Shown here: positions 1 to 64,000 of the stretch, piece after piece
Position numbering within the stretch: position 1 is the stretch's first letter
Layout of the letters: each line of letters opens with the position of its first letter
Source of the DNA: Halichondria panicea
Taxonomy: Eukaryota > Porifera > Demospongiae > Suberitida > Halichondriidae
Assembly: GCF_963675165.1 (NCBI RefSeq)
Contig: NC_087384.1
Coordinates: 6,699,682-6,763,681 of the forward strand
Direction of reading: 5' to 3'
DNA length: 64,000 nucleotides
Made by a program: the position numbers and the translations under genes
Notes under the pieces: generated by a model
What the model saw: only the letters and a program-made list of their open reading frames with translations
The model's database searches: none
Told to the model about the DNA's origin: nothing

Positions 1-1062
1 GTAATGATCGACCATGATTGCAGCTCGCTTCTCACTCTTGCAGCTACCAATGCAATAGCTAGCGTTCTAGTGCAGAGCTAACTACTAAGTAGAGTAGCAA
101 CACTCGGTGAACAAGTTTTGCTACGGACTCTTCTGAATGGCATTCCAAGTAAGCATAATTCGACAACGAAGCTTTATTTTGCAAATCCACAAATAGCATG
201 CCAAGAAAACATGACTAGAAGCCTATAGAAACTCTTACTTGCACTTCATTGATCCTTGAGCAGCTGAAATAGTCTACACACACAGTCTACACACACACAC
301 ACACAAACACACTACCGTATACCTCGCTTGCGCATGCGCACCGAGGCATAATCGTTGATAAATCATTTTTACAGCTGCTGTATATAAGAGCAGCCCCACC
401 CCCTTAGTGTTTGTGATGATCAACTTATTCTTCACTACATCAGAATTCATTGATAACATAGAAAAAACAACAACGAATTGGATATGTATAATTATTAGCG
501 ACATATAATAATGAAGAGCACCCACTTGTAGCCGAATTACAAAAACAATCGTTGTTAATTGGCTGCAGTATACGTACGTTCATCATGCATACTAGGTCTA
601 TATCTCTTAGGAAATGTACTTGTTGGTTGGTTGGTGTCACTCCATTAGTAGTAGAAAAGTACCTCACTCTCTGAAAGAGACATTTGGAGTTAGCTCTAAT
701 TAAGTTGTTTGACATTTTTTGATTGGGCCAAAATTTGATGAAATGCAGATTTAATATTAACATGCAGTCTCCAACCACAAAACACATACTTCTCAGTTAT
801 TAAAGCAGACAGACATTTCAATGCACAGACAAATATAAAACAGCAACACAATCAATAGAACATACACAACTGGATATTATATGGTGAGAATCTAAATTGA
901 AAAACCTAGCTACACAAGAGTCATCATGAATGAAGATAACTATAATGGAATGTATTATACAAAAACAGAGCCTAAAAGTGTGCAGATGGCTGAGACAGTT
1001 AGCCGCAATCAGTACGTCTACAGTGAAGAGAGGAGGGGTGTGGTTAAGTGTGTGAAGTTCAA
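1..1062. other. 3' flank of the CLIP-like gene, no gene recognised
   Basis: I see no convincing exon here. The stretch would hold the 3' UTR of the minus-strand CLIP-like gene and intergenic DNA. A short CA run lies near 279-306. At about 313-352 there is a segment built around the palindrome GCGCATGCGC, followed by CGAGGCATAAT. The same core recurs near 60049, so this may be a dispersed short repeat. The ORFs in this stretch are short and show no domain. Confidence 0.5.
313..352. repeat. Short element with GCGCATGCGC palindrome core
   Basis: A perfect 10-bp palindrome, GCGCATGCGC, is flanked by CTCGCTT and ACCGAGGC, giving an imperfect inverted repeat (GCCTCG / CGAGGC). The core reappears near 60049, and a GCCTCGAGGC palindrome occurs in the long spacers of the array. 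It is either a small dispersed repeat or a protein-binding site; sequence alone does not decide. Confidence 0.4.
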
Positions 1063-4000
1063 TTAGGGATAGAAGTAACTTACAGCTTCAAATTCGCATT
1101 CATCTGTTGAATGGCCAAACACTGTGCGAGTGTGTGCATGGTTAGAATGTGTATAAGCGAACTGCACAATGACATCACTGATGATGGAATATGATAAGGG
1201 TCTCAGAGGTTACATATACCATGCCTAGTATAGAGAGAGAGCAGTCTGTCTGTCTGCCCTCTCACCAACTTCAGGGCAATGTGGGTAGAAGAATGCACAA
1301 AAGAGCATGTATGTCAAGTATTTCCCAGAGGGAGTACATACATGTACACATGCATATCTAGGGTTCAAACCACAAATGAATTATAAAATGGAATGCTTTG
1401 ATATTGCTTAATACAAATTCAGCACAGGCATGCAGCAGGAGTCTATCCATAGACCCCTATATAGGTGGACGTACAAGTTCAGTACACCCAGTCCCAGTGC
1501 ATATATACAGTGCACATACACACACAGCTGAACACACAAGGGAAGGGTGGACCTACTTTCACAGTTGACACAGTAGGGCCTGTCTGATCCCCCGGGGGCC
1601 CTCACCCCGTGATGAGTGGAGGGGGGTGGGGAGTCAGAGCCGGCCTGGAGCGGACAATCGTCAGTATCGTGCTGGTCAAACACATCACATATATCACAGA
1701 AAAGGCGGGGAGGGGGAAGTCCCTGTAGTATGTCATCATCGTCCTCCATATACCTAAAGTACACATGTGGAAATATGAAGAACATAGACTATGTACGTAC
1801 ATGCATGTATGAGTTATTGCAATAATAGTATAATTATATTGGTATCCACTCACTCCTCCCCTGTATCCAGTGGTCCGTGAAGGCCGGACATTGCCTCTGC
1901 TGTCTCTAACTTTCTCTGAAGGTCAGCTATCACAGAGTTCAGGAAGTCAATCTAAGAACCACAAACAAACAAATAAAACAAAGTCAAACAAGCTACACTG
2001 TGAATTGCACACAGCCACTTAAAAACATAATAATTTTAATAGAGTCCACTCATTACCTGTTGTTGTAGATCGAGGTTATTTTGTTCGTATTCATCGAGTG
2101 CAGACCTCGCCTCCGCTAGTTGAGTGGTCAGTGTCTCATCTGAGGGAGGGGGTGGGGTGAGGTGGTATAAACACATATATACGCAGGCTATAGCTTACTG
2201 TTTACAGCTCCAGCTGAGCGTCTGGCAGGACTCTTCTGCAGTGATAATTAAAAGTTAGTTATTAGAATTACAAATTGTGAACATGCATAAAGTGAACAGT
2301 TTCCCTGGCAACTGTGGTACACCACAAAACCTGGCTGAAGTGTAATACTAATAAGTACACACATCTAGAGCTACCTTCTCCTGAGCCTTCTCCAGTTGTA
2401 TGGTCAGCTCTTTGACTCTCTCCTCCAGTAGAAGCTTCTCCTCCTCCAGGATGGCATGGTCAGTCTGTGAGGGAAGGGGAGGGGCCAGATAAATAGTAGC
2501 TTTACAAGCCCCTGTACTGTAACGAGAAAACCCTATAGCTTATAATTATTGACCTTGTAGCCTTACAATTTAAGCCTTTGTAGGGGAACAATAAACCACT
2601 AGCTGTAATAGATCAACCTTGTAGCGTTACAATGGCTTGTACTGTATCGTGAAATTCCTCAACCTTGCTATACACAAACGCTTGTACTGGGGAAACCCCC
2701 TAGCTGAATCAGCCTTGTAGAATTTAATATTTAATCCACTCACCTTTCCTTGACTTGCTTTGAGGTCTTCAGTGAGTGTTCGTATCTCCTCCCTGGCCTG
2801 AACCAGTTGTCCCTCTCTCTCTCCCAGCACACCCTCGGCTGACTCAAGACGCTCTGACACCACTGTAGCATCCTGCTCTAGTGTAGCACATCTGTATAGG
2901 GACGGGAGGCAATAATGACAATAGTTCACTTCTACTAGATAAAAAAACATACTTTTGAACATACGGTAAGGATCGTTACAGTTACTTATACATTACGTAC
3001 TTGACTGAATATGCAAATTATTGTATATTCAATATGCATACATTATTATATAGCAATGCAACAGCATATGAAACAGCTACAATTTGTATATGAAAGTAAA
3101 AACTATCAATGCAACAGCAGAGAGTTATACACGTACACAAGTAAATCTATTCAAGGCACTGTGAAGCAGACAAGCAAGTACTTCACTACAGTCATGTATA
3201 AGTAACTATAACGATCCTTACCGCATGTTCAACTCTTCCATCTGATAGTTGAGTTCATCTATCTCGGCCTGTGCCCTCTCCAGGGACAGCTGTACTTCGT
3301 CTTTGTCTTTCTCACTCGTGTCTAATCTCTCCGTCAACTCCTGGGCTTGTTGGAGGGCGGAGTCTCGCTCTGAGCAGGCATGTTCTATCCTGCCCCTCAG
3401 CTCAGCACCACTATCACCAGCTTCTTCACTGCATGCAGGGAGGAAGGACATCGTCACACTATTAGATAGACATTACAAAGGGCTACAAAATGCATTTTTA
3501 ATTGTGCTGGTACACTATCAAATCTGACCTACGTGTACCACACACAGTCTCACATTTGCTCTCTGAGTGATAGTTTCTCGTGCTCCCAATTGTCACGTGA
3601 TCTGCTTAGCTCTGACCTGAGCTCCTCCATCTCACTCAGTGCATCAGTCAACTAGCGGAGAAGGGTATTTATTAATCTGTACTAGCTAACAATCTGTTTT
3701 GCTACGAAGTGGATGACACAGTGACCTTGTAGTATTAACATTTGCAGAAACAACAACTGTACAGTAACCTCGCCTGAAGTAATTTAGTTCTGATAGTCAA
3801 ATAACGTTAATTTTAGAAAGCTTAGAAAGAGGCCTTTTAGATGATGTGTTAAGCCTGTTTTCGACAAAATACAATGGGCTATATAGCCCATGGTCTTTTC
3901 CTGAAAATGGGAAATTATGGCCTGTTCCAAATTTGAGATTTAAGCATACCATCTAAACAGGCTCCTTCTAAGCTTTCATAGATTTTGGACCATCAGAACT

Positions 4001-6448
4001 CTAGTTACAGAAAGTAAGGAGACCTGTACATGTATATACCTGTACATGCACGTATTGAGGCTGACCTCTATGTTGGTGTTCTCAAACTTTGAGTTGAGCT
4101 CTTGAGAGTTGAGAATGGCCTCCTGTCTGTCGCTCTGTATCTTTGCCAACTGGTGCATCACTTCGTCCCTCTCGCCCACCAGCTATAGGGGTGGGTACTA
4201 CAGTAACAACTCGTGAATACTGCAGCCCAAGGCCTTCTTATAATACATGTACAGCCAACTCACATAATAAGGGGCCATCCATTCTTGCAGTTAAAAACAA
4301 ACTACAGCATAGGACATCATTTTGAACCACTACTGTTAGTACTAGCTACTACTGCCCTACAAAACTCTGTGAGACTCTTAGGCAGCAGCATACAAAACAC
4401 TACTGACACTAAATGCACAGTACTTAATAAATCTTACCTTTTCGTTTTCAGTTTGTAGAGCTTGCTGCTGCCCCAGTAGCTGGTCCCTCTCTGCTAGCAG
4501 CTCACCACGCTGTCGGCTCAACTCAGTCTGCTCACTGGAGGAGGTGGCACTGGCATCCATTAGCCTATCACACTCAGCAATGGCTCTGTCTCTCTCCACC
4601 ATCAATCTCTCTGACTCTGACTGAAGACGAGACTTCTCGTTGGAGAGCTGCTCACGGCCTTGACTCAGTTGTCTGTGTGTGTGTAAAGTGGTAAGCTACA
4701 TATAGGCACATGCAATGGAAGACATGAACTGAGAATTAGCCTAAGCAAGCTAATGTATGCTCATTACCTACCTGACTTGACTGTCGAGTGTACTAAGCTC
4801 GTTGTTCCGCTCCTCCAATAAAGCCTCGTGCTGATTGCATAGTTCCATAGCATCCTTGAGGTCAGCATGTGTTCGCTGGAGCTCATCACTAATGTCCGCT
4901 ACAAGGAGAGGGGGTACACGTAGTACAGTGTATGATCAGGGGGGTATAAAAGCAGCCATGTCTAGTGGGTAAAGGTCATCAGTATAGGCCGCTATAAATG
5001 GTACAGTACATTGACATACTTTGGTAAGTACATATTCTTTCTAACAATCGAGGAAAAATGTGAATGGCATGGTAATAATGATGCAACAAAAACATAAGTA
5101 CTAGCTCTTAATTACAATAGCTATGCGTGTGTATAGTTACATGTACATCAGTTAGTGATAGCCATGCAGAGACACTTACTCGCTGCCACACTGGTCTGTG
5201 TGATCTCTCTCTCCAGACTGGAGGCTCTCTGGCTCTCCTGAGCTAGCTGCTCCTGGAGGAGGGACAGTTGAGTGTCCTGCTGTGTCTGGTTGGATTGCAT
5301 AGTCTCCAGCTGGGAGGACAGGCTACTGTTGAGGGCATGGAGCTCCTCGAATTTGCTGCAGGGGAAAACCAAGAAGATGTCATATTATATGTATTACTAG
5401 TACAGTCTTATTTTTATACAGTATACATAATAGTACATGTAGTTTCAATCTCTTTGAACGGCCATATATTAATATTAGTTCCATTGCTCCAATTACGTTA
5501 ATTTTGAAAGCTTACAATGAGTTTGTTAATTAGATAGTGTACGTCTATTTTTAATTAGCCTTTATTGTAGCCTGTTTTCGACAAAATAAATTTATACCAT
5601 GGCCGAAAATGGGAAATTATGACCCGTTCCAAATTTAGGATTTGAGCATGCCATCTGAACGGGCTCCTTCTAAGCTTTCATAAAATCATAAAATCGTTGA
5701 ATTTGGATCACTAGAACTCTAGTACTATCAAAATACAAAATACCCAGGGTTAAAATGAACATAACCCGCCCCCCCCCCCCCCACAGACACACCTCTCCTT
5801 GTCCCTGAGCTGGTCCTGCATGAACGTCAGCTGTTGAGATGAGTCTCCGGACATGTGAGACAACTGACTCATCTGTTCCTCCAGCGATGCCTTTTGCTGA
5901 GTCAGCAACTTGCACTGGTCCTCAGTACCCTTCAGAGATTGTTGGAGATCTGTAGAGAAAAAATTTACATAATTTACACAGGCATGCGGATGTTAGCAAA
6001 CCCAACACACCAGGGACAACACTATTTAGTCTGGCTGGCACACTCTTACTGTACGTATTAGTCTAGCTGGCACACTTTAGTCTAGCAGGCCACACTCTTA
6101 CTCTACCCACCCACCTGCCACTCTGTTCCTGACACTACCCAGCTCTAGTCTGACATTGACCACCTCCTCTTCCCTCTGAGATACAGTCAGACCTAACTCC
6201 TCCCCCCTCTCAACTGCAGCAGTCCTCTCACCATCCTGCAGCAAGCACAATAATAACATTTATACCAGCAGTAAATATAGTCATGCATAAATAGCTTAGA
6301 TACAGTGAACTTGTCTATCAAGGTAGGTCAGCATGTGTATTACAGCCAGGTTAGTAAGCCTATATAATTATGTATGGCATCTGTTTTGACCTAGCTATAC
6401 GTATAAGCAGGCCACCTCTTTATTATAGCCACTGTTGGTTGACCATGG

Positions 6449-6533
<85 letters not shown>

Positions 6534-8465
6534 CACTCACCAGTTTGCTAACTGCCTCCAGTTGTGTGGCCAGCTCTCTCCTCTGATCCTCCAGCTCAGT
6601 TTGTGTCTGTATCAGCTGTGAGCGAAGTGTCTCTGTCTCCTCAGTGGAACCACTGCTTAGTTGTTGAGCTTGCTATAGGAGGGGGGGGAGGGGGGGACGT
6701 AACACATGATTGTACATGTATGCTATTAACTGTGCGAGAAATACAAAGCTATACGGCAATTATATGCGTTTTATACATGTAGTAGTACCTTGGGGTGGCC
6801 TATGACATGCATGAGATGCATGCTTATGAAGATCTGGGAATGAACAAGCTCTACAAACCTGTAGTTGGGCCTCCAGGTCCTTCACTCTCTGCTGCTCCCC
6901 CTCTAGCTGTGTGGCTAGGGAGGCCAGTCTCTCTTGACTGCTCTCATCATTCGGCTGCATCAGTTGAGCCTCCAGGTCCTTCACTCTCTGCTTCTCCCCC
7001 TCTAGCTGTGTGGCCAGGGAGGCCAGTCTCTCTTGACTGCTCTCATCATTCGGCTGCATCAGTTGAGCCTCCAGGTCCTTCACTCTCTGCTTCTCTCCCT
7101 CTAGCTGTGTGGCCAGGGAGGCCAGTCTCTCTTGACTGGTTTCAGCTGTTTGCTCCAACTGGTCCCCACTGATCACACCCAACTCCAGCAGCTGAAACTG
7201 GAGGTCCTCCACTTGCCTATATATAAGAGGGAAGGAGGGGGGGTACAAAATAAGTGTGAGTACATGCAGTGACAGTAACAGTAGTGTATTGCATTACAAT
7301 AAATCATACACTAACTAATACACTGTATGTACTGTACACAATATGAGTGAAGCAAATTGAAGAGTGTTCTTTAGGAACTTAAAATATTAAGGCATCCTCT
7401 GTGAAAGTAATGGATGTACCACAAAGCCATACCTTCATCCTCCATAATGTGTATAGCATAATTCACTACGGAAGCTACACGGTCACATGAGATCTACGTA
7501 CCCCCACCAACCACACCCCCTCACCTTGTGAGCTTAGTGACCTCCTCCTGATGTTTGTTTCTCTCGACAACAAGCTCTCCCTTCAGTTCAGTGACGTTCT
7601 CCTCGCGTTGTTGAAGGAGGCGAGATAGACTGGCCGCAGTGGACCCAGCCAGGGTCGACACTCGGTGCTCCTGAGGGGTTAATGTGGGGGGAACAGAAGG
7701 GTTAATTGATACACAATAGCTGTGTTGATAAGATAAGCCAAACCTTTGATAATAAGAGTTCTAACGGATTTTACTGCACATGCATGAAGTAGTTGTGGCT
7801 GTTTGTTGAGAGGTATCTTCTAGGAAAGGTTTCGACCTACTGGCAGTTACCTTTAATACCTACTATGTACTTGGATTATATATAGCCCATGGTCCAAGGC
7901 TGAAAAATGACAAATTATGGCCCCAACCAAATCTTGGATTCAAACACATCATTTGAAAGGTATCTTTCTAAGCTTTCAGAAAATCATAAAATGTTTGACA
8001 TTGGACAAACGGTAGTAAAGTTATGGCTGTTGAAAGATGTTCAACTACAACCCCCCCCCCCTCCCAGCTTAATAGTTCGGGTACTCTTTCAGTCACCATA
8101 ACTTGAATTCCGTGGATCCAATTTCAATGATTTTCTGATTTTCTGAAAGCTTAGAAAGAGACCTTTCAAATGGTACCATCAATGTTTATATTTGAGAGAT
8201 AAAAGTATTTGCCAATTTAGCCGTACCATGAATAATAGCCCATGGTCCAAGGTCGAAAAATGACAAATTATGACCCCAACCAAATTGTGGATTGAAACAC
8301 ATCATTGGAAAGGTCTCTTTCTAAGCTTTCAGAAAATCATTATATTTTTGAAATTGGATCGATGATACTAAAGTTATGGCTGCCAAAAGATCTTCAACTA
8401 CATGTACCTGCTGTAAACCGTGTAATCAATGGCTCTCCCAAACACATTTGTAAATACTGTACACA

Positions 8466-8528
<63 letters not shown>

Positions 8529-10724
8529 ACACACACACACACACACCCACACACTGTACTCACCTGTACACCGAATGAGCTGGATGAGTCGCTGCGTTGT
8601 TTGGGGAGGCCCCTAGCAACCCTGATAGTGCCAGGGGGCGAGGGCATGCTCATGAGAAGAGGAGGTGGAGTGGGGGACTTGGAGGGAAGCGATGCACTTG
8701 ACATTGTAGACACTGCAGTGGGGGGGGGGGTCATCAGTGTGTATGTGTGTGTGCAATGTGGGGGGTCTGTAGTAAGCTATTACTGGTAACAGGTAACCAT
8801 ATCAAGTACAGCTAGATTATTGGAAACCCGTATAAAGTGGCAACTAGCTGACACACACACAACAATAGAAGGCATGTACACACTAGGGTTACTGTGAACA
8901 CACACACATATTTATTCATCGATTGCAACTGTTAGAACCATGTCAGGAATGCAGTGAGAGCTGAGGTGTGTCACTAGCTAGCCAAGGTCAAGTCAATACA
9001 ACAAAGACAAGCTGTTATGATGATGATTCAACACTGGTAGGCATGTCCAAAATTAGAGCAGTACAAAAGATCCCCGGGCCAACAAATGCTTTAATTTGGT
9101 AGTCTCTGCATACCCCATACTCAACAACAAATTAAAACTACTGTACACATGTATAGTGTATATGGCTGTGTGTCAGTACTCACTGCTGTCTGATGCAGTG
9201 GCCAGCTTCTCAATTTTCGGTAAGGGAGCAAATATCCCGTGTTTAGGAGCACATTGAAAGTATCTGCACAGAATGATAGCATCACATGTGTGGTGGTTTG
9301 TTTGCACAGAGCGGACATTTGAACACTGTTTTCAGACAATGCATACAATGTACACGAACAGGAAGACGACCATAAATTCATATTCAATACTAAGAGGCTC
9401 GATCCAGTGACAAGCTTACATATGACTACTTAGTACATAGCATACAACATTTACAAGTTCCTCTTAGCTTTTCTTAAGCTCTGACCTGAGCTCCTCCATC
9501 TCACTCAGTGCATCAGGCCTATTTCTTATATATTATATATAGCCCATGCTTTTTTTCTTCATAAAATGGACAATTTGGGCCTCACACACACACACACCTT
9601 TTCCCGGACACAGCTCCATCATTCTTGCCCAACGAGTCAGGTAACTCCACCCCTGCCCAGATCCCCTTGGCAAACTCTGTAGGCCCCAAGTAACGCAGTC
9701 TTCCCTCTTTCACACCTCCCACTAGAACATGGTCGCCCAACTTGAGCTTATCCTGTAGAGCCTTGAGATCCACGGCCGTCGGTTGAAGAGGTCGAGTATT
9801 TCGTTCTTGTGATACAGGATCTCGAGGTATACTACGAACACTAACTTGAGGAGAAGGCGCTGAAGGAGTGGGTGTCGTATTGTCGACGTTTTCCGCATGG
9901 TATAGTTTTTGAGGTCGCGTGAAGAGACCATAATTCGGAGGGCAATCGAAATATTGTACGCCATTCACTCGACCGTTGTTTTTTCCGTCAGGTTCGTCCA
10001 AAATTACCCCCGCCCACATACCACGAGCAAATTGTGTTTCTCCAATAAAGCCAACCATTCCTAGTTTGTCTCCGTCCACTACAACACGATCGCCGATCTT
10101 AAACGAACCACTAGGGGGTGGAGCCAACCTCTGACCTTGTGGAGGGGGTGCTCTAGAGGCTGCCTTTTGTACAAGTTTCAATTTATCGGGTCTTGAAAAC
10201 AGACCTCGATTCGGTTCACACTGGAAATAAGACACGCCTTTTACAGATCCATCGTTTTTACCATCATAAGAGTCCAATATAACCCCAGCCCATACTCCAG
10301 GGGCAAACTGGGTGGGGCCAACAAACGCAACAACTCCAGGCTTGACCCCGGCCACTAGTACGCTGTCGCCAACTGATAGCTCAGCAGAGGAGTCTTGTGG
10401 AGGTCTGGCCACGGGAGGCAGCCGGGCCTGTGAGTGGGCGGGTGGGGGTTATAGAAAACTCATAGACTTTAAACATGCATATATTATACAGCTGTAAAAT
10501 ATTAAATATAGTTTTTGTTAGCTCACCTGAGCAGCGGGTTGTGGTCGTCTTTGTTGCCCTCCTGCAGGGACGGTACGAGTGGTGGGGGGCCCTTCTCTCT
10601 CCCCAGGGGGTCCTGGACTGGGTCTCACAGCCCCTCTACCCAGGGGGGATTTCATACCAGTACCCAGTGGGACGGGACGGACGAGCTTAGAGCCACCTCC
10701 TGGAGCTCTTAGTCGAGTGGACAT
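1063..10724 (-). CDS. CLIP1-like: CLIP-170-like microtubule plus-end protein, 22 exons, 1280 aa
   Basis: Cytoplasmic linker protein of growing microtubule plus ends. Exons, 5' to 3': 10724-10527, 10427-9598, 9263-9184, 8712-8564, 7670-7525, 7216-6859, 6672-6541, 6235-6115, 5949-5793, 5355-5180, 4898-4772, 4672-4438, 4182-4066, 3651-3554, 3428-3222, 2891-2744, 2464-2375, 2235-2199, 2139-2057, 1951-1854, 1753-1557, 1121-1063. All junctions are GT-AG and the lengths sum to 3843 nt (1281 codons). Three CAP-Gly domains lie at about 84-151, 175-241 and 295-363; their GKNDG or GKNNG motifs bind tubulin and EB tails in this family. A Ser/Pro-rich linker and a coiled coil (about 440-1190) follow. Two zinc knuckles close the protein: C1215-C1218-H1224-C1229 and C1257-C1260-H1265-C1270, with CLIP-170's CDIC and FGH signatures. 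Classical CLIP-170 has two CAP-Gly domains, so three with this tail is unusual. The C-terminus ends FYP, not ETF. Confidence 0.92.
3779..4008. repeat. Foldback (MITE-like) element, copy A
   Basis: This 230-bp element in a CLIP intron has imperfect terminal inverted repeats. The left arm begins GTAATTTAGTTCTGATAGTC and the right arm ends GACCATCAGAACTCTAGTTAC. An inner pair of AGCTTAGAAAG / CTTCTAAGCTTTC arms extends the hairpin. It has no coding capacity. Copies B, C and D in neighbouring introns share the inner arm. Confidence 0.65.
5475..5724. repeat. Foldback (MITE-like) element, copy B
   Basis: It shares the CCTGTTTTCGACAAAATA core and the GGGAAATTATG segment with copy A, at about the same length, in a different intron of the CLIP-like gene. 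The arms pair imperfectly (AATTTTGAAAGCTTAC against CTTCTAAGCTTTCATAAAAT). Confidence 0.6.
6450..6530. repeat. (CA)n microsatellite
   Basis: About 40 uninterrupted CA units lie in a CLIP-like intron, ending 10 bp before the donor end of the exon at 6541-6672. Long dinucleotide open frames here are artefacts. Confidence 0.95.
7870..8035. repeat. Foldback element, copy C (partial)
   Basis: This stretch matches the right half of copy D: AGCCCATGGTCCAAGG, then TGACAAATTATGG, then CTTTCTAAGCTTTCAGAAAATC, ending AAAGTTATGGCTG. I could not find a clear left arm. It sits head to tail with copy D in the same intron. Confidence 0.55.
8098..8380. repeat. Foldback (MITE-like) element, copy D, long arms
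   Basis: The best-preserved copy of the family. The left arm (CATAACTT, GGATCCAATTTCAA, TGATTTTCTGAAAGC, TTAGAAAGAGACCTTTC) is the reverse complement of the right arm (GAAAGGTCTCTTTCTAA, GCTTTCAGAAAATCA, TTGAAATTGGATC, AAAGTTATGG). The arms are about 70-75 bp around a loop holding AGCCCATGGTCC. Confidence 0.7.
8461..8555. repeat. (AC)n microsatellite, interrupted
   Basis: An AC tract with CCC and CG interruptions lies immediately downstream (minus-strand sense) of the exon at 8564-8712, inside the intron. Confidence 0.95.
9472..9516 (-). repeat. Intronic duplicate of part of a CLIP coiled-coil exon
   Basis: About 43 bp here (core CTCTGACCTGAGCTCCTCC, then ATCTCACTCAGTGCATCAG) match positions 3604-3648, the coding sequence of the exon 3651-3554. 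In minus sense it would read [15 protein letters not shown], but it has no splice acceptor of its own and lies between the exons at 9598-10427 and 9184-9263. It looks like a short templated insertion. Confidence 0.75.
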
Positions 10725-11136
10725 AGCTCTGTACTAGCTGTACGTGTGAGAGATACCAATTACCACTTGAGAATAATTTTTATTCTTCTAGACAATTAAC
10801 ACTTTAATATTGGAGCTAGCTAGCTTGTGTTTTATAGACTGTTTCTTGTACTGTACGTGTGAGCAGCATTAGCTATATATAGGAGGTAGGGTATATTGTA
10901 TGTCTATACACTTACATCTTTATATGGAGACTTTCTTGAGCAACGTTAATGTTATCATTTAATCAGCTAAATTGGTCGACCGCACACACACACAATAATG
11001 GTTTTTATAATTATGATGTCAGACTTTGTTGGGGGTGTGTCTGGTAGGTAGGTACAATAGCTATTTAATGTGCAAGGTCAGTCAGAAGTCACCCTACAGC
11101 TAGCTGGCTAGCTTGCTCTCACTGTTAATATAGGCT
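10725..11136. promoter_or_regulatory. Shared upstream interval of the CLIP-like and receptor-1 genes
   Basis: A 412-bp interval between two divergently transcribed start codons would have to hold both promoters and 5' UTRs unless upstream non-coding exons exist. It contains a CA run at about 10984-10994 and TATA-like AT-rich stretches (for example near 10876). No specific binding site can be called. Confidence 0.45.
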
Positions 11137-14100
11137 ATGGAGGTAGTACTGAGGTCGCCATGGCTGCCACTGGACGGACCATACGATGAGAGCCCGGCTA
11201 ATTGCACTGGAAACCCAGACAGAAAGAGCTGCTTCATTGAGCAAGATGAGGTATACCATGATTGATATCGAGTTGCAAAAAATGAGGTTGTAATTATTTG
11301 CATCTGTATTGTCACCTCAGGAGGCTAAACGAGACCTTGTTGCCATGGTGAGGGTCATTATATCATTGCTAAGGTGAGCTACCGTATTACTAGAATGTTC
11401 AAACATAATTTTATGCGAACTTTGCGAGGGCTGATTAATAGTACTGGCACTTGTCAGAATGCAATAGTTAAATCGCAAAGGGTCCATTTTTCTGCTGGTT
11501 TGGCTCATTCGCAAAGGTTTTCACCCGCAAAATATTCTACGGTAGTTGAAACTTATTACTGTACTAGGAGGTACGTATTGATACGCCCCCTCACACACAC
11601 ACACACACACACACACGCCCCCTCACACACACACACACACAGTTTATTAGGAGCTCTTTCAATCATCATTACAGTAATTATCAAGAAACAAGTATTCAGT
11701 CCAAAGGTACGTATGGAGAAATTGTACTAAATTTAGTTATCCACTCGTTTATTTCGTTTTTTCAGATTCACCCGATTTTCATGCTCTCAATAGCTGACTG
11801 TCTTCTCTCTCTCACGTGGATAGTGGGCGGGGCTCTCTGGCTACTGGGCGGAGTCAGATACTCGGAGAGGGTGGCGTGCTTCACAGTTACCTTGTGTACA
11901 GTGGTACGCTTCATTGGTTACTGCACTGTCAGCACTATACTCAATAATAATATTGTTTATCACTAGCAATAGTAAATTTGCACAATAGAATTTGGACTTA
12001 GTTTTCATATTCCATCATGGTAATTTCGACTAGTTTCAGTTTTGTTCTGATTCCATACCACATGCAGATACTGGAATGCGTAGCTGTGAACCTGACCATC
12101 CTCTACGCACTGCTGGCCTACTCCAACATTAAGCAGAAGGACTTCAACAACGTCTATGTGAGAGCTAGTCCATCATTATACTGCAAACATTCCCTCGAAT
12201 ATGATAGGCTGTATAGTTATGTACACTGCTCAGTTTATTGTTAGCGTTGGCATATTAATACAAGGATTGTTTTGTACACAATAAATATGATAATTCCATT
12301 GTTCTGATTTCAATGTGTTAGTTGCAAATGTTGTGAATGTCTCTTATCTTGATTCTCTGTATTGCAGTTGTTGTTCAACAGGGATAGAGAAGTGCACGCG
12401 TGGAAGCCATGGAAGACACTACTAGCCTACACTACTGCTTGGTGAGTGGCGTCCACCCCCTCAATGTTCCATCCCGCCCCCTCAATACTCCAACCCACCC
12501 CTTCAATGTGTTGTTTTAGCTGTTTATACGAGCTGCAAATAACTTAAAAGTTTGCACACAGGGTGGCTATGGTGGCTACAATCTTGTTGCTCATTCTTTC
12601 TTTCTTCCCCACTGTTACTCTCTCTCTCTACAGGTTCCTCCCGGTGTTACTGATCCTGATCCCCTTCTTGTCCATATCCTCTACATATCACATTATGGCC
12701 CATGCCAACGAGTGCAGCTGCTGGTATGACTTCATTAGTCAGGGCATGTTGTGGTGTGTAGCAAGAAGCTCTATTATTGTAGTCTCAACAATTATGTAAT
12801 ATCTGGTGTGTCTGCATGTTGTGGTAACCCAATGGAAAGTTCAATGGTAGCTGTTCACACTTGATGTTCCTATAGTGACCTAATGTTCTGTTAACATGTT
12901 AGTCATTCTTTGCTGTGTACTCACTGCAGGTGTCTGCCCTATTATGGGAATGTGTTACCATATGCATTCGCTGCAGACTTGGTAAGATGTGCATACTTGT
13001 ACATAATTAGTATACATTGTTTATTTGTGAATCGTGACAATAGTTGACAGTTTTCTCAATCTTGTCCTCATACCCACACATACGCCCACACCGCCCATGC
13101 ACACCCCACCCACACAGCCCACCTCCCAGTACCTGTACAGGGTCAACATGCTGGTTGCCTCCTACGCTAGTGTAGTGGGCCTCCACTATCTGGTAGGATT
13201 CATCCTAATAATCATCATCTACTGGAAGATACTCAAGAGAATAAAACTCATCAGAAATAACCGCGGTGAGTACAACACCTATAATCCATATAGCTATACA
13301 GTGACTATATTAATTGTTATCGCATTTGAAGTGTATTAATTTGACAGTATTTTTATTTGTATTTTCAGATGCTGGACGGAAACAGAGCACTCAGGCGTGG
13401 TATGGGGCAGCCCCGTCGTCCCCGGCGATGGGCAGAGGGGAGAAGAGAGCGAGGACTCGAGTGGTGGCCTTCCTCACTGTGTTCGTGGTAGTCGGACTTA
13501 TCAGTAAGCCTCCCTCCATTAGAAGCTTCCCTCCATTACAATATATATGCATCGTCAATTTCTGTATTTCCTAGTGACAAAGCTTATAAAACTAGTTAGC
13601 ATGCTGGTGATTTAATGCGTGCAATAGTATTGTCGGAGCTGGTTTCAGTGTCTGTACAACCCTACCACACTTCACACACACACACCCACACACTCACACA
13701 CACGTACAGATACTCTGATGTCTGTCGGCATCTTCATCGCGACAGTATCCGACCTCATACACCCTGGCCTGACGGTTGCCTACGAACCAAAACTCTCTTA
13801 TAGTGAATACGGAATATACCTCTTGCAGGTGGGAACCATATAATAATGTGCTGGTACAATCTCACTTCCTTCAACTGTTCTTCCTTATTTTGCTTGCAAA
13901 GTTTGTGGACCTTAATTTTCAAAAACTTATGCTTCATTTTGTAGCATTTAGGAGGCCTATAATTTTATGCTAAAAAGCCAAGTAAAAAAATAAGCTCAAC
14001 CCTCCTTCCCACCCACAGTCGTGTAACCTCCCCCTCCACACACACCCACACACACACAGTCGTGCAGCCTCCCCCTCCACCCACACACACCCACAGTCGT

Positions 14101-14482
14101 GTAACCGCCCCCTCCACACACACCCACACACACACAGTCGTGCAGCCTCCCCCTCCAGGGGTTCCTCAATGCAGTGGTCTATGGATGGACAAGAGAAGAC
14201 TTTCTTCAAGTGATAGCTAGCCGCAACATTCAAGACCTCCTCCCACCAGAGTTGCTACAAGAAGAGGAGGATCGAGGTCTAGAGAATAGTCGTTCTATTC
14301 TGGTCTCCACCGAGAGTGAACCTGATTGGTCGGACGAGGAGGGATCACATGAGCACAGGGAGGTGTCGCATAACAGACTTGCCTCGCGGCCGTGTGATTT
14401 GGACACGGTTGAGGAAGTCACTGAACCAGATGACTCAGATGATAATAATAGCTTCTTTGATGGTAGACCACGAAGCATTTGA
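11137..14482 (+). CDS. Seven-transmembrane receptor 1 (TMEM116/cAMP-receptor-like), 12 exons, 476 aa
   Basis: Predicted plasma-membrane GPCR-like protein. Exons: 11137-11250, 11321-11373, 11643-11706, 11766-11903, 12068-12157, 12368-12441, 12634-12753, 12930-12981, 13118-13265, 13369-13503, 13710-13828, 14159-14482; total 1431 nt, all phases consistent. An extracellular N-terminus with an N-C-T sequon (N22) precedes seven hydrophobic helices at about 45-72, 80-100, 112-140, 172-192, 245-268, 312-332 and 362-382. TM7 carries LQGFLNAVVYGWTREDF, a pattern I associate with TMEM116 and cAMP-type receptors. The tail is acidic and Ser-rich. For exon 7 I preferred the acceptor after CTCTCTCTACAG at 12633 over one at 12561: both keep frame, but the former gives a normal TM4. 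Ligand unknown. The paralogue at 62273 shares its exon structure. Confidence 0.82.
14023..14156. repeat. Tandem repeat abutting the last exon of receptor 1
   Basis: About four imperfect copies of a 35-45-bp unit (CCCCCTCCACACACACCC followed by a CACACAGTCGTG(C/T)A motif) end right at the acceptor of the exon beginning at 14159. Several copies contain a potential CAG acceptor, so acceptor choice could vary here. Confidence 0.75.
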
Positions 14483-14622
14483 TTGTGTGTACATTTACTG
14501 TTTTTGTCTTTTGTTGTGTTGCTGCATCTTTGTGAATCATGTCTCAGTAATTTTATGAATTTTACAATGAATTTATGCAATGGGCATGTGCGGAAGGGGG
14601 TGAGTCTTGTAGAGCCTACAAG

Positions 14623-16920
14623 ATGGCTACAAGATATAGCCAGCTCAATATTGATATTGATACTCTGAAGCAGAAGACTGGGGTAACAGACACCCAGCTA
14701 GACCAAAGAATTGAGCAGGAACAATTGTGGAGCCTGGCTGGAGTACTTGGCAGCTATAAAAAGTTTGTTAGAAGCTCAGGGTTTGATCTCAATAATGCAG
14801 ATATAGAGGATCTGAAGGAATGTGCCTCCAAGCATGGCAATCAACAAGCCATGTATGAAGCTTTAATGAAATGGGGAAAATTCATCCGTGACTTCACTTA
14901 TCGGTCGTTGTTGGAGATTTTGATTGGTCTTCGTGAAGGAGCTTTGGCTGACCAAGTGTGTAGGACTTGTGAGTTACTTTATAAATAGCTACAATCTGTG
15001 TTTTCATCATTTCTTGTGCTCCAGTCATCCAGACACAAGCCAGTGAGCGGAATAAAGAAGACGCTGTGTCCTTGTCACCTGCACCAGGTTAATAGCTCAG
15101 TATAGCATGGATTCAACTAATTTTCCTTGTAACATAGATAGAAAACCACTTCTGACAGGGCCACCAATTCATGACGTACTTCAACCGAATTTGGGGACAG
15201 GTAATCTTTTAACGTAGTTGTGATGTAGTAACGTACATACATTTCATTAGGCACTACAACTGCTGACCACATAGACAAATTTGAGATGAGGTTTATAGAT
15301 CTACGAAAGATGGCTCTCAAAGAAATAACTGAGAAACGAATACCTGTGACTGAGTTCCGCCAAACACTCATGATAATGCCAAGCTTCATCAAAAATGTAA
15401 ACAAAGATTTTATCAAATCAAACTATTCCTTGTTTGAAGAAGCTAAATCGATCGAAAGTATCTTTTTGCATCTCAATTTCTACCTGAGCTTTATTGATTT
15501 CAGCCTTCTTGAGCATATCATAAAGCAATTTGGTAGTGATAGTCTGAAACGAGACATGAGCAGCTATGCAGAAGACATGAGACAGTTCAGATTGAACACC
15601 TCCGTTAGCGAAGCACTTGACCATCTTCCAAGAAATTCAGATACTCCTGCTGGTTACTGTCGTTTAACATTGAAATTAGATTTTGATGTTCATACTGCAA
15701 CTCTTGAAGATGTAGACACATACAGGAAACGTTTCGCTAGTGAATTCTTGCTCTCCCAGCTAGCCCTTTCTTTGTTTGACCTCCAGGAGAGCTCACTACT
15801 GGTTACATGGCTAGTGCCTGCTGCTGTAGGAGCAATGATCAGTGACCAAGTGCAGAAGAAAAGTTCTTCTTTCTTTTTAAGTTTAAGCAACAATATTCTC
15901 AAGCTATCACTCAAAGGAGAATGTCTCTACCCAATGGTAAAGGTAAGTGTTTAATTCTGCCCCTAATCCGATGAATTTTGTCTCTACAGGTTAGTCAGTC
16001 AGGTACAGAGGGATCTGGTGGTGCTATGATTGAAGCTGGAGCTTCGATCACTCGTAAACCACATCAAAGGATAGCGGAACGATTCAACCTCAAACCTAAT
16101 CATCGTGGACTGGCTATTGTTGTACCATTCCGTCCGTTGTTGTACCTAACGGACGTGCTCACGAAGAAATTGATATTTGATATTTACGAGCCTCGAAATA
16201 AACGATCCCTAAAGTCATACATGCAAGCTGTAGATCTTGTGGAGCTGAAACACCATCCCATAATAGTGGTGGTATCTGGATATGGAGTGTAGGGTAATCT
16301 TCTACGCACTGATATTGGTGACATTGACATCAAGGAAGATATTATGGCACCACTATTCCCTGCTATTGCCACACACCTTGCTGACAACCCAAAGATATTC
16401 CTATTCTTTTCAGATCCGGCTCTTCTAAACGCCATGCTCTAAATTTCGTTGAAGCAATCTGGGAAAACTGCATTGTTGGTTATATTGCATGTGATAATCT
16501 GCGGAGGGCAGGAGACATCGTAGAGGACGAACTGGCACACCCTTCTATGTTCGTGCAAGAGATCTTCACTTCAATTAGCGACAAACTTCCACCCCATGCT
16601 ACCATGACTGTGATCGACCGTCTCAAGGAGCCAGTCTACTTGCATCCTCATGGATCTGAGTTAATGAAACTCACAGCAGATCACAAGGTATAGTGTCTAT
16701 AATGTGTTCACACACTTCACATCATGCCTCACTCCCCACATTAGAATCAACCGAGGAGTCCGGTTTTCTGTCACGTGTACGTCAATTATCAATCGCTGCC
16801 AAGGAGCCTGATACTGAATCACATCTACTGGAACAACCAATCAAGAAGCTCAAAACTGAACTATCACCAAAGCAATCGAAGGGAGTCCCCAAACAAGCTG
16901 AGTCGAGTGATGAACTCTAA
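14623..16920 (+). pseudogene. Array unit 1: Death-domain/pseudocaspase, broken in caspase exon
   Basis: Exons at 14623-14968, 15025-15087, 15138-15200, 15251-15942, 15990-16687 and 16745-16920. The Death-fold exon, both linkers and the long middle exon are open. The caspase-like exon has a stop at 16290-16292 (glycine-glycine-valine region replaced by a TAG), a one-base loss near 16400 after the KIF strand, and another one-base loss near 16665. Its closest relative is unit 12, which has none of these. This is the only unit without an antisense TMEM248-type exon upstream: homology to the other units begins only about 50 bp before the ATG, marking the left edge of the array. The tail is the KQSKGVPKQAESSDEL type. 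A product truncated after the middle module is possible. Confidence 0.8.
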
Positions 16921-17420
16921 AGGACTAATTAATAGTGCTCACCTCATGCTAGTATGAGTCTTTATATTGTTTGTACACATTAATTTGTATTTAATATTGC
17001 AATTATTATTATGCCTCGAGGCGTAGATCTTTTTCTTGAGGGCGTGGTAAGCCACATAACACTCCCCACATACAATAGATAACAATATGCATGTACAAAG
17101 AGTCTTTTCTTCTGTTATATGATATAGTTACACTGAACCCAACATCTTAATTGGCAGAATCAATTTTCAATCCTCACAAAACACTACAATAATAACAATA
17201 GATATTTTTAATAGGTGCATGTAAACAAGTTTTTTCTTCTCGTGAGTTTATATAGATAAGCTAATTTCAATGTGAAATTCATTATAGAAACTTATTCCTT
17301 CTACTATAGCACTCTAGAGCGAAAGCATAACATGGCGAGAGGCATTAGCACAGTGCAGCTTGCAACACTCGTTATAGACAGCAGCAGACAGTGACAAAAT
17401 GACTAATGAAACAGAGCTAG
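16921..17420. repeat. Long inter-unit spacer, copy 1
   Basis: About 500 bp without a gene. It contains ATGCCTCGAGGCGTAGATC (GCCTCGAGGC palindrome) and a long AT-rich stretch, and ends at the antisense terminal exon. The same block follows units 5, 10, 12 and 13, all of which, like unit 1, have the KQSKGVPKQAESSD tail, so the block travels with that tail subtype. Confidence 0.7.
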
Positions 17421-17550
17421 CTACTCAACGCTAGGTTTAGGGTGTGTTGGTCTGTCAGTGAGTAGTATGCCCAGTGTGAACACTAGACTGAGAGCTGCCA
17501 CCGCCACTGCTGCCAGGTACATGTGGTGGGCCGCCACTGTCTTGTCAGAC
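17421..17550 (-). pseudogene. Antisense TMEM248-type terminal exon, copy before unit 2
   Basis: On the minus strand, acceptor CACACACAG is followed by SDKTVAAHHMYLAAV, a hydrophobic helix (AVAALSLVFTLGILL), a short TDRPTHPKPSVE tail and a stop. It is near-identical to the presumed functional last exon at 58120-58248. The frame and the acceptor are intact; T is replaced by S at the first position. Confidence 0.8.
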
Positions 17551-17707
17551 TGTGTGTGGTCCTGGAGGTGTGTGTGTGTGCATCTTTGTACTTCATTACT
17601 TCACTAATTATTTGTTTCCAATGAATAAAATTATTTATAACAATTATTTCCACAGGAATGCAATGCGGAGGTGTAAAATAAGGGTGGGTCTTTGTAGAGT
17701 CTACAAG

Positions 17708-19544
17708 ATGGCTACAAGATATAGCCAGCTCAATATTGATATTGATATTCATACTCTGAAGCAGAAGACTGGGGTAACAGACCCCCAGCTAGACCAAAGA
17801 ATTGAGCAAGAACAATTGTGGAGCCTGGCTGGTTTACTTGGCAGCTATGATAAGTTTGTTAGAAAGCCAGGGTTTGATGCCGATATAGCAGATCTGAAGG
17901 AATGTGCCTTTAGGAATGGCTATCGACAGGCCATGTATGAAGCTCTGAGAAAATGGGAAAACGTAATCCTTGACTTCACTTATCGGTCGTTGTTGGAGAT
18001 CTTAATTAGTCTTCGTGAAGGAGCTTTGGCTGACCAAGTGTGTAGGACTTGTGAGTTAATTACTTTATAAATAGCTACAATCAGTGTTTTCATCATTTCT
18101 TGTGCTCCAGTCATCCAGACACAAGCCAGTGAGCCGAATAAAGAAGACGCCGTGTCCTTGTCACCTGCTCCAGGTTAGTTAATATCAAGCTCATATATAT
18201 TGTTTCCGATACTATAGGTTGTCACGAGACAGTTCAGAATGAGCACCCCCGTTAGAGATGCACTTGGCCATCTTCCGAGAAATTCAGATCCTCCTGCAGG
18301 TTACTCTCGTCTAACAGTGAAATTAGATTTTGATGTTAAAACTGCAACTCTTGAAGATGTAGACACGTACAGGAAACGTTTCGCTAGTGATTTCTCGCTC
18401 TCCCAGCTAGCCCTTTCTTTGTTTGAGCTCCAGGAAAGCTCACTACTGGTTACATGGCTAGTCCCTGCTGCTGTAGGAGCAATGATCAGTGATCAAGTGC
18501 AGAAGAAAAGATCTTCTTTCTTTTTAAGCAACAATATTCTCAAGCTATCACTCGAAGGAGAATGTTTCTACCCGATGGTAAAGGTAAGTGTTTAATTCTG
18601 CCCCTAATCCAATGAATTTTGTCTCTACAGATTAGTCAGTCAGGTACAGAGGGATCTGGAGGTGCTATGATTGAAGCTGGAGCTTCAATCACTCGTAAAC
18701 CACATCAAAGGATAGCGGAGCGAATCAACCTCGAACCTAATCATCGTGGACTGGCTATTGTTGTACCATTCCGTTTGTTGTTGGACCTAACGGACGTGCT
18801 CACGAGGACATTGAGATTTGCTGTTTATGAGCCTCGAAATGAACCATCCCTAAAGTCATACATGCAAGCTGTAGATCTGGAGCTGAAACACCATCCCATA
18901 ATAGCGGTGGTATCTGGAGTTGGAAGGGGTGATCTTCTTCTACGCACTAATATTGGTGACATCGACATCAAGGAAGATATTATGGCACCACTATTCCCTC
19001 CTATTGCCACATACCTTGCTGACAACCCAAAGATATTCCTAGTTGTTGTCAATTCCTCCGGCTCTTCTGAACGCCATGCTCTACATTTCTTTGAAGCAAT
19101 CTGGGAAAACTACATTGTTGGTTACATTACATGGAGTGATCACGGTGGTTGGCGGAGGGTGACAGACATCATAGAGAACAAACTGGCACACCCTTCTCTG
19201 TCTGTGCAAGATTTTTTGACTTCAATTAGCAACCAAATTCCACCCACCGTTACCATGACTGTGATCGACCGTCTCAAGAAGCCAGTTTACTTGCATCCTC
19301 GTGGATCTGAGCTAATGGGAACTCACAGCAGATCACCAGGTATAGTCACATGTCTATAATGTATCCACACACTTCACATCATGCCTCACTCCCAACATTA
19401 GAATCATCCGAGGAGTCTGATAGTGAATCACATCTGCTGAAACAACCAACCAAGAAGCTCAAAACTGAACTATCGTTAACGCAACAAGAAGGAGTCCCCT
19501 CTCAACAAGCTGAGTCGAGTGATAAACTTCATGAAGACTTATAG
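17708..19544 (+). pseudogene. Array unit 2: deletion derivative
   Basis: Death-fold exon 17708-18050 and linker 18111-18173 are intact. Linker exon 3 and the first half of the middle exon are deleted: the linker acceptor at 18217 runs directly into GTTGTCACGAGACAG and then the NTPV-equivalent region. From that acceptor the frame is off by one to the remaining middle exon (to 18583), and no alternative AG nearby restores it. The caspase-like exon 18631-19339 is fully open; its His-loop reads SGVGRGD and its Cys-loop VVNSSGSSER, so neither catalytic residue is present. Tail exon 19402-19544 is open, with an intermediate tail (LTQQEGVPSQQAESSDKL). Confidence 0.8.
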
Positions 19545-19715
19545 TGCTCACCTCATGCATCTTATTATACAACTTACCCGTATGTCTGTACATGTATGTG
19601 TAATTCTGTTCGAACAAATTCTTTATATTTTTTGTACAAATTGCACGGCATAATTATTGACAACAGCACATGAGATCAAAAGACAGTGACAAAATGACTA
19701 ATGAAACAGAGCTAG

Positions 19716-19848
19716 CTACTCAACGCTAGGTTTAGGGTGTTGGTCTGTCAGTGAGTAGATCTAGTATGCCCAGTGTGAACACTAGACTGAGAGCTGCCAC
19801 CGCCACTGCTGCCAGGTACATGTGGTGGGCCGCCACTGTCTTGTCAGT
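19716..19848 (-). pseudogene. Antisense TMEM248-type terminal exon, copy before unit 3
   Basis: Open on the minus strand with an intact acceptor. It carries an in-frame 6-bp insertion (GATCTA) that adds two residues just after the hydrophobic helix. Confidence 0.8.
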
Positions 19849-19982
19849 CTGTGTGTGGAGGTGTGTGTGTGCATCTTTGTAAAGGTAATTTGTTTCCAAT
19901 GAATAACATTATTTATAACTCCACAGGAATGCATGCGGAGGTGCAAAATAAGGGGTGGGTCTTGTAGAGTCTACTGTACAAG

Positions 19983-22641
19983 ATGGCTACAAGATATACC
20001 CAGCTCAATATTGATATTGATACTCTGAAGCAGAAGACTGGGGTAACAGACACCCAGCTAGACCAAACAATTGAGCAGGAACAATTGATGTGCTTGGCCA
20101 GTTTACTTGGCAGCTATGATAAGTTTGTTAGAAGCCCAGGATTTGATCTCACCAATGCTGAAATAGCAGATCTGAAGGATTGTGCCTCCAAGCATGGCAA
20201 TCAACTGGCTATGTGTGAAGCTTTAAGGAAATGGGGAAATGTCATCCGTGACTTCACTTATCGGTCGTTGTTGGAGATTTTGATTGGTCTTCGTGAAGGA
20301 GCTTTGGCTGACCAAGTGTGTAGGACTTGTGAGTTACTTTATAAATAGCTACAATCTGTGTTTTCATCATTTCTTGTGCTCCAGTCATCCAGACACAAAC
20401 CAGTGAGTCGAATAAAGAAGACTCTGTGTCCTTGTCACCTGCACCAGGTTAGTAGCTCAGTATAATTATGGATTCAGCACTTTATATATATTAATTTTTA
20501 TTTCCGGTACCATAGGTAGACTATCACCTCTGACAGGGCCACTGATTAGTGACCCAGTTGAACCAAATTCCGTGGCGACAGGTAATCCTTTAACGTACTT
20601 TTGATATGGTATGTACATGTCATTTCTAGGCACTACAACTGCTGACCTCATAAAAGAATTTGATAGGAGGTTTAGGGATCTACGAAAGATAGCTCTCGAG
20701 GAGATAACTGAGAAACGAATACCTGTGACTGAGTTCCGCCAAACACTCATGAATTTACCGTGCCCTATCACAAATGAAAACAAAGATTTTATCATATCGA
20801 AGTATTTCTTGTTTGAAAAAGCAGAGTCCATCGAAAGCATCTTTCTGTACCTCAATTTCTACCTAAGCTTTATTGATTTCAGCCTTCTTGAGCATATCAT
20901 AGAGCAATTTGGTAGTGATAGTCTGAAACGAGACATGAGCAGCTATGCAAAAGACATGAGACACTTCAGAATCAACACCCCCGTTAGCGAAGCACTTAGC
21001 TATCTTCCGAAAATTTCAGATGCTACTGCTGGTTACTCTCGTCTAACAGTGAAGATTGATTTTGATATTCAGACTGCAACTCTTGAAGATGTAGAGACGT
21101 ACAGAAAACGTTTTGCTAGTGATTTCTTGCTCTCCCAGCTAGCCCTTTCTTTGTTTGACCTCCAGGAGAGCTCACTACTGGTTACATGGCTAGTGCCTGC
21201 TGCTGTAGGAGCAATGATCAGTGATCAAGTACAGAAGAAAAGTTCTTCTTTCTTTTTAAGCAATAATATTCTCAAGTTATCACTTAAAGGAGAATGTCTC
21301 TACCCGATGGTAAAGGTATGTGTTTAATTTTGTCCCTTATCCGATTATTTGTGTGTTATACAGTTTAGTCAATCAGGTAAAAGGGATCTTATGATTGAAG
21401 CTGTGGCTGGAAAACCCGGTTTGACCTCTCTTGAACCATTGAACCAAGGAGAATGTCTCTACCCGATGGTAAAGGTAAGTGTTTAATTCTGCCCCTAATC
21501 CGATTATTTTTTTCTCTATACACAGACAAAAACAGGTGAATCTAGTAGTTCTATGATTGAAATTGGAGCTGGTTTGACCTCTCTTAAACCACATCAAAGG
21601 ATAGCGGATGAAATGAAGCGATCAATCGATCTCGGACCTAATCATCGTGGACTGGCTATTGTTGTACCACATTATTATATGTTGTCGAATCTAACGAACA
21701 TGCTCAGGGAGACATTGGGATTTGCTGTTTACGAGCCTCGAGATGAACCATCCCTAAAGTCATACATGCAAGCTGTAGATCTTGTGGAGCTGAAACACCA
21801 TCCCATAATAGTGGTGGTAGATGGACATGGGGGGAGGGGTTATCTTCTACACACTGATACTGGTGAAATCGACATTAAGGAAGATAATTTTTATGGCACC
21901 ACTATTCCCTCCTATTGCCACACACCTTGCTGACAACCCAAAGATATTCCTATTTATTGTCAGATCCGACTCTTCTGAACGCCATGCTCTAAATTTCGTT
22001 GAAGCAATCTGGGAAAACTGCATTGTTGGTTATATTGCATGTGATGATCTCGGTGATGTGCAGTGGGTGGCAGACATCGTACGGGACGAACTGGCACACC
22101 CTTCTATGTCTGTGCAAGAGATTTTCACTTCAATTCGTGAACAGGTTCCACACACTGCTACAGCTACCATGACTGTGGTCGACCGTCTCAAGGAGCCAGT
22201 CTACTTGTATCCTCGTAGCAGATCACAAGGTATATATAGTCACATGTCTATAATGTATTCACACACTTCACATCATGCCTCACTCAGACAAACTGGCACA
22301 CCCTTCTATGTCCGTGCAAGAGATCTTCACTTCAATTAGTGAACTCATTGCTACCATGACTGTGGTCGATCGTCTTAAGGAGCCAGTCTACTTGCATCCT
22401 CGTGAACCTGAGCTAATCATCGGATCACAAGGTATAGTCACATGTCTATAATGATTCACACACTTCACGTCATGCCTCACTCCCCACATTAGAATCATCC
22501 GGGGAGTCCAGTTGTCTATCACATTCAAGTGGACTATCAGTCGCTGAACAATCGCATCTACTGGAACAACCAACCAAGAAGCTCAAGACTGAAGTATCAC
22601 CCGAGTCGAGTGAGAAACTCCAAATTGATGAAGACTTATAG
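19983..22641 (+). pseudogene. Array unit 3: His-bearing copy with frameshift and chimeric extra exon
   Basis: Exons: 19983-20328, 20385-20447, 20516-20581, 20630-21315. Then comes an extra in-frame 111-bp exon (21364-21474) made of the start of a unit-14-type caspase exon fused to a copy of the end of the middle exon, complete with donor. The caspase exon proper starts at 21526. It retains a histidine (codon 21826-21828) in a DGHGGRG loop, but the Cys-loop reads IVRSDSSER. A 4-bp expansion near 21884-21892 (AAGATAATTTTTATG) breaks the frame. After 22229 a second partial copy of the caspase-exon 3' end follows (about 22288-22431), then the tail exon 22493-22641. The last 190 bp are nearly identical to those of units 6 and 11. 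Confidence 0.8.
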
Positions 22642-22790
22642 TGCTCACCTTATTATTATATACAACGCACCTGTATAATCATGTGTAATTCTGTTCGAGC
22701 AAATTCTTTATATTTTTTGTACAAATTGCAAGTAATTATTGAAACAGCACATGAGATCAAATGACAAAATGACTAATGAAACAGAGCTAG

Positions 22791-22919
22791 CTACTCAACG
22801 CTAGGTTTAGGGTCTGTTGGTCTGTCAGTGAGTAGTATGCCCACTGTGAACACTAAACTGAGAGCTGCCACTGCCACTGCTGCCAGGTACATGTGGTGGG
22901 CCGCCACTGTCCTGTCAGT
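22791..22919 (-). pseudogene. Antisense TMEM248-type terminal exon, copy before unit 4
   Basis: Open, with an intact acceptor. It carries the D-R-T-V-A start (plus-strand CCTGTCAGT) and the GGTCTG variant in the tail; both are shared with the copies before units 7, 9 and 12. Confidence 0.8.
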
Positions 22920-23062
22920 CTGTGTGTGGAGCAGGAGGTGTGTGTGTGTGCATCTTTGTAAAGCTAATTTGTTTCCAATGAATAAAATTATTTATAACAA
23001 TATTTCCACAGGAATGCATGTGGAGGTGCAAAATAAGGGGTGGGTCTTGTAGAGTCTACAAG

Positions 23063-25716
23063 ATGGCTACAAGATATAGCCAGCTCAATATTGATATTGA
23101 TACTCTGAAGCAGAAGACTGGGGTAACAGACACCCAGCTAGACCAAAGAATTGAGCAGGAACAATTGTGGAGCCTGGCTGGTTTACTTGGCAGCTATAAA
23201 AAGTTTGTTAGAAGCTCAGGGTTTGATCTCAATAATGCTGATATAGAGGATCTGAAGGAATGTGCCTCCAAGCATGGCAATCAACAAGCCATGTATGAAG
23301 CTTTAATGAAATGGGGAAAATTCATTCGTGACTTCACTTATCGGTCGTTGTTGGAGATTTTGATTGGTCTTCGTGAAGGAGCTTTGGCTGACCAAGTGTG
23401 TAGGACTTGTGAGTTACTTTATAAATAGCTACAATCTGTGTTTTCATCATTTCTTGTGCTCCAGTCATCCAGACACAAGCCAGTGAGCCAAATAAAGAAG
23501 ACGCTGTGTCCTTGTCACCTGCACCAGGTTAATAGCTCAGTATAGTATGTATTCAAGTAATTTTCCTTGTACCATAGATAGAAAATCACTTCTGACAGTG
23601 CCACCAATTCATGACGTACTTCAACCGAATTTGGGGACAGGTAATCTTTTAACGTAGTTGTGATGTGGTAACGTACATACATTTCATTAGGCACTACAAC
23701 TGCTGACCACATAGACAAATTTGAGACGAGGTTTATAGATCTACGAAAGATGGCTCTCAAAGAAATAACTGAGAAACGAATACCTGTGACTGAGTTCCGC
23801 CAAACACTCATGATAATGCCAAGCTCCATCAAAAATGAAAACAAAGATTTTATCAAATCAAACTATTCCTTGTTTAAAGAAGCTAAATCGATTGAAAGCA
23901 TATTTTTGGAGATCAATTTCTACCTAAGCTTTATTGATTTCAGCCTTCTTGAGCATATCATAGAGCAATTTGGCACTTGACCATCTTCCAAGAAATTCTG
24001 ATGCTCCTGCTGGTTACTGTCGTTTAACATTGAAATTAGATTTTGATGTTCACACTGCAACTCTTGAAGATGTAGACACATACAGGAAACGTTTCGCTAG
24101 TGAATTCTTGCTCTCCCAGCTAGCCCTTTCTTTGTTTGACCTCCAGGAGAGCTCACTACTGGTTACATGGATAGTGCCTGCTGCTGTAGGAGCAATGATC
24201 AGTGACCAAGTGCACAAGACAACAGCTTCCTTCTTTTTAAGCAACGGTATTCTCAAGCTATCACTTGAAGGAGAATGTCTCTACCCAATGGTAAAGGTAT
24301 GTGTTTAATTCTGCTCCTTAATTCAATGATTGTTTTCCTCTATACAGGTTACATGTAGTCAATCAGATACAAGGGAATCTAGTAGTCCTGCGATTGAAGC
24401 TGGAGCTGGTTTTACCCCTCTTGTACCACATCAAAATGAAATGAAAGGAATAATCGACCTCGGACCTAATCATCGTGGACTGGCTATTGTTGTACCATAT
24501 TTTGATTCGTTATTGAACATAACGAACATTCTCAGGGAGACTTTGAGATTTACTGTTTACGAGCCTCAAGATAAAACATCACTAAAGTCATACATGCAAG
24601 CTGTAGATCTGGAGCTGAAACACCATCCCATAATAGTGGTGGTATCTGGACATGGGGGGAGGGGTAATCTTCTACGCACTGATATTGGTGTCATCGACAT
24701 CAAGGAAGATATTATGGCACCACTATTCCCTCCTATTGCCACACACCTTGCTGACAACCCAAAGATATTCCTGTTTATTGGCTCTTCTGAATGCCTTTCC
24801 TTTGTCGAAGTTGATACAATCTGGGACAACTGCATTTTTTGTTTTATTACATGTAATGATGAGATACGGATGACAGACATCGTACATGAAGAACTGGTAT
24901 CCCCTTCTATGTCCGTACAAGAGATCTTCACTTCAATTAGCGACATCCTTCAACCCGCTGCTACAATAACTGTGATCAACCATCTCAAGGAGCCAGTTTA
25001 CTTATATCCTGATGGATCTGACAGATTAGCCTATTTTGATTTATCCTCATTTGTCTCACTCCCACCACTCCATCGAAGGCTACTACAAGGTATAGTCAGG
25101 GTTCTATCTAGTGGGGGGGGGGGCCGGGGGGAAGCTTCCCCCCCAAACTATCCATTTTCCCCCCAAACCTTCCAGCTTCCCCCCCAAACCTTCCAGCTTC
25201 CCCCCCAAACCTTCCAGCTTCCCCCCCAAACCTTCCAGCTTCCCCCCCAAACCTTCCAGCTTCCCCCCTGGTACCTTCTTGCACTTACACTGTACTAATA
25301 CCATAGATACTATATTCCTATAGTATCTATGGGTATTATACTGCACTATACTATAATAGAATAATGCTTTAATAATTATACACATCTGTGAACCTCTATT
25401 TGTGCACCTCAAATTTTTAAGTAAAAGACCTTATTTGGTTCAAATTGCGTCTCTGGCCATCTAGAATAAAAAATTTTCCAGGGGAGGACCCCTGGACCCC
25501 CCTTTCAGCCTATGGCTCGTGCTTTGCACTCGCCGTAGGCTTCCCCCCACAAAATATTCCCCCCCCCAAAATATTTCTTCTAGATAGAACCCTGATATAA
25601 TAGTCATAATTATGTCTATAATGTATTCACACACTTCACTCCCCACATTAGAATCATCCGAGGAGTCCGATAGTGAATCACATCTAATCAATCGACGTTA
25701 CTGGTCTGGAGCCTGA
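23063..25716 (+). pseudogene. Array unit 4: His-bearing copy, 80-bp deletion, element in last intron
   Basis: Exons 23063-23408, 23465-23527, 23578-23640, 23691-24295, 24348-25089, 25652-25716. The middle exon lacks about 80 bp after EQFG (near 23974), shifting frame. The caspase exon is open and keeps a histidine (codon 24651-24653) in SGHGGRG, while the Cys-loop reads IGSSECLSF. Its distal end differs from most units (SDRLAYFDLSSFVSLPP). The last intron carries a terminal-inverted-repeat element (25097-25594). The tail exon has a deletion (HLLEQSIDV reduced to HLINRR) and stops early at 25714-25716. Unit 9 is the near-identical partner. Confidence 0.8.
25097..25594. mobile_element. Terminal-inverted-repeat element with C-rich minisatellite (unit 4)
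   Basis: It is bounded by CAGGGTTCTATCTAG and its exact reverse complement CTAGATAGAACCCTG. Inside, near the left end, are a G-tract and a 20-bp minisatellite (CTTCCCCCCAAACCTTCCAG, about five copies); near the right end a C-rich stretch (TTCCCCCCACAAAATATTCC). It has no transposase, so it is a non-autonomous element. It is inserted in the intron between the caspase-like and tail exons; the empty site is seen in the other units (GTATAGTCACATGTC). The same insertion is present in unit 9 with fewer minisatellite copies. Confidence 0.75.
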
Positions 25717-25901
25717 TACTGAACGTCTACAGGTACAACCAATCAAGAAAGCTGATACTGAGCTATTGCTAAATTCTTCAACATCAAAGTGCATTATAAT
25801 TTAATTACTATCCGTATAATTGCAAAACTTAATTTTATGACAACAGCACATGAAATCAAACGATCATAATTATGACAAAATGAGTAATGAAACAGAGCTA
25901 G

Positions 25902-26030
25902 CTACTCAACGCTAGGTTTAGGGTGTGTTGGTCTGTCAGTGAGTAGTATGCCCCGTGTGAACACTAGACTGAGAGCTGCCACCGCCACTGCTGCCAGGTA
26001 CATGTGGTGGGCCGCCACTCCCTTGTCAGA
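25902..26030 (-). pseudogene. Antisense TMEM248-type terminal exon, copy before unit 5
   Basis: Open, with an intact acceptor. It reads SDKGVAAHH at the start and has an FTRGILL variant (Leu to Arg) inside the hydrophobic helix, which would weaken a membrane anchor. The copy before unit 10 shares both. Confidence 0.8.
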
Positions 26031-26159
26031 CTGTGTGTGGAGGTGTGTGTGTGCATCTTTGTACATGCTACAATGAATAAAATTATTTATAACAATTATA
26101 TTTCCACAGGAATGCATGCGGTGGTGTAAAATAAGGGGTGGGTCTTGTAAGTCTACAAG

Positions 26160-28570
26160 ATGGCTACAAGATATAGCCAGCTCAATATTGATATTCATAC
26201 TCTGAAGCAGAAGACTGGGGTAACAGACACCCAGCTAGACCAAAGAATTGAGCAGGAACAATTGATCAGCTTAGCCAGTTTACTTGGCAGCTATGAAAAG
26301 TTTGTCCCAGGATTTAATCTCAATAATTCTGATACAGCGGATCTGAAGGATTGTGCCTTTAGGAGTGGCTATCGACAGGCTATGTATGAAGCTTTGAAGA
26401 AATGGGACAACAAAATCCTTGACTTCACTTATCGGTCGTTGTTGGAAATTTTGATTAGTCTTTGTGAAGGAGCTTTGGCTGACCAAGTGTGTAGGACTTG
26501 TGAGTTACTTTATAAATAGCTAATCTGTGTTTTCATCATTTCTTGTGCTTCAGTCATCCAGACACAAACCAGTGAGCTGAATAAAGAAGACGCTGTGTCC
26601 TTGTCACCTGCACCAGGTTAGTAGCTCTTATTATCCAGCACTTTATATTTATATTTCCGATACTATAGGTCGATCACCTCTGACAGAGCCACCAATTCTT
26701 GATCCAATTGAACCAAATTTGTTGGCAACAGGTAATCTTTTAACGTACATGTAGTTTTGACATGATAAGTCATGTCCATTTCATTTTATTAGGCACTGCA
26801 ACTGCTGACTGCATACAACAATTTGAGACGAGATTTATGGTTCTACAAAAGATAGCTCTTAAAGAAATAACTGAGAAGCGAATACCTGTGACTGAGTTCC
26901 GCCAAGCACTCATGATAATGCCAAGCTCCATCAAAAGTGAACACAAAGTTTTTATCTTATCAAAACATTCCTTGTTTGAAAAAGCAGAATCGATCGAAAG
27001 CATATGTGTGCATCTCAGTTTCCTACCTAAGCTTTATTGATTTCAGCCTTCTTGAGCATATCATAGAGCAATTTTGTAGTGATAGTCTGAAACGAGACAT
27101 GAGCAGCTATGCAAAAGACATGAGACAGTTCAGAATGAACACCCCCGTTAGCGAAGCACTTGACCATCTACCGAGAAATTCAGATCCTCCTGCTGGTTAC
27201 TCTCGTCTAAAAGCGAAATTAGATTTTGATGTTAAAACTGCAACTCTTGAAGATGTAGACACGTACAGGAAACGTTTTGCTAGTGATTTCGCACTCTCCC
27301 AGCTAGCTCTTTCTTTGTTTGACCTCCAGGAGAGCTCACTACTGGTTACATGGCTAGTCCCTGCTGCTGTAGGAGCAGTGATCAGTGACCAAGTGCAGAA
27401 GAAAAGTTCTTCTTTCTTTTTAAGCAACAATATTCTCAAGCTCTCACTTGAAGGAGAATGTCTCTACCCTTTCATGCCGATGGTAAAGGTAAGTGTTTAA
27501 TTCTGCCCCTAATCCGATGAATTTTGTCTCTACAGGTTAGTCAGTCAGGTACAGAGGGATCTGGAGGTGCTATGATTGAAGCTGGAGCTTCGATCACTTG
27601 TAAACCACATCAAAGGATAGCGGAGCGAATCAACCTCAAACCTAATCATCATGGACTGGCTATTGTTGTACCATTCCGTTCGTTGTTGGACCTAAGGGCT
27701 GTGCTCGCATGGAAATTGAGATTTGCTGTTTACGAGCCTCAAGATGAACCATCCCTAACGTCATCCATGCAAGCTGTAGATCTGGAGCTGAAACACCATC
27801 CCATAATAGTGGTGGTATCTGGACTTAGAGAGGGTAATCATTTATACACTGATATTGGTGACTTCGACATCAAGGAAGATATTATGGCACCACTATTCCC
27901 TCCTATTGCCACACACCTTGCTGACAAACCAAAGATATTCCTATTTGTTGTCAATTCCAACTCCTCTGAACGCCATGCTCCTCTGCATTTCGTTGAAGCA
28001 ATCTGGGAAAACTACATTATTGGTTATATTGGATGTGATTATCTGCGGAGGGCGGGAGACATCGTAGAGAAATCTCCTTCTATGTCCGTGCAAAACATCT
28101 TCACTTCAATTAGCCACAAGCTTCAATCCCTCCATGATGTGCTGAGGGTGGCAGACATCGTAGAGGACGAACTGGCACACCCTTCTATGTCCGTGCAAGA
28201 GATCTTCACTTCAATTAGCGACAAACTTCCACCCCATGCTACCATGACTGTAATCGACCGTCTCAAGGAGCCAGTTTACTTGCATCCTTGTGGATCTGAG
28301 TTAATGGAAACTCACAGCAGAACACAAGGTATAGTCGACTACATGTCTATAATGTATTCACACACTTCACGTCATGCCTCACTCCCCACATTAGAATCAA
28401 CCGAGGAGTCCGGTTTTCTGTCACGTGTACGTCAACTATCAATCGCTGCCAAGGAGCCTGATACTGAATCACATCTACTGGAACAACCAATCAAGAAGCT
28501 CGAAACTGAACTCTCACCAAAGCAATCGAAGGGAGTCCCCAAACAAGCTGAGTCGAGTGATGAACTCTAA
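26160..28570 (+). pseudogene. Array unit 5: single-base frameshift in middle exon
   Basis: Exons 26160-26499, 26554-26616, 26669-26731, 26793-27488, 27536-28328, 28395-28570. Everything is open except for one extra C near 27022 (TTTCCTACC, where unit 10 has TTTCTACC) that shifts the middle exon; all other exons are phase-consistent. A single-base difference could be a sequencing or assembly error. The caspase exon has an SGLREGN loop and a VVNSNSSER loop, so neither catalytic residue, and a duplicated segment (DIVEKSPSMSVQ, then DIVEDELAHPSMSVQ) shared with units 7 and 10. Confidence 0.8.
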
Positions 28571-29070
28571 AAGACTAATTAATAGTGCTCACCTCATACA
28601 AGTATGAGTCTTTATATTGTTTGTACACATTAATTTGTATTTAATATTGCAATTATTATTATGCCTCGAGGCGTAGATCTTTTTCTTGAGGGCGTGGTAA
28701 GCCACATAACACTCCTCACATACAATAGATAACAATATGCATGTACAAAGAGTCTTTTCTTCTGTTATATGATATAGTTACACTGAACCCAACATCTTAA
28801 TTGGCAGAACCAATTTTCAATCCTCACAAAACACTACAATAATAATAATAGATATTTTTAATAGGTGCATGTAAACAAGTTTTTTCTTCTCGTGAGTTTA
28901 TATAGATAAGCTAACTTCAATGTGAAATTCATTATAGAAACTTATTCCCTCTACTATAGCACTCTAGAGCGAAAGCATAACATGGCGAGAGGCATTAGCA
29001 CAGTGCAGCTTGCAACACTCGTTATAGACAGCAGCAGACAGTGACAAAATGACTAATGAAACAGAGCTAG
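28571..29070. repeat. Long inter-unit spacer, copy 2
   Basis: Near-identical to the block after unit 1, including the GCCTCGAGGC palindrome and the CATGGCGAGAGGCATTAGC segment. No gene is seen. Confidence 0.7.
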
Positions 29071-29203
29071 CTACTCAACGTTTGGTTTAGAGTGTGTTGG
29101 TCTGCCAGTGAGTAGTAGATATGCCCAGTGTGAACACTAGACTGAGAGCTGCCACCGCCACTGCTGCCAGGTACATGTGGTGGGCCGCCACTGTCTTGTC
29201 AGG
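29071..29203 (-). pseudogene. Antisense TMEM248-type terminal exon, copy before unit 6, acceptor lost
   Basis: The body is recognisable (MYLAAVAV and onward), but the plus-strand TCTGTGTGTGG is deleted, removing the CACACACAG acceptor. The tail also has a TTTGG variant and a 3-bp insertion (TAGATATGCC). Confidence 0.75.
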
Positions 29204-29339
29204 AGGTGTGTGTGCATCTTTGTACTACTTCATTGCTTCACTAATTTGTTTCCAATGAATAACATTATTTATAACAATATTTCCACAGGAATGCATGGGG
29301 AGGTGCAAAATAAGGGGTGGGTCTTGTAGAGTCTACAAG

Positions 29340-31604
29340 ATGGCTACAAGATATAGCCAGCTCAATATTGATATTGATACTCTGAAGCAGAAGACTGGGG
29401 TAACAGACACCCAGCTAGACCAAAGAATTGAGCAGGAACAATTGATGAGCTTAGCCAGTTTACTTGGCAGTTATGAAAAGTTTGTCCCAGGATTTAATCT
29501 CAATAATTCTGATACAGCGGATCTGAAGGATTGTGCCTTTAGGAATGGCTATCGACAGGCCATGTATGAAGCTCTGAAGAAATGGGAAAACATAATCCTT
29601 GACTTTACTTATCGGTCGTTGTTGGAGATTTTTATTAGTCTTCGTGAAGGAGCTTTGGCTGACCAAGTGTGTAGGACTTGTGAGTTACTTTATAAATAGC
29701 TATATCTGTGTTTTCATCATTTCTTGTGCTCCAGTCATCCAGACACAAACCAGTGAGCTGAATAAAGAAGACGCTGTGTCCTTGTCACCTGCACCAGGTT
29801 AGTAGCTCAGATGGAGTTATCAAGCTGGTTATTAATTTTGTCTCTCGTACTATAGGTCGGACACGGCCACCGATTCGTGACACAGTGAAACCAAATCCCT
29901 TGGTGACAGGTAGGCGACAGGTAATTGTTTACATTCACAAACATGCTATGTTGTATTAGGCACTAGAACTGCTGACCGAATAAAAAGATTTGAGACGCAG
30001 TTTATTAATCTACGAAAGAGAGCTCTCAAAGAGTAACTGAGAATGGAGTAACTGTGACTGAGTTTCGCCAAACACTCATGACGTTACCAAGCCCTATCAC
30101 AAGTGAAAACGAAGATTTCATCAAATCAAAATATCCTTTGTTTGAAGACGCTAAATCGGTCGAAAGCATCTTTGTGCATCTCAATTTCTACTTGAGCTTT
30201 ATCGATTTCAGCCTTCTTGAGCATATCATAGAGCAATTTGGTAGTGATAGTCTGAAACGAGACATGAGCAGCTATGCAGAAGACATGGGACACTTCAGAA
30301 TGAACACCCCCGTTAGCGAAGCACTTGACCATCTACCGAGAAATTCAGATCCTCCTGCTGGTTACTCTCGTCTAAAAGCGAAATTAAATTTTGATGTTAA
30401 AACTGCAACTCTTGAAGATGTAGACACGTACAGGAAACGTTTTGCTAGTGATTTCTTGCTCTCCCAGCTAGCCCTTTCTTTGTTTGAGCTCCAGGAGAGC
30501 TCACTACTGGTTACATGGCTAGTTCCTGCTGCTGTAGGAGCAATGATCAGTGATCAAGTGCAGAAGAAAAGTTCTTCTTTCTTTTTAAGCAACAATATTC
30601 TCAAGCTATCACTCGAAGGAGAATGTCTCTACCCTTTCATGCCGATGGTAAAGGTAAGTGTTTAATTCTGCCCCTAATCCGATGAATTTTGTCTCTACAG
30701 GTTAGTCAGTCAGGTACAGAGGGATCTGGTGGTGCTACGATTGAAGCTGGAGCTTCGATCACTCGTAAACCACATCAAAGGATAGCGGAGCGAATTAACC
30801 TCAAACCTAATCATCGTGGACTGGCTATTGTTGTACCATGCCGTTCGTTGTTGTACCTAACGGACGTGCTCAAGAGGGCATGGAGATTTGATATTTACGA
30901 GCCTCAAGATAAACCATCCCTAAAGTCATACATGCAAGCTGTAGATCTGGAGCTGAAACACCATCCCATAATAGTGGTGGTATCTGGAATCAGAAGGGAT
31001 AATCTTCTACTCACTGATATTGGTGACATCAACATCAAGGAAGATATTATGGCACCACTATTCCCTCCTATTGCCACACACCTTGCTGACAACCCAAAGA
31101 TATTCCTATTTGTTGTCAGATCCTACTCTTTTGAACACCGTGCTCTACATTTCGTTGAACCAATCTGGGAAAACTGCATTGTTGGTTATATTGCATGTGA
31201 TAATCTCAATGATGTGCTGTGGGTGCCAGACATCTTACGGGACGAACTGGCACACCTTTATATGTCCGTGCAAGAGATCTTCACTTCAATTAGTGAACAG
31301 TTTCCACCCTATGCTACCATGACTGTGATCGATCGTCTCAAGGAGCCAGTCTACTTGCATCCTCGTGGACCTGAGCTAATCATCGGATCACAAGGTATAG
31401 TCACATGTCTATAATGATTCACACACTTCACGTCATGCCTCACTCCCCACATTAGAATCATCCGGGGAGTCCAGTTGTCTATCACATTCAAGTGGACTAT
31501 CAGTCGCTGAACAATCGCATCTACTGGAACAACCAACCAAGAAGCTCAAGACTGAAGTATCACCTGAGTCGAGTGAGAAACTCCAAATTGATGAAGACTT
31601 ATAG
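29340..31604 (+). pseudogene. Array unit 6: frameshift at start of middle exon
   Basis: Exons 29340-29679, 29735-29797, 29856-29909, 29960-30653, 30701-31394, 31456-31604. The only break is a lost G near 30033 (CTCAAAGAGTAAC, where unit 8 has CTCAAAGAGGTAAC), creating an immediate TAA at 30034-30036. The caspase exon is open with loops SGIRRDN and VVRSYSFEH, so no catalytic His or Cys. The tail is the SPESSEKLQIDEDL type. The Death-fold exon is of the shorter EKFVPGFNLNN subtype shared with units 5, 10 and 15. Confidence 0.8.
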
Positions 31605-31754
31605 TGCTCACCTTATTATTATATACAACGCACCTGTATAATCATGTGTAATTCTGTTCGAGCAAATTCTTTATATTTTTTGTACAAATTGCAAGTAATT
31701 ATTGACAACAGCACATGAGATCAAATGACAAAATGACTAATGAAACAGAGCTAG

Positions 31755-31883
31755 CTACTCAACGCTAGGTTTAGGGTCTGTTGGTCTGTCAGTGAGTAGT
31801 ATGCCCAGTGTGAACACTAAACTGAGAGCTGCCACTGCCACTGCTGCCAGGTAGATGTGGTGGGCCGCCACTGTCCTGTCAGT
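31755..31883 (-). pseudogene. Antisense TMEM248-type terminal exon, copy before unit 7
   Basis: Open, with an intact acceptor. Plus-strand GGTAGATGTGG (versus GGTACATGTGG) changes the methionine-tyrosine pair to isoleucine-tyrosine-like sequence; the copy before unit 9 has the same change. Confidence 0.78.
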
Positions 31884-32024
31884 CTGTGTGTGGAGCAGGA
31901 GGTGTGTGTGTGCATCTTTGTAAAGCTAATTTGTTTCCAATGAATAAAATTATTTATAACAATATTTCCACAGGAATGCATGTGGAGGTGCAAAATAAGG
32001 GGTGGGTCTTGTAGAGTCTACAAG

Positions 32025-34428
32025 ATGGCTACAAGATATAGCCAGCTCAATATTGATATTGATACTCTGAAGCAGAAGACTGGGGTAACAGACACCCAGC
32101 TAGACCAAACAATTGAGCAGAAACAATTGTGGAGCCTGTCTGGTGTACTTGGCAGCTATAAAAAGTTTGTTAGAAGCTCAGGATTTGATCTCAATAATGC
32201 TGATGTAGAGGATCTGAAGGAATGTGCCTCCAAGCATGGCAATCAACAAGCCATGTATGAAGCTTTAATGAAATGGGGAAAATTCATCCGTGACTTCACT
32301 TATCGGTCGTTGTTGGAGATTTTGATTGGTCTTCGTGAAGGAGCTTTGGCTGACCAAGTGTGTAGGACTTGTGAGTTACTTTATAAATAGCTACAATCTG
32401 TGTTTTCATCATTTCTTGTGCTCCAGTCATCCAGACACAAACCAGTGAGCTAAATAAAGAAGACGCTGTGTCCTTGTCACCTGCTCCAGGTTAGCAGATC
32501 AGTATGGAGTTAATATCAAGCTCATAGATATTGTTTCCGATACTATAGGTCGATCACCTCTGACAGAGTCACCAATTTGTGACCTAGTTGAACCAAATTC
32601 CGTGGCGACAGGTAATCTTTTAACGTAGTTTTGATATGGTAATCATGTACATTTCATTTTTGTTAGGCACTACAACTGCTGACTGCATACATGAATTTGA
32701 GACGAGGTTTATGGATCTACAAACGAAAACTCTTGGTGAGATTGATGAGAAACGAATAACTGTAACTCAGTTCCGCCGAACGCTCATGATAATGCCAAGC
32801 TCTATCAAAAGTGAAAACAAAGATTTTATCTTATCAAAACATTCCTTGTTTCAAAAAGCAGAGTCTATCGAAGACATCTTTGTTCATCTCAATTTCTACT
32901 TGAGCTTTATTGATTTCAGCCTTCTTGAGCATATCATAGAGCAATTTGGTAGTGATAGTCTGAAACGAGAAATGAGCAGCTATGCAGAAGACATGAGACA
33001 GTTCAGAATGAAAACCCCCGTTAGCGAAGTACTTGGCCATCTTCCGAGAAATTCAGATACTCCTGCTGGTTACTCTCGTCTAACAGTGAAATCAAATTTT
33101 GATGTTCAGGCTGCAACTCTTGAAGACGTAGACACATACAGGAAACGTTTCGCTAGTGATTTCTCACTCTCCCAGCTAGCCCTTTCTTTGTTTGATCTCC
33201 AGGAGAGCTCACTACTGGTTACATGGCTAGTGCCTGCTGCTGTAGGAGCAATGATCAGTGATCAAGTGCAGAAGAAAACAACTTCTTTCTTTTTAAGCAA
33301 CAATATTCTCAGTCTATCACTTGAAGGAAAATGTCTCTACCCTTTCATGCCGATGGTAAAGGTAAGTGTTTAATTCTGCCCCAAATCCCAATGAATTTTG
33401 TCTCTACAGGTTAGTCAGTCAGGTACAGAGGGATCTGGTGGTGCTATGATTGAAGCTGGAGCTTCGATCACTCGTAAACCACATCAAAGGATAGCGGAGC
33501 GAATCAACCTCAAACCTAATCATCATGGACTGGCTATTGTTGTAACAAACCATTCGTTGTTGGACCTAACGGACGTGCTCACGAGGAAATTGAGATTTGA
33601 TATTTACGAGCCTCGAGATAAACTCTCCCTAAAGTCATACATACAAGCTGTAGATCTGGAGCTGAAACACCATCCCATATTAGTGGTGGTACCTGGAGAT
33701 GGATTGTGGGGTAATCATCTATCCACTGAATGTGGCTTCATCGACATCAAGGAAGATATTATGGCACCACTATTCCCTCCTATTGCCACACACCTTGCTG
33801 ACAACCCAAAGATATTCCTATTTGCTGCCTCAAATTCTGAACGCCATGCTCTACATTTCGTTGAAGCAATCTGGGAAAACTACATTGTTGGTTATATTGC
33901 ATGTGGTGATATCCATGATATGCAAAGGGTGGGAGATATCGTAGAGGACGAATTCTCATCTCATTCTAGGGTTAGGGTGCAAAACATCTTCACTTCAATT
34001 AGCCACAAGCTTCAACCCCTCCATGATGTGCTGAGGGTGGCAGACATCGTACGGGACGAACTAGCACACCCTTCTATGTCTGTGCAAGAGATTTTCACTT
34101 CAATTAGTGACCAGCTTCCATCCACTGTTACCATGACCGTGGTCGACTGTCTCAAGGAGCCAGTCTACTTGCATCCTCGTGGATCTGAACTAATGGAAAC
34201 TCACAGCAGATCACAAGGTATAGTCACATGTCTATAATGTATCCACACACTTCACATCATGCCTCACTCCCAACATTAGAATCATCTGAGGAGTCCGATA
34301 CTCTATCACGTTTAGGTGGACTATCAACCGCTGAACAATCGCATCTACTGGAACAACCAACTAAGAAGCTCAAGACTGAAGTATCACCTGAGTCGAGTGA
34401 GAAACTCCAAATTGATGAAGACTTATAG
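32025..34428 (+). CDS. Array unit 7: Death-domain/pseudocaspase protein, intact, 707 aa
   Basis: Exons 32025-32370, 32427-32489, 32549-32611, 32667-33361, 33410-34217 and 34280-34428 (2124 nt, phases consistent). Residues 5-112: six-helix Death fold ending TYRSLLEILIGLREGALADQVCR. Residues 116-157: two 21-residue linkers. Residues 158-388: helical module (FLLEHIIEQFGSDSLKR region) running into the LFDLQESSLLVTWLVPAA segment. Residues 389-658: caspase-like domain (HHGLAIVV, KHHPILVVV, NPKIFLF, GYIACGD, LKEPVYL strands). The His-loop reads PGDGLWG and the Cys-loop AASNSER, so it is predicted catalytically dead. A duplicated DIV...SVQ(N/E)IFTSIS segment lengthens the p10-like part. Residues 659-708: acidic/basic tail. 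MATRYSQ is taken as the start because the upstream in-frame ATG is not conserved in units 2 and 13. Function inferred: adaptor, decoy or inhibitor in death-fold signalling. Confidence 0.82.
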
Positions 34429-34584
34429 TGTTCACCTTATTATTATATACAACGTACCTGTATAATCATGTGTAATTCTGTTTGAGCAAATTCTTTATAT
34501 TTTTTTTACAAATTGCAAGTAATTATTGACAACAGCACATGAGATCAAAAGACAGTGATGAAATGACTAATGAAACAGAGCTAG

Positions 34585-34723
34585 CTACTCAACGCCGCGG
34601 CTAGGTTTAGGTTGTGTTGGTCTGTCAGTGAGTAGTATATATGCTCAGTGTGAACACTAGACTGAGAGTTGCCACTGCCACTGCTGCCAGGTACATGTGG
34701 TGGGCCGCCACTCCCTTGTCAGT
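34585..34723 (-). pseudogene. Antisense TMEM248-type terminal exon, copy before unit 8
   Basis: The acceptor is intact and the helix is open. A small GC-rich insertion (CGCGGC) lies in the C-terminal tail and a 3-bp insertion lies near the end of the helix. Confidence 0.75.
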
Positions 34724-34868
34724 CTGTGTGTGGAGGTGTGTGTGTGTGTGTGTGTGCATCTTTGTAAAGCTAATTTGTTTCCAATGAATAAAATTATTTA
34801 TAACAATATTTCCACAGGAATGCATGCGGAGGTGCAAAATAAGGGGGTGGGTCTTGTAGAGTCTACAA

Positions 34869-37045
34869 GTTATAGCCAGCTCAATATTGATATTCATACT
34901 CTGAAGCAGAAGAGGGGTAACAGACACCCAGCTAGAGCAGGAAAAATTGTGGAGCCTGGCTGGTTTACTTGGCAGCTATGATAAGTTTGTTAGAAAGCCA
35001 GGGTTTGATCTCAATAATGCAAATATAGCAGATCTAGAGACCATTGCCTCTAAGCGTAATGGAAATCAACTGGCTATGTGTGAAGCTTTAAGGAAATGGG
35101 AAAATGTCATCCATGACTTCACTTACAGGTCGTTGTTGGAGATTTTGATTAGTCTTCGTGAAGGAGCTTTGGCTGACCAAGTGTGTAGGACTTGTGAGTT
35201 ACTTTATAAATAGCTACAGTGTTTTCATCATTTCTTGTGCTCCAGTCATCCAGACACAAGCCAGTGAGCTGAATAAAGAAGACGCTGTGTCCTTGTCACC
35301 TGCACCACGTTAGTAGATCAGATGGAGTTATCAAGCTGGTTATTAATTTTGTCTCTCGTACTATAGGTCGGACACGGCCACCGATTCGTGACACAGTGAA
35401 ACCAAATTCCTTGGCGACAGGTAGGCGACAGGTAATTGTTTACATACACAAACATGCTATGTTATATTAGGCACTAGAACTGCTGACCGAATAAAAAGAT
35501 TTGAGATGCGGTTCATTAATCTACGAAAGAGAGCTCTCAAAGAGGTAACTGAGAATGGAGTAACTGTGACTGAGTTTCGCCAAACACTCATGACGTTACC
35601 AAGCCCTATCACAAATGAAAACGAAGATTTCATCAAATCAAAATATCCTTTGTTTGAAGACGCTAAATCGGTCGAAAGCATCTTTCTGCATCTCAATTTC
35701 TACCTAAGCTTTATCGATTTCAGCCTTCTTGAGCATATCATAGAGCAATTTGGTAGTGATAGTCTGAAACGAGACATGAGCAGCTATGCAGAAGACATGG
35801 GACACTTCAGAATGAACACCCCCGTTAGCGAAGCACTTGACCATCTACCGAGAAATTCAGATCCTCCTGCTGGTTACTCTCGTCTAAAAGCGAAATTAGA
35901 TTTTGATGTTAAAACTGCAACTCTTGAAGATGTAGACACGTACAGGAAACGTTTTGCTAGTGATTTCTTGCTCTCCCAGCTAGCCCTTTCTTTGTTTGAC
36001 CTCCAGGAGAGCTCACTACTGTTTACATGGCTAGTGCCTGCTGCTGTAGGAGCAATGATCAGTGATCAAGTGCAGAAGAAAAGTTCTTCTTTCTTTTTAA
36101 GCAACAATATTCTTAAGCTATCACTCGAAGGAGAATGTCTCTACCCAATGGTAAAGGTAAGTGTTTAATTCTGCCCCTAATCCCAATGAATTTTGTCTCT
36201 ACAGGTTAGTCAGTCAGGTACAGAGGGATCTGGTGGTGCTATGATTGAAGCTGGAGCTTCGATCACTCGTAAACCACATCAAAGGATAGCGGAGCGAATC
36301 AACCTCGGACCTCATCATCGTGGACTGGCTATTGTTGTACCACTCCGTCTGTTGTTGGACCTAACGGACGTGCTCACGAGGATATTGGGATTTGCTGTTT
36401 ACAATCCTCAAGATGAACGATTCCTAAAGTCATACATGCAAGCTGTAGATCTGGAGCTGAAACACCATCCCATATTAGTGGTGGTATCTGGAGATGGAGT
36501 GAGTGGTAATCTTCTACGCACTAATTGTGATCTATACACTGATATTGGTGTCATCGACATCAAGGAAGATATTATGGCACCACTATTCCCTCCTATTGCC
36601 ACACACCTTGCTGACAACCCAAAGATATTCCTGTTTATTACCTTATCCGACAGAGGGTGGCACACATCGTAGAGGACAAACTGGCAAACCCTTTTATGTC
36701 TGTGCAAAAGATTTTCACTTCAATTAGCGACCAGCTCAGCTTCCTTACCATTACTGTGATCGACCGTCTCAAGGAGCCAGTCTACTTGCATCCTCGTGGA
36801 TCTAAGCTAATTGGAACTCACAGCATATCACAAGGTATAGTCACATGTCTATAATGTATCCACACACTTCACATCATGCCTCACTCCTCACATTAGAATC
36901 ATCCGAGGAGTCCGATACTCTATCACATTTAGGTGGACTATCAACCGCTGAACAATCGCATCTACTGGAACAACCAACTGAGAAGCTCAAGACTGAAGTA
37001 TCACCCGAGTCGAGTGAGAAACTCGAAATTGATGAGGACTTATAG
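34869..37045 (+). pseudogene. Array unit 8: lost start codon, several breaks
   Basis: The ATGGCTACAAGA that opens every other unit is deleted (GTCTACAAGTTATAGCC), and the Death-fold exon has two more small deletions (near 34914 and 34935) before it becomes readable to 35193. Linker 35246-35308 has a C in place of the last exonic G before the donor. Linker 3 (35367-35420) and the middle exon (35471-36156) are open. The caspase exon 36205-36834 lost about 80 bp between the KIF strand and the p10-like strand and is frameshifted near 36640. Tail 36897-37045 is open. The Death fold shares the rare ETIASKRNGNQ segment with unit 13; the middle exon resembles unit 6. Confidence 0.8.
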
Positions 37046-37195
37046 TGGTTACCTTATTATTATATACAACGCACCTGTATAATCATGTGTAATTCTGTTC
37101 GAGCAAATTCTTTATATTTTTTTGTACAAATTGCAAGTAATTATTGAAACAGCACATGAGATCAAATGACAAAATGACTAATGAAACAGAGCTAG

Positions 37196-37324
37196 CTACT
37201 CAACGCTAGGTTTAGGGTCTGTTGGTCTGTCAGTGAGTAGTATGCCCAGTGTGAACACTAAACTGAGAGCTGCCACTGCCACTGCTGCCAGGTAGATGTG
37301 GTGGGCCGCCACTGTCCTGTCAGT
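37196..37324 (-). pseudogene. Antisense TMEM248-type terminal exon, copy before unit 9
   Basis: Open, with an intact acceptor. It shares the GGTAGATG variant with the copy before unit 7. Confidence 0.78.
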
Positions 37325-37463
37325 CTGTGTGTGGAGCAGGAGGTGTGTGTGTGCATCTTTGTAAAGCTAATTTGTTTCCAATGAATAAAATTATTTATAA
37401 CAATTATTTCCACAGGAATGCAGGGGGTGCAAAATAAGGGGTGGGTCTTGTAGAGTCTACAAG

Positions 37464-40214
37464 ATGGCTACAAGATATAGCCAGCTCAATATTGATATTG
37501 ATACTCTGAAGCAGAAGACTGGGGTAACAGACACCCAGCTAGACCAAAGAATTGAGCAGGAATAATTGTGGAGCCTGGCTGGAGTACTTGGCAGCTATAA
37601 AAAGTTTGTTAGAAGCTCAGGATTTGATCTCAATAATGCTGATATAGAGGATCTGAAGGAATGTGCCTCCAAGCATGGCAATCAACAAGCCATGTATGAA
37701 GCTTTAATGAAATGGGGAAAATTCATCCGTGACTTTACTTATCGGTCGTTGTTGGAGATTTTGATTGGTCTTCGTGAAGGAGCTTTGGCTGACCAAGTGT
37801 GTAGGACTTGTGAGTTACTTTATAAATAGCTACAATCTGTGTTTTCATCATTTCTTGTGCTCCAGTCATCCAGACACAAGCCAGTGAGCGGAATAAAGAA
37901 GACGCTGTGTCCTTGTCACCTGCACCAGGTTAATAGCTCAGTATAGCATGGATTCAAGTAATTTTCCTTGTAACATAGATAGAAAACCACTTCTGACAGG
38001 GCCACCAATTCATGACGTACTTCAACCGAATTTGGGGACAGGTAATCTTTTAACGTAGTTGTGATGTAGTAACGTACATACATTTCATTAGGCACTACAA
38101 CTGCTGACCACATAGACAAATTTGAGACGAGGTTTATAGATCTACGAAAGATGGCTCTCAAAGAAATAACTGAGAAGCGAATACCTGTGACTGAGTTCCG
38201 CCAAACACTCATGATAATGCCAAGCTCCATCAAAAATGAAAACAAAGATTTTATCAAATCAAACTATTCCTTGTTTGAAGAAGCTAAATCGATTGAAAGC
38301 ATATTTTTGGAGATCAATTTCTACCTAAGCTTTATTGATTTCAGCCTTCTTGAGCATAATTATCATAGAGCAATTTGGTAGTGATAGTCTGAAACAAGAC
38401 ATGAGCAGCTATGCAGAAGACATGAGACAGTTCAGAATGAACACCCCCGTTAGCGAAGCACTTGACCATCTTCCAAGAAATTCAGATACTCCTGCTGGTT
38501 ACTCTCGTTTAACATTGAAATTAGATGTTGATGTTCATACTGCAACTCTTGAAGATGTAGACACATACAGGAAACGTTTCGCTAGTGAATTCTTGCTCTC
38601 CCAGCTAGCCCTTTCTTTGTTTGACCTCCAGGAGAGCTCACTACTGGTTACATGGCTAGTGCCTGCTGCTGTAGGAGCAATGATCAGTGACCAAGTGCAC
38701 AAGACAACAGCTTCCTTCTTTTTAAGCAACGGTATTCTCAAGCTATCACTTGAAGGAGAATGTCTCTACCCAATGGTAAAGGTATGTGTTTAATTCTGCT
38801 CCTTAATTCAATGATGTTTTCCTCTATACAGGTTACATGTAGTCAATCAGATACAAGGGAATCTAGTAGTCCTGCGATTGAAGCTGGAGCTAGTTTTACC
38901 CCTCTTGTACCACATCAAAATGAAATGAAAGGAATAATCGACCTCGGACCTAATCATCGTGGACTGGCTATTGTTGTACCATATTTTGATTCGTTATTGA
39001 ACATAACGAACATTCTCAGGGAGACTTTGAGATTTACTGTTTACGAGCCTCAAGATAAACCATCCCTAAACTCATACATGCAAGCTGTAGATCTGGAGCT
39101 GAAACACCATCCCATAATAGTGGTGGTAGATGGACATGGGGGGAGGGGTAATCTTCTACGCACTGATATTGGTGTCATCGACATCAAGGAAGATATTATG
39201 GCACCACTATTCCCTCCTATTGGCACACACCTTGCTGACAACCCAAAGATATTCCTGTTTATTGGCTCTTCTGAATGCCTTTCCTTTGTCGAAGTTGATA
39301 CAATCTGGGACAACTGCATTTTTTGTTTTATTACATGTAATGATGAGATACGGATGACAGACATCGTACATGAAGAACTGGTATCCCCTTCTATGTCCGT
39401 ACAAGAGATCTTCACTTCAATTAGCGACATCCTTCAACCCGCTGCTACAATAACTGTGATCAACCATCTCAAGGAGCCAGTTTACTTATATCCTGATGGA
39501 TCTGACAGATTAGCCTATTTTGATTTATCCTCATTTGTCTCACTCCCACCACTCCATCGAAGGCTACTACAAGGTATAGTCAGGGTTCTATCTAGTGGGG
39601 GGGGGGGGGCCGGGGGGAAGCTTCCCCCCCAAACTATCCATTTTCCCCCCAAACCTTCCAGCTTCCCCCCCAAACCTTCCAACTTCCCCCCTGGTACCTT
39701 CTTGCACTGTACTAATACCATAGATACTATATTCCTGTAGTATCTATGGACTGTACTATAATAGAATAATGCTTTAATAATTATACACATTTGTGAACCT
39801 CTATTTGTGCACCTCAAATTTTTAAGTAAAAGACCTTATTTGGTTCAAATTGCGTCTCTGGCCATCTAGAATAAAAAATTTTCCAGGGGAGGACCCCTGG
39901 ACCCCCCTTTCAGCCTATGGCTCGTGCTTTGCACTCGCCGTAGGCTTCCCCCCACAAAATATTCCCCCCCCCCAAAATATTTCTTCTAGATAGAACCCTG
40001 ATATAATAGTCATATGTCTATAATGTATTCACACACTTCACTCCCCACATTAGAATCATCCGAGGAGTCCGATAGTGAATCACATCTACTGGAACAATCA
40101 ATCGACGTTACTGGTCTGGAGCCTGATACTGAACGTCTACAGGTACAACCAATCAAGAAAGCTGATACTGAGCTATTGCTAAATTCTTCAACATCAAAGT
40201 GCATTATAATTTAA
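37464..40214 (+). pseudogene. Array unit 9: His-bearing copy, nonsense plus frameshift
   Basis: Exons 37464-37809, 37866-37928, 37979-38041, 38092-38781, 38832-39573, 40054-40214. There is a TAA at 37563-37565 (GAA CAA to GAA TAA) in the Death fold and an extra ATTAT near 38356 in the middle exon. The caspase exon is open and keeps a histidine (codon 39135-39137) in DGHGGRG, while the Cys-loop is IGSSECLSF. The tail exon is open and unusual (SIDVTGLEPDTERLQVQPIK). It shares the inverted-repeat insertion of unit 4, so the two descend from one event. Confidence 0.8.
39581..40000. mobile_element. Terminal-inverted-repeat element (unit 9)
   Basis: Same termini (CAGGGTTCTATCTAG / CTAGATAGAACCCTG) and same insertion site as in unit 4, but with only about two copies of the C-rich minisatellite. 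The shared site shows the element was inserted once and then duplicated with the unit. Confidence 0.75.
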
Positions 40215-40311
40215 TTACTATCCGTATAATTGCAAAACTTAATTTTATGACAACAGCACATGAAATCAAACGATCATAATTATGACAAAATGACTAATGA
40301 AACAGAGCTAG

Positions 40312-40440
40312 CTACTCAACGCTAGGTTTAGGGTGTGTTGGTCTGTCAGTGAGTAGTATGCCCCGTGTGAACACTAGACTGAGAGCTGCCACCGCCACTG
40401 CTGCCAGGTACATGTGGTGGGCCGCCACTCCCTTGTCAGA
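40312..40440 (-). pseudogene. Antisense TMEM248-type terminal exon, copy before unit 10
   Basis: Identical in the visible variants (SDKGVAA and FTRGILL) to the copy before unit 5, as expected from the block duplication. Frame and acceptor are intact. Confidence 0.8.
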
Positions 40441-40569
40441 CTGTGTGTGGAGGTGTGTGTGTGCATCTTTGTACATGCTACAATGAATAAAATTATTTAT
40501 AACAATTATATTTCCACAGGAATGCATGCGGTGGTGTAAAATAAGGGGTGGGTCTTGTAAGTCTACAAG

Positions 40570-42983
40570 ATGGCTACAAGATATAGCCAGCTCAATATTG
40601 ATATTCATACTCTGAAGCAGAAGACTGGGGTAACAAACAGACACCCAGCTAGACCAAAGAATTGAGCAGGAACAATTGATGAGCTTAGCCAGTTTACTTG
40701 GCAGCTATGAAAAGTTTGTCCCAGGATTTAATCTCAATAATTCTGATACAGCGGATCTGAAGGATTGTGCCTTTAGGAGTGGCTATCGACAGGCTATGTA
40801 TGAAGCTTTGAAGAAATGGGACAACAAAATCCTTGACTTCACTTATCGGTCGTTGTTGGAAATTTTGATTAGTCTTTGTGAAGGAGCTTTGGCTGACCAA
40901 GTGTGTAGGACTTGTGAGTTACTTTATAAATAGCTAATCTGTGTTTTCATCATTTCTTGTGCTCCAGTCATCCAGACACAAACCAGTGAGCTGAATAAAG
41001 AAGACGCTGTGTCCTTGTCACCTGCACCAGGTTAGTAGCTCTTATTATCCAGCACTTTATATTTATATTTCCGATACTATAGGTCGATCACCTCTGACAG
41101 AGCCACCAATTCTTGATCCAATTGAACCAAATTTGTTGGCAACAGGTAATCTTTTAACGTACATGTAGTTTTGACATGATAAGTCATGTCCATTTCATTT
41201 TATTAGGCACTGCAACTGCTGACTGCATACAACAATTTGAGACGAGATTTATGGTTCTACAAAAGATAGCTCTTAAAGAAATAACTGAGAAGCGAATACC
41301 TGTGACTGAGTTCCGCCAAGCACTCATGATAATGCCAAGCTCCATCAAAAGTGAACACAAAGTTTTTATCTTATCAAAACATTCCTTGTTTGAAAAAGCA
41401 GAATCGATCGAAAGCATATTTGTGCATCTCAGTTTCTACCTAAGCTTTATTGATTTCAGCCTTCTTGAGCATATCATAGAGCAATTTTGTAGTGATAGTC
41501 TGAAACGAGACATGAGCAGCTATGCAAAAGACATGAGACAGTTCAGAATGAACACCCCCGTTAGCGAAGCACTTGACCATCTACCGAGAAATTCAGATCC
41601 TCCTGCTGGTTACTCTCGTCTAAAAGCGAAATTAGATTTTGATGTTAAAACTGCAACTCTTGAAGATGTAGACACGTACAGGAAACGTTTTGCTAGTGAT
41701 TTCGCACTCTCCCAGCTAGCTCTTTCTTTGTTTGACCTCCAGGAGAGCTCACTACTGGTTACATGGCTAGTCCCTGCTGCTGTAGGAGCAGTGATCAGTG
41801 ACCAAGTGCAGAAGAAAAGTTCTTCTTTCTTTTTAATCAACAATATTCTCAAGCTATCACTCGAAGGAGAATGTCTCTACCCTTTCATGCCGATGGTAAA
41901 GGTAAGTGTTTAATTCTGCCCCTAATCCGATGAATTTTGTCTCTACAGGTTAGTCAGTCAGGTACAGAGGGATCTGGAGGTGCTATGATTGAAGCTGGAG
42001 CTTCGATCACTTGTAAACCACATCAAAGGATAGCGGAGCGAATCAACCGCAAACCTAATCATCATGGACTGGCTATTGTTGTACCATTCCGTTCGTTGTT
42101 GGACCTAACGGCTGTGCTCGCATGGAAATTGAGATTTGCTGTTTACGAGCCTCAAGATAAAACATCCCTAACGTCATCCATGCAAGCTGTAGATCTGGAG
42201 CTGAAACACCATCCCATATTAGTGGTGGTATATGGACTTAGAGAGGGTAATCATTTATACACTGATATTGGTCACATCGACATCAAGGAAGATATTATGG
42301 CACCACTATTCCCTCCTATTGCCACACACCTTGCTGACAAACCAAAGATATTCCTGTTTGTTGTCAATTCCAACTCCTCTGAACGCCATGCTCCTCTGCA
42401 TTTCGTTGAAGCAATCTGGGAAAACTACATTATTGGTTATATTGGATGTGATTATCTGCGGAGGGCGGGAGACATCGTAGAGAAATCTCCTTCTATGTCC
42501 GTGCAAAACATCTTCACTTCAATTAGCCACAAGCTTCAACCCCTCCATGATGTGCTGAGGGTGGCAGACATCGTAGAGGACGAACTGGCACACCCTTCTA
42601 TGTCCGTGCAAGAGATCTTCACTTCAATTAGCGACAAACTTCCACCCCATGCTACCATGACTGTGATCGACCGTCTCAAGGAGCCAGTTTACTTGCATCC
42701 TCATGGATCAGAGTTAATGGAAACTCACAGCAGAACACAAGGTATAGTCGACTACATGTCTATAATGTATTCACACACTTCACGTCATGCCTCACTCCCC
42801 ACATTAGAATCAACCGAGGAGTCCGGTTTTCTGTCACGTGTACGTCAACTATCAATCGCTGCCAAGGAGCCTGATACTGAATCACATCTACTGGAACAAC
42901 CAATCAAGAAGCTCGAAACTAAACTATCACCAAAGCAATCGAAGGGAGTCCCCAAACAAGCTGAGTCGAGTGATGAACTCTAA
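40570..42983 (+). pseudogene. Array unit 10: 4-bp insertion in Death-fold exon, rest intact
   Basis: Exons 40570-40913, 40968-41030, 41083-41145, 41207-41901, 41949-42741, 42808-42983. The only break is an extra AACA near 40634 (GGTAACAAACAGAC, where others have GGTAACAGAC). The middle exon (unit 5's sequence without its frameshift) and the caspase exon are open. Loops are YGLREGN and VVNSNSSER. Unit 5 has the mirror situation (intact Death fold, broken middle exon), so each of the pair is disabled by a different small indel. Confidence 0.8.
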
Positions 42984-43472
42984 AAGACTAATTAATAGTG
43001 CTCACCTCATGCTAGTATGAGTCTTTATATTTTTTGTACACATTAATTTGTATTTAATATTGCAATTATTATTATGCCTCGAGGCGTAGATCTTTTTCTT
43101 GAGGGCCTGGTAAGCCACATAACACTCCCCACATACAATAGATAACAATATGCATGTACAAAGAGTCTTTTCTTCTGTTATATGATATAGTTACACTGAA
43201 CCCAACATCTTAATTGGCAGAACCAATTTTCAATCCTCACAAAACACTACAATAGATATTTTTAATAGATGCATGTAAACAAGTTTTTTCTTCTCGGTTA
43301 GTTTATATAGATAAGCTAACTTCAATGTGAAATTCATTATAGAAACTTATTCCCTCTACTATAGCACTCTAGAGCGAAAGCATAACATGACGAGAGGCAT
43401 TAGCACAGTGCAGCTTGCAACACTCGTTGACAACAGCAGACAGTAACAAAATAACTAATGAAACAGAGCTAG
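42984..43472. repeat. Long inter-unit spacer, copy 3
   Basis: Same block as after units 1 and 5, with small deletions (for example GGCCTGG for GGCGTGG, and a missing AATAATA). No gene is seen. Confidence 0.7.
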
Positions 43473-43601
43473 CTACTCAACGCTAGGTTTAGGGTATGTT
43501 GGTCTGTCAGTGAGTAGTATGCCCAGTGTGAACACTAGACTGAGAGCTGCCACCGCCACTGCTGCCAGGTACATGTGGTGGGCCGCCACTGTCTTGTCAG
43601 T
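43473..43601 (-). pseudogene. Antisense TMEM248-type terminal exon, copy before unit 11
   Basis: Open with an intact acceptor (TDKTVAAHH..., tail TDRPTYPKPSVE). The surrounding roughly 300 bp are nearly identical to the region before unit 14, pointing to a recent exchange between these units. Confidence 0.8.
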
Positions 43602-43738
43602 CTGTGTGTGGAGGTGTGTGTGTGTGCATCTTACTTCACTAATTTGTTTCCAATGAATAAAATTATTTAATAACAATATTTCCACAGGAATGCATGCGGA
43701 GGTGCAAAATAAGGGGTGGGTCTTGTAGACTCTACAAA

Positions 43739-45996
43739 ATGGCTACAAGATATAGCCAGCTCAATATTGATACTGATACTCTGAAGCAGAAGACTGGGGT
43801 AACAGACACCCAGCTAGACCAAACAATTGAGCAGGAACAATTGTGGAGCCTGGCTGGTTTACTTGGCAGCTATGATAAGTTTGTTAGAAAGCCAGGGTTT
43901 GATCTCAATAATGCCGATATAGCAGATCTGAAGGATTGTGCCTTTAGGAATGGCTATCAACAGGCCATGTATGAAGCTCTGAGAAAATGGGAAAACATAA
44001 TCCTTGACTTCACTTATCGGTCGTTGTTGGAGATTTTGATTAGTCTTCGTGAAGGAGCTTTGGCTGACCAAGTGTGTAGGACTTGTGAGTTACTTTATAA
44101 ATAACTACAATCTGTGTTTTCATCATTTCTTGTGCTCCAGTCATCCAGACACAAGCCAGTGAGCTGAATAAAGAAAACGCTGTGTCCTTGTCACCTGCAC
44201 CAGGTTAGTAGCTCAGTATAATTATGCATGGATTCAATATTATCAAGCACTTGATAATTATTGTACAATACATAGCTTAGACTATCCCCTCTGGTAATCT
44301 TTTAACGTAGTTTTGATAACTCATGTACATTTTATTTCATTAGGCACTACAACTGCTGACTGCATAAAAAAATTTGAAACGAGGTTTATGGATCTACGAA
44401 AGGTGGCTCTCAAAGAAATAACTGAGAAACAAATATCTGTGACTGATTTCCGCCAAACACTCATGATATTGCCAAGCTCTATGACAAATGAAAATAAAGA
44501 TTTTATCATATCGAAGTATTCCTTGTTTGAAAAAGCAGAGTCAATCGAAAGCATCTTTTTGCATCTCAATTTCTACCTAAGCTTTATTGACTTCAGCCTT
44601 CTTGAGCATATCATAGAGCAATTTGGTAGTGATAGTCTGAAACGAGACATGAGCAGCTATGCAGAAGACATGAGACAGTTCAGAATCAAAACCTCTGTTA
44701 GCAAAGTACTTAACTATCTTCCGAGAATTTCAGATGCTCCTGCAGATCACTCTCGTCTAACAGTGAAGTTTAATGTTGATGTTCAGACTGCAACTCTTGA
44801 AGATGTAGACACATACAGGAAACGTTTCGCTAGTGATTTTTTGCTCTCCCAGCTAGCCCTTTCTTTGTTTGACCTCCAGGAAAGCTCACTACTGGTTACA
44901 TGGCTAGTGCCTGCTGCTGTAGGAGCAATGATCAGTGACCAAGTGCAGAAGAAAACGGCTTCTTTTAACAATATTCTCAAGCTATCACTTGAAGGAGAAT
45001 GTCTCTACCCTTTCATGCCAAAGGTAAAGGTAAGTGTTTAATTCTGCCCCTTATCCGATGAATTTTTTTCTCTACAGGTTAGTCAATCAGAGGGATCTAG
45101 TAGTCCTATGATTAAAGCTGGAGCTATGATGCTCACTCGTAAACCACATCAAAGAATAGCGGATGAAATGAAGCGAACAATCGACATCGAACCTAATCAT
45201 CATGGACTGGCTATTGTTGTACCATATTATACGTTGTTGGACCTAACGAACATGCTCAGGAAGAAATTGAGATTTGATATTTACGAGCCTCGAAATAAAC
45301 GATCCCTAAAGTCATACATGCAAGCTGTAGATCTTGTGGAGCTGAAACACCATCCCATAATAGTGGTGGTATCTGGAGTTGGAGTGAGTGATAATGATCT
45401 ATACACTGTTATTGGTGACATCGACATCAAGGAAGATATTATGGCACCACTATTCCCTCCTATTGCCACACACCTTGCTGACAACCCAAAGATATTCCTG
45501 TTTATTGCCAGATCCGACTCTTCTGAACGCCGTGCTCTACATTTCGTTGAAGCAATCTGGGAAAACTGCATTATTGGTTATATTGCATGTGGTGGTCTCA
45601 GTGTTATGCGGTGGTTGGAACACATCGTACGGGACGAACTGGCATCCTCTTCTATGTCTGTGCAAGAGATCTTCACTTCAATTAGTGACCAACTTCTACC
45701 CATTGTTACCATGACTGTGGTCGACCGTCTCAAGGAGCCATTCTACTTGCATCCTCGTGAACCTGAGCTAATCATCGGATCACAAGGTATAGTCACATGT
45801 CTATAATGATTCACACACTTCACGTCATGCCTCACTCCCCACATTAGAATCATCCGGGGAGTCCAGTTGTCTATCACATTCAAGTGGACTATCAGTCGCT
45901 GAACAATCGCATCTACTGGAACAACCAACCAAGAAGCTCAAGACTGAAGTATCACCTGAGTCGAGTGAGAAACTCCAAATTGATGAAGACTTATAG
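43739..45996 (+). CDS. Array unit 11: Death-domain/pseudocaspase protein, open if linker 3 is skipped, 650 aa
   Basis: Exons 43739-44084, 44141-44203, 44344-45029, 45078-45786, 45848-45996. The second linker exon is reduced to about 13 bp (44280-44292, between TTAG and GTAATC) and would shift frame if spliced in. Because both linkers are phase 1-1, skipping it restores a full frame (1953 nt). The Death fold is the DKFVRKPGFDLNNADIADLKD subtype, almost identical to unit 14. The caspase exon has loops SGVGVSD and IARSDSSER, so no catalytic residues. Its start differs (SEGSSSPMIKAGAMML). The tail is SPESSEKLQIDEDL. Alternatively this is a pseudogene if the remnant is spliced in. Confidence 0.68.
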
Positions 45997-46146
45997 TGCT
46001 CACCTTATTATTATATACAACGCACCTGTATAATCATGTGTAATTCTGTTCGAGCAAATTCTTTATATTTTTTGTACAAATTGCAAGTAATTATTGACAA
46101 CAGCACATGAGATCAAATGACAAAATGACTAATGAAACAGAGCTAG

Positions 46147-46275
46147 CTACTCAACGCTAGGTTTAGGGTCTGTTGGTCTGTCAGTGAGTAGTATGCCCAG
46201 TGTGAACACTAAACTGAGAGCTGCCACTGCCACTGCTGCCAGGTACATGTGGTGGGCCGCCACTGTCCTGTCAGT
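46147..46275 (-). pseudogene. Antisense TMEM248-type terminal exon, copy before unit 12
   Basis: Open, with an intact acceptor. It has the D-R-T-V-A start variant shared with the copies before units 4, 7 and 9, but a normal MYLAAV. Confidence 0.8.
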
Positions 46276-46416
46276 CTGTGTGTGGAGCAGGAGGTGTGTG
46301 TGTGCATCTTTGTAAAGCTAATTTATTTCCAATGAATAAAATTATTTATAACAATATTTCCACAGGAATGCATGTGGAGGTGCAAAATAAGGGGTGGGTC
46401 TTGTAGAGTCTACAAG

Positions 46417-48713
46417 ATGGCTACAAGATATAGCCAGCTCAATATTGATATTGATACTCTGAAGCAGAAGACTGGGGTAACAGACACCCAGCTAGACCAA
46501 AGAATTGAACAGGAACAATTGTGGAGCCTGTCTGGTGTACTTGGCAGCTATAAAAAGTTTGTTAGAAGCTCAGGGTTTGATCTCAATAATGCGGATATAG
46601 AGGATCTGAAGGAATGTGCCTCCAAGCATGGCAATCAACAAGCCATGTATGAAGCTTTAATGAAATGGGGAAAATTCATCCGTGACTTCACTTATCGGTC
46701 GTTGTTGGAGATTTTGATTGGTCTTCGTGAAGGAGCTTTGGCTGACCAAGTGTGTAGGACTTGTGAGTTACTTTATAAATAGCTACAATCTGTGTTTTCA
46801 TCATTTCTTGTGCTCCAGTCATCCAGACACAAGCCAGTGAGCTGAATAAAGAAGACGCTGTGTCCTTGTCACCTGCACCAGGTTAATAGCTCAGTATAGC
46901 ATGGATTCAAGTAATCTTCCTTGTACCATAGATAGAAAATCACTTCTGACACGGCCACCAATTCATGACGTACTTCAACCGAATTTGGGGACAGGTAATC
47001 TTTTAACGTAGTTGTGATGTAGTAACGTACATACATTTCATTAGGCACTACAACTGCTGACCACATAGACAAATTTGAGACAAGGTTTATAGATCTACGA
47101 AAGATGGCTCTCAAAGAAATAACTGAGAAGCGAATACCTGTGACTGAGTTCCGCCAAACACTCATGATAATGCCAAGCTCCATCAAAAATGAAAACAAAG
47201 ATTTTATCAAATCAAACTATTCCTTGTTTGAAGAAGCTAAATCGATTGAAAGCATATTTTTGGAGATCAATTTCTACCTAAGCTTTATTGATTTCAGCCT
47301 TCCTGAGCATATCATAGAGCAATTTGGTAGTGATAGTCTGAAACAAGACATGAGCAGCTATGCAGAAGACATGAGACATTTCAGAATGAACACCCCCGTT
47401 AGCGAAGCACTTGACCATCTTCCAAGAAATTCTGATACTCCTGCTGGTTACTGTTGTTTAACATTGAAATTAGATTTTGATGTTCATACTGCAACTCTTG
47501 AAGATGTAGACACATACAGGAAACGTTTCGCTAGTGAATTCTTGCTCTCCCAGCTAGCCCTTTCTTTGTTTGACCTCCAGGAGAGCTCACTACTGGTTAC
47601 ATGGCTAGTGCCTGCTGCTGTAGGAGCAATGATCAGTGACCAAGTGCAGAAGAAAAGTTCTTCTTTCTTTTTAAGTTTAAGCAACAATATTCTCAAGCTA
47701 TCACTCAAAGGAGAATGTCTCTACCCAATGGTAAAGGTAAGTGTTTAATTCTGCCCCTAATCCGATGAATTTTGTCTCTACAGGTTAGTCAGTCAGGTAC
47801 AGAGGGATCTGGTGGTGCTATGATTGAAGCTGGAGCTTCGATCACTCGTAAACCACATCAAAGGATAGCGGAGCGATTCAACCTCAAACCTAATCATCAT
47901 GGACTGGCTATTGTTGTACCATTCCGTCCGTTGTTGTACCTAACGGACGTGCTCACGAAGAAATTGATATTTGATATTTACGAGCCTCGAAATAAACGAT
48001 CCCTAAAGTCATACATGCAAGCTGTAGATTTGGAGCTGAAACACCATCCCATAATAGTGGTGGTATATGGACGTGGAGTGAGTGGTAATCTTCTACGCAC
48101 TGATATTGGTGACATTGACATCAAGGAAGATATTATGGCACCACTATTCCCTGCTATTGCCACACACCTTGCTGACAACCCAAAGATATTCCTATTTGTT
48201 TTCAGATCCGGCTCTTCTAAACGCCATGCTCTAAATTTCGTTGAAGCAATCTGGGAAAACTGCATTGTTGGTTATATTGCATGTGATAATCTGCGGAGGG
48301 CAGGAGACATCGTAGAGGACGAACTGGCACACCCTTCTATGTTCGTGCAAGAGATCTTCACTTCAATTAGCGACAAACTTCCACCCCATGCTACCATGAC
48401 TGTGATCAACCGTCTCAAGGAGCCAGTTTACTTGTATCCTCATGGATCTGAGTTAATGGAAACTCACAGCAGATCACAAGGTATAGTGTCTATAATGTGT
48501 TCACACACTTCACATCATGCCTCACTCCCCACATTAGAATCAACCGAGGAGTCCGGTTTTCTGTCACGTGTACGTCAATTATCAATCGCTGCCAAGGAGC
48601 CTGATACTGAATCACATCTACTGGAACAACCAATCAAGAAGCTCAAAACTGAACTCTCACCAAAGCAATCGAAGGGAGTCCCCAAACAAGCTGAGTCGAG
48701 TGATGAACTCTAA
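46417..48713 (+). CDS. Array unit 12: Death-domain/pseudocaspase protein, intact, 678 aa
   Basis: Exons 46417-46762, 46819-46881, 46932-46994, 47045-47736, 47784-48480, 48538-48713 (2037 nt, phases consistent). Death fold with DIEDLKECASKHGNQQAMYEALMKW; middle module with a Leu-to-Pro change (FSLPEHIIEQF) in the otherwise invariant LLEHII helix, which could destabilise it; caspase-like domain about 389-620 with YGRGVSG and VFRSGSSKR loops, so no catalytic His or Cys. The last intron is shortened and happens to be read through in frame, so intron retention would still give a full-length protein. The tail is rich in Lys/Glu/Ser (KKLKTELSPKQSKG). It is the intact sister of the broken unit 1. Confidence 0.82.
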
Positions 48714-49210
48714 AAGACTAATTAATAGTGCTCACCTCATGCAAGTATGAGTCTTTATATTTTTTGTACACATTAATTTGTATTTAATATTGCAATTATT
48801 ATATGCCTCGAGGCGTAGATCTTTTTCTTGAGGGCCTGGTAAGCCACATAACACTCCCCACATACAATAGATAACAATATGCATGTACAAAAAGTCTTTT
48901 CTTCTGTTATATGATAGTTACTCTGAACCCCACATCTTAATTGGCAGAACCAATTTTCAATCCTCACAAAACACTACAATAATAGCAATAGATATTTTTA
49001 ATAGATGCATGTAAACAAGTTTTTTCTTCTCGTGAGTTTATACAGATAAGCTAACTTCAATGTGAAATTCATTATAGAAACTTATTCCCTCTACTATAGC
49101 ACTCTAGAGCGAAAGCATAACATGGCGAGAGGCATTAGCACAGTGCAGCTTGCAACACTCGTTATAGACAGCAGCAGACAGTGACAAAATGACTAATGAA
49201 ACAGAGCTAG
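48714..49210. repeat. Long inter-unit spacer, copy 4
   Basis: The same block as the other long spacers, with the TATATGCCTCGAGGCG variant shared with copy 5. No gene is seen; a short minus-strand open frame in it is not conserved. Confidence 0.7.
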
Positions 49211-49345
49211 CTACTCAACGCTAGGTTTAGGGTATGTTGGTCTGTCAGTGAGTAGTATGCCCAGTGTGAACACTAGATCTAGACTGAGAGCTGCCACCGC
49301 CACTGCTGCCAGGTACATGTGGTGGGCCGCCACTGTCTTGTCAGT
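49211..49345 (-). pseudogene. Antisense TMEM248-type terminal exon, copy before unit 13
   Basis: Open with an intact acceptor. An in-frame 6-bp insertion (ATCTAG) lies within the helix-coding part, adding two residues. Confidence 0.8.
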
Positions 49346-49488
49346 CTGTGTGTGGAGGTGTGTGTGTGTGCATTGTAAATCATTACATGCTAATTTGTTT
49401 CCAATGAATAAAATTATTTATAACAATTATTTCCACAGGAATGCATGCGGAGGTGTAAAATAAGGGTGGGTCTTGTAGAGTCTACAAG

Positions 49489-51982
49489 ATGGCTACAAGA
49501 TATAGCCAGCTCAATATTGATACTCTGAAGCAGAAGACTGGGGTAACAGACACCCAGCTAGACCAAACAATTGAGCAGGAACAATTGTGGAGCCTGGCTG
49601 GTGTACTTGGCAGCTATGATAAGTTTGTTCGAAAGCCAGGGTTTGATCTCAATAATGCCGATATAGCAGATCTGGAAACCATTGCCTCTAAGCGTAATGG
49701 AAATCAACAGGCTATGTATGAAGCTTTAAGGAAATGGGAAAATGTCATCCGTGACTTCACTTATCGGTCGTTGTTGGAGATTTTGCTTAGTTTTCGTGAA
49801 GGAGCTTTGGCTGACCAAGTGTGTAGGACTTGTGAGTTAGTTTATAAATAGCTACAATCTGTGTTTTCATCATTTCTTGTGCTCCAGTCATCCAGACACA
49901 AGCCAGTGAGCTGAATAAAGAAGACGCTGTGTCCTTGTCACCTGCACCAGGTTAGCAGATCAGTGTGGAGTTAATATTTTACTAATTTTATTTCCGGTAC
50001 CATAATTATAGATAGAATATCACTTCCGACACGGCCACCAATTCCTGACCTAGTTGAACCAAATTCCATGGCGACAGGTAATCTTTTAACGTAGTTTTGA
50101 TATGGTAATCATGTACATTTCATTTTTATTAGGCACTACAACTGCTGACCGCATACATGAATTTGAGACGAGGTTTATGGATCTACAAACGAAAGCTCTC
50201 GATGAGATAGATGATAAACGAATAACTGTAACTCAGTTCCGTCGAAAGCTCATGATAATGCCAAGCTCCATCAAAAGTGAAAATAAAGATTTTATCTTAT
50301 CAAAACATTCCTTGTTTGAAAAAGCAGAATCGATCGAAAGCATATTTGTGCATCTCAATTTCTACCTGAGCTTTATTGATTTCAGCCTTCTTGAGCATAT
50401 TATAAAGCAATTTGGTAGTGATAGTCTGAAACGAGACATGAGCATCTATGCAGAAGACATGAGACAGTTTAGAATGAAAACCTCTGTTAGTGAAGCACTT
50501 GACTATCTTCCGAGAAATTCAGATGCTCCTGCTGGTTACTCTCGTCTAACAGTGAAATTTGCTTTTGATATTCAGACAGCAACTCTGGAAGACGTAGACA
50601 AATACAGGAAACGTTTCGCTAGTGATTTCTCACTCTCCCAGCTAGCCCTTTCTTTGTTTGAACTTCAGGAAAGCTCACTACTGGTTACATGGCTAGTGCC
50701 TGCTGCTGTAGGAACAATGATCAGTGACCAAGTGCAGAAGAAAAGGTCTTTTTTCTTTTTCAGCAATGGTATTCTCAAACTATCGCTTGAAGTAGAATGT
50801 CTCTACCCTTCCATGCCGATGATAAAGGTAAGTGTTTAATTCTGCTTCTTATCCAATGAATTTTGTCTCTATACAGGATAGTCAATCAGGTACAGAGAGA
50901 TCTGGTGGTGCTATGATTGAAACTGGAGCTGGAAAACCCAGTTTGACCTCTCTTGAACCACATCACCTTAAACTATATCAAAGGAAGGTGGTGAAACCAA
51001 CAATCAAGCTCGAACCTAATCATCTTGGACTGGCTATTGTTGTACCATTCCATTCGTTTTTGAGCCTAACGAATGTGCTCACGAGATTTGCTGTTTACGA
51101 GCCTCAAGATGAACCATCCCTAAAGTCATACATACAAGCTGTAGATCTTGTGGAGCTGAAACACCATCCCATATTAGTGATGGTATATGGACATGGACTT
51201 GCAAGGGGTAATCTTCTACACCCTTCCGGTGGCTTCATCAACATCAAGGAAGATATTATGGCACCACTATTCCCTCCTATTGCCTCACACCTTGCTGACA
51301 ACCCAAAGATATTCCTGTTTGCTGCCTCAAATTCTAAACGCCATGCTCTACATTTCGTTGAAGCAATCTGGGAAAACTGCATTGTTGGTTATATTGCATG
51401 CGATGATCTCGGAGATATGCGGTGGGTGAGACACATCGTACGGGGCAAACTGGCGCACCCTTCTATGTCCGTGCAAGAGATCTTTACTTCAATTAGCGAC
51501 CAACTTCTACCTTTTGCTACCATGACTGTGCTCGACCGTCTCAAGAAGCCAGTCTACTTGTATCCTCGTGGATCTGAGTTAATGGAAATTCACAGCAGAT
51601 TACCCAAACGTGCACGTGTTTCCTCAACCCCACCTACATTCTCTCATCCTCATGGATCTGAGCTAATGAAAACTCACGGCAGACTAGGTTCACGTCCACA
51701 TTTTCCCACACACTCACGTACATTCAATCGCAGCAGATCACAAGGTATAGTCACATGTCTATAATGTATTCACACACTTCACATCATGCCTCACTCCCCA
51801 CATTAGAATCATCCGAGGACTTCGGTTTGCTGTCACGTTTAGGTGGACTATCAATCGCTGCCAAGGAGCCTGATACTGAATCACATCTACTGGAACAACC
51901 AATCAAGAAGCTCAAAACTGAACTCTCACCAAAGCAATCGAAGGGAGTCCCCAAACAAGCTGAGTCGAGTGATAAACTCTAA
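49489..51982 (+). CDS. Array unit 13: Death-domain/pseudocaspase protein, intact, His retained, 736 aa
   Basis: Exons 49489-49831, 49888-49950, 50012-50077, 50133-50827, 50877-51744, 51807-51982 (2211 nt, phases consistent). Death fold with the ETIASKRNGNQ segment otherwise seen only in unit 8; middle exon closest to unit 7 (DLQTKALDEIDDKRITVTQF). The caspase-like domain keeps the HG histidine (codon 51192-51194, loop YGHGLARG) but has AASNSKR where the catalytic Cys should be. Between p10-like strand and tail is an expansion: HPHGSEL repeated, with Arg/Pro-rich sequence (PKRARVSSTPP and LGSRPHFPTHSR). It is the only open unit with the histidine. Its predicted role is non-proteolytic. Confidence 0.82.
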
Positions 51983-52475
51983 AAGACTAATTAATAGTGC
52001 TCACCTCATGCTAGTATGAGTCTTTATATTTTTTGTACACATTAATTTGTATTTAATATTGCAATTATTATATGCCTCGAGGCGTAGATCTTTTTCTTGA
52101 GGGCCTGGTAAGCCACATAACACTCCCCACATACAATAGATAACAATATGCATGTACAAAAAGTCTTTTCTTCTGTTATATGATAGTTACACTGAACCCA
52201 ACATCTTAATTGGCAGAATCAATTTTCAATCCTCACAAAACACTACAATAATAACAATAGATATTTTTAATAGATCATGTAAACAAGTTTTTTCTTCTCA
52301 TGAGTTTATATAGATAAGCTAACTTCAATGTGAAATTCATTATAGAAACTTATTCCCTCTACTATAGCACTCTAGAGCGAAAGCATAACATGACGAGAGG
52401 CATTAGCACAGTGCAGCTTGCAACACTCGTTGACAACAGCAGACAGTAACAAAATAACTAATGAAACAGAGCTAG
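51983..52475. repeat. Long inter-unit spacer, copy 5
   Basis: The same block as copies 1-4, ending in the TTGACAACAGCAGACAGTAACAAAATAAC variant shared only with copy 3. No gene is seen. Confidence 0.7.
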
Positions 52476-52604
52476 CTACTCAACGCTAGGTTTAGGGTAT
52501 GTTGGTCTGTCAGTGAGTAGTATGCCCAGTGTGAACACTAGACTGAGAGCTGCCACCGCCACTGCTGCCAGGTACATGTGGTGGGCCGCCACTGTCTTGT
52601 CAGT
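52476..52604 (-). pseudogene. Antisense TMEM248-type terminal exon, copy before unit 14
   Basis: Open, with an intact acceptor. It matches the copy before unit 11 in every variant I can see, including TYPKPSVE. Confidence 0.8.
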
Positions 52605-52741
52605 CTGTGTGTGGAGGTGTGTGTGTGTGCATCTTACTTCACTAATTTGTTTCCAATGAATAAAATTATTTAATAACAATATTTCCACAGGAATGCATGC
52701 GGAGGTGCAAAATAAGGGGTGGGTCTTGTAGACTCTACAAA

Positions 52742-54998
52742 ATGGCTACAAGATATAGCCAGCTCAATATTGATACTGATACTCTGAAGCAGAAGACTGG
52801 GGTAACAGACACCCAGCTAGACCAAACAATTGAGCAGGAACAATTGTGGAGCCTGGCTGGTTTACTTGGCAGCTATGATAAGTTTGTTAGAAAGCCAGGG
52901 TTTGATCTCAATAATGCCGATATAGCAGATCTGAAGGAATGTGCCTTTAGGAATGGCTATCAACTGGCCATGTATGAAGCTCTGAGAAAATGGGAAAACA
53001 TAATCCTTGACTTCACTTATCGGTCGTTGTTGGAGATTTTGATTAGTCTTCGTGAAGGAGCTTTGGCTGACCAAGTGTGTAGGACTTGTGAGTTACTTAT
53101 AAATAGCTACAATCTGTGTTTTCATCATTTCTTGTGCTCCAGTCATCCAGACACAAGCCAGTGAGCCCAATAAAGAAGACACTGTGTCTTTGTCACCTGC
53201 ACCAGGTTCAGTATACTTTGTAGTATGGATTCAAGCATTAATTTTTGTTTCTGTTACCATAGATAGAATGATAGGGCCACCAATTCGTGACTCAGTTGAA
53301 CCAAATTTGACGACAGGTAACTTTTAATGTAGTTTTGATGTAGTAACGTACGTACATTATATTAGGCACTGCAACTGCTGACCACATAAAAGAATTTGAG
53401 ACGAGGTTTATGGTTCTTCAAAAGATAGCTCTTAAAGAAATAACTGAGAAACGAATACCCGTGACTGATTTCCGCCAAACACTCATGATAATGCCAAGCT
53501 CTATCAAAAATGAAAACAAAGATTTTATCAAATCAAACTATTCCTTGTTTGAAAAAGCTAAATCGATTGAAAGCATCTTTTTGGAGATCAATTTTTACAT
53601 AAGCTTTATTGATTTCAGCCTTCTTGAGCATATCATAGAGCAATTTGGTAGTGATAGTCTGAAACAAGACATGAGCACCTATGCAGAAGACATGAGACAC
53701 TTCAGAATGAACACCCCCGTTAGCGAAGCACTTGGCCATCTTCCCAAAAATTCAGATGCTCCTGCTGGTTACTCTCGTCTAACAGTGAAGTTCGCTTTTG
53801 ATATTCATACTGCAACTCTTGAAGATCTAGAGACGTACAGAAAACGTTTTGCTAGTGATTTCTTGCTCTCCCAGCTAGCCCTTTCTTTGTTTGATCTCCA
53901 GGAGAGCTCACTACTGGTTACATGGCTAGTGCCTGCTGCTGTAGGAGCAATGATCAGTGATCAAGTGCAGAAGAAAAGTTCTTCTTTCTTTTTAAACAAC
54001 AGTATTCTCAAACTATCACTCGAAGGGGACTGTCTCTACCCAATGGCAACGGTATGTGTTTAATTTTGTCCCTTATCCGATTATTTGTGTGTTATACAGT
54101 TTAGTCAATCAGGTAAAAGGGATCTTATGATTGAAGCTGTAGCTGGAAAACCCGGTTTGACCTCTCTTGAACCACATCAAAGGAAAGTTGTGAAGCCAAC
54201 AATCAACCTCGAACCTAATCATTGTGGACTGGCTATTGTTGTACCATCACACATGACAACACACATTCTCATGGAGACTTTGAGATTTGCTGTTTACGAG
54301 CCTCAAAATAAACCATCCCTGATGTCATACATGCAAGTTGTAGATCTTGTGGAGCTGAAACACCATCCCATAATAGTGATGGTATATGGACTTGGGCCAG
54401 GTAATCTTCTACACACTCTTTGTGGCCTCATCGACATCAAGGAAGATATTATGGCACCACTATTCCCTCCTATTGCCACACACCTTGCTGACAACCCAAA
54501 GATATTTTTGTTTAATGCTTGTTTCGGCTCTTCTGAACACAGTGTTTTTCAGTTTATTGAAGCATCCTGGGAAAACTACATTGTTGGTTATATTGCATGT
54601 GATTATTTCTGGGTTACACGCATCGTAGAGGACGAATTGGCATCCCCTTCTCTGTCCGTGCAAGAGATCTTCACTTTAATTAGCGACAAGCTTCCACCCC
54701 ATGCTACCATGACTGTGATCGACTGTCTCAAGGAGCCAGTCTACTTGTATCCTCGTGGACCTGAGCTCATAGAAACTCACAGCGAATCACAAGGTATAGT
54801 CACATGTCTATAATGTATTCACACACTTCACATCATGCCTCACTCCCCACATTAGAATCATCCGAGGAGTCCTATCCACTTCTACGTGAACAATCAATGA
54901 ACAATCAATCGTTGGGCTCAATACACGTTTATGGCAACACTGAACTGATATCCAAAAACATCCACTGGAACCATAGATACTTGAACAAACTGCACTAA
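52742..54998 (+). CDS. Array unit 14: Death-domain/caspase-like protein with NACFG motif, 661 aa
   Basis: Exons 52742-53087, 53143-53205, 53263-53316, 53366-54051, 54100-54793, 54856-54998 (1986 nt, phases consistent). The caspase-like exon is the most divergent of the array. It starts FSQSGKRDLMIEAVAGKPGL, and at the catalytic-Cys position reads NACFG (Cys codon 54520-54522) followed by SSEHSVFQ, matching the QACxG signature of active caspases. The histidine position reads YGLGPG, so the dyad is still incomplete. The p10-like strand is GYIACDYFWVTRIV. The tail exon is unlike the others (MNNQSLGSIHVYGNTEL). The middle exon ends MAT instead of MVK before its donor. Either it is the unit nearest the ancestral active enzyme or a convergent Cys; proteolysis without His is not expected. 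Confidence 0.8.
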
Positions 54999-55183
54999 AA
55001 CAACCAAAAGGAGCCCCCTCTCAACAAGCTGAGTCGAGTGATGAACTACAAATTAATGAAGACTTATGCTATATAATTATAATTATATCTTTTAATCATA
55101 TTTTTGCACACATTTTTATTATTGCAAGACATGCAATTGACAACAGCACATGAAATCAAACGACAATAATGAAACAGAGCTAG

Positions 55184-55312
55184 CTACTCAACGCTAGGTT
55201 TAGGGTCTGTTGGTCTGTCAGTGAGTAGTATGCCCAGTGTGAACACTAGACTGAGAGCTGCCACCGCCACTGCTGCCAGGTACATGTAGTGGGCCGCCAC
55301 TCCCTTGTCAGT
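55184..55312 (-). pseudogene. Antisense TMEM248-type terminal exon, copy before unit 15
   Basis: Open, with an intact acceptor. Plus-strand TACATGTAGTGG alters one residue before MYL. It starts TDKGVAA, like the copies before units 5, 8 and 10. Confidence 0.78.
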
Positions 55313-55465
55313 CTGTGTGTGGAGGTGTGTGTGTGTGTGTGCATCTTTGTACTTCATTACGTCATGCTAATTTTTTCCAATGAATAAAATTATTTATAAC
55401 AATTATTTCCACAGGAATGCATGCGGAGGTGTAAAATAAGGGGTGGGTCTTGTAGAGTCTACAAG

Positions 55466-57961
55466 ATGGCTACAAGATATAGCCAGCTCAATATTGATAT
55501 TGATACTCTGAAGCAGAAGACTGGGGTAACAGATACCCAGCTAGACCAAACAATTGAGCAAGAAAAATTAATGAGCTTGGCCAGTTTACTTGGCAGCTAT
55601 GAAAAGTTTGTCCCAGGATTTCATCTCAATAACACTGATATAGCGGATCTGAAGGATTGTGCCTTTAGGAATGGCTATCGACAGGCCATGTATGAAGCTC
55701 TGAAGAAATGGGAAAACATAATCCTTGACTTCACTTATCGGTCGTTGTTGGAGATTTTGATTAGTCTTCGTGAAGGAGTTTTGGCTGACCAAGTGTGTAG
55801 GACTTGTGAGTTACTTATAAATAGCTACAATCTGTGTTTTCATCATTTCTTGTGCTCCAGTCATCCAGACACAAGCCAGTGAGCCCAATAAAGAAGACAC
55901 TGTGTCTTTGTCACCTGCACCAGGTTCAGTATACTTTGTAGTATGGATTCAAGCATTAATTTTTGTTTCTGTTACCATAGATAGAATGATAGGGCCACCA
56001 ATTCGTGACTCAGTTGAACCAAATTTGACGACAGGTAACTTTTAATGTAGTTTTGATGTAGTAACGTACGTACATTATATTAGGCACTGCAACTGCTGAC
56101 CACATAAAAGAATTTGAGACGAGGTTTATGGTTCTTCAAAAGATAGCTCTTAAAGAAATAACTGAGAAACGAATACCCGTGACTGATTTCCGCCAAACAC
56201 TCATGATAATGCCAAGCTCTATCAAAAATGAAAACAAAGATTTTATCAAATCAAACTATTCCTTGTTTGAAAAAGCTAAATCGATTGAAAGCATCTTTTT
56301 GGAGATCAATTTTTACATAAGCTTTATTGATTTCAGCCTTCTTGAGCATATCATAGAGCAATTTGGTAGTGATAGTCTGAAACAAGACATGAGCAGCTAT
56401 GCAGAAGACATGAGACAGTTCAGAATGAAAACCTCTGTTAGCGAAGCACTTGACCATCTTCCGAGAAGTTCAGATGCTCCTGCTGGTTACTCTCGTCTAA
56501 CAGTGAAATTTGCTTTTGATATTCAGACAGCAACTCTTGAAGACGTAGACAAATACAGGAAACGTTTCGCTAGTGATTTCTCACTCTCCCAGCTAGCCCT
56601 TTCTTTGTTTGACCTCCAGGAGAGCTCACTACTGGTTACATGGCTAGTGCCTGCCGCTGTAGGAGCAATGATCAGTGATCAAGTGCAGAAGAAGAGGTCT
56701 TTTTTCTTTTTAAGCAACAATATTCTCAAGCTATCACTTGAAGGAGAATGTCTCTACCCTTTCATGCCGATGGTAAAGGTAAGTGTTTAATTCTGCCCCT
56801 AATCAGATGAATTTTGTCTCTACAGGTTAGTCAGTCAGGTACAGAGAGATCTGGTGGTGCTATGATTGAAGCTGGAGCTTCGATCACTCGTAAACCACAT
56901 CAAAGGATAGCGGAGCGAATCAACCTCAAACCTAATCATCGTGGACTGGCTATTGTTGTACCATTCCATTCATTGTTGGACCTAACGGACGTGCTCATGA
57001 GGAAATTGAGATTTGATATTTACGAACCTCAAGATGAACCATCCCTAACGTCATACATGCAAGCTGTAGATCTTGTGGAGCTGAAACACCATCCCATAAT
57101 AGTGGTGGTATATGGACGTGGAGTGAGTGGTAATCTTCTACGCACTGATATTGGTTATATCGACATCAAGGAAGATATTATGGCACCACTATTCCCTCCT
57201 ATTGCCACACACCTTGCTGACAACCTAAAGATATTCCTGTTTATTGTCATATCCGACTCTTATGAACGCTATGGTCCACATTTCGTTGAAGCAATCTGGG
57301 AAAACTGCATTGTTGGTTATATTGCATGTGATAATCTCAATGATGTGCTGTGGGTGACAGACATCGTACGGGACAGACTGGCACACTCTTCTCTGTCCGT
57401 GCAAGATTTTTTGACTTCAATTAGCAACCAGATTCCGCCCACCGCTACCATGACTGTGATCGACCGTCTCAAGAAGCCAGTTTACTTGCATCCTCGTGGA
57501 TCTGAGCTAATGGGAACTCACAGCAGATCACCAGGTATAGTCACATGTCTATAATGTATTCACACACTTCACATCATGCCTCACTCCCCACATTAGAATC
57601 ATCCGAGGAGTCCGATACTCTGTCACATTTAGGTGGACTATCAATTGCTGAACAATCACATCTAAGTGGACCGCATGAGCCAGTTTACTTGCATCCTCGT
57701 AGATCTGAACTAATGGAAACTCACAGCGGATCACAAGGTATAGTCACATGTCTATAACACACTTCACATCATGCCTCACTCCCCACATTAGGATTATCCG
57801 GGGAATCTGGTTATCTGTCACATCCAAGTGGACTATCAATTGCTGAACAATCAATTGATTTTACTGGTCTACTGGAACAACCAATTGAGGAGGAGCTGAA
57901 AACTAAATCCAAGGGTGCCAAAGCAATAAAAGAGTCCCCGAAGCAGAGTCCTTTAAATTGA
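55466..57961 (+). CDS. Array unit 15: Death-domain/pseudocaspase protein, 7 exons, 723 aa
   Basis: Exons 55466-55805, 55861-55923, 55981-56034, 56084-56778, 56826-57534, 57597-57737, 57792-57961 (2172 nt, phases consistent). This is the rightmost unit. Death fold of the EKFVPGFHLNNTDIADLKD subtype; linkers and first half of the middle exon nearly identical to unit 14. The caspase-like domain has YGRGVSG and IVISDSYER loops, so no catalytic residues. The tail is duplicated: exon 6 fuses the usual tail start to a copy of the PVYLHPRRSELMETHSGSQG end of the caspase exon with its own donor, and a seventh exon (GLSGESGYLSHPSGLS...) completes the protein. Exon 6 is phase 1-1, so it can be skipped in frame. 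Confidence 0.8.
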
Positions 57962-58119
57962 TGAAGACTCACTCTTATAGTTCTCACCTCATATTATAAT
58001 TTATATCGTATTATCCGTTCCAACAAATTCTTGTATAATATACCTTTTGTAAAATTTTTATTGACAACAGCACGTGAGATCAAAAGACAGTGAAAAAAAT
58101 ACTAATGAAACAGAGCTAG
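57962..58119. other. Convergent 3' intergenic gap
   Basis: Only 158 bp separate the stop codon of unit 15 (plus) from the stop codon of the TMEM248-like gene (minus). It is AT-rich, with TATAATATACC-type sequence. Both transcripts' 3' UTRs must overlap or end within it. The equivalent gap lies between every unit and the antisense exon copy downstream of it. Confidence 0.6.
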
Positions 58120-61100
58120 CTACTCAACGCTAGGTTTAGGGTCTGTTGGTCTGTCAGTGAGTAGTATGCCCAGTGTGAACACTAGACTGAGAGCTGCCAC
58201 CGCCACTGCTGCCAGGTACATGTGGTGGGCCGCCACTGTCTTGTCAGTCTGTGTGTGTGTGTGGAGGTGTGTGTGTGTGTGTGTGGGATGAGTGAGTGTG
58301 TGGAGGTGTGTGTGGAGGGTGGGATGAGTGTGTGTGTGTGTGGGTGTGTGTGGAGGATGGGATGAGTATACAGGTACTAAGTCCTTTAATGAACACTTAC
58401 AGTACATGCATGCCATTAATAATAATTGATTCATTATACACATAAAGCCACTTCCTAGAGTACAATCTAATGGGCTAGTCAATCATGTAACAGTGACCAC
58501 ACTACTTCAATGGACTCTATACCATTAGCATGCTAGAGTACAGTAATACAGTATAGTATACATGTACAATACAGTACAGGGTGTAGGGTTAATGACCCCA
58601 CATGCGTTATAATACAGTACAGGGTGTAGGGTTAATGACCCCACATGCGTTATAATACAGTACAGGGTGTAGGGTTAATGACCCCACATGCGTTATAATA
58701 CAGTACAGGGTGTAGGGTTAATGACCCCACATGCGTTATAATACAGTACAGGGTGTAGGGTTAATGACCCCACATACGTTATATACAGTACAGGGTGTAG
58801 GGTTAATGACCTCACATGCGTTATATACAGTACAGGGTGTAGGGTTAATGACCCCACATACGTTATATACAGTACAGGGTGTAGGGTTAATGACCTCACA
58901 TACGTTATATACAGTACAGGGTGTAGGGTTAATGACCTCACATACGTCTGGTACAGTACTGTACTGCGTTACTGTACAGTATACATGTGTATAATGGTGC
59001 AGTGGTGTGATCTCACATCGCTCAGAATGATCTTAATGATGTCGTTGACTTTGGCTCCGAACTTGTGCTCGTTGACCACTCTCACTTCACTCTCCTCAGA
59101 GCAGTCTGTTGCCATGACAATATCGGCCACCTCAGTGCCATCATTGGGGACAGTGAGATCCAATGAGTGTTGACACAAGGTAGGGCATCTTGTATCATTC
59201 ACAGCTAGCTTTCTGGGGACAGAAAAATTTATGCTCCCGATTATGCAATAATAGCTTTTACTTAATGTTATGTACTAGCACAGGTCAACAAGGATTAAAT
59301 GGTGTACACTTATACAGGAAGAGATTATAGTGAGGTCACCAGGAAGCAGTACAGTTAGTACATGTATTTAACCATAGATAGAGTTGGAAATGGAAGTGAT
59401 TTACAATGAAGTCTACGTAGTGGCTCTGGGACCATCCGTGTATCTCCTCATAACTCCCGCAAAAGCCCGGGAAACTTATTGTGTCCAATGCATACATCTC
59501 AGAGCTACCCCCATTACTGAATCACATGCCCCCTGATAGTAGGTATCAATTGGAAACGAAGAAAATATAATCTCCATTGTCGTGAAGTAGCTAGAGGTAC
59601 ACAGAGCGCTTTTTCATGCTTGTGTTCCTATGATATACATGTAGCTAAGGCTGTGTAACTAAATAGTGTCCTAGCTGTGTCCCAAATGGCCTCAAGTATG
59701 AGATGAAAGTTGATGTTTAGCAGAGAGCAACACAATTCTCATGGAATTATTTATGTTTAGCCCTCGTGTTAAAAAGTAAGCCTTGATTAAAACCGCAGAG
59801 ATACACGGATGGTTCTTCGAGGGTACTTCCGTTTCCAATCCCTCTCTACTCTATATAATAGTTAGACACTGTTTTGGAGGTGTCTATGGGATTTAGAAGC
59901 CCAAAGATTTATTAAACCAAAGTTGGATTCTTGATGGAAAACTGGAGAGGAAAAATCCAATTCGCACTGATTTAGTATCCCGAGCGTAGCGAGGGTACTA
60001 AAGTGGCTGCACCGACAAAACAGTGTCTAACTCATTTAGATACTAGTGCGCATGCGCAAACTGCTTGACTACAATACAATTACTTGACAACGGAATACTA
60101 GGTATACTAAGTAAATTTGCAGGTATACTAAGTCCCATAGTATACCTGCTCTGAGGCACTTTTCCCATGTACTTCCCATGTAGATCTTATCAACTAGTGT
60201 CTAACTATGATTTGACTTACTTGCAGTTAATGACTTGTGTTTCGAAGGTGAAGTCCTCGTGTACCTGTGGTAGTCGAGTGGGGACAGACTTAGAGGGGGC
60301 CGTGATAAGGACACTCCCATTCACTCTACAATAGCCATCAGGGCACTCTAGTGTGTGTGTGGAGGGGTGGAGGGTGTGTGTGTGTGTGGGGGGTGGTGGA
60401 GGGTGTGTGTGTGTGGGGGGTGGTGGAGGGTGTGTGTGTGTGTGGAGGGTGTGTGTGTATGTGTGTGTGTGTGGGTGGGTGTGTGTGGGTGTGTGTGGAG
60501 GATTATATCAGTGTTTACTGTGTATGCTGTTTAGGGAAACTATGGTGCTTGCTTTGGCTTACTGGTATCACTCAATGTGTCAGGTGAAACGTCCAGCCAG
60601 AAATGCACAAAGACTTGTCCATCAATCCTCTCACCATCACCTATAGTGGGGACAGATGAGTGCCTCAGTGTATGCATAGTCTTCTGGAGGGATAGTCTAC
60701 AGTCACTAGTGGACACAGCAAGTGTACAGTCACTAGTGGACACAGCAAGTGTACAGTCACTAGTGGACACAGCAAGTGTACAGTCACTAGTGGACACAGC
60801 AAGTGTACAGTCACTAGTGGACACAGCAAGTGTACAGTCACTAGTGGACACAGCAAGTGTACAGTCACTAGTGGACACAGCAAGTGTACAGTCACTAGTG
60901 GACACAGCAAGTGTACAGTCACTAGTGGACACAGCAAGTGTACAGTCACTAGTGGACACAGCAAGTGTACAGTCACTAGTGGACACAGCAAGTGTACAGT
61001 CACTAGTGGACACAGCAAGTGTACAGTCACTAGTGGACACAGCAAGTGTACAGTCACTAGTGGACACAGCAAGTGTACAGTCACTAGTGGACACAGCAAG

Positions 61101-61968
61101 TGGTACACTAATATAGATTGTTTAGTGTACATGCACGGGACATAACAGATAAATTACATTTTCTATAGCTACGTATCTACAGTAATTAGGCCCATTTCTA
61201 GAGATTATAGTACTCACATTTTATTTGTGTCCCAATCTCTTGTCCTATGAGGTTAGCCACCAACACTATATTCTTTACTTTATCCTTCTTTGCTTGATCC
61301 TTCTTTGCTTGATCCTTCTTTGATTGATCCTTCTTTGCTTGATCCTTCTTTACTTGATCCTTTACAAACTTTTCGTGCACATCGAACTCTAACTCCACAC
61401 ATGTTGTGAGCATGGTTCTGTTATTAATGATCGTCTTGTTGAATGGAGGGTAGGAGGGTAGGATGGACGATATGTTCCGATTGTTGGGTTTGGTTGATCG
61501 AGGATTGACTTTGAAGCAGTAGTTATTGTGTCCGAGTTTACCAATGTATGAGTTCCAATTCTATGTAGTGTGTGTGGCGTGTGTGTGTGGTGTGGGTGTG
61601 TGTGTGTGGTGTGTGTGTGTGGTGTGTGAGTGGGTAGATGTGTGTGGCCTGGGTGTGTGTGTGAGTGGGTAGATGTGTGTGTGTGTGTCCTAAGGACTTG
61701 CCTGCATTGCGTCCAGGTCAGGTAGCTTTGATTTCCCTGCTATATACAGTCCAATGAAAGGTAGACATACTGAGATCACAGTCAGGGTAAAGATGAAGAT
61801 ACAAGATGGTGGTTGCTTCAGAATGTATCCGAGCACACGCAGAGTGAGAATATCGCACACGATCTTCCTACATGTACTACTCTTGTCAGCCTCTCTTGAC
61901 TGCTCATTGAGGGCTAAGTTGACTCTAGAGAACTTCTTTTTAGTAACACCATTACTTTTGTGAGACAT
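58120..61968 (-). CDS. TMEM248-like: TMEM248-like two-pass membrane protein, 6 exons, 379 aa
   Basis: Exons 5' to 3': 61968-61702, 61560-61218, 60640-60563, 60347-60221, 59212-59017, 58248-58120; total 1140 nt, exactly 380 codons. Residues 42-80 carry LRVLGYILKQPPS, then a membrane helix (about 55-77); the NWNSYIGKL and NNYCFKVN segments, the NLIGQEIG segment and the CPDGYCRVNGSVLIT segment follow in TMEM248 order. The last exon supplies IILSD-TDKTVAAHHMYL and the C-terminal helix (about 347-367). Topology: short cytosolic N-terminus, lumenal or extracellular middle, short C-terminal tail, as in TMEM248/TMEM219. The first intron appears to use a GC donor (CAG|GCAAGT). Exon 2 has a lysine-rich KKDQA repeat (about six 15-bp units). 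Its last exon is the template copied throughout the array. Molecular role unknown. Confidence 0.82.
58571..58950. repeat. 42-43-bp tandem repeat, about nine copies
   Basis: The unit runs ACAGTACAGGGTGTAGGG, then TTAATGACCCCACATGCGTTATA. The first five starts (58571, 58614, 58657, 58700, 58743) are 43 bp apart; later ones are 42. It lies in the last intron of the TMEM248-like gene, between exon 5 and the C-terminal exon. It is open in several frames, but only as a repeat artefact. Confidence 0.9.
59381..59857. repeat. Foldback element in TMEM248-like intron 4
   Basis: The left arm (ATAGAGTTGGAAATGGAAGT ... GGACCATCCGTGTATCTC) is the inverse of the right arm (GAGATACACGGATGGTTC ... ACTTCCGTTTCCAATCCCTC). 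The arms are about 60-70 bp around a 330-bp interior with no coding capacity. It is a MITE-like insertion, unrelated to the CLIP-intron family. Confidence 0.6.
59858..60205. repeat. Second inverted-repeat element adjacent to the first
   Basis: It is bounded by ATAGTTAGACACT on the left and AGTGTCTAACTATG on the right, with a further internal CAGTGTCTAACTC copy near 60022 and a GCGCATGCGC palindrome near 60049. It is probably a nested or composite short element. Confidence 0.5.
60360..60505. repeat. GT-rich minisatellite in TMEM248-like intron 3
   Basis: Imperfect repeats of GTGTGTGTGTGG / GGGGTGGTGGAGG just upstream (minus sense) of exon 4. It is low complexity, and ORFs through it are artefacts. 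Confidence 0.85.
60699..61103. repeat. 27-bp minisatellite, 15 near-perfect copies
   Basis: The unit runs ACAGTCACTAGTGGACACAG, then CAAGTGT, and contains the palindrome CACTAGTG. Starts run from 60699 to 61077 at exact 27-bp spacing, with essentially no divergence, so it is very young or homogenised. It lies in TMEM248-like intron 2. Because 27 is divisible by three, long repeat-coded open frames appear on both strands, but they are not genes. Confidence 0.92.
61570..61690. repeat. GT-rich repeat in TMEM248-like intron 1
   Basis: GTGTGTGTGG-type imperfect repeats with an AGTGGGTAGATGTGTGTG sub-repeat. They fill most of the 141-bp first intron. Confidence 0.85.
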
Positions 61969-62272
61969 TGTGCTGAGCCAGCTAGCTATAAAAATGGAGT
62001 ACCAGCCCCGCCCACTTTAGAATGATGCCACACCCCTATTCAGGCGAGAGGGGTAAATATAAGGGAAAGGTCGTCTATGCTATACCATAAAAAACTAGCT
62101 GTTACCAGGCCGAGTTGTCTCTAAAATAACGCTTTGTTATATGGGAAAGGTCGTCTATAGTAGAAGCTGTAACAGTTTATGAGGGGCGTGGCTTGCAAGA
62201 CCAATCGAAGTTAAAAATTATAAATATTATTCATGCTCCATTGTTAATAGCTAGCTAGCTGGAGAGGAGACA
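61969..62272. promoter_or_regulatory. Shared upstream interval of TMEM248-like gene and receptor 2
   Basis: A 304-bp divergent intergenic interval. It contains an exact 16-bp direct repeat, GGGAAAGGTCGTCTAT, at 62063-62078 and 62143-62158 (80 bp apart), each preceded by TATAAG or TATATG-like sequence. This is the clearest candidate regulatory signal in the window; no factor can be named. Confidence 0.5.
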
Positions 62273-64000
62273 ATGGACTACAACAGTTACAGCCTAACCA
62301 CCGTGATGGAGGAGATGTCCACCATAGGCCCGGGGGAGGCCTGCAACTACACACACAGCTACTGTATCAAGGACATGAAGGAAAGTGATGTAAGTGTCCA
62401 CTGGTACATGGTTGTGAATCCCATTGAGAGAGCTATAATTAGGAGATCCATCAGTGCAGTATTTATTAGGAGATGGAGCATGTTTTGTTGCTTGTTTAAT
62501 ACGATATTAATTATGCTTTATTGGACTGTGGTATTATTACCATTTAAAAATTAAATTACGACTGCGAAATAGTATACCACAGAGCTAGAGATAGTTGGTT
62601 GTGTTTAGTCCACCTGTGCTGCACTATGCATCAGTGTGGTTTGTTCCTGTAAGTTTAAGTTTTCACATGCATGTTCTTCACATGCTTCTATTAAGCTACT
62701 GTAACATGGCACACTGTAGTATTCAGTGACTGTCAATAAAACGTTTTCTGGCACAACAAATAATCCATTTCCTACAGTTAGCATCGCATGTACCACAGGA
62801 AGCTAAACTATCTGTGAGGTTTTAACTGGCACACACCACACACACACACACACACTCCCACACACACACACAGGTTGGTAAGAACACTGCCATAGCATTG
62901 ATCAGAATGGTCGCCTCTATACTGAGGTAAGCTCTTACTGTTAGTCTGAAATATATATAAGTGGATCTAATGACATCCTCAGCAATGGTTGCATTTGAAA
63001 CCTTTGTGTGGGTTACTCCTGTGGTTTCATCTTTTCAATTCCATAATTAATGACATCCTATAATACCTACATGTCTGGTATACTGTATATCATGTTTCAG
63101 TTGTAATTTTGTGTGTGCATAATTTGCAATTGATTGGAAGAAACGCACAGAGTGAGCATCCGCATGCGTGCAATTTCCCATGCAATTCGCAAAAAATGCA
63201 ATCAGGCATGTACAGTGTCATTGCAATTGATTGACCTCGAAACCTGATATAATGGGTAATCAGTGTATCAATGCACACGCGTGTAATTGACCTCCCACAC
63301 ACACACACACATCCCACACACGCCCACACACACAGTATTCTTGGGACTGCCTCTATTATCGTGTCTGCAATCCTCAAGCGTCAAGTCAAGAGTCCAAAGG
63401 TCAGTCACTTAGTGTGTGTGCGTGCTTAAGGTAACACATTCCATACGTACATTATAGCAGCTAATACACTGCATGGCTATAATGCACTGGCTATAATGCA
63501 CTGGCTATAATGCACTGGCTATAATGCACTGGCTATAATGGACTGGCTATAATGCACTGGCTATAATGCACTGGCTATAATGCACTGGCTATAATGGACT
63601 GGCTATAATGCACGCTCTGTTTGCTCAGCCTTGTCTAAACGTGTGCAAAACTTCTCTGCTTTTACTGAAAGTGAAAGGCAGTATTGATAACAGTCCTATC
63701 TCAGCTGTTGTGCATGACCTTTCAAAAGTGTTGGGAACGTTTTATAGAAAACAGGGATTTTTGGTAGTCTTAATTTTCTCATTCATTTATCCACTGCAGG
63801 TCCATCCCATATTCGTATTGTCCATTGCAGACTTGATGCTGGCGTTCCTATGGGTGATAGGGGGTGTGCTCTGGTTAACTAGTGTCTCAAATCATCTCGT
63901 CTGGTGTTTCATGGCCACCCTCATGACTGTGGTGAGTGTGTGGGGGCGGTGTGGATCTATAGTGAGGGGGTGGATGTGTGTGGGGGCGGTGTGTATTTAG
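62273..64000 (+). CDS. Seven-transmembrane receptor 2, paralogue of receptor 1, 3' truncated by window edge
   Basis: Exons visible: 62273-62389, 62874-62926, 63336-63399, 63800-63931; the gene continues beyond 64000. Exons 2 and 3 have the same lengths (53 and 64 nt) and phases as in receptor 1, and all four align: CNYTHSYCIKDMKESD against CTGNPDRKSCFIEQDE, ILGTASIIVSAILKRQVKSPK against LLGALSIIITVIIKKQVFSPK, and VHPIFVLSIADLMLAFLWVIGG against IHPIFMLSIADCLLSLTWIVGG. The visible part covers the N-terminus (with an NYT sequon), TM1, TM2 and the start of TM3. Together with receptor 1 it brackets the array, so the two receptors probably arose by a local duplication predating or accompanying array growth. 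Confidence 0.8.
63473..63612. repeat. 14-bp tandem repeat, about nine copies
   Basis: The unit CTGGCTATAATGCA has occasional TGGACT variants and lies in the intron between exons 3 and 4 of receptor 2. Each unit contains a TATAAT hexamer, which has no promoter meaning in this setting. Confidence 0.9.

Follow-up and report, generated by a model that had tools for sequence, protein, structure and literature searches.

Human c-FLIP, the textbook dead caspase, carries DEDs at its N-terminus. As c-FLIP-L (CFLAR) it is named a pseudo-caspase in the title of PMC7586951, and it also figures in the excerpted text of PMC11121540. A similar architecture is found in the family of Kaur et al. (2021, eLife 10:e70394, PMC8195603), whose excerpted text reports 357 Amphimedon proteins, most of which join a Death-like domain, a TRADD-N domain and a variable C-terminus. 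According to these excerpts the C-termini are often fast-evolving and include kinase, ankyrin, LRR and caspase domains, the family (with Death or DED) occurs in Amphimedon and other marine invertebrates, and a switch role is proposed for TRADD-N, which bears a motif of a tiny residue followed by Ser at the beta2-beta3 turn. Expanded Death-bearing immune genes are also represented by the sponge NLRs with a Death domain (NLRD), for example in Dysidea avara (PMC12909245).

The locus described here lies in a window of 64,000 nucleotides (C8:6699682-6763681) of the 131-Mb Halichondria panicea genome. It resembles c-FLIP in having a caspase-like domain without a complete catalytic dyad, yet c-FLIP is a single gene with DEDs whereas the locus holds fifteen tandem copies in which a Death-type domain is joined to a shared module. 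With the NLRD genes it has in common the expansion of Death genes, and its module precedes NACHT elsewhere in the Halichondria genome; however, NLRDs carry NACHT and LRR, and neither had a Pfam match in two full unit proteins (E up to 10) or in exon-wise scans. Like the Death-TRADD-N family (NCOA6 clade), the array has an N-terminal Death-like domain and a middle domain placed where the constant part meets the variable one, but no profile confirmed this domain as TRADD-N. The excerpts of PMC8195603 make no mention of a pseudocaspase array, dyad loss or a selection test, and the words "positive selection" are absent from its main text. Among open-licence PMC papers, no listed title or abstract opening concerned a non-vertebrate tandem pseudocaspase array or selection on one. 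Sponge proteins of the Death-module-variable type with caspase C-termini are already known.

A BLASTn search with the six exons of unit 1 against the whole window recovered fifteen units, all head-to-tail on the plus strand (Table 1), as a reading made from the letters alone (the sequence-only reading) had proposed. Its description of the units as near-identical holds for some pairs and not for the rest, as the longest aligned piece of each unit shows 87 to 99% identity to its best partner. Units 4 and 9 are mutual best partners (98.6%), as are units 5 and 10 (97.5%), and units 4-7 are offset from units 9-12 by a constant 14.39-14.41 kb. This offset and these mutual pairs suggest the copying of whole blocks in addition to individual units, although the nearest partner of unit 12 is unit 1 (97.1%).

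Table 1. Units of the array and selected exons (positions within the window)
Feature	Position	Strand	Description
Unit 1	14623..16920	+	six exons; exon 5 broken by in-frame stop and frameshift
Unit 2	17708..19532	+	lacks exon 3 and the 5' half of exon 4; exon 5 open
Unit 3	19983..22666	+	exon 5 broken; residual His motif DGHGG
Unit 4	23063..25027	+	exon 4 deletion/frameshift; exon 5 open, SGHGG (His present, Cys absent); near copy of unit 9
Unit 5	26160..28570	+	exon 4 frameshift; exon 5 open, p10-side segment duplicated; near copy of unit 10
Unit 6	29340..31629	+	exon 4 frameshift; exon 5 open
Unit 7	32025..34453	+	all exons open; stop inside exon 6
Unit 8	34863..37045	+	exon 1 lacks start codon; exon 5 broken
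Unit 9	37464..39534	+	exon 1 stop; exon 4 frameshift; exon 5 open, DGHGG
Unit 10	40570..42983	+	exon 1 frameshift; exons 4-6 open
Unit 11	43739..46021	+	exon 3 degraded; open with exon 3 skipped
Unit 12	46417..48713	+	open, 678 aa; exon-model template
Unit 13	49489..51982	+	open; His motif YGHGL present, Cys absent
Unit 14	52742..55051	+	open through exon 5; divergent C-terminal tail; sole copy with catalytic Cys (NACFG), His absent
Unit 15	55466..57757	+	open; exon 5 used for structure prediction
Unit 12 exon 1	46417..46762	+	Death-type domain
Unit 12 exon 4	47045..47736	+	module also in NACHT, kinase and other Death genes
Unit 15 exon 5	56826..57534	+	predicted pseudocaspase domain (fold residues 35-226)
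Unit 12 exon 6	48538..48713	+	charged C-terminal tail

Projection of the six exons of unit 12 onto all units bore out the cumulative phases 1,1,1,0,1 and the two short linkers of the sequence-only reading, exon 2 being 63 nt in all fifteen units and exon 3 measuring 54-66 nt in five of the open units (7 and 12-15). Its six open models were also recovered: units 7, 12, 13, 14 and 15 are open through exon 5, and unit 11 is open on condition that exon 3 is skipped. Unit 2 is readable only through a putative acceptor within exon 4. That reading was silent on the nine units that are broken in the projected model by stops, frameshifts or deletions.

Exon 1 can be assigned to the Death fold from profile matches, Pfam Death having matched it in seven of the fifteen units (best E 2.2e-4) and found no match in the other eight. 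The array is absent among the 148 matches listed in a genome-wide Pfam Death run. In a genome search with a single exon-1 protein, the best 150 of 514 candidate relatives were scored. No DED model was listed for exon 1 of any of the 15 units at E up to 10, and the same profile library does detect DED, as in L021.

Exon 4 had no credible match in Pfam or PDB. A distant copy of this module used as query located 85 places in the Halichondria genome at E up to 1e-3, and five of these loci (L077-L081) were inspected. In L079, L080 and L081 the module and a NACHT domain lie within one ORF (Pfam NACHT 1e-10, 7.7e-13 and 7.1e-13), with an LRR match in L080 and L081. L081, the one of these three for which upstream DNA was covered, has an upstream relative of exon 1 (30% identity, E 1.8e-7) that gave no Pfam Death match. 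L077 combines an exon-1 relative (E 2.5e-19), itself devoid of Pfam matches, with the module and a kinase (3.1e-33), and L078 has an exon-1 relative, the module and, farther along, NACHT (7.4e-25), in what may or may not be a single gene. Alignment of exon 4 with the modules of L079-L081 covered 223 columns (98.8, score 116.3, against 11.4-21.5 for ten shuffles); by this profile comparison, the module is common to the array and the NACHT genes of the genome. Moreover, L060 encodes the module and a caspase-like domain in one uninterrupted ORF of 439 aa, so that the fusion of both is seen without any splice model.

The C-terminal half of exon 4 is probably TRADD-N-like. In eight of eight sequences it contains the motif of a tiny residue and Ser, either SS or GS with the Ser unchanged throughout, followed by a likely strand assigned by eye, and the position of exon 4 between Death and the variable C-terminus fits the TRADD-N description. 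This half had no TRADD match in PDB or Pfam; PF13820 gave zero matches in this genome, but zero in 14 controls too. The predicted structure of exon 4 was poor (pLDDT 40.9).

Structure predictions were based on 12 and 10 window sequences. For exon 5 the prediction, made on unit 15, gave a caspase fold, and homology to caspases was indicated by hhalign (97.7, with shuffle controls) and by hmmsearch (L023 caspase, E 8.8e-17). Four of the five strands that the sequence-only reading had aligned with caspase landmarks fall on predicted strands, while the fifth, LKEPVYL, contributes two bridge residues only. The Peptidase_C14 search it had recommended was negative: Pfam C14 matched none of 18 exon-5 sequences at E up to 10. 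The Halichondria genome has caspase sets on C16, C11 and C14 and a DED-caspase on C10. The nearest intact-dyad relatives by profile are L022 and L023, two C16 caspases each encoded by a single exon, whose SGHG, IGEDIIKPFLP and VVFLHPQG motifs align with exon 5. Unlike the array, they have an intact His-Cys pair, a longer linker and an ORF without a Death domain. From the strand that precedes the Cys position to the p10-like strand there are 18 residues in the array versus 45 after the Cys in L022, so the usual processing linker has little room, as had been argued earlier.

His and Cys occur together in none of the 12 copies with an open exon 5, and the six relative sequences (L045, L052, L055, L059, L060) have neither residue. 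When aligned with the active relatives, the open copies have R, V, L, I, D or H where SGHG carries its His, and where DACRG carries its Cys they have I, R, N, a gap or C. The broken exon 5 of units 1, 3 and 8 was read separately from the 12-copy alignment. His is present in units 4, 9 and 13, plus the broken exon 5 of unit 3, and Cys is present only in unit 14, where Leu occupies the His position. The dyad has been lost piecemeal, differently by copy, and exon 5 is shown, as far as alignment and prediction can tell, to have a caspase fold without a complete catalytic pair.

Rates of change were compared among exons. For exon 5, dN/dS was counted in 12 of the 15 units (1, 3 and 8, broken there, were excluded) and the likelihood models used these units plus L045, L052 and L055, restricted to the 225 codon columns that are occupied in 13 or more of the 15 sequences. 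The exon 1 set had 12 units (without 8, 9 and 10), to which the models added L052 and L055, and the exon 4 set had 10 (without 2, 4, 5, 6 and 9), to which they added L052, L055 and L045; the relatives L057 and the C8:2.39-Mb pieces were excluded throughout. Counting gave a dN/dS of 0.475 (0.29-0.79) for exon 1, 0.483 (0.36-0.64) for exon 4 and 1.33 (1.06-1.72) for exon 5: the exon-5 part is evolving faster than the remainder of the gene. Exon-5 dN (0.177, with dS of 0.134) also exceeds the divergence of the flanking introns (0.125 and 0.112); intron 1 diverges by 0.015. Among six pairs, replacement changes per sites versus silent ones show a clear replacement excess in 6/11 (68 in 514 versus 10 in 155), a slight one in 4/9 (6 in 502 versus 1 in 149), 7/12 (52 in 510 versus 14 in 156), 15/2 (48 in 513 versus 12 in 162) and 15/12 (51 in 510 versus 12 in 156), and none in 5/10 (10 in 519 versus 3 in 156).

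In the tree-based tests, which assume a single tree per alignment, exon 5 gave 2dlnL of 199.6 for M2a versus M1a and 196.5 for M8 versus M8a; values were 28.8, 92.4 and 60.0 for its thirds, each with its own tree, and 121.0 for an eight-sequence subset. Exons 1 and 4 gave 4.1 and 6.3. With rate variation, a test that has no matched null, exon 5 gave 65.7, with omega of 3.4 at 36% of sites. The likelihood-ratio p-values are inflated because null arrays simulated with rate variation (seven with gene conversion, one without) gave 2dlnL of 10.3-60.1 in eight of eight runs; these nulls, fitted without rate variation and with codon identity of 0.70-0.77 versus 0.62 in the data, give no more than a rough bound for the first test, and both 199.6 and 65.7 are to be judged against them. 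Indels of exon 5 are multiples of three in 26 of 26 cases in the 12 open copies, which were chosen for openness, and in 30 of 37 across all 15 units, compared with 1/11 in introns 1, 4 and 5, 3/7 in exon 4 and 6/8 in exon 1. Exon 5 thus shows an excess of amino-acid change and frame-preserving length change, and we conclude that it is coding, with its frame mostly kept, and diversifying.

We give an even chance to the explanation that one branch of a large immune-type family, built of a Death domain, the shared module and a variable C-terminus, has expanded here in tandem and that its pseudocaspase acts as a decoy or caspase partner. Through its more conserved Death domain the protein would enter Death-fold assemblies that start from NLR-type sensors with a Death exon and a module of the same kind, although a common Death domain and module is no proof of a common pathway. 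The module would hold or switch the two ends of the protein, and the caspase-like domain would offer a caspase-shaped, non-cutting surface that might absorb the inhibitors with which microbes target genuine caspases, or else bind and tune those caspases. It would diversify because an opposing partner keeps changing, and the broken copies would be by-products of tandem-gene birth and death. The nine broken units, the negative Pfam C14 result, the inflated likelihood-ratio p-values and the pair 5/10 with no replacement excess weigh against it. To the architecture, fold, incomplete dyad, diversification and shared module found here, this proposal adds recruitment, the decoy or partner surface and the module switch. 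The array is one of dead caspases in a probable early animal lineage. It shares Death and middle modules with the genome's NACHT genes and diversifies mostly in its dead-caspase portion, which suggests that pseudoenzymes derived from caspases can take part in immune arms races, an idea for which the array offers a set of paralogues.

It is rather unlikely that these proteins are c-FLIP-like regulators, each pairing with an active host caspase to tune its activity, with diversity arising from duplication and partner choice within the host and not from microbes. The sequence-only reading had placed them as c-FLIP-like decoys or scaffolds in a death-fold pathway; the predicted caspase fold, incomplete dyad and Death exon agree with this, but the DEDs of c-FLIP are missing. 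We also consider it unlikely, by a further step, that the former protease cleft became a variable recognition surface, with loops of the former active site diversified by selection, a Death domain that signals binding and broken units as gene-conversion donors; if true, it would be an invertebrate route to immune diversity from a dead enzyme. There is no more than a suggestion that change is directed at the former active site. Such a focus is unproven since the counted ratio is identical (1.42) in loops on the active-site side and the opposite side, with dS climbing along with dN.

The nine broken units and the piecemeal dyad loss could instead mark a dying tandem cluster, in which a useless domain is under relaxed constraint and the open copies are survivors. 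This we regard as improbable, however, given dN/dS below 1 in exons 1 and 4, exon-5 indels that keep the frame unlike those of introns, and exon-5 dN above intron divergence. That the array still works as an enzyme, by an alternative nucleophile or by pooling half-sites (the Cys of unit 14 with the His of a different unit), would fit the His of units 3, 4, 9 and 13 and the Cys of unit 14 but is highly improbable. Both residues are found together in no open copy and in none of the six relative sequences from L045, L052, L055, L059 and L060; the His position is among the most variable sites of exon 5 (posterior 1.0), as is the residue preceding the Cys position (0.997, the Cys column itself being omitted from the model for gaps); units 3, 4 and 9 are broken; and the catalytic His and Cys of caspases sit on one chain. 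Introns of the Halichondria genome are short, its Death and NACHT repertoire is large, and one of its genes joins two DEDs to a caspase domain.

Exon 5 of units 5, 7 and 10 carries a long in-frame insertion, at which the other copies are gapped by 108-120 nt. This insertion is a repeat of the p10-side helix segment inside the caspase-like domain.

The stretches 3' of the array units all contain (15/15) a conserved hydrophobic segment, VAAHHMYLAAVAVAALSLVFTLGI, on the minus strand. In some spacers of the window tblastn found it as two separate pieces, and it also adjoins the dispersed relative L055. The segment could be what is left of a different gene, or else a short coding exon in antisense orientation that was duplicated along with each unit.

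Pieces of seven-helix receptor-like genes seem, by eye, to flank the array on both sides. This assignment rests on visual inspection because neither piece matches Pfam. A CAP-Gly gene was also located, and the right flank holds near-perfect minisatellites at three places.

Features in and around the array (window positions) and the DED-caspase locus on C10
Feature	Position	Strand	Remark
Exon 5 with insertion, unit 5	27536-28328
Exon 5 with insertion, unit 7	33410-34217
Exon 5 with insertion, unit 10	41949-42741
Hydrophobic segment, examples	17424-17555, 22794-22925, 46150-46281, 58123-58254	-	tblastn
Receptor-like piece, FLNAVVYGWTREDF tail	14159-14482	+	just upstream of array; by eye
Receptor-like piece, VLSIADLMLAFLWVIGGVLW	63608-64000	+	downstream of array; by eye
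CAP-Gly gene	9582-10412	-	three CAP-Gly domain matches, E 4.1e-65
Minisatellite	58564-58959		unit 42-43 bp
Minisatellite	60694-61107		unit 27 bp
Minisatellite	63470-63613		unit 14 bp
L021	C10:2919862-2923488		two DEDs and caspase domain

Elsewhere in the genome, the DED-caspase gene L021 adjoins a Death exon belonging to the array's family, and two pseudocaspase relatives (L059 and L060) were found at distances of about 6 and 21-23 kb from it. In vertebrates, cFLIP is the neighbour of caspase-8 (PMC11121540). On C11, two caspase loci (L016/L017 and L019/L020) were each found again 9,700 bp off with equal score; either the region was duplicated recently or the assembly contains it twice by error.
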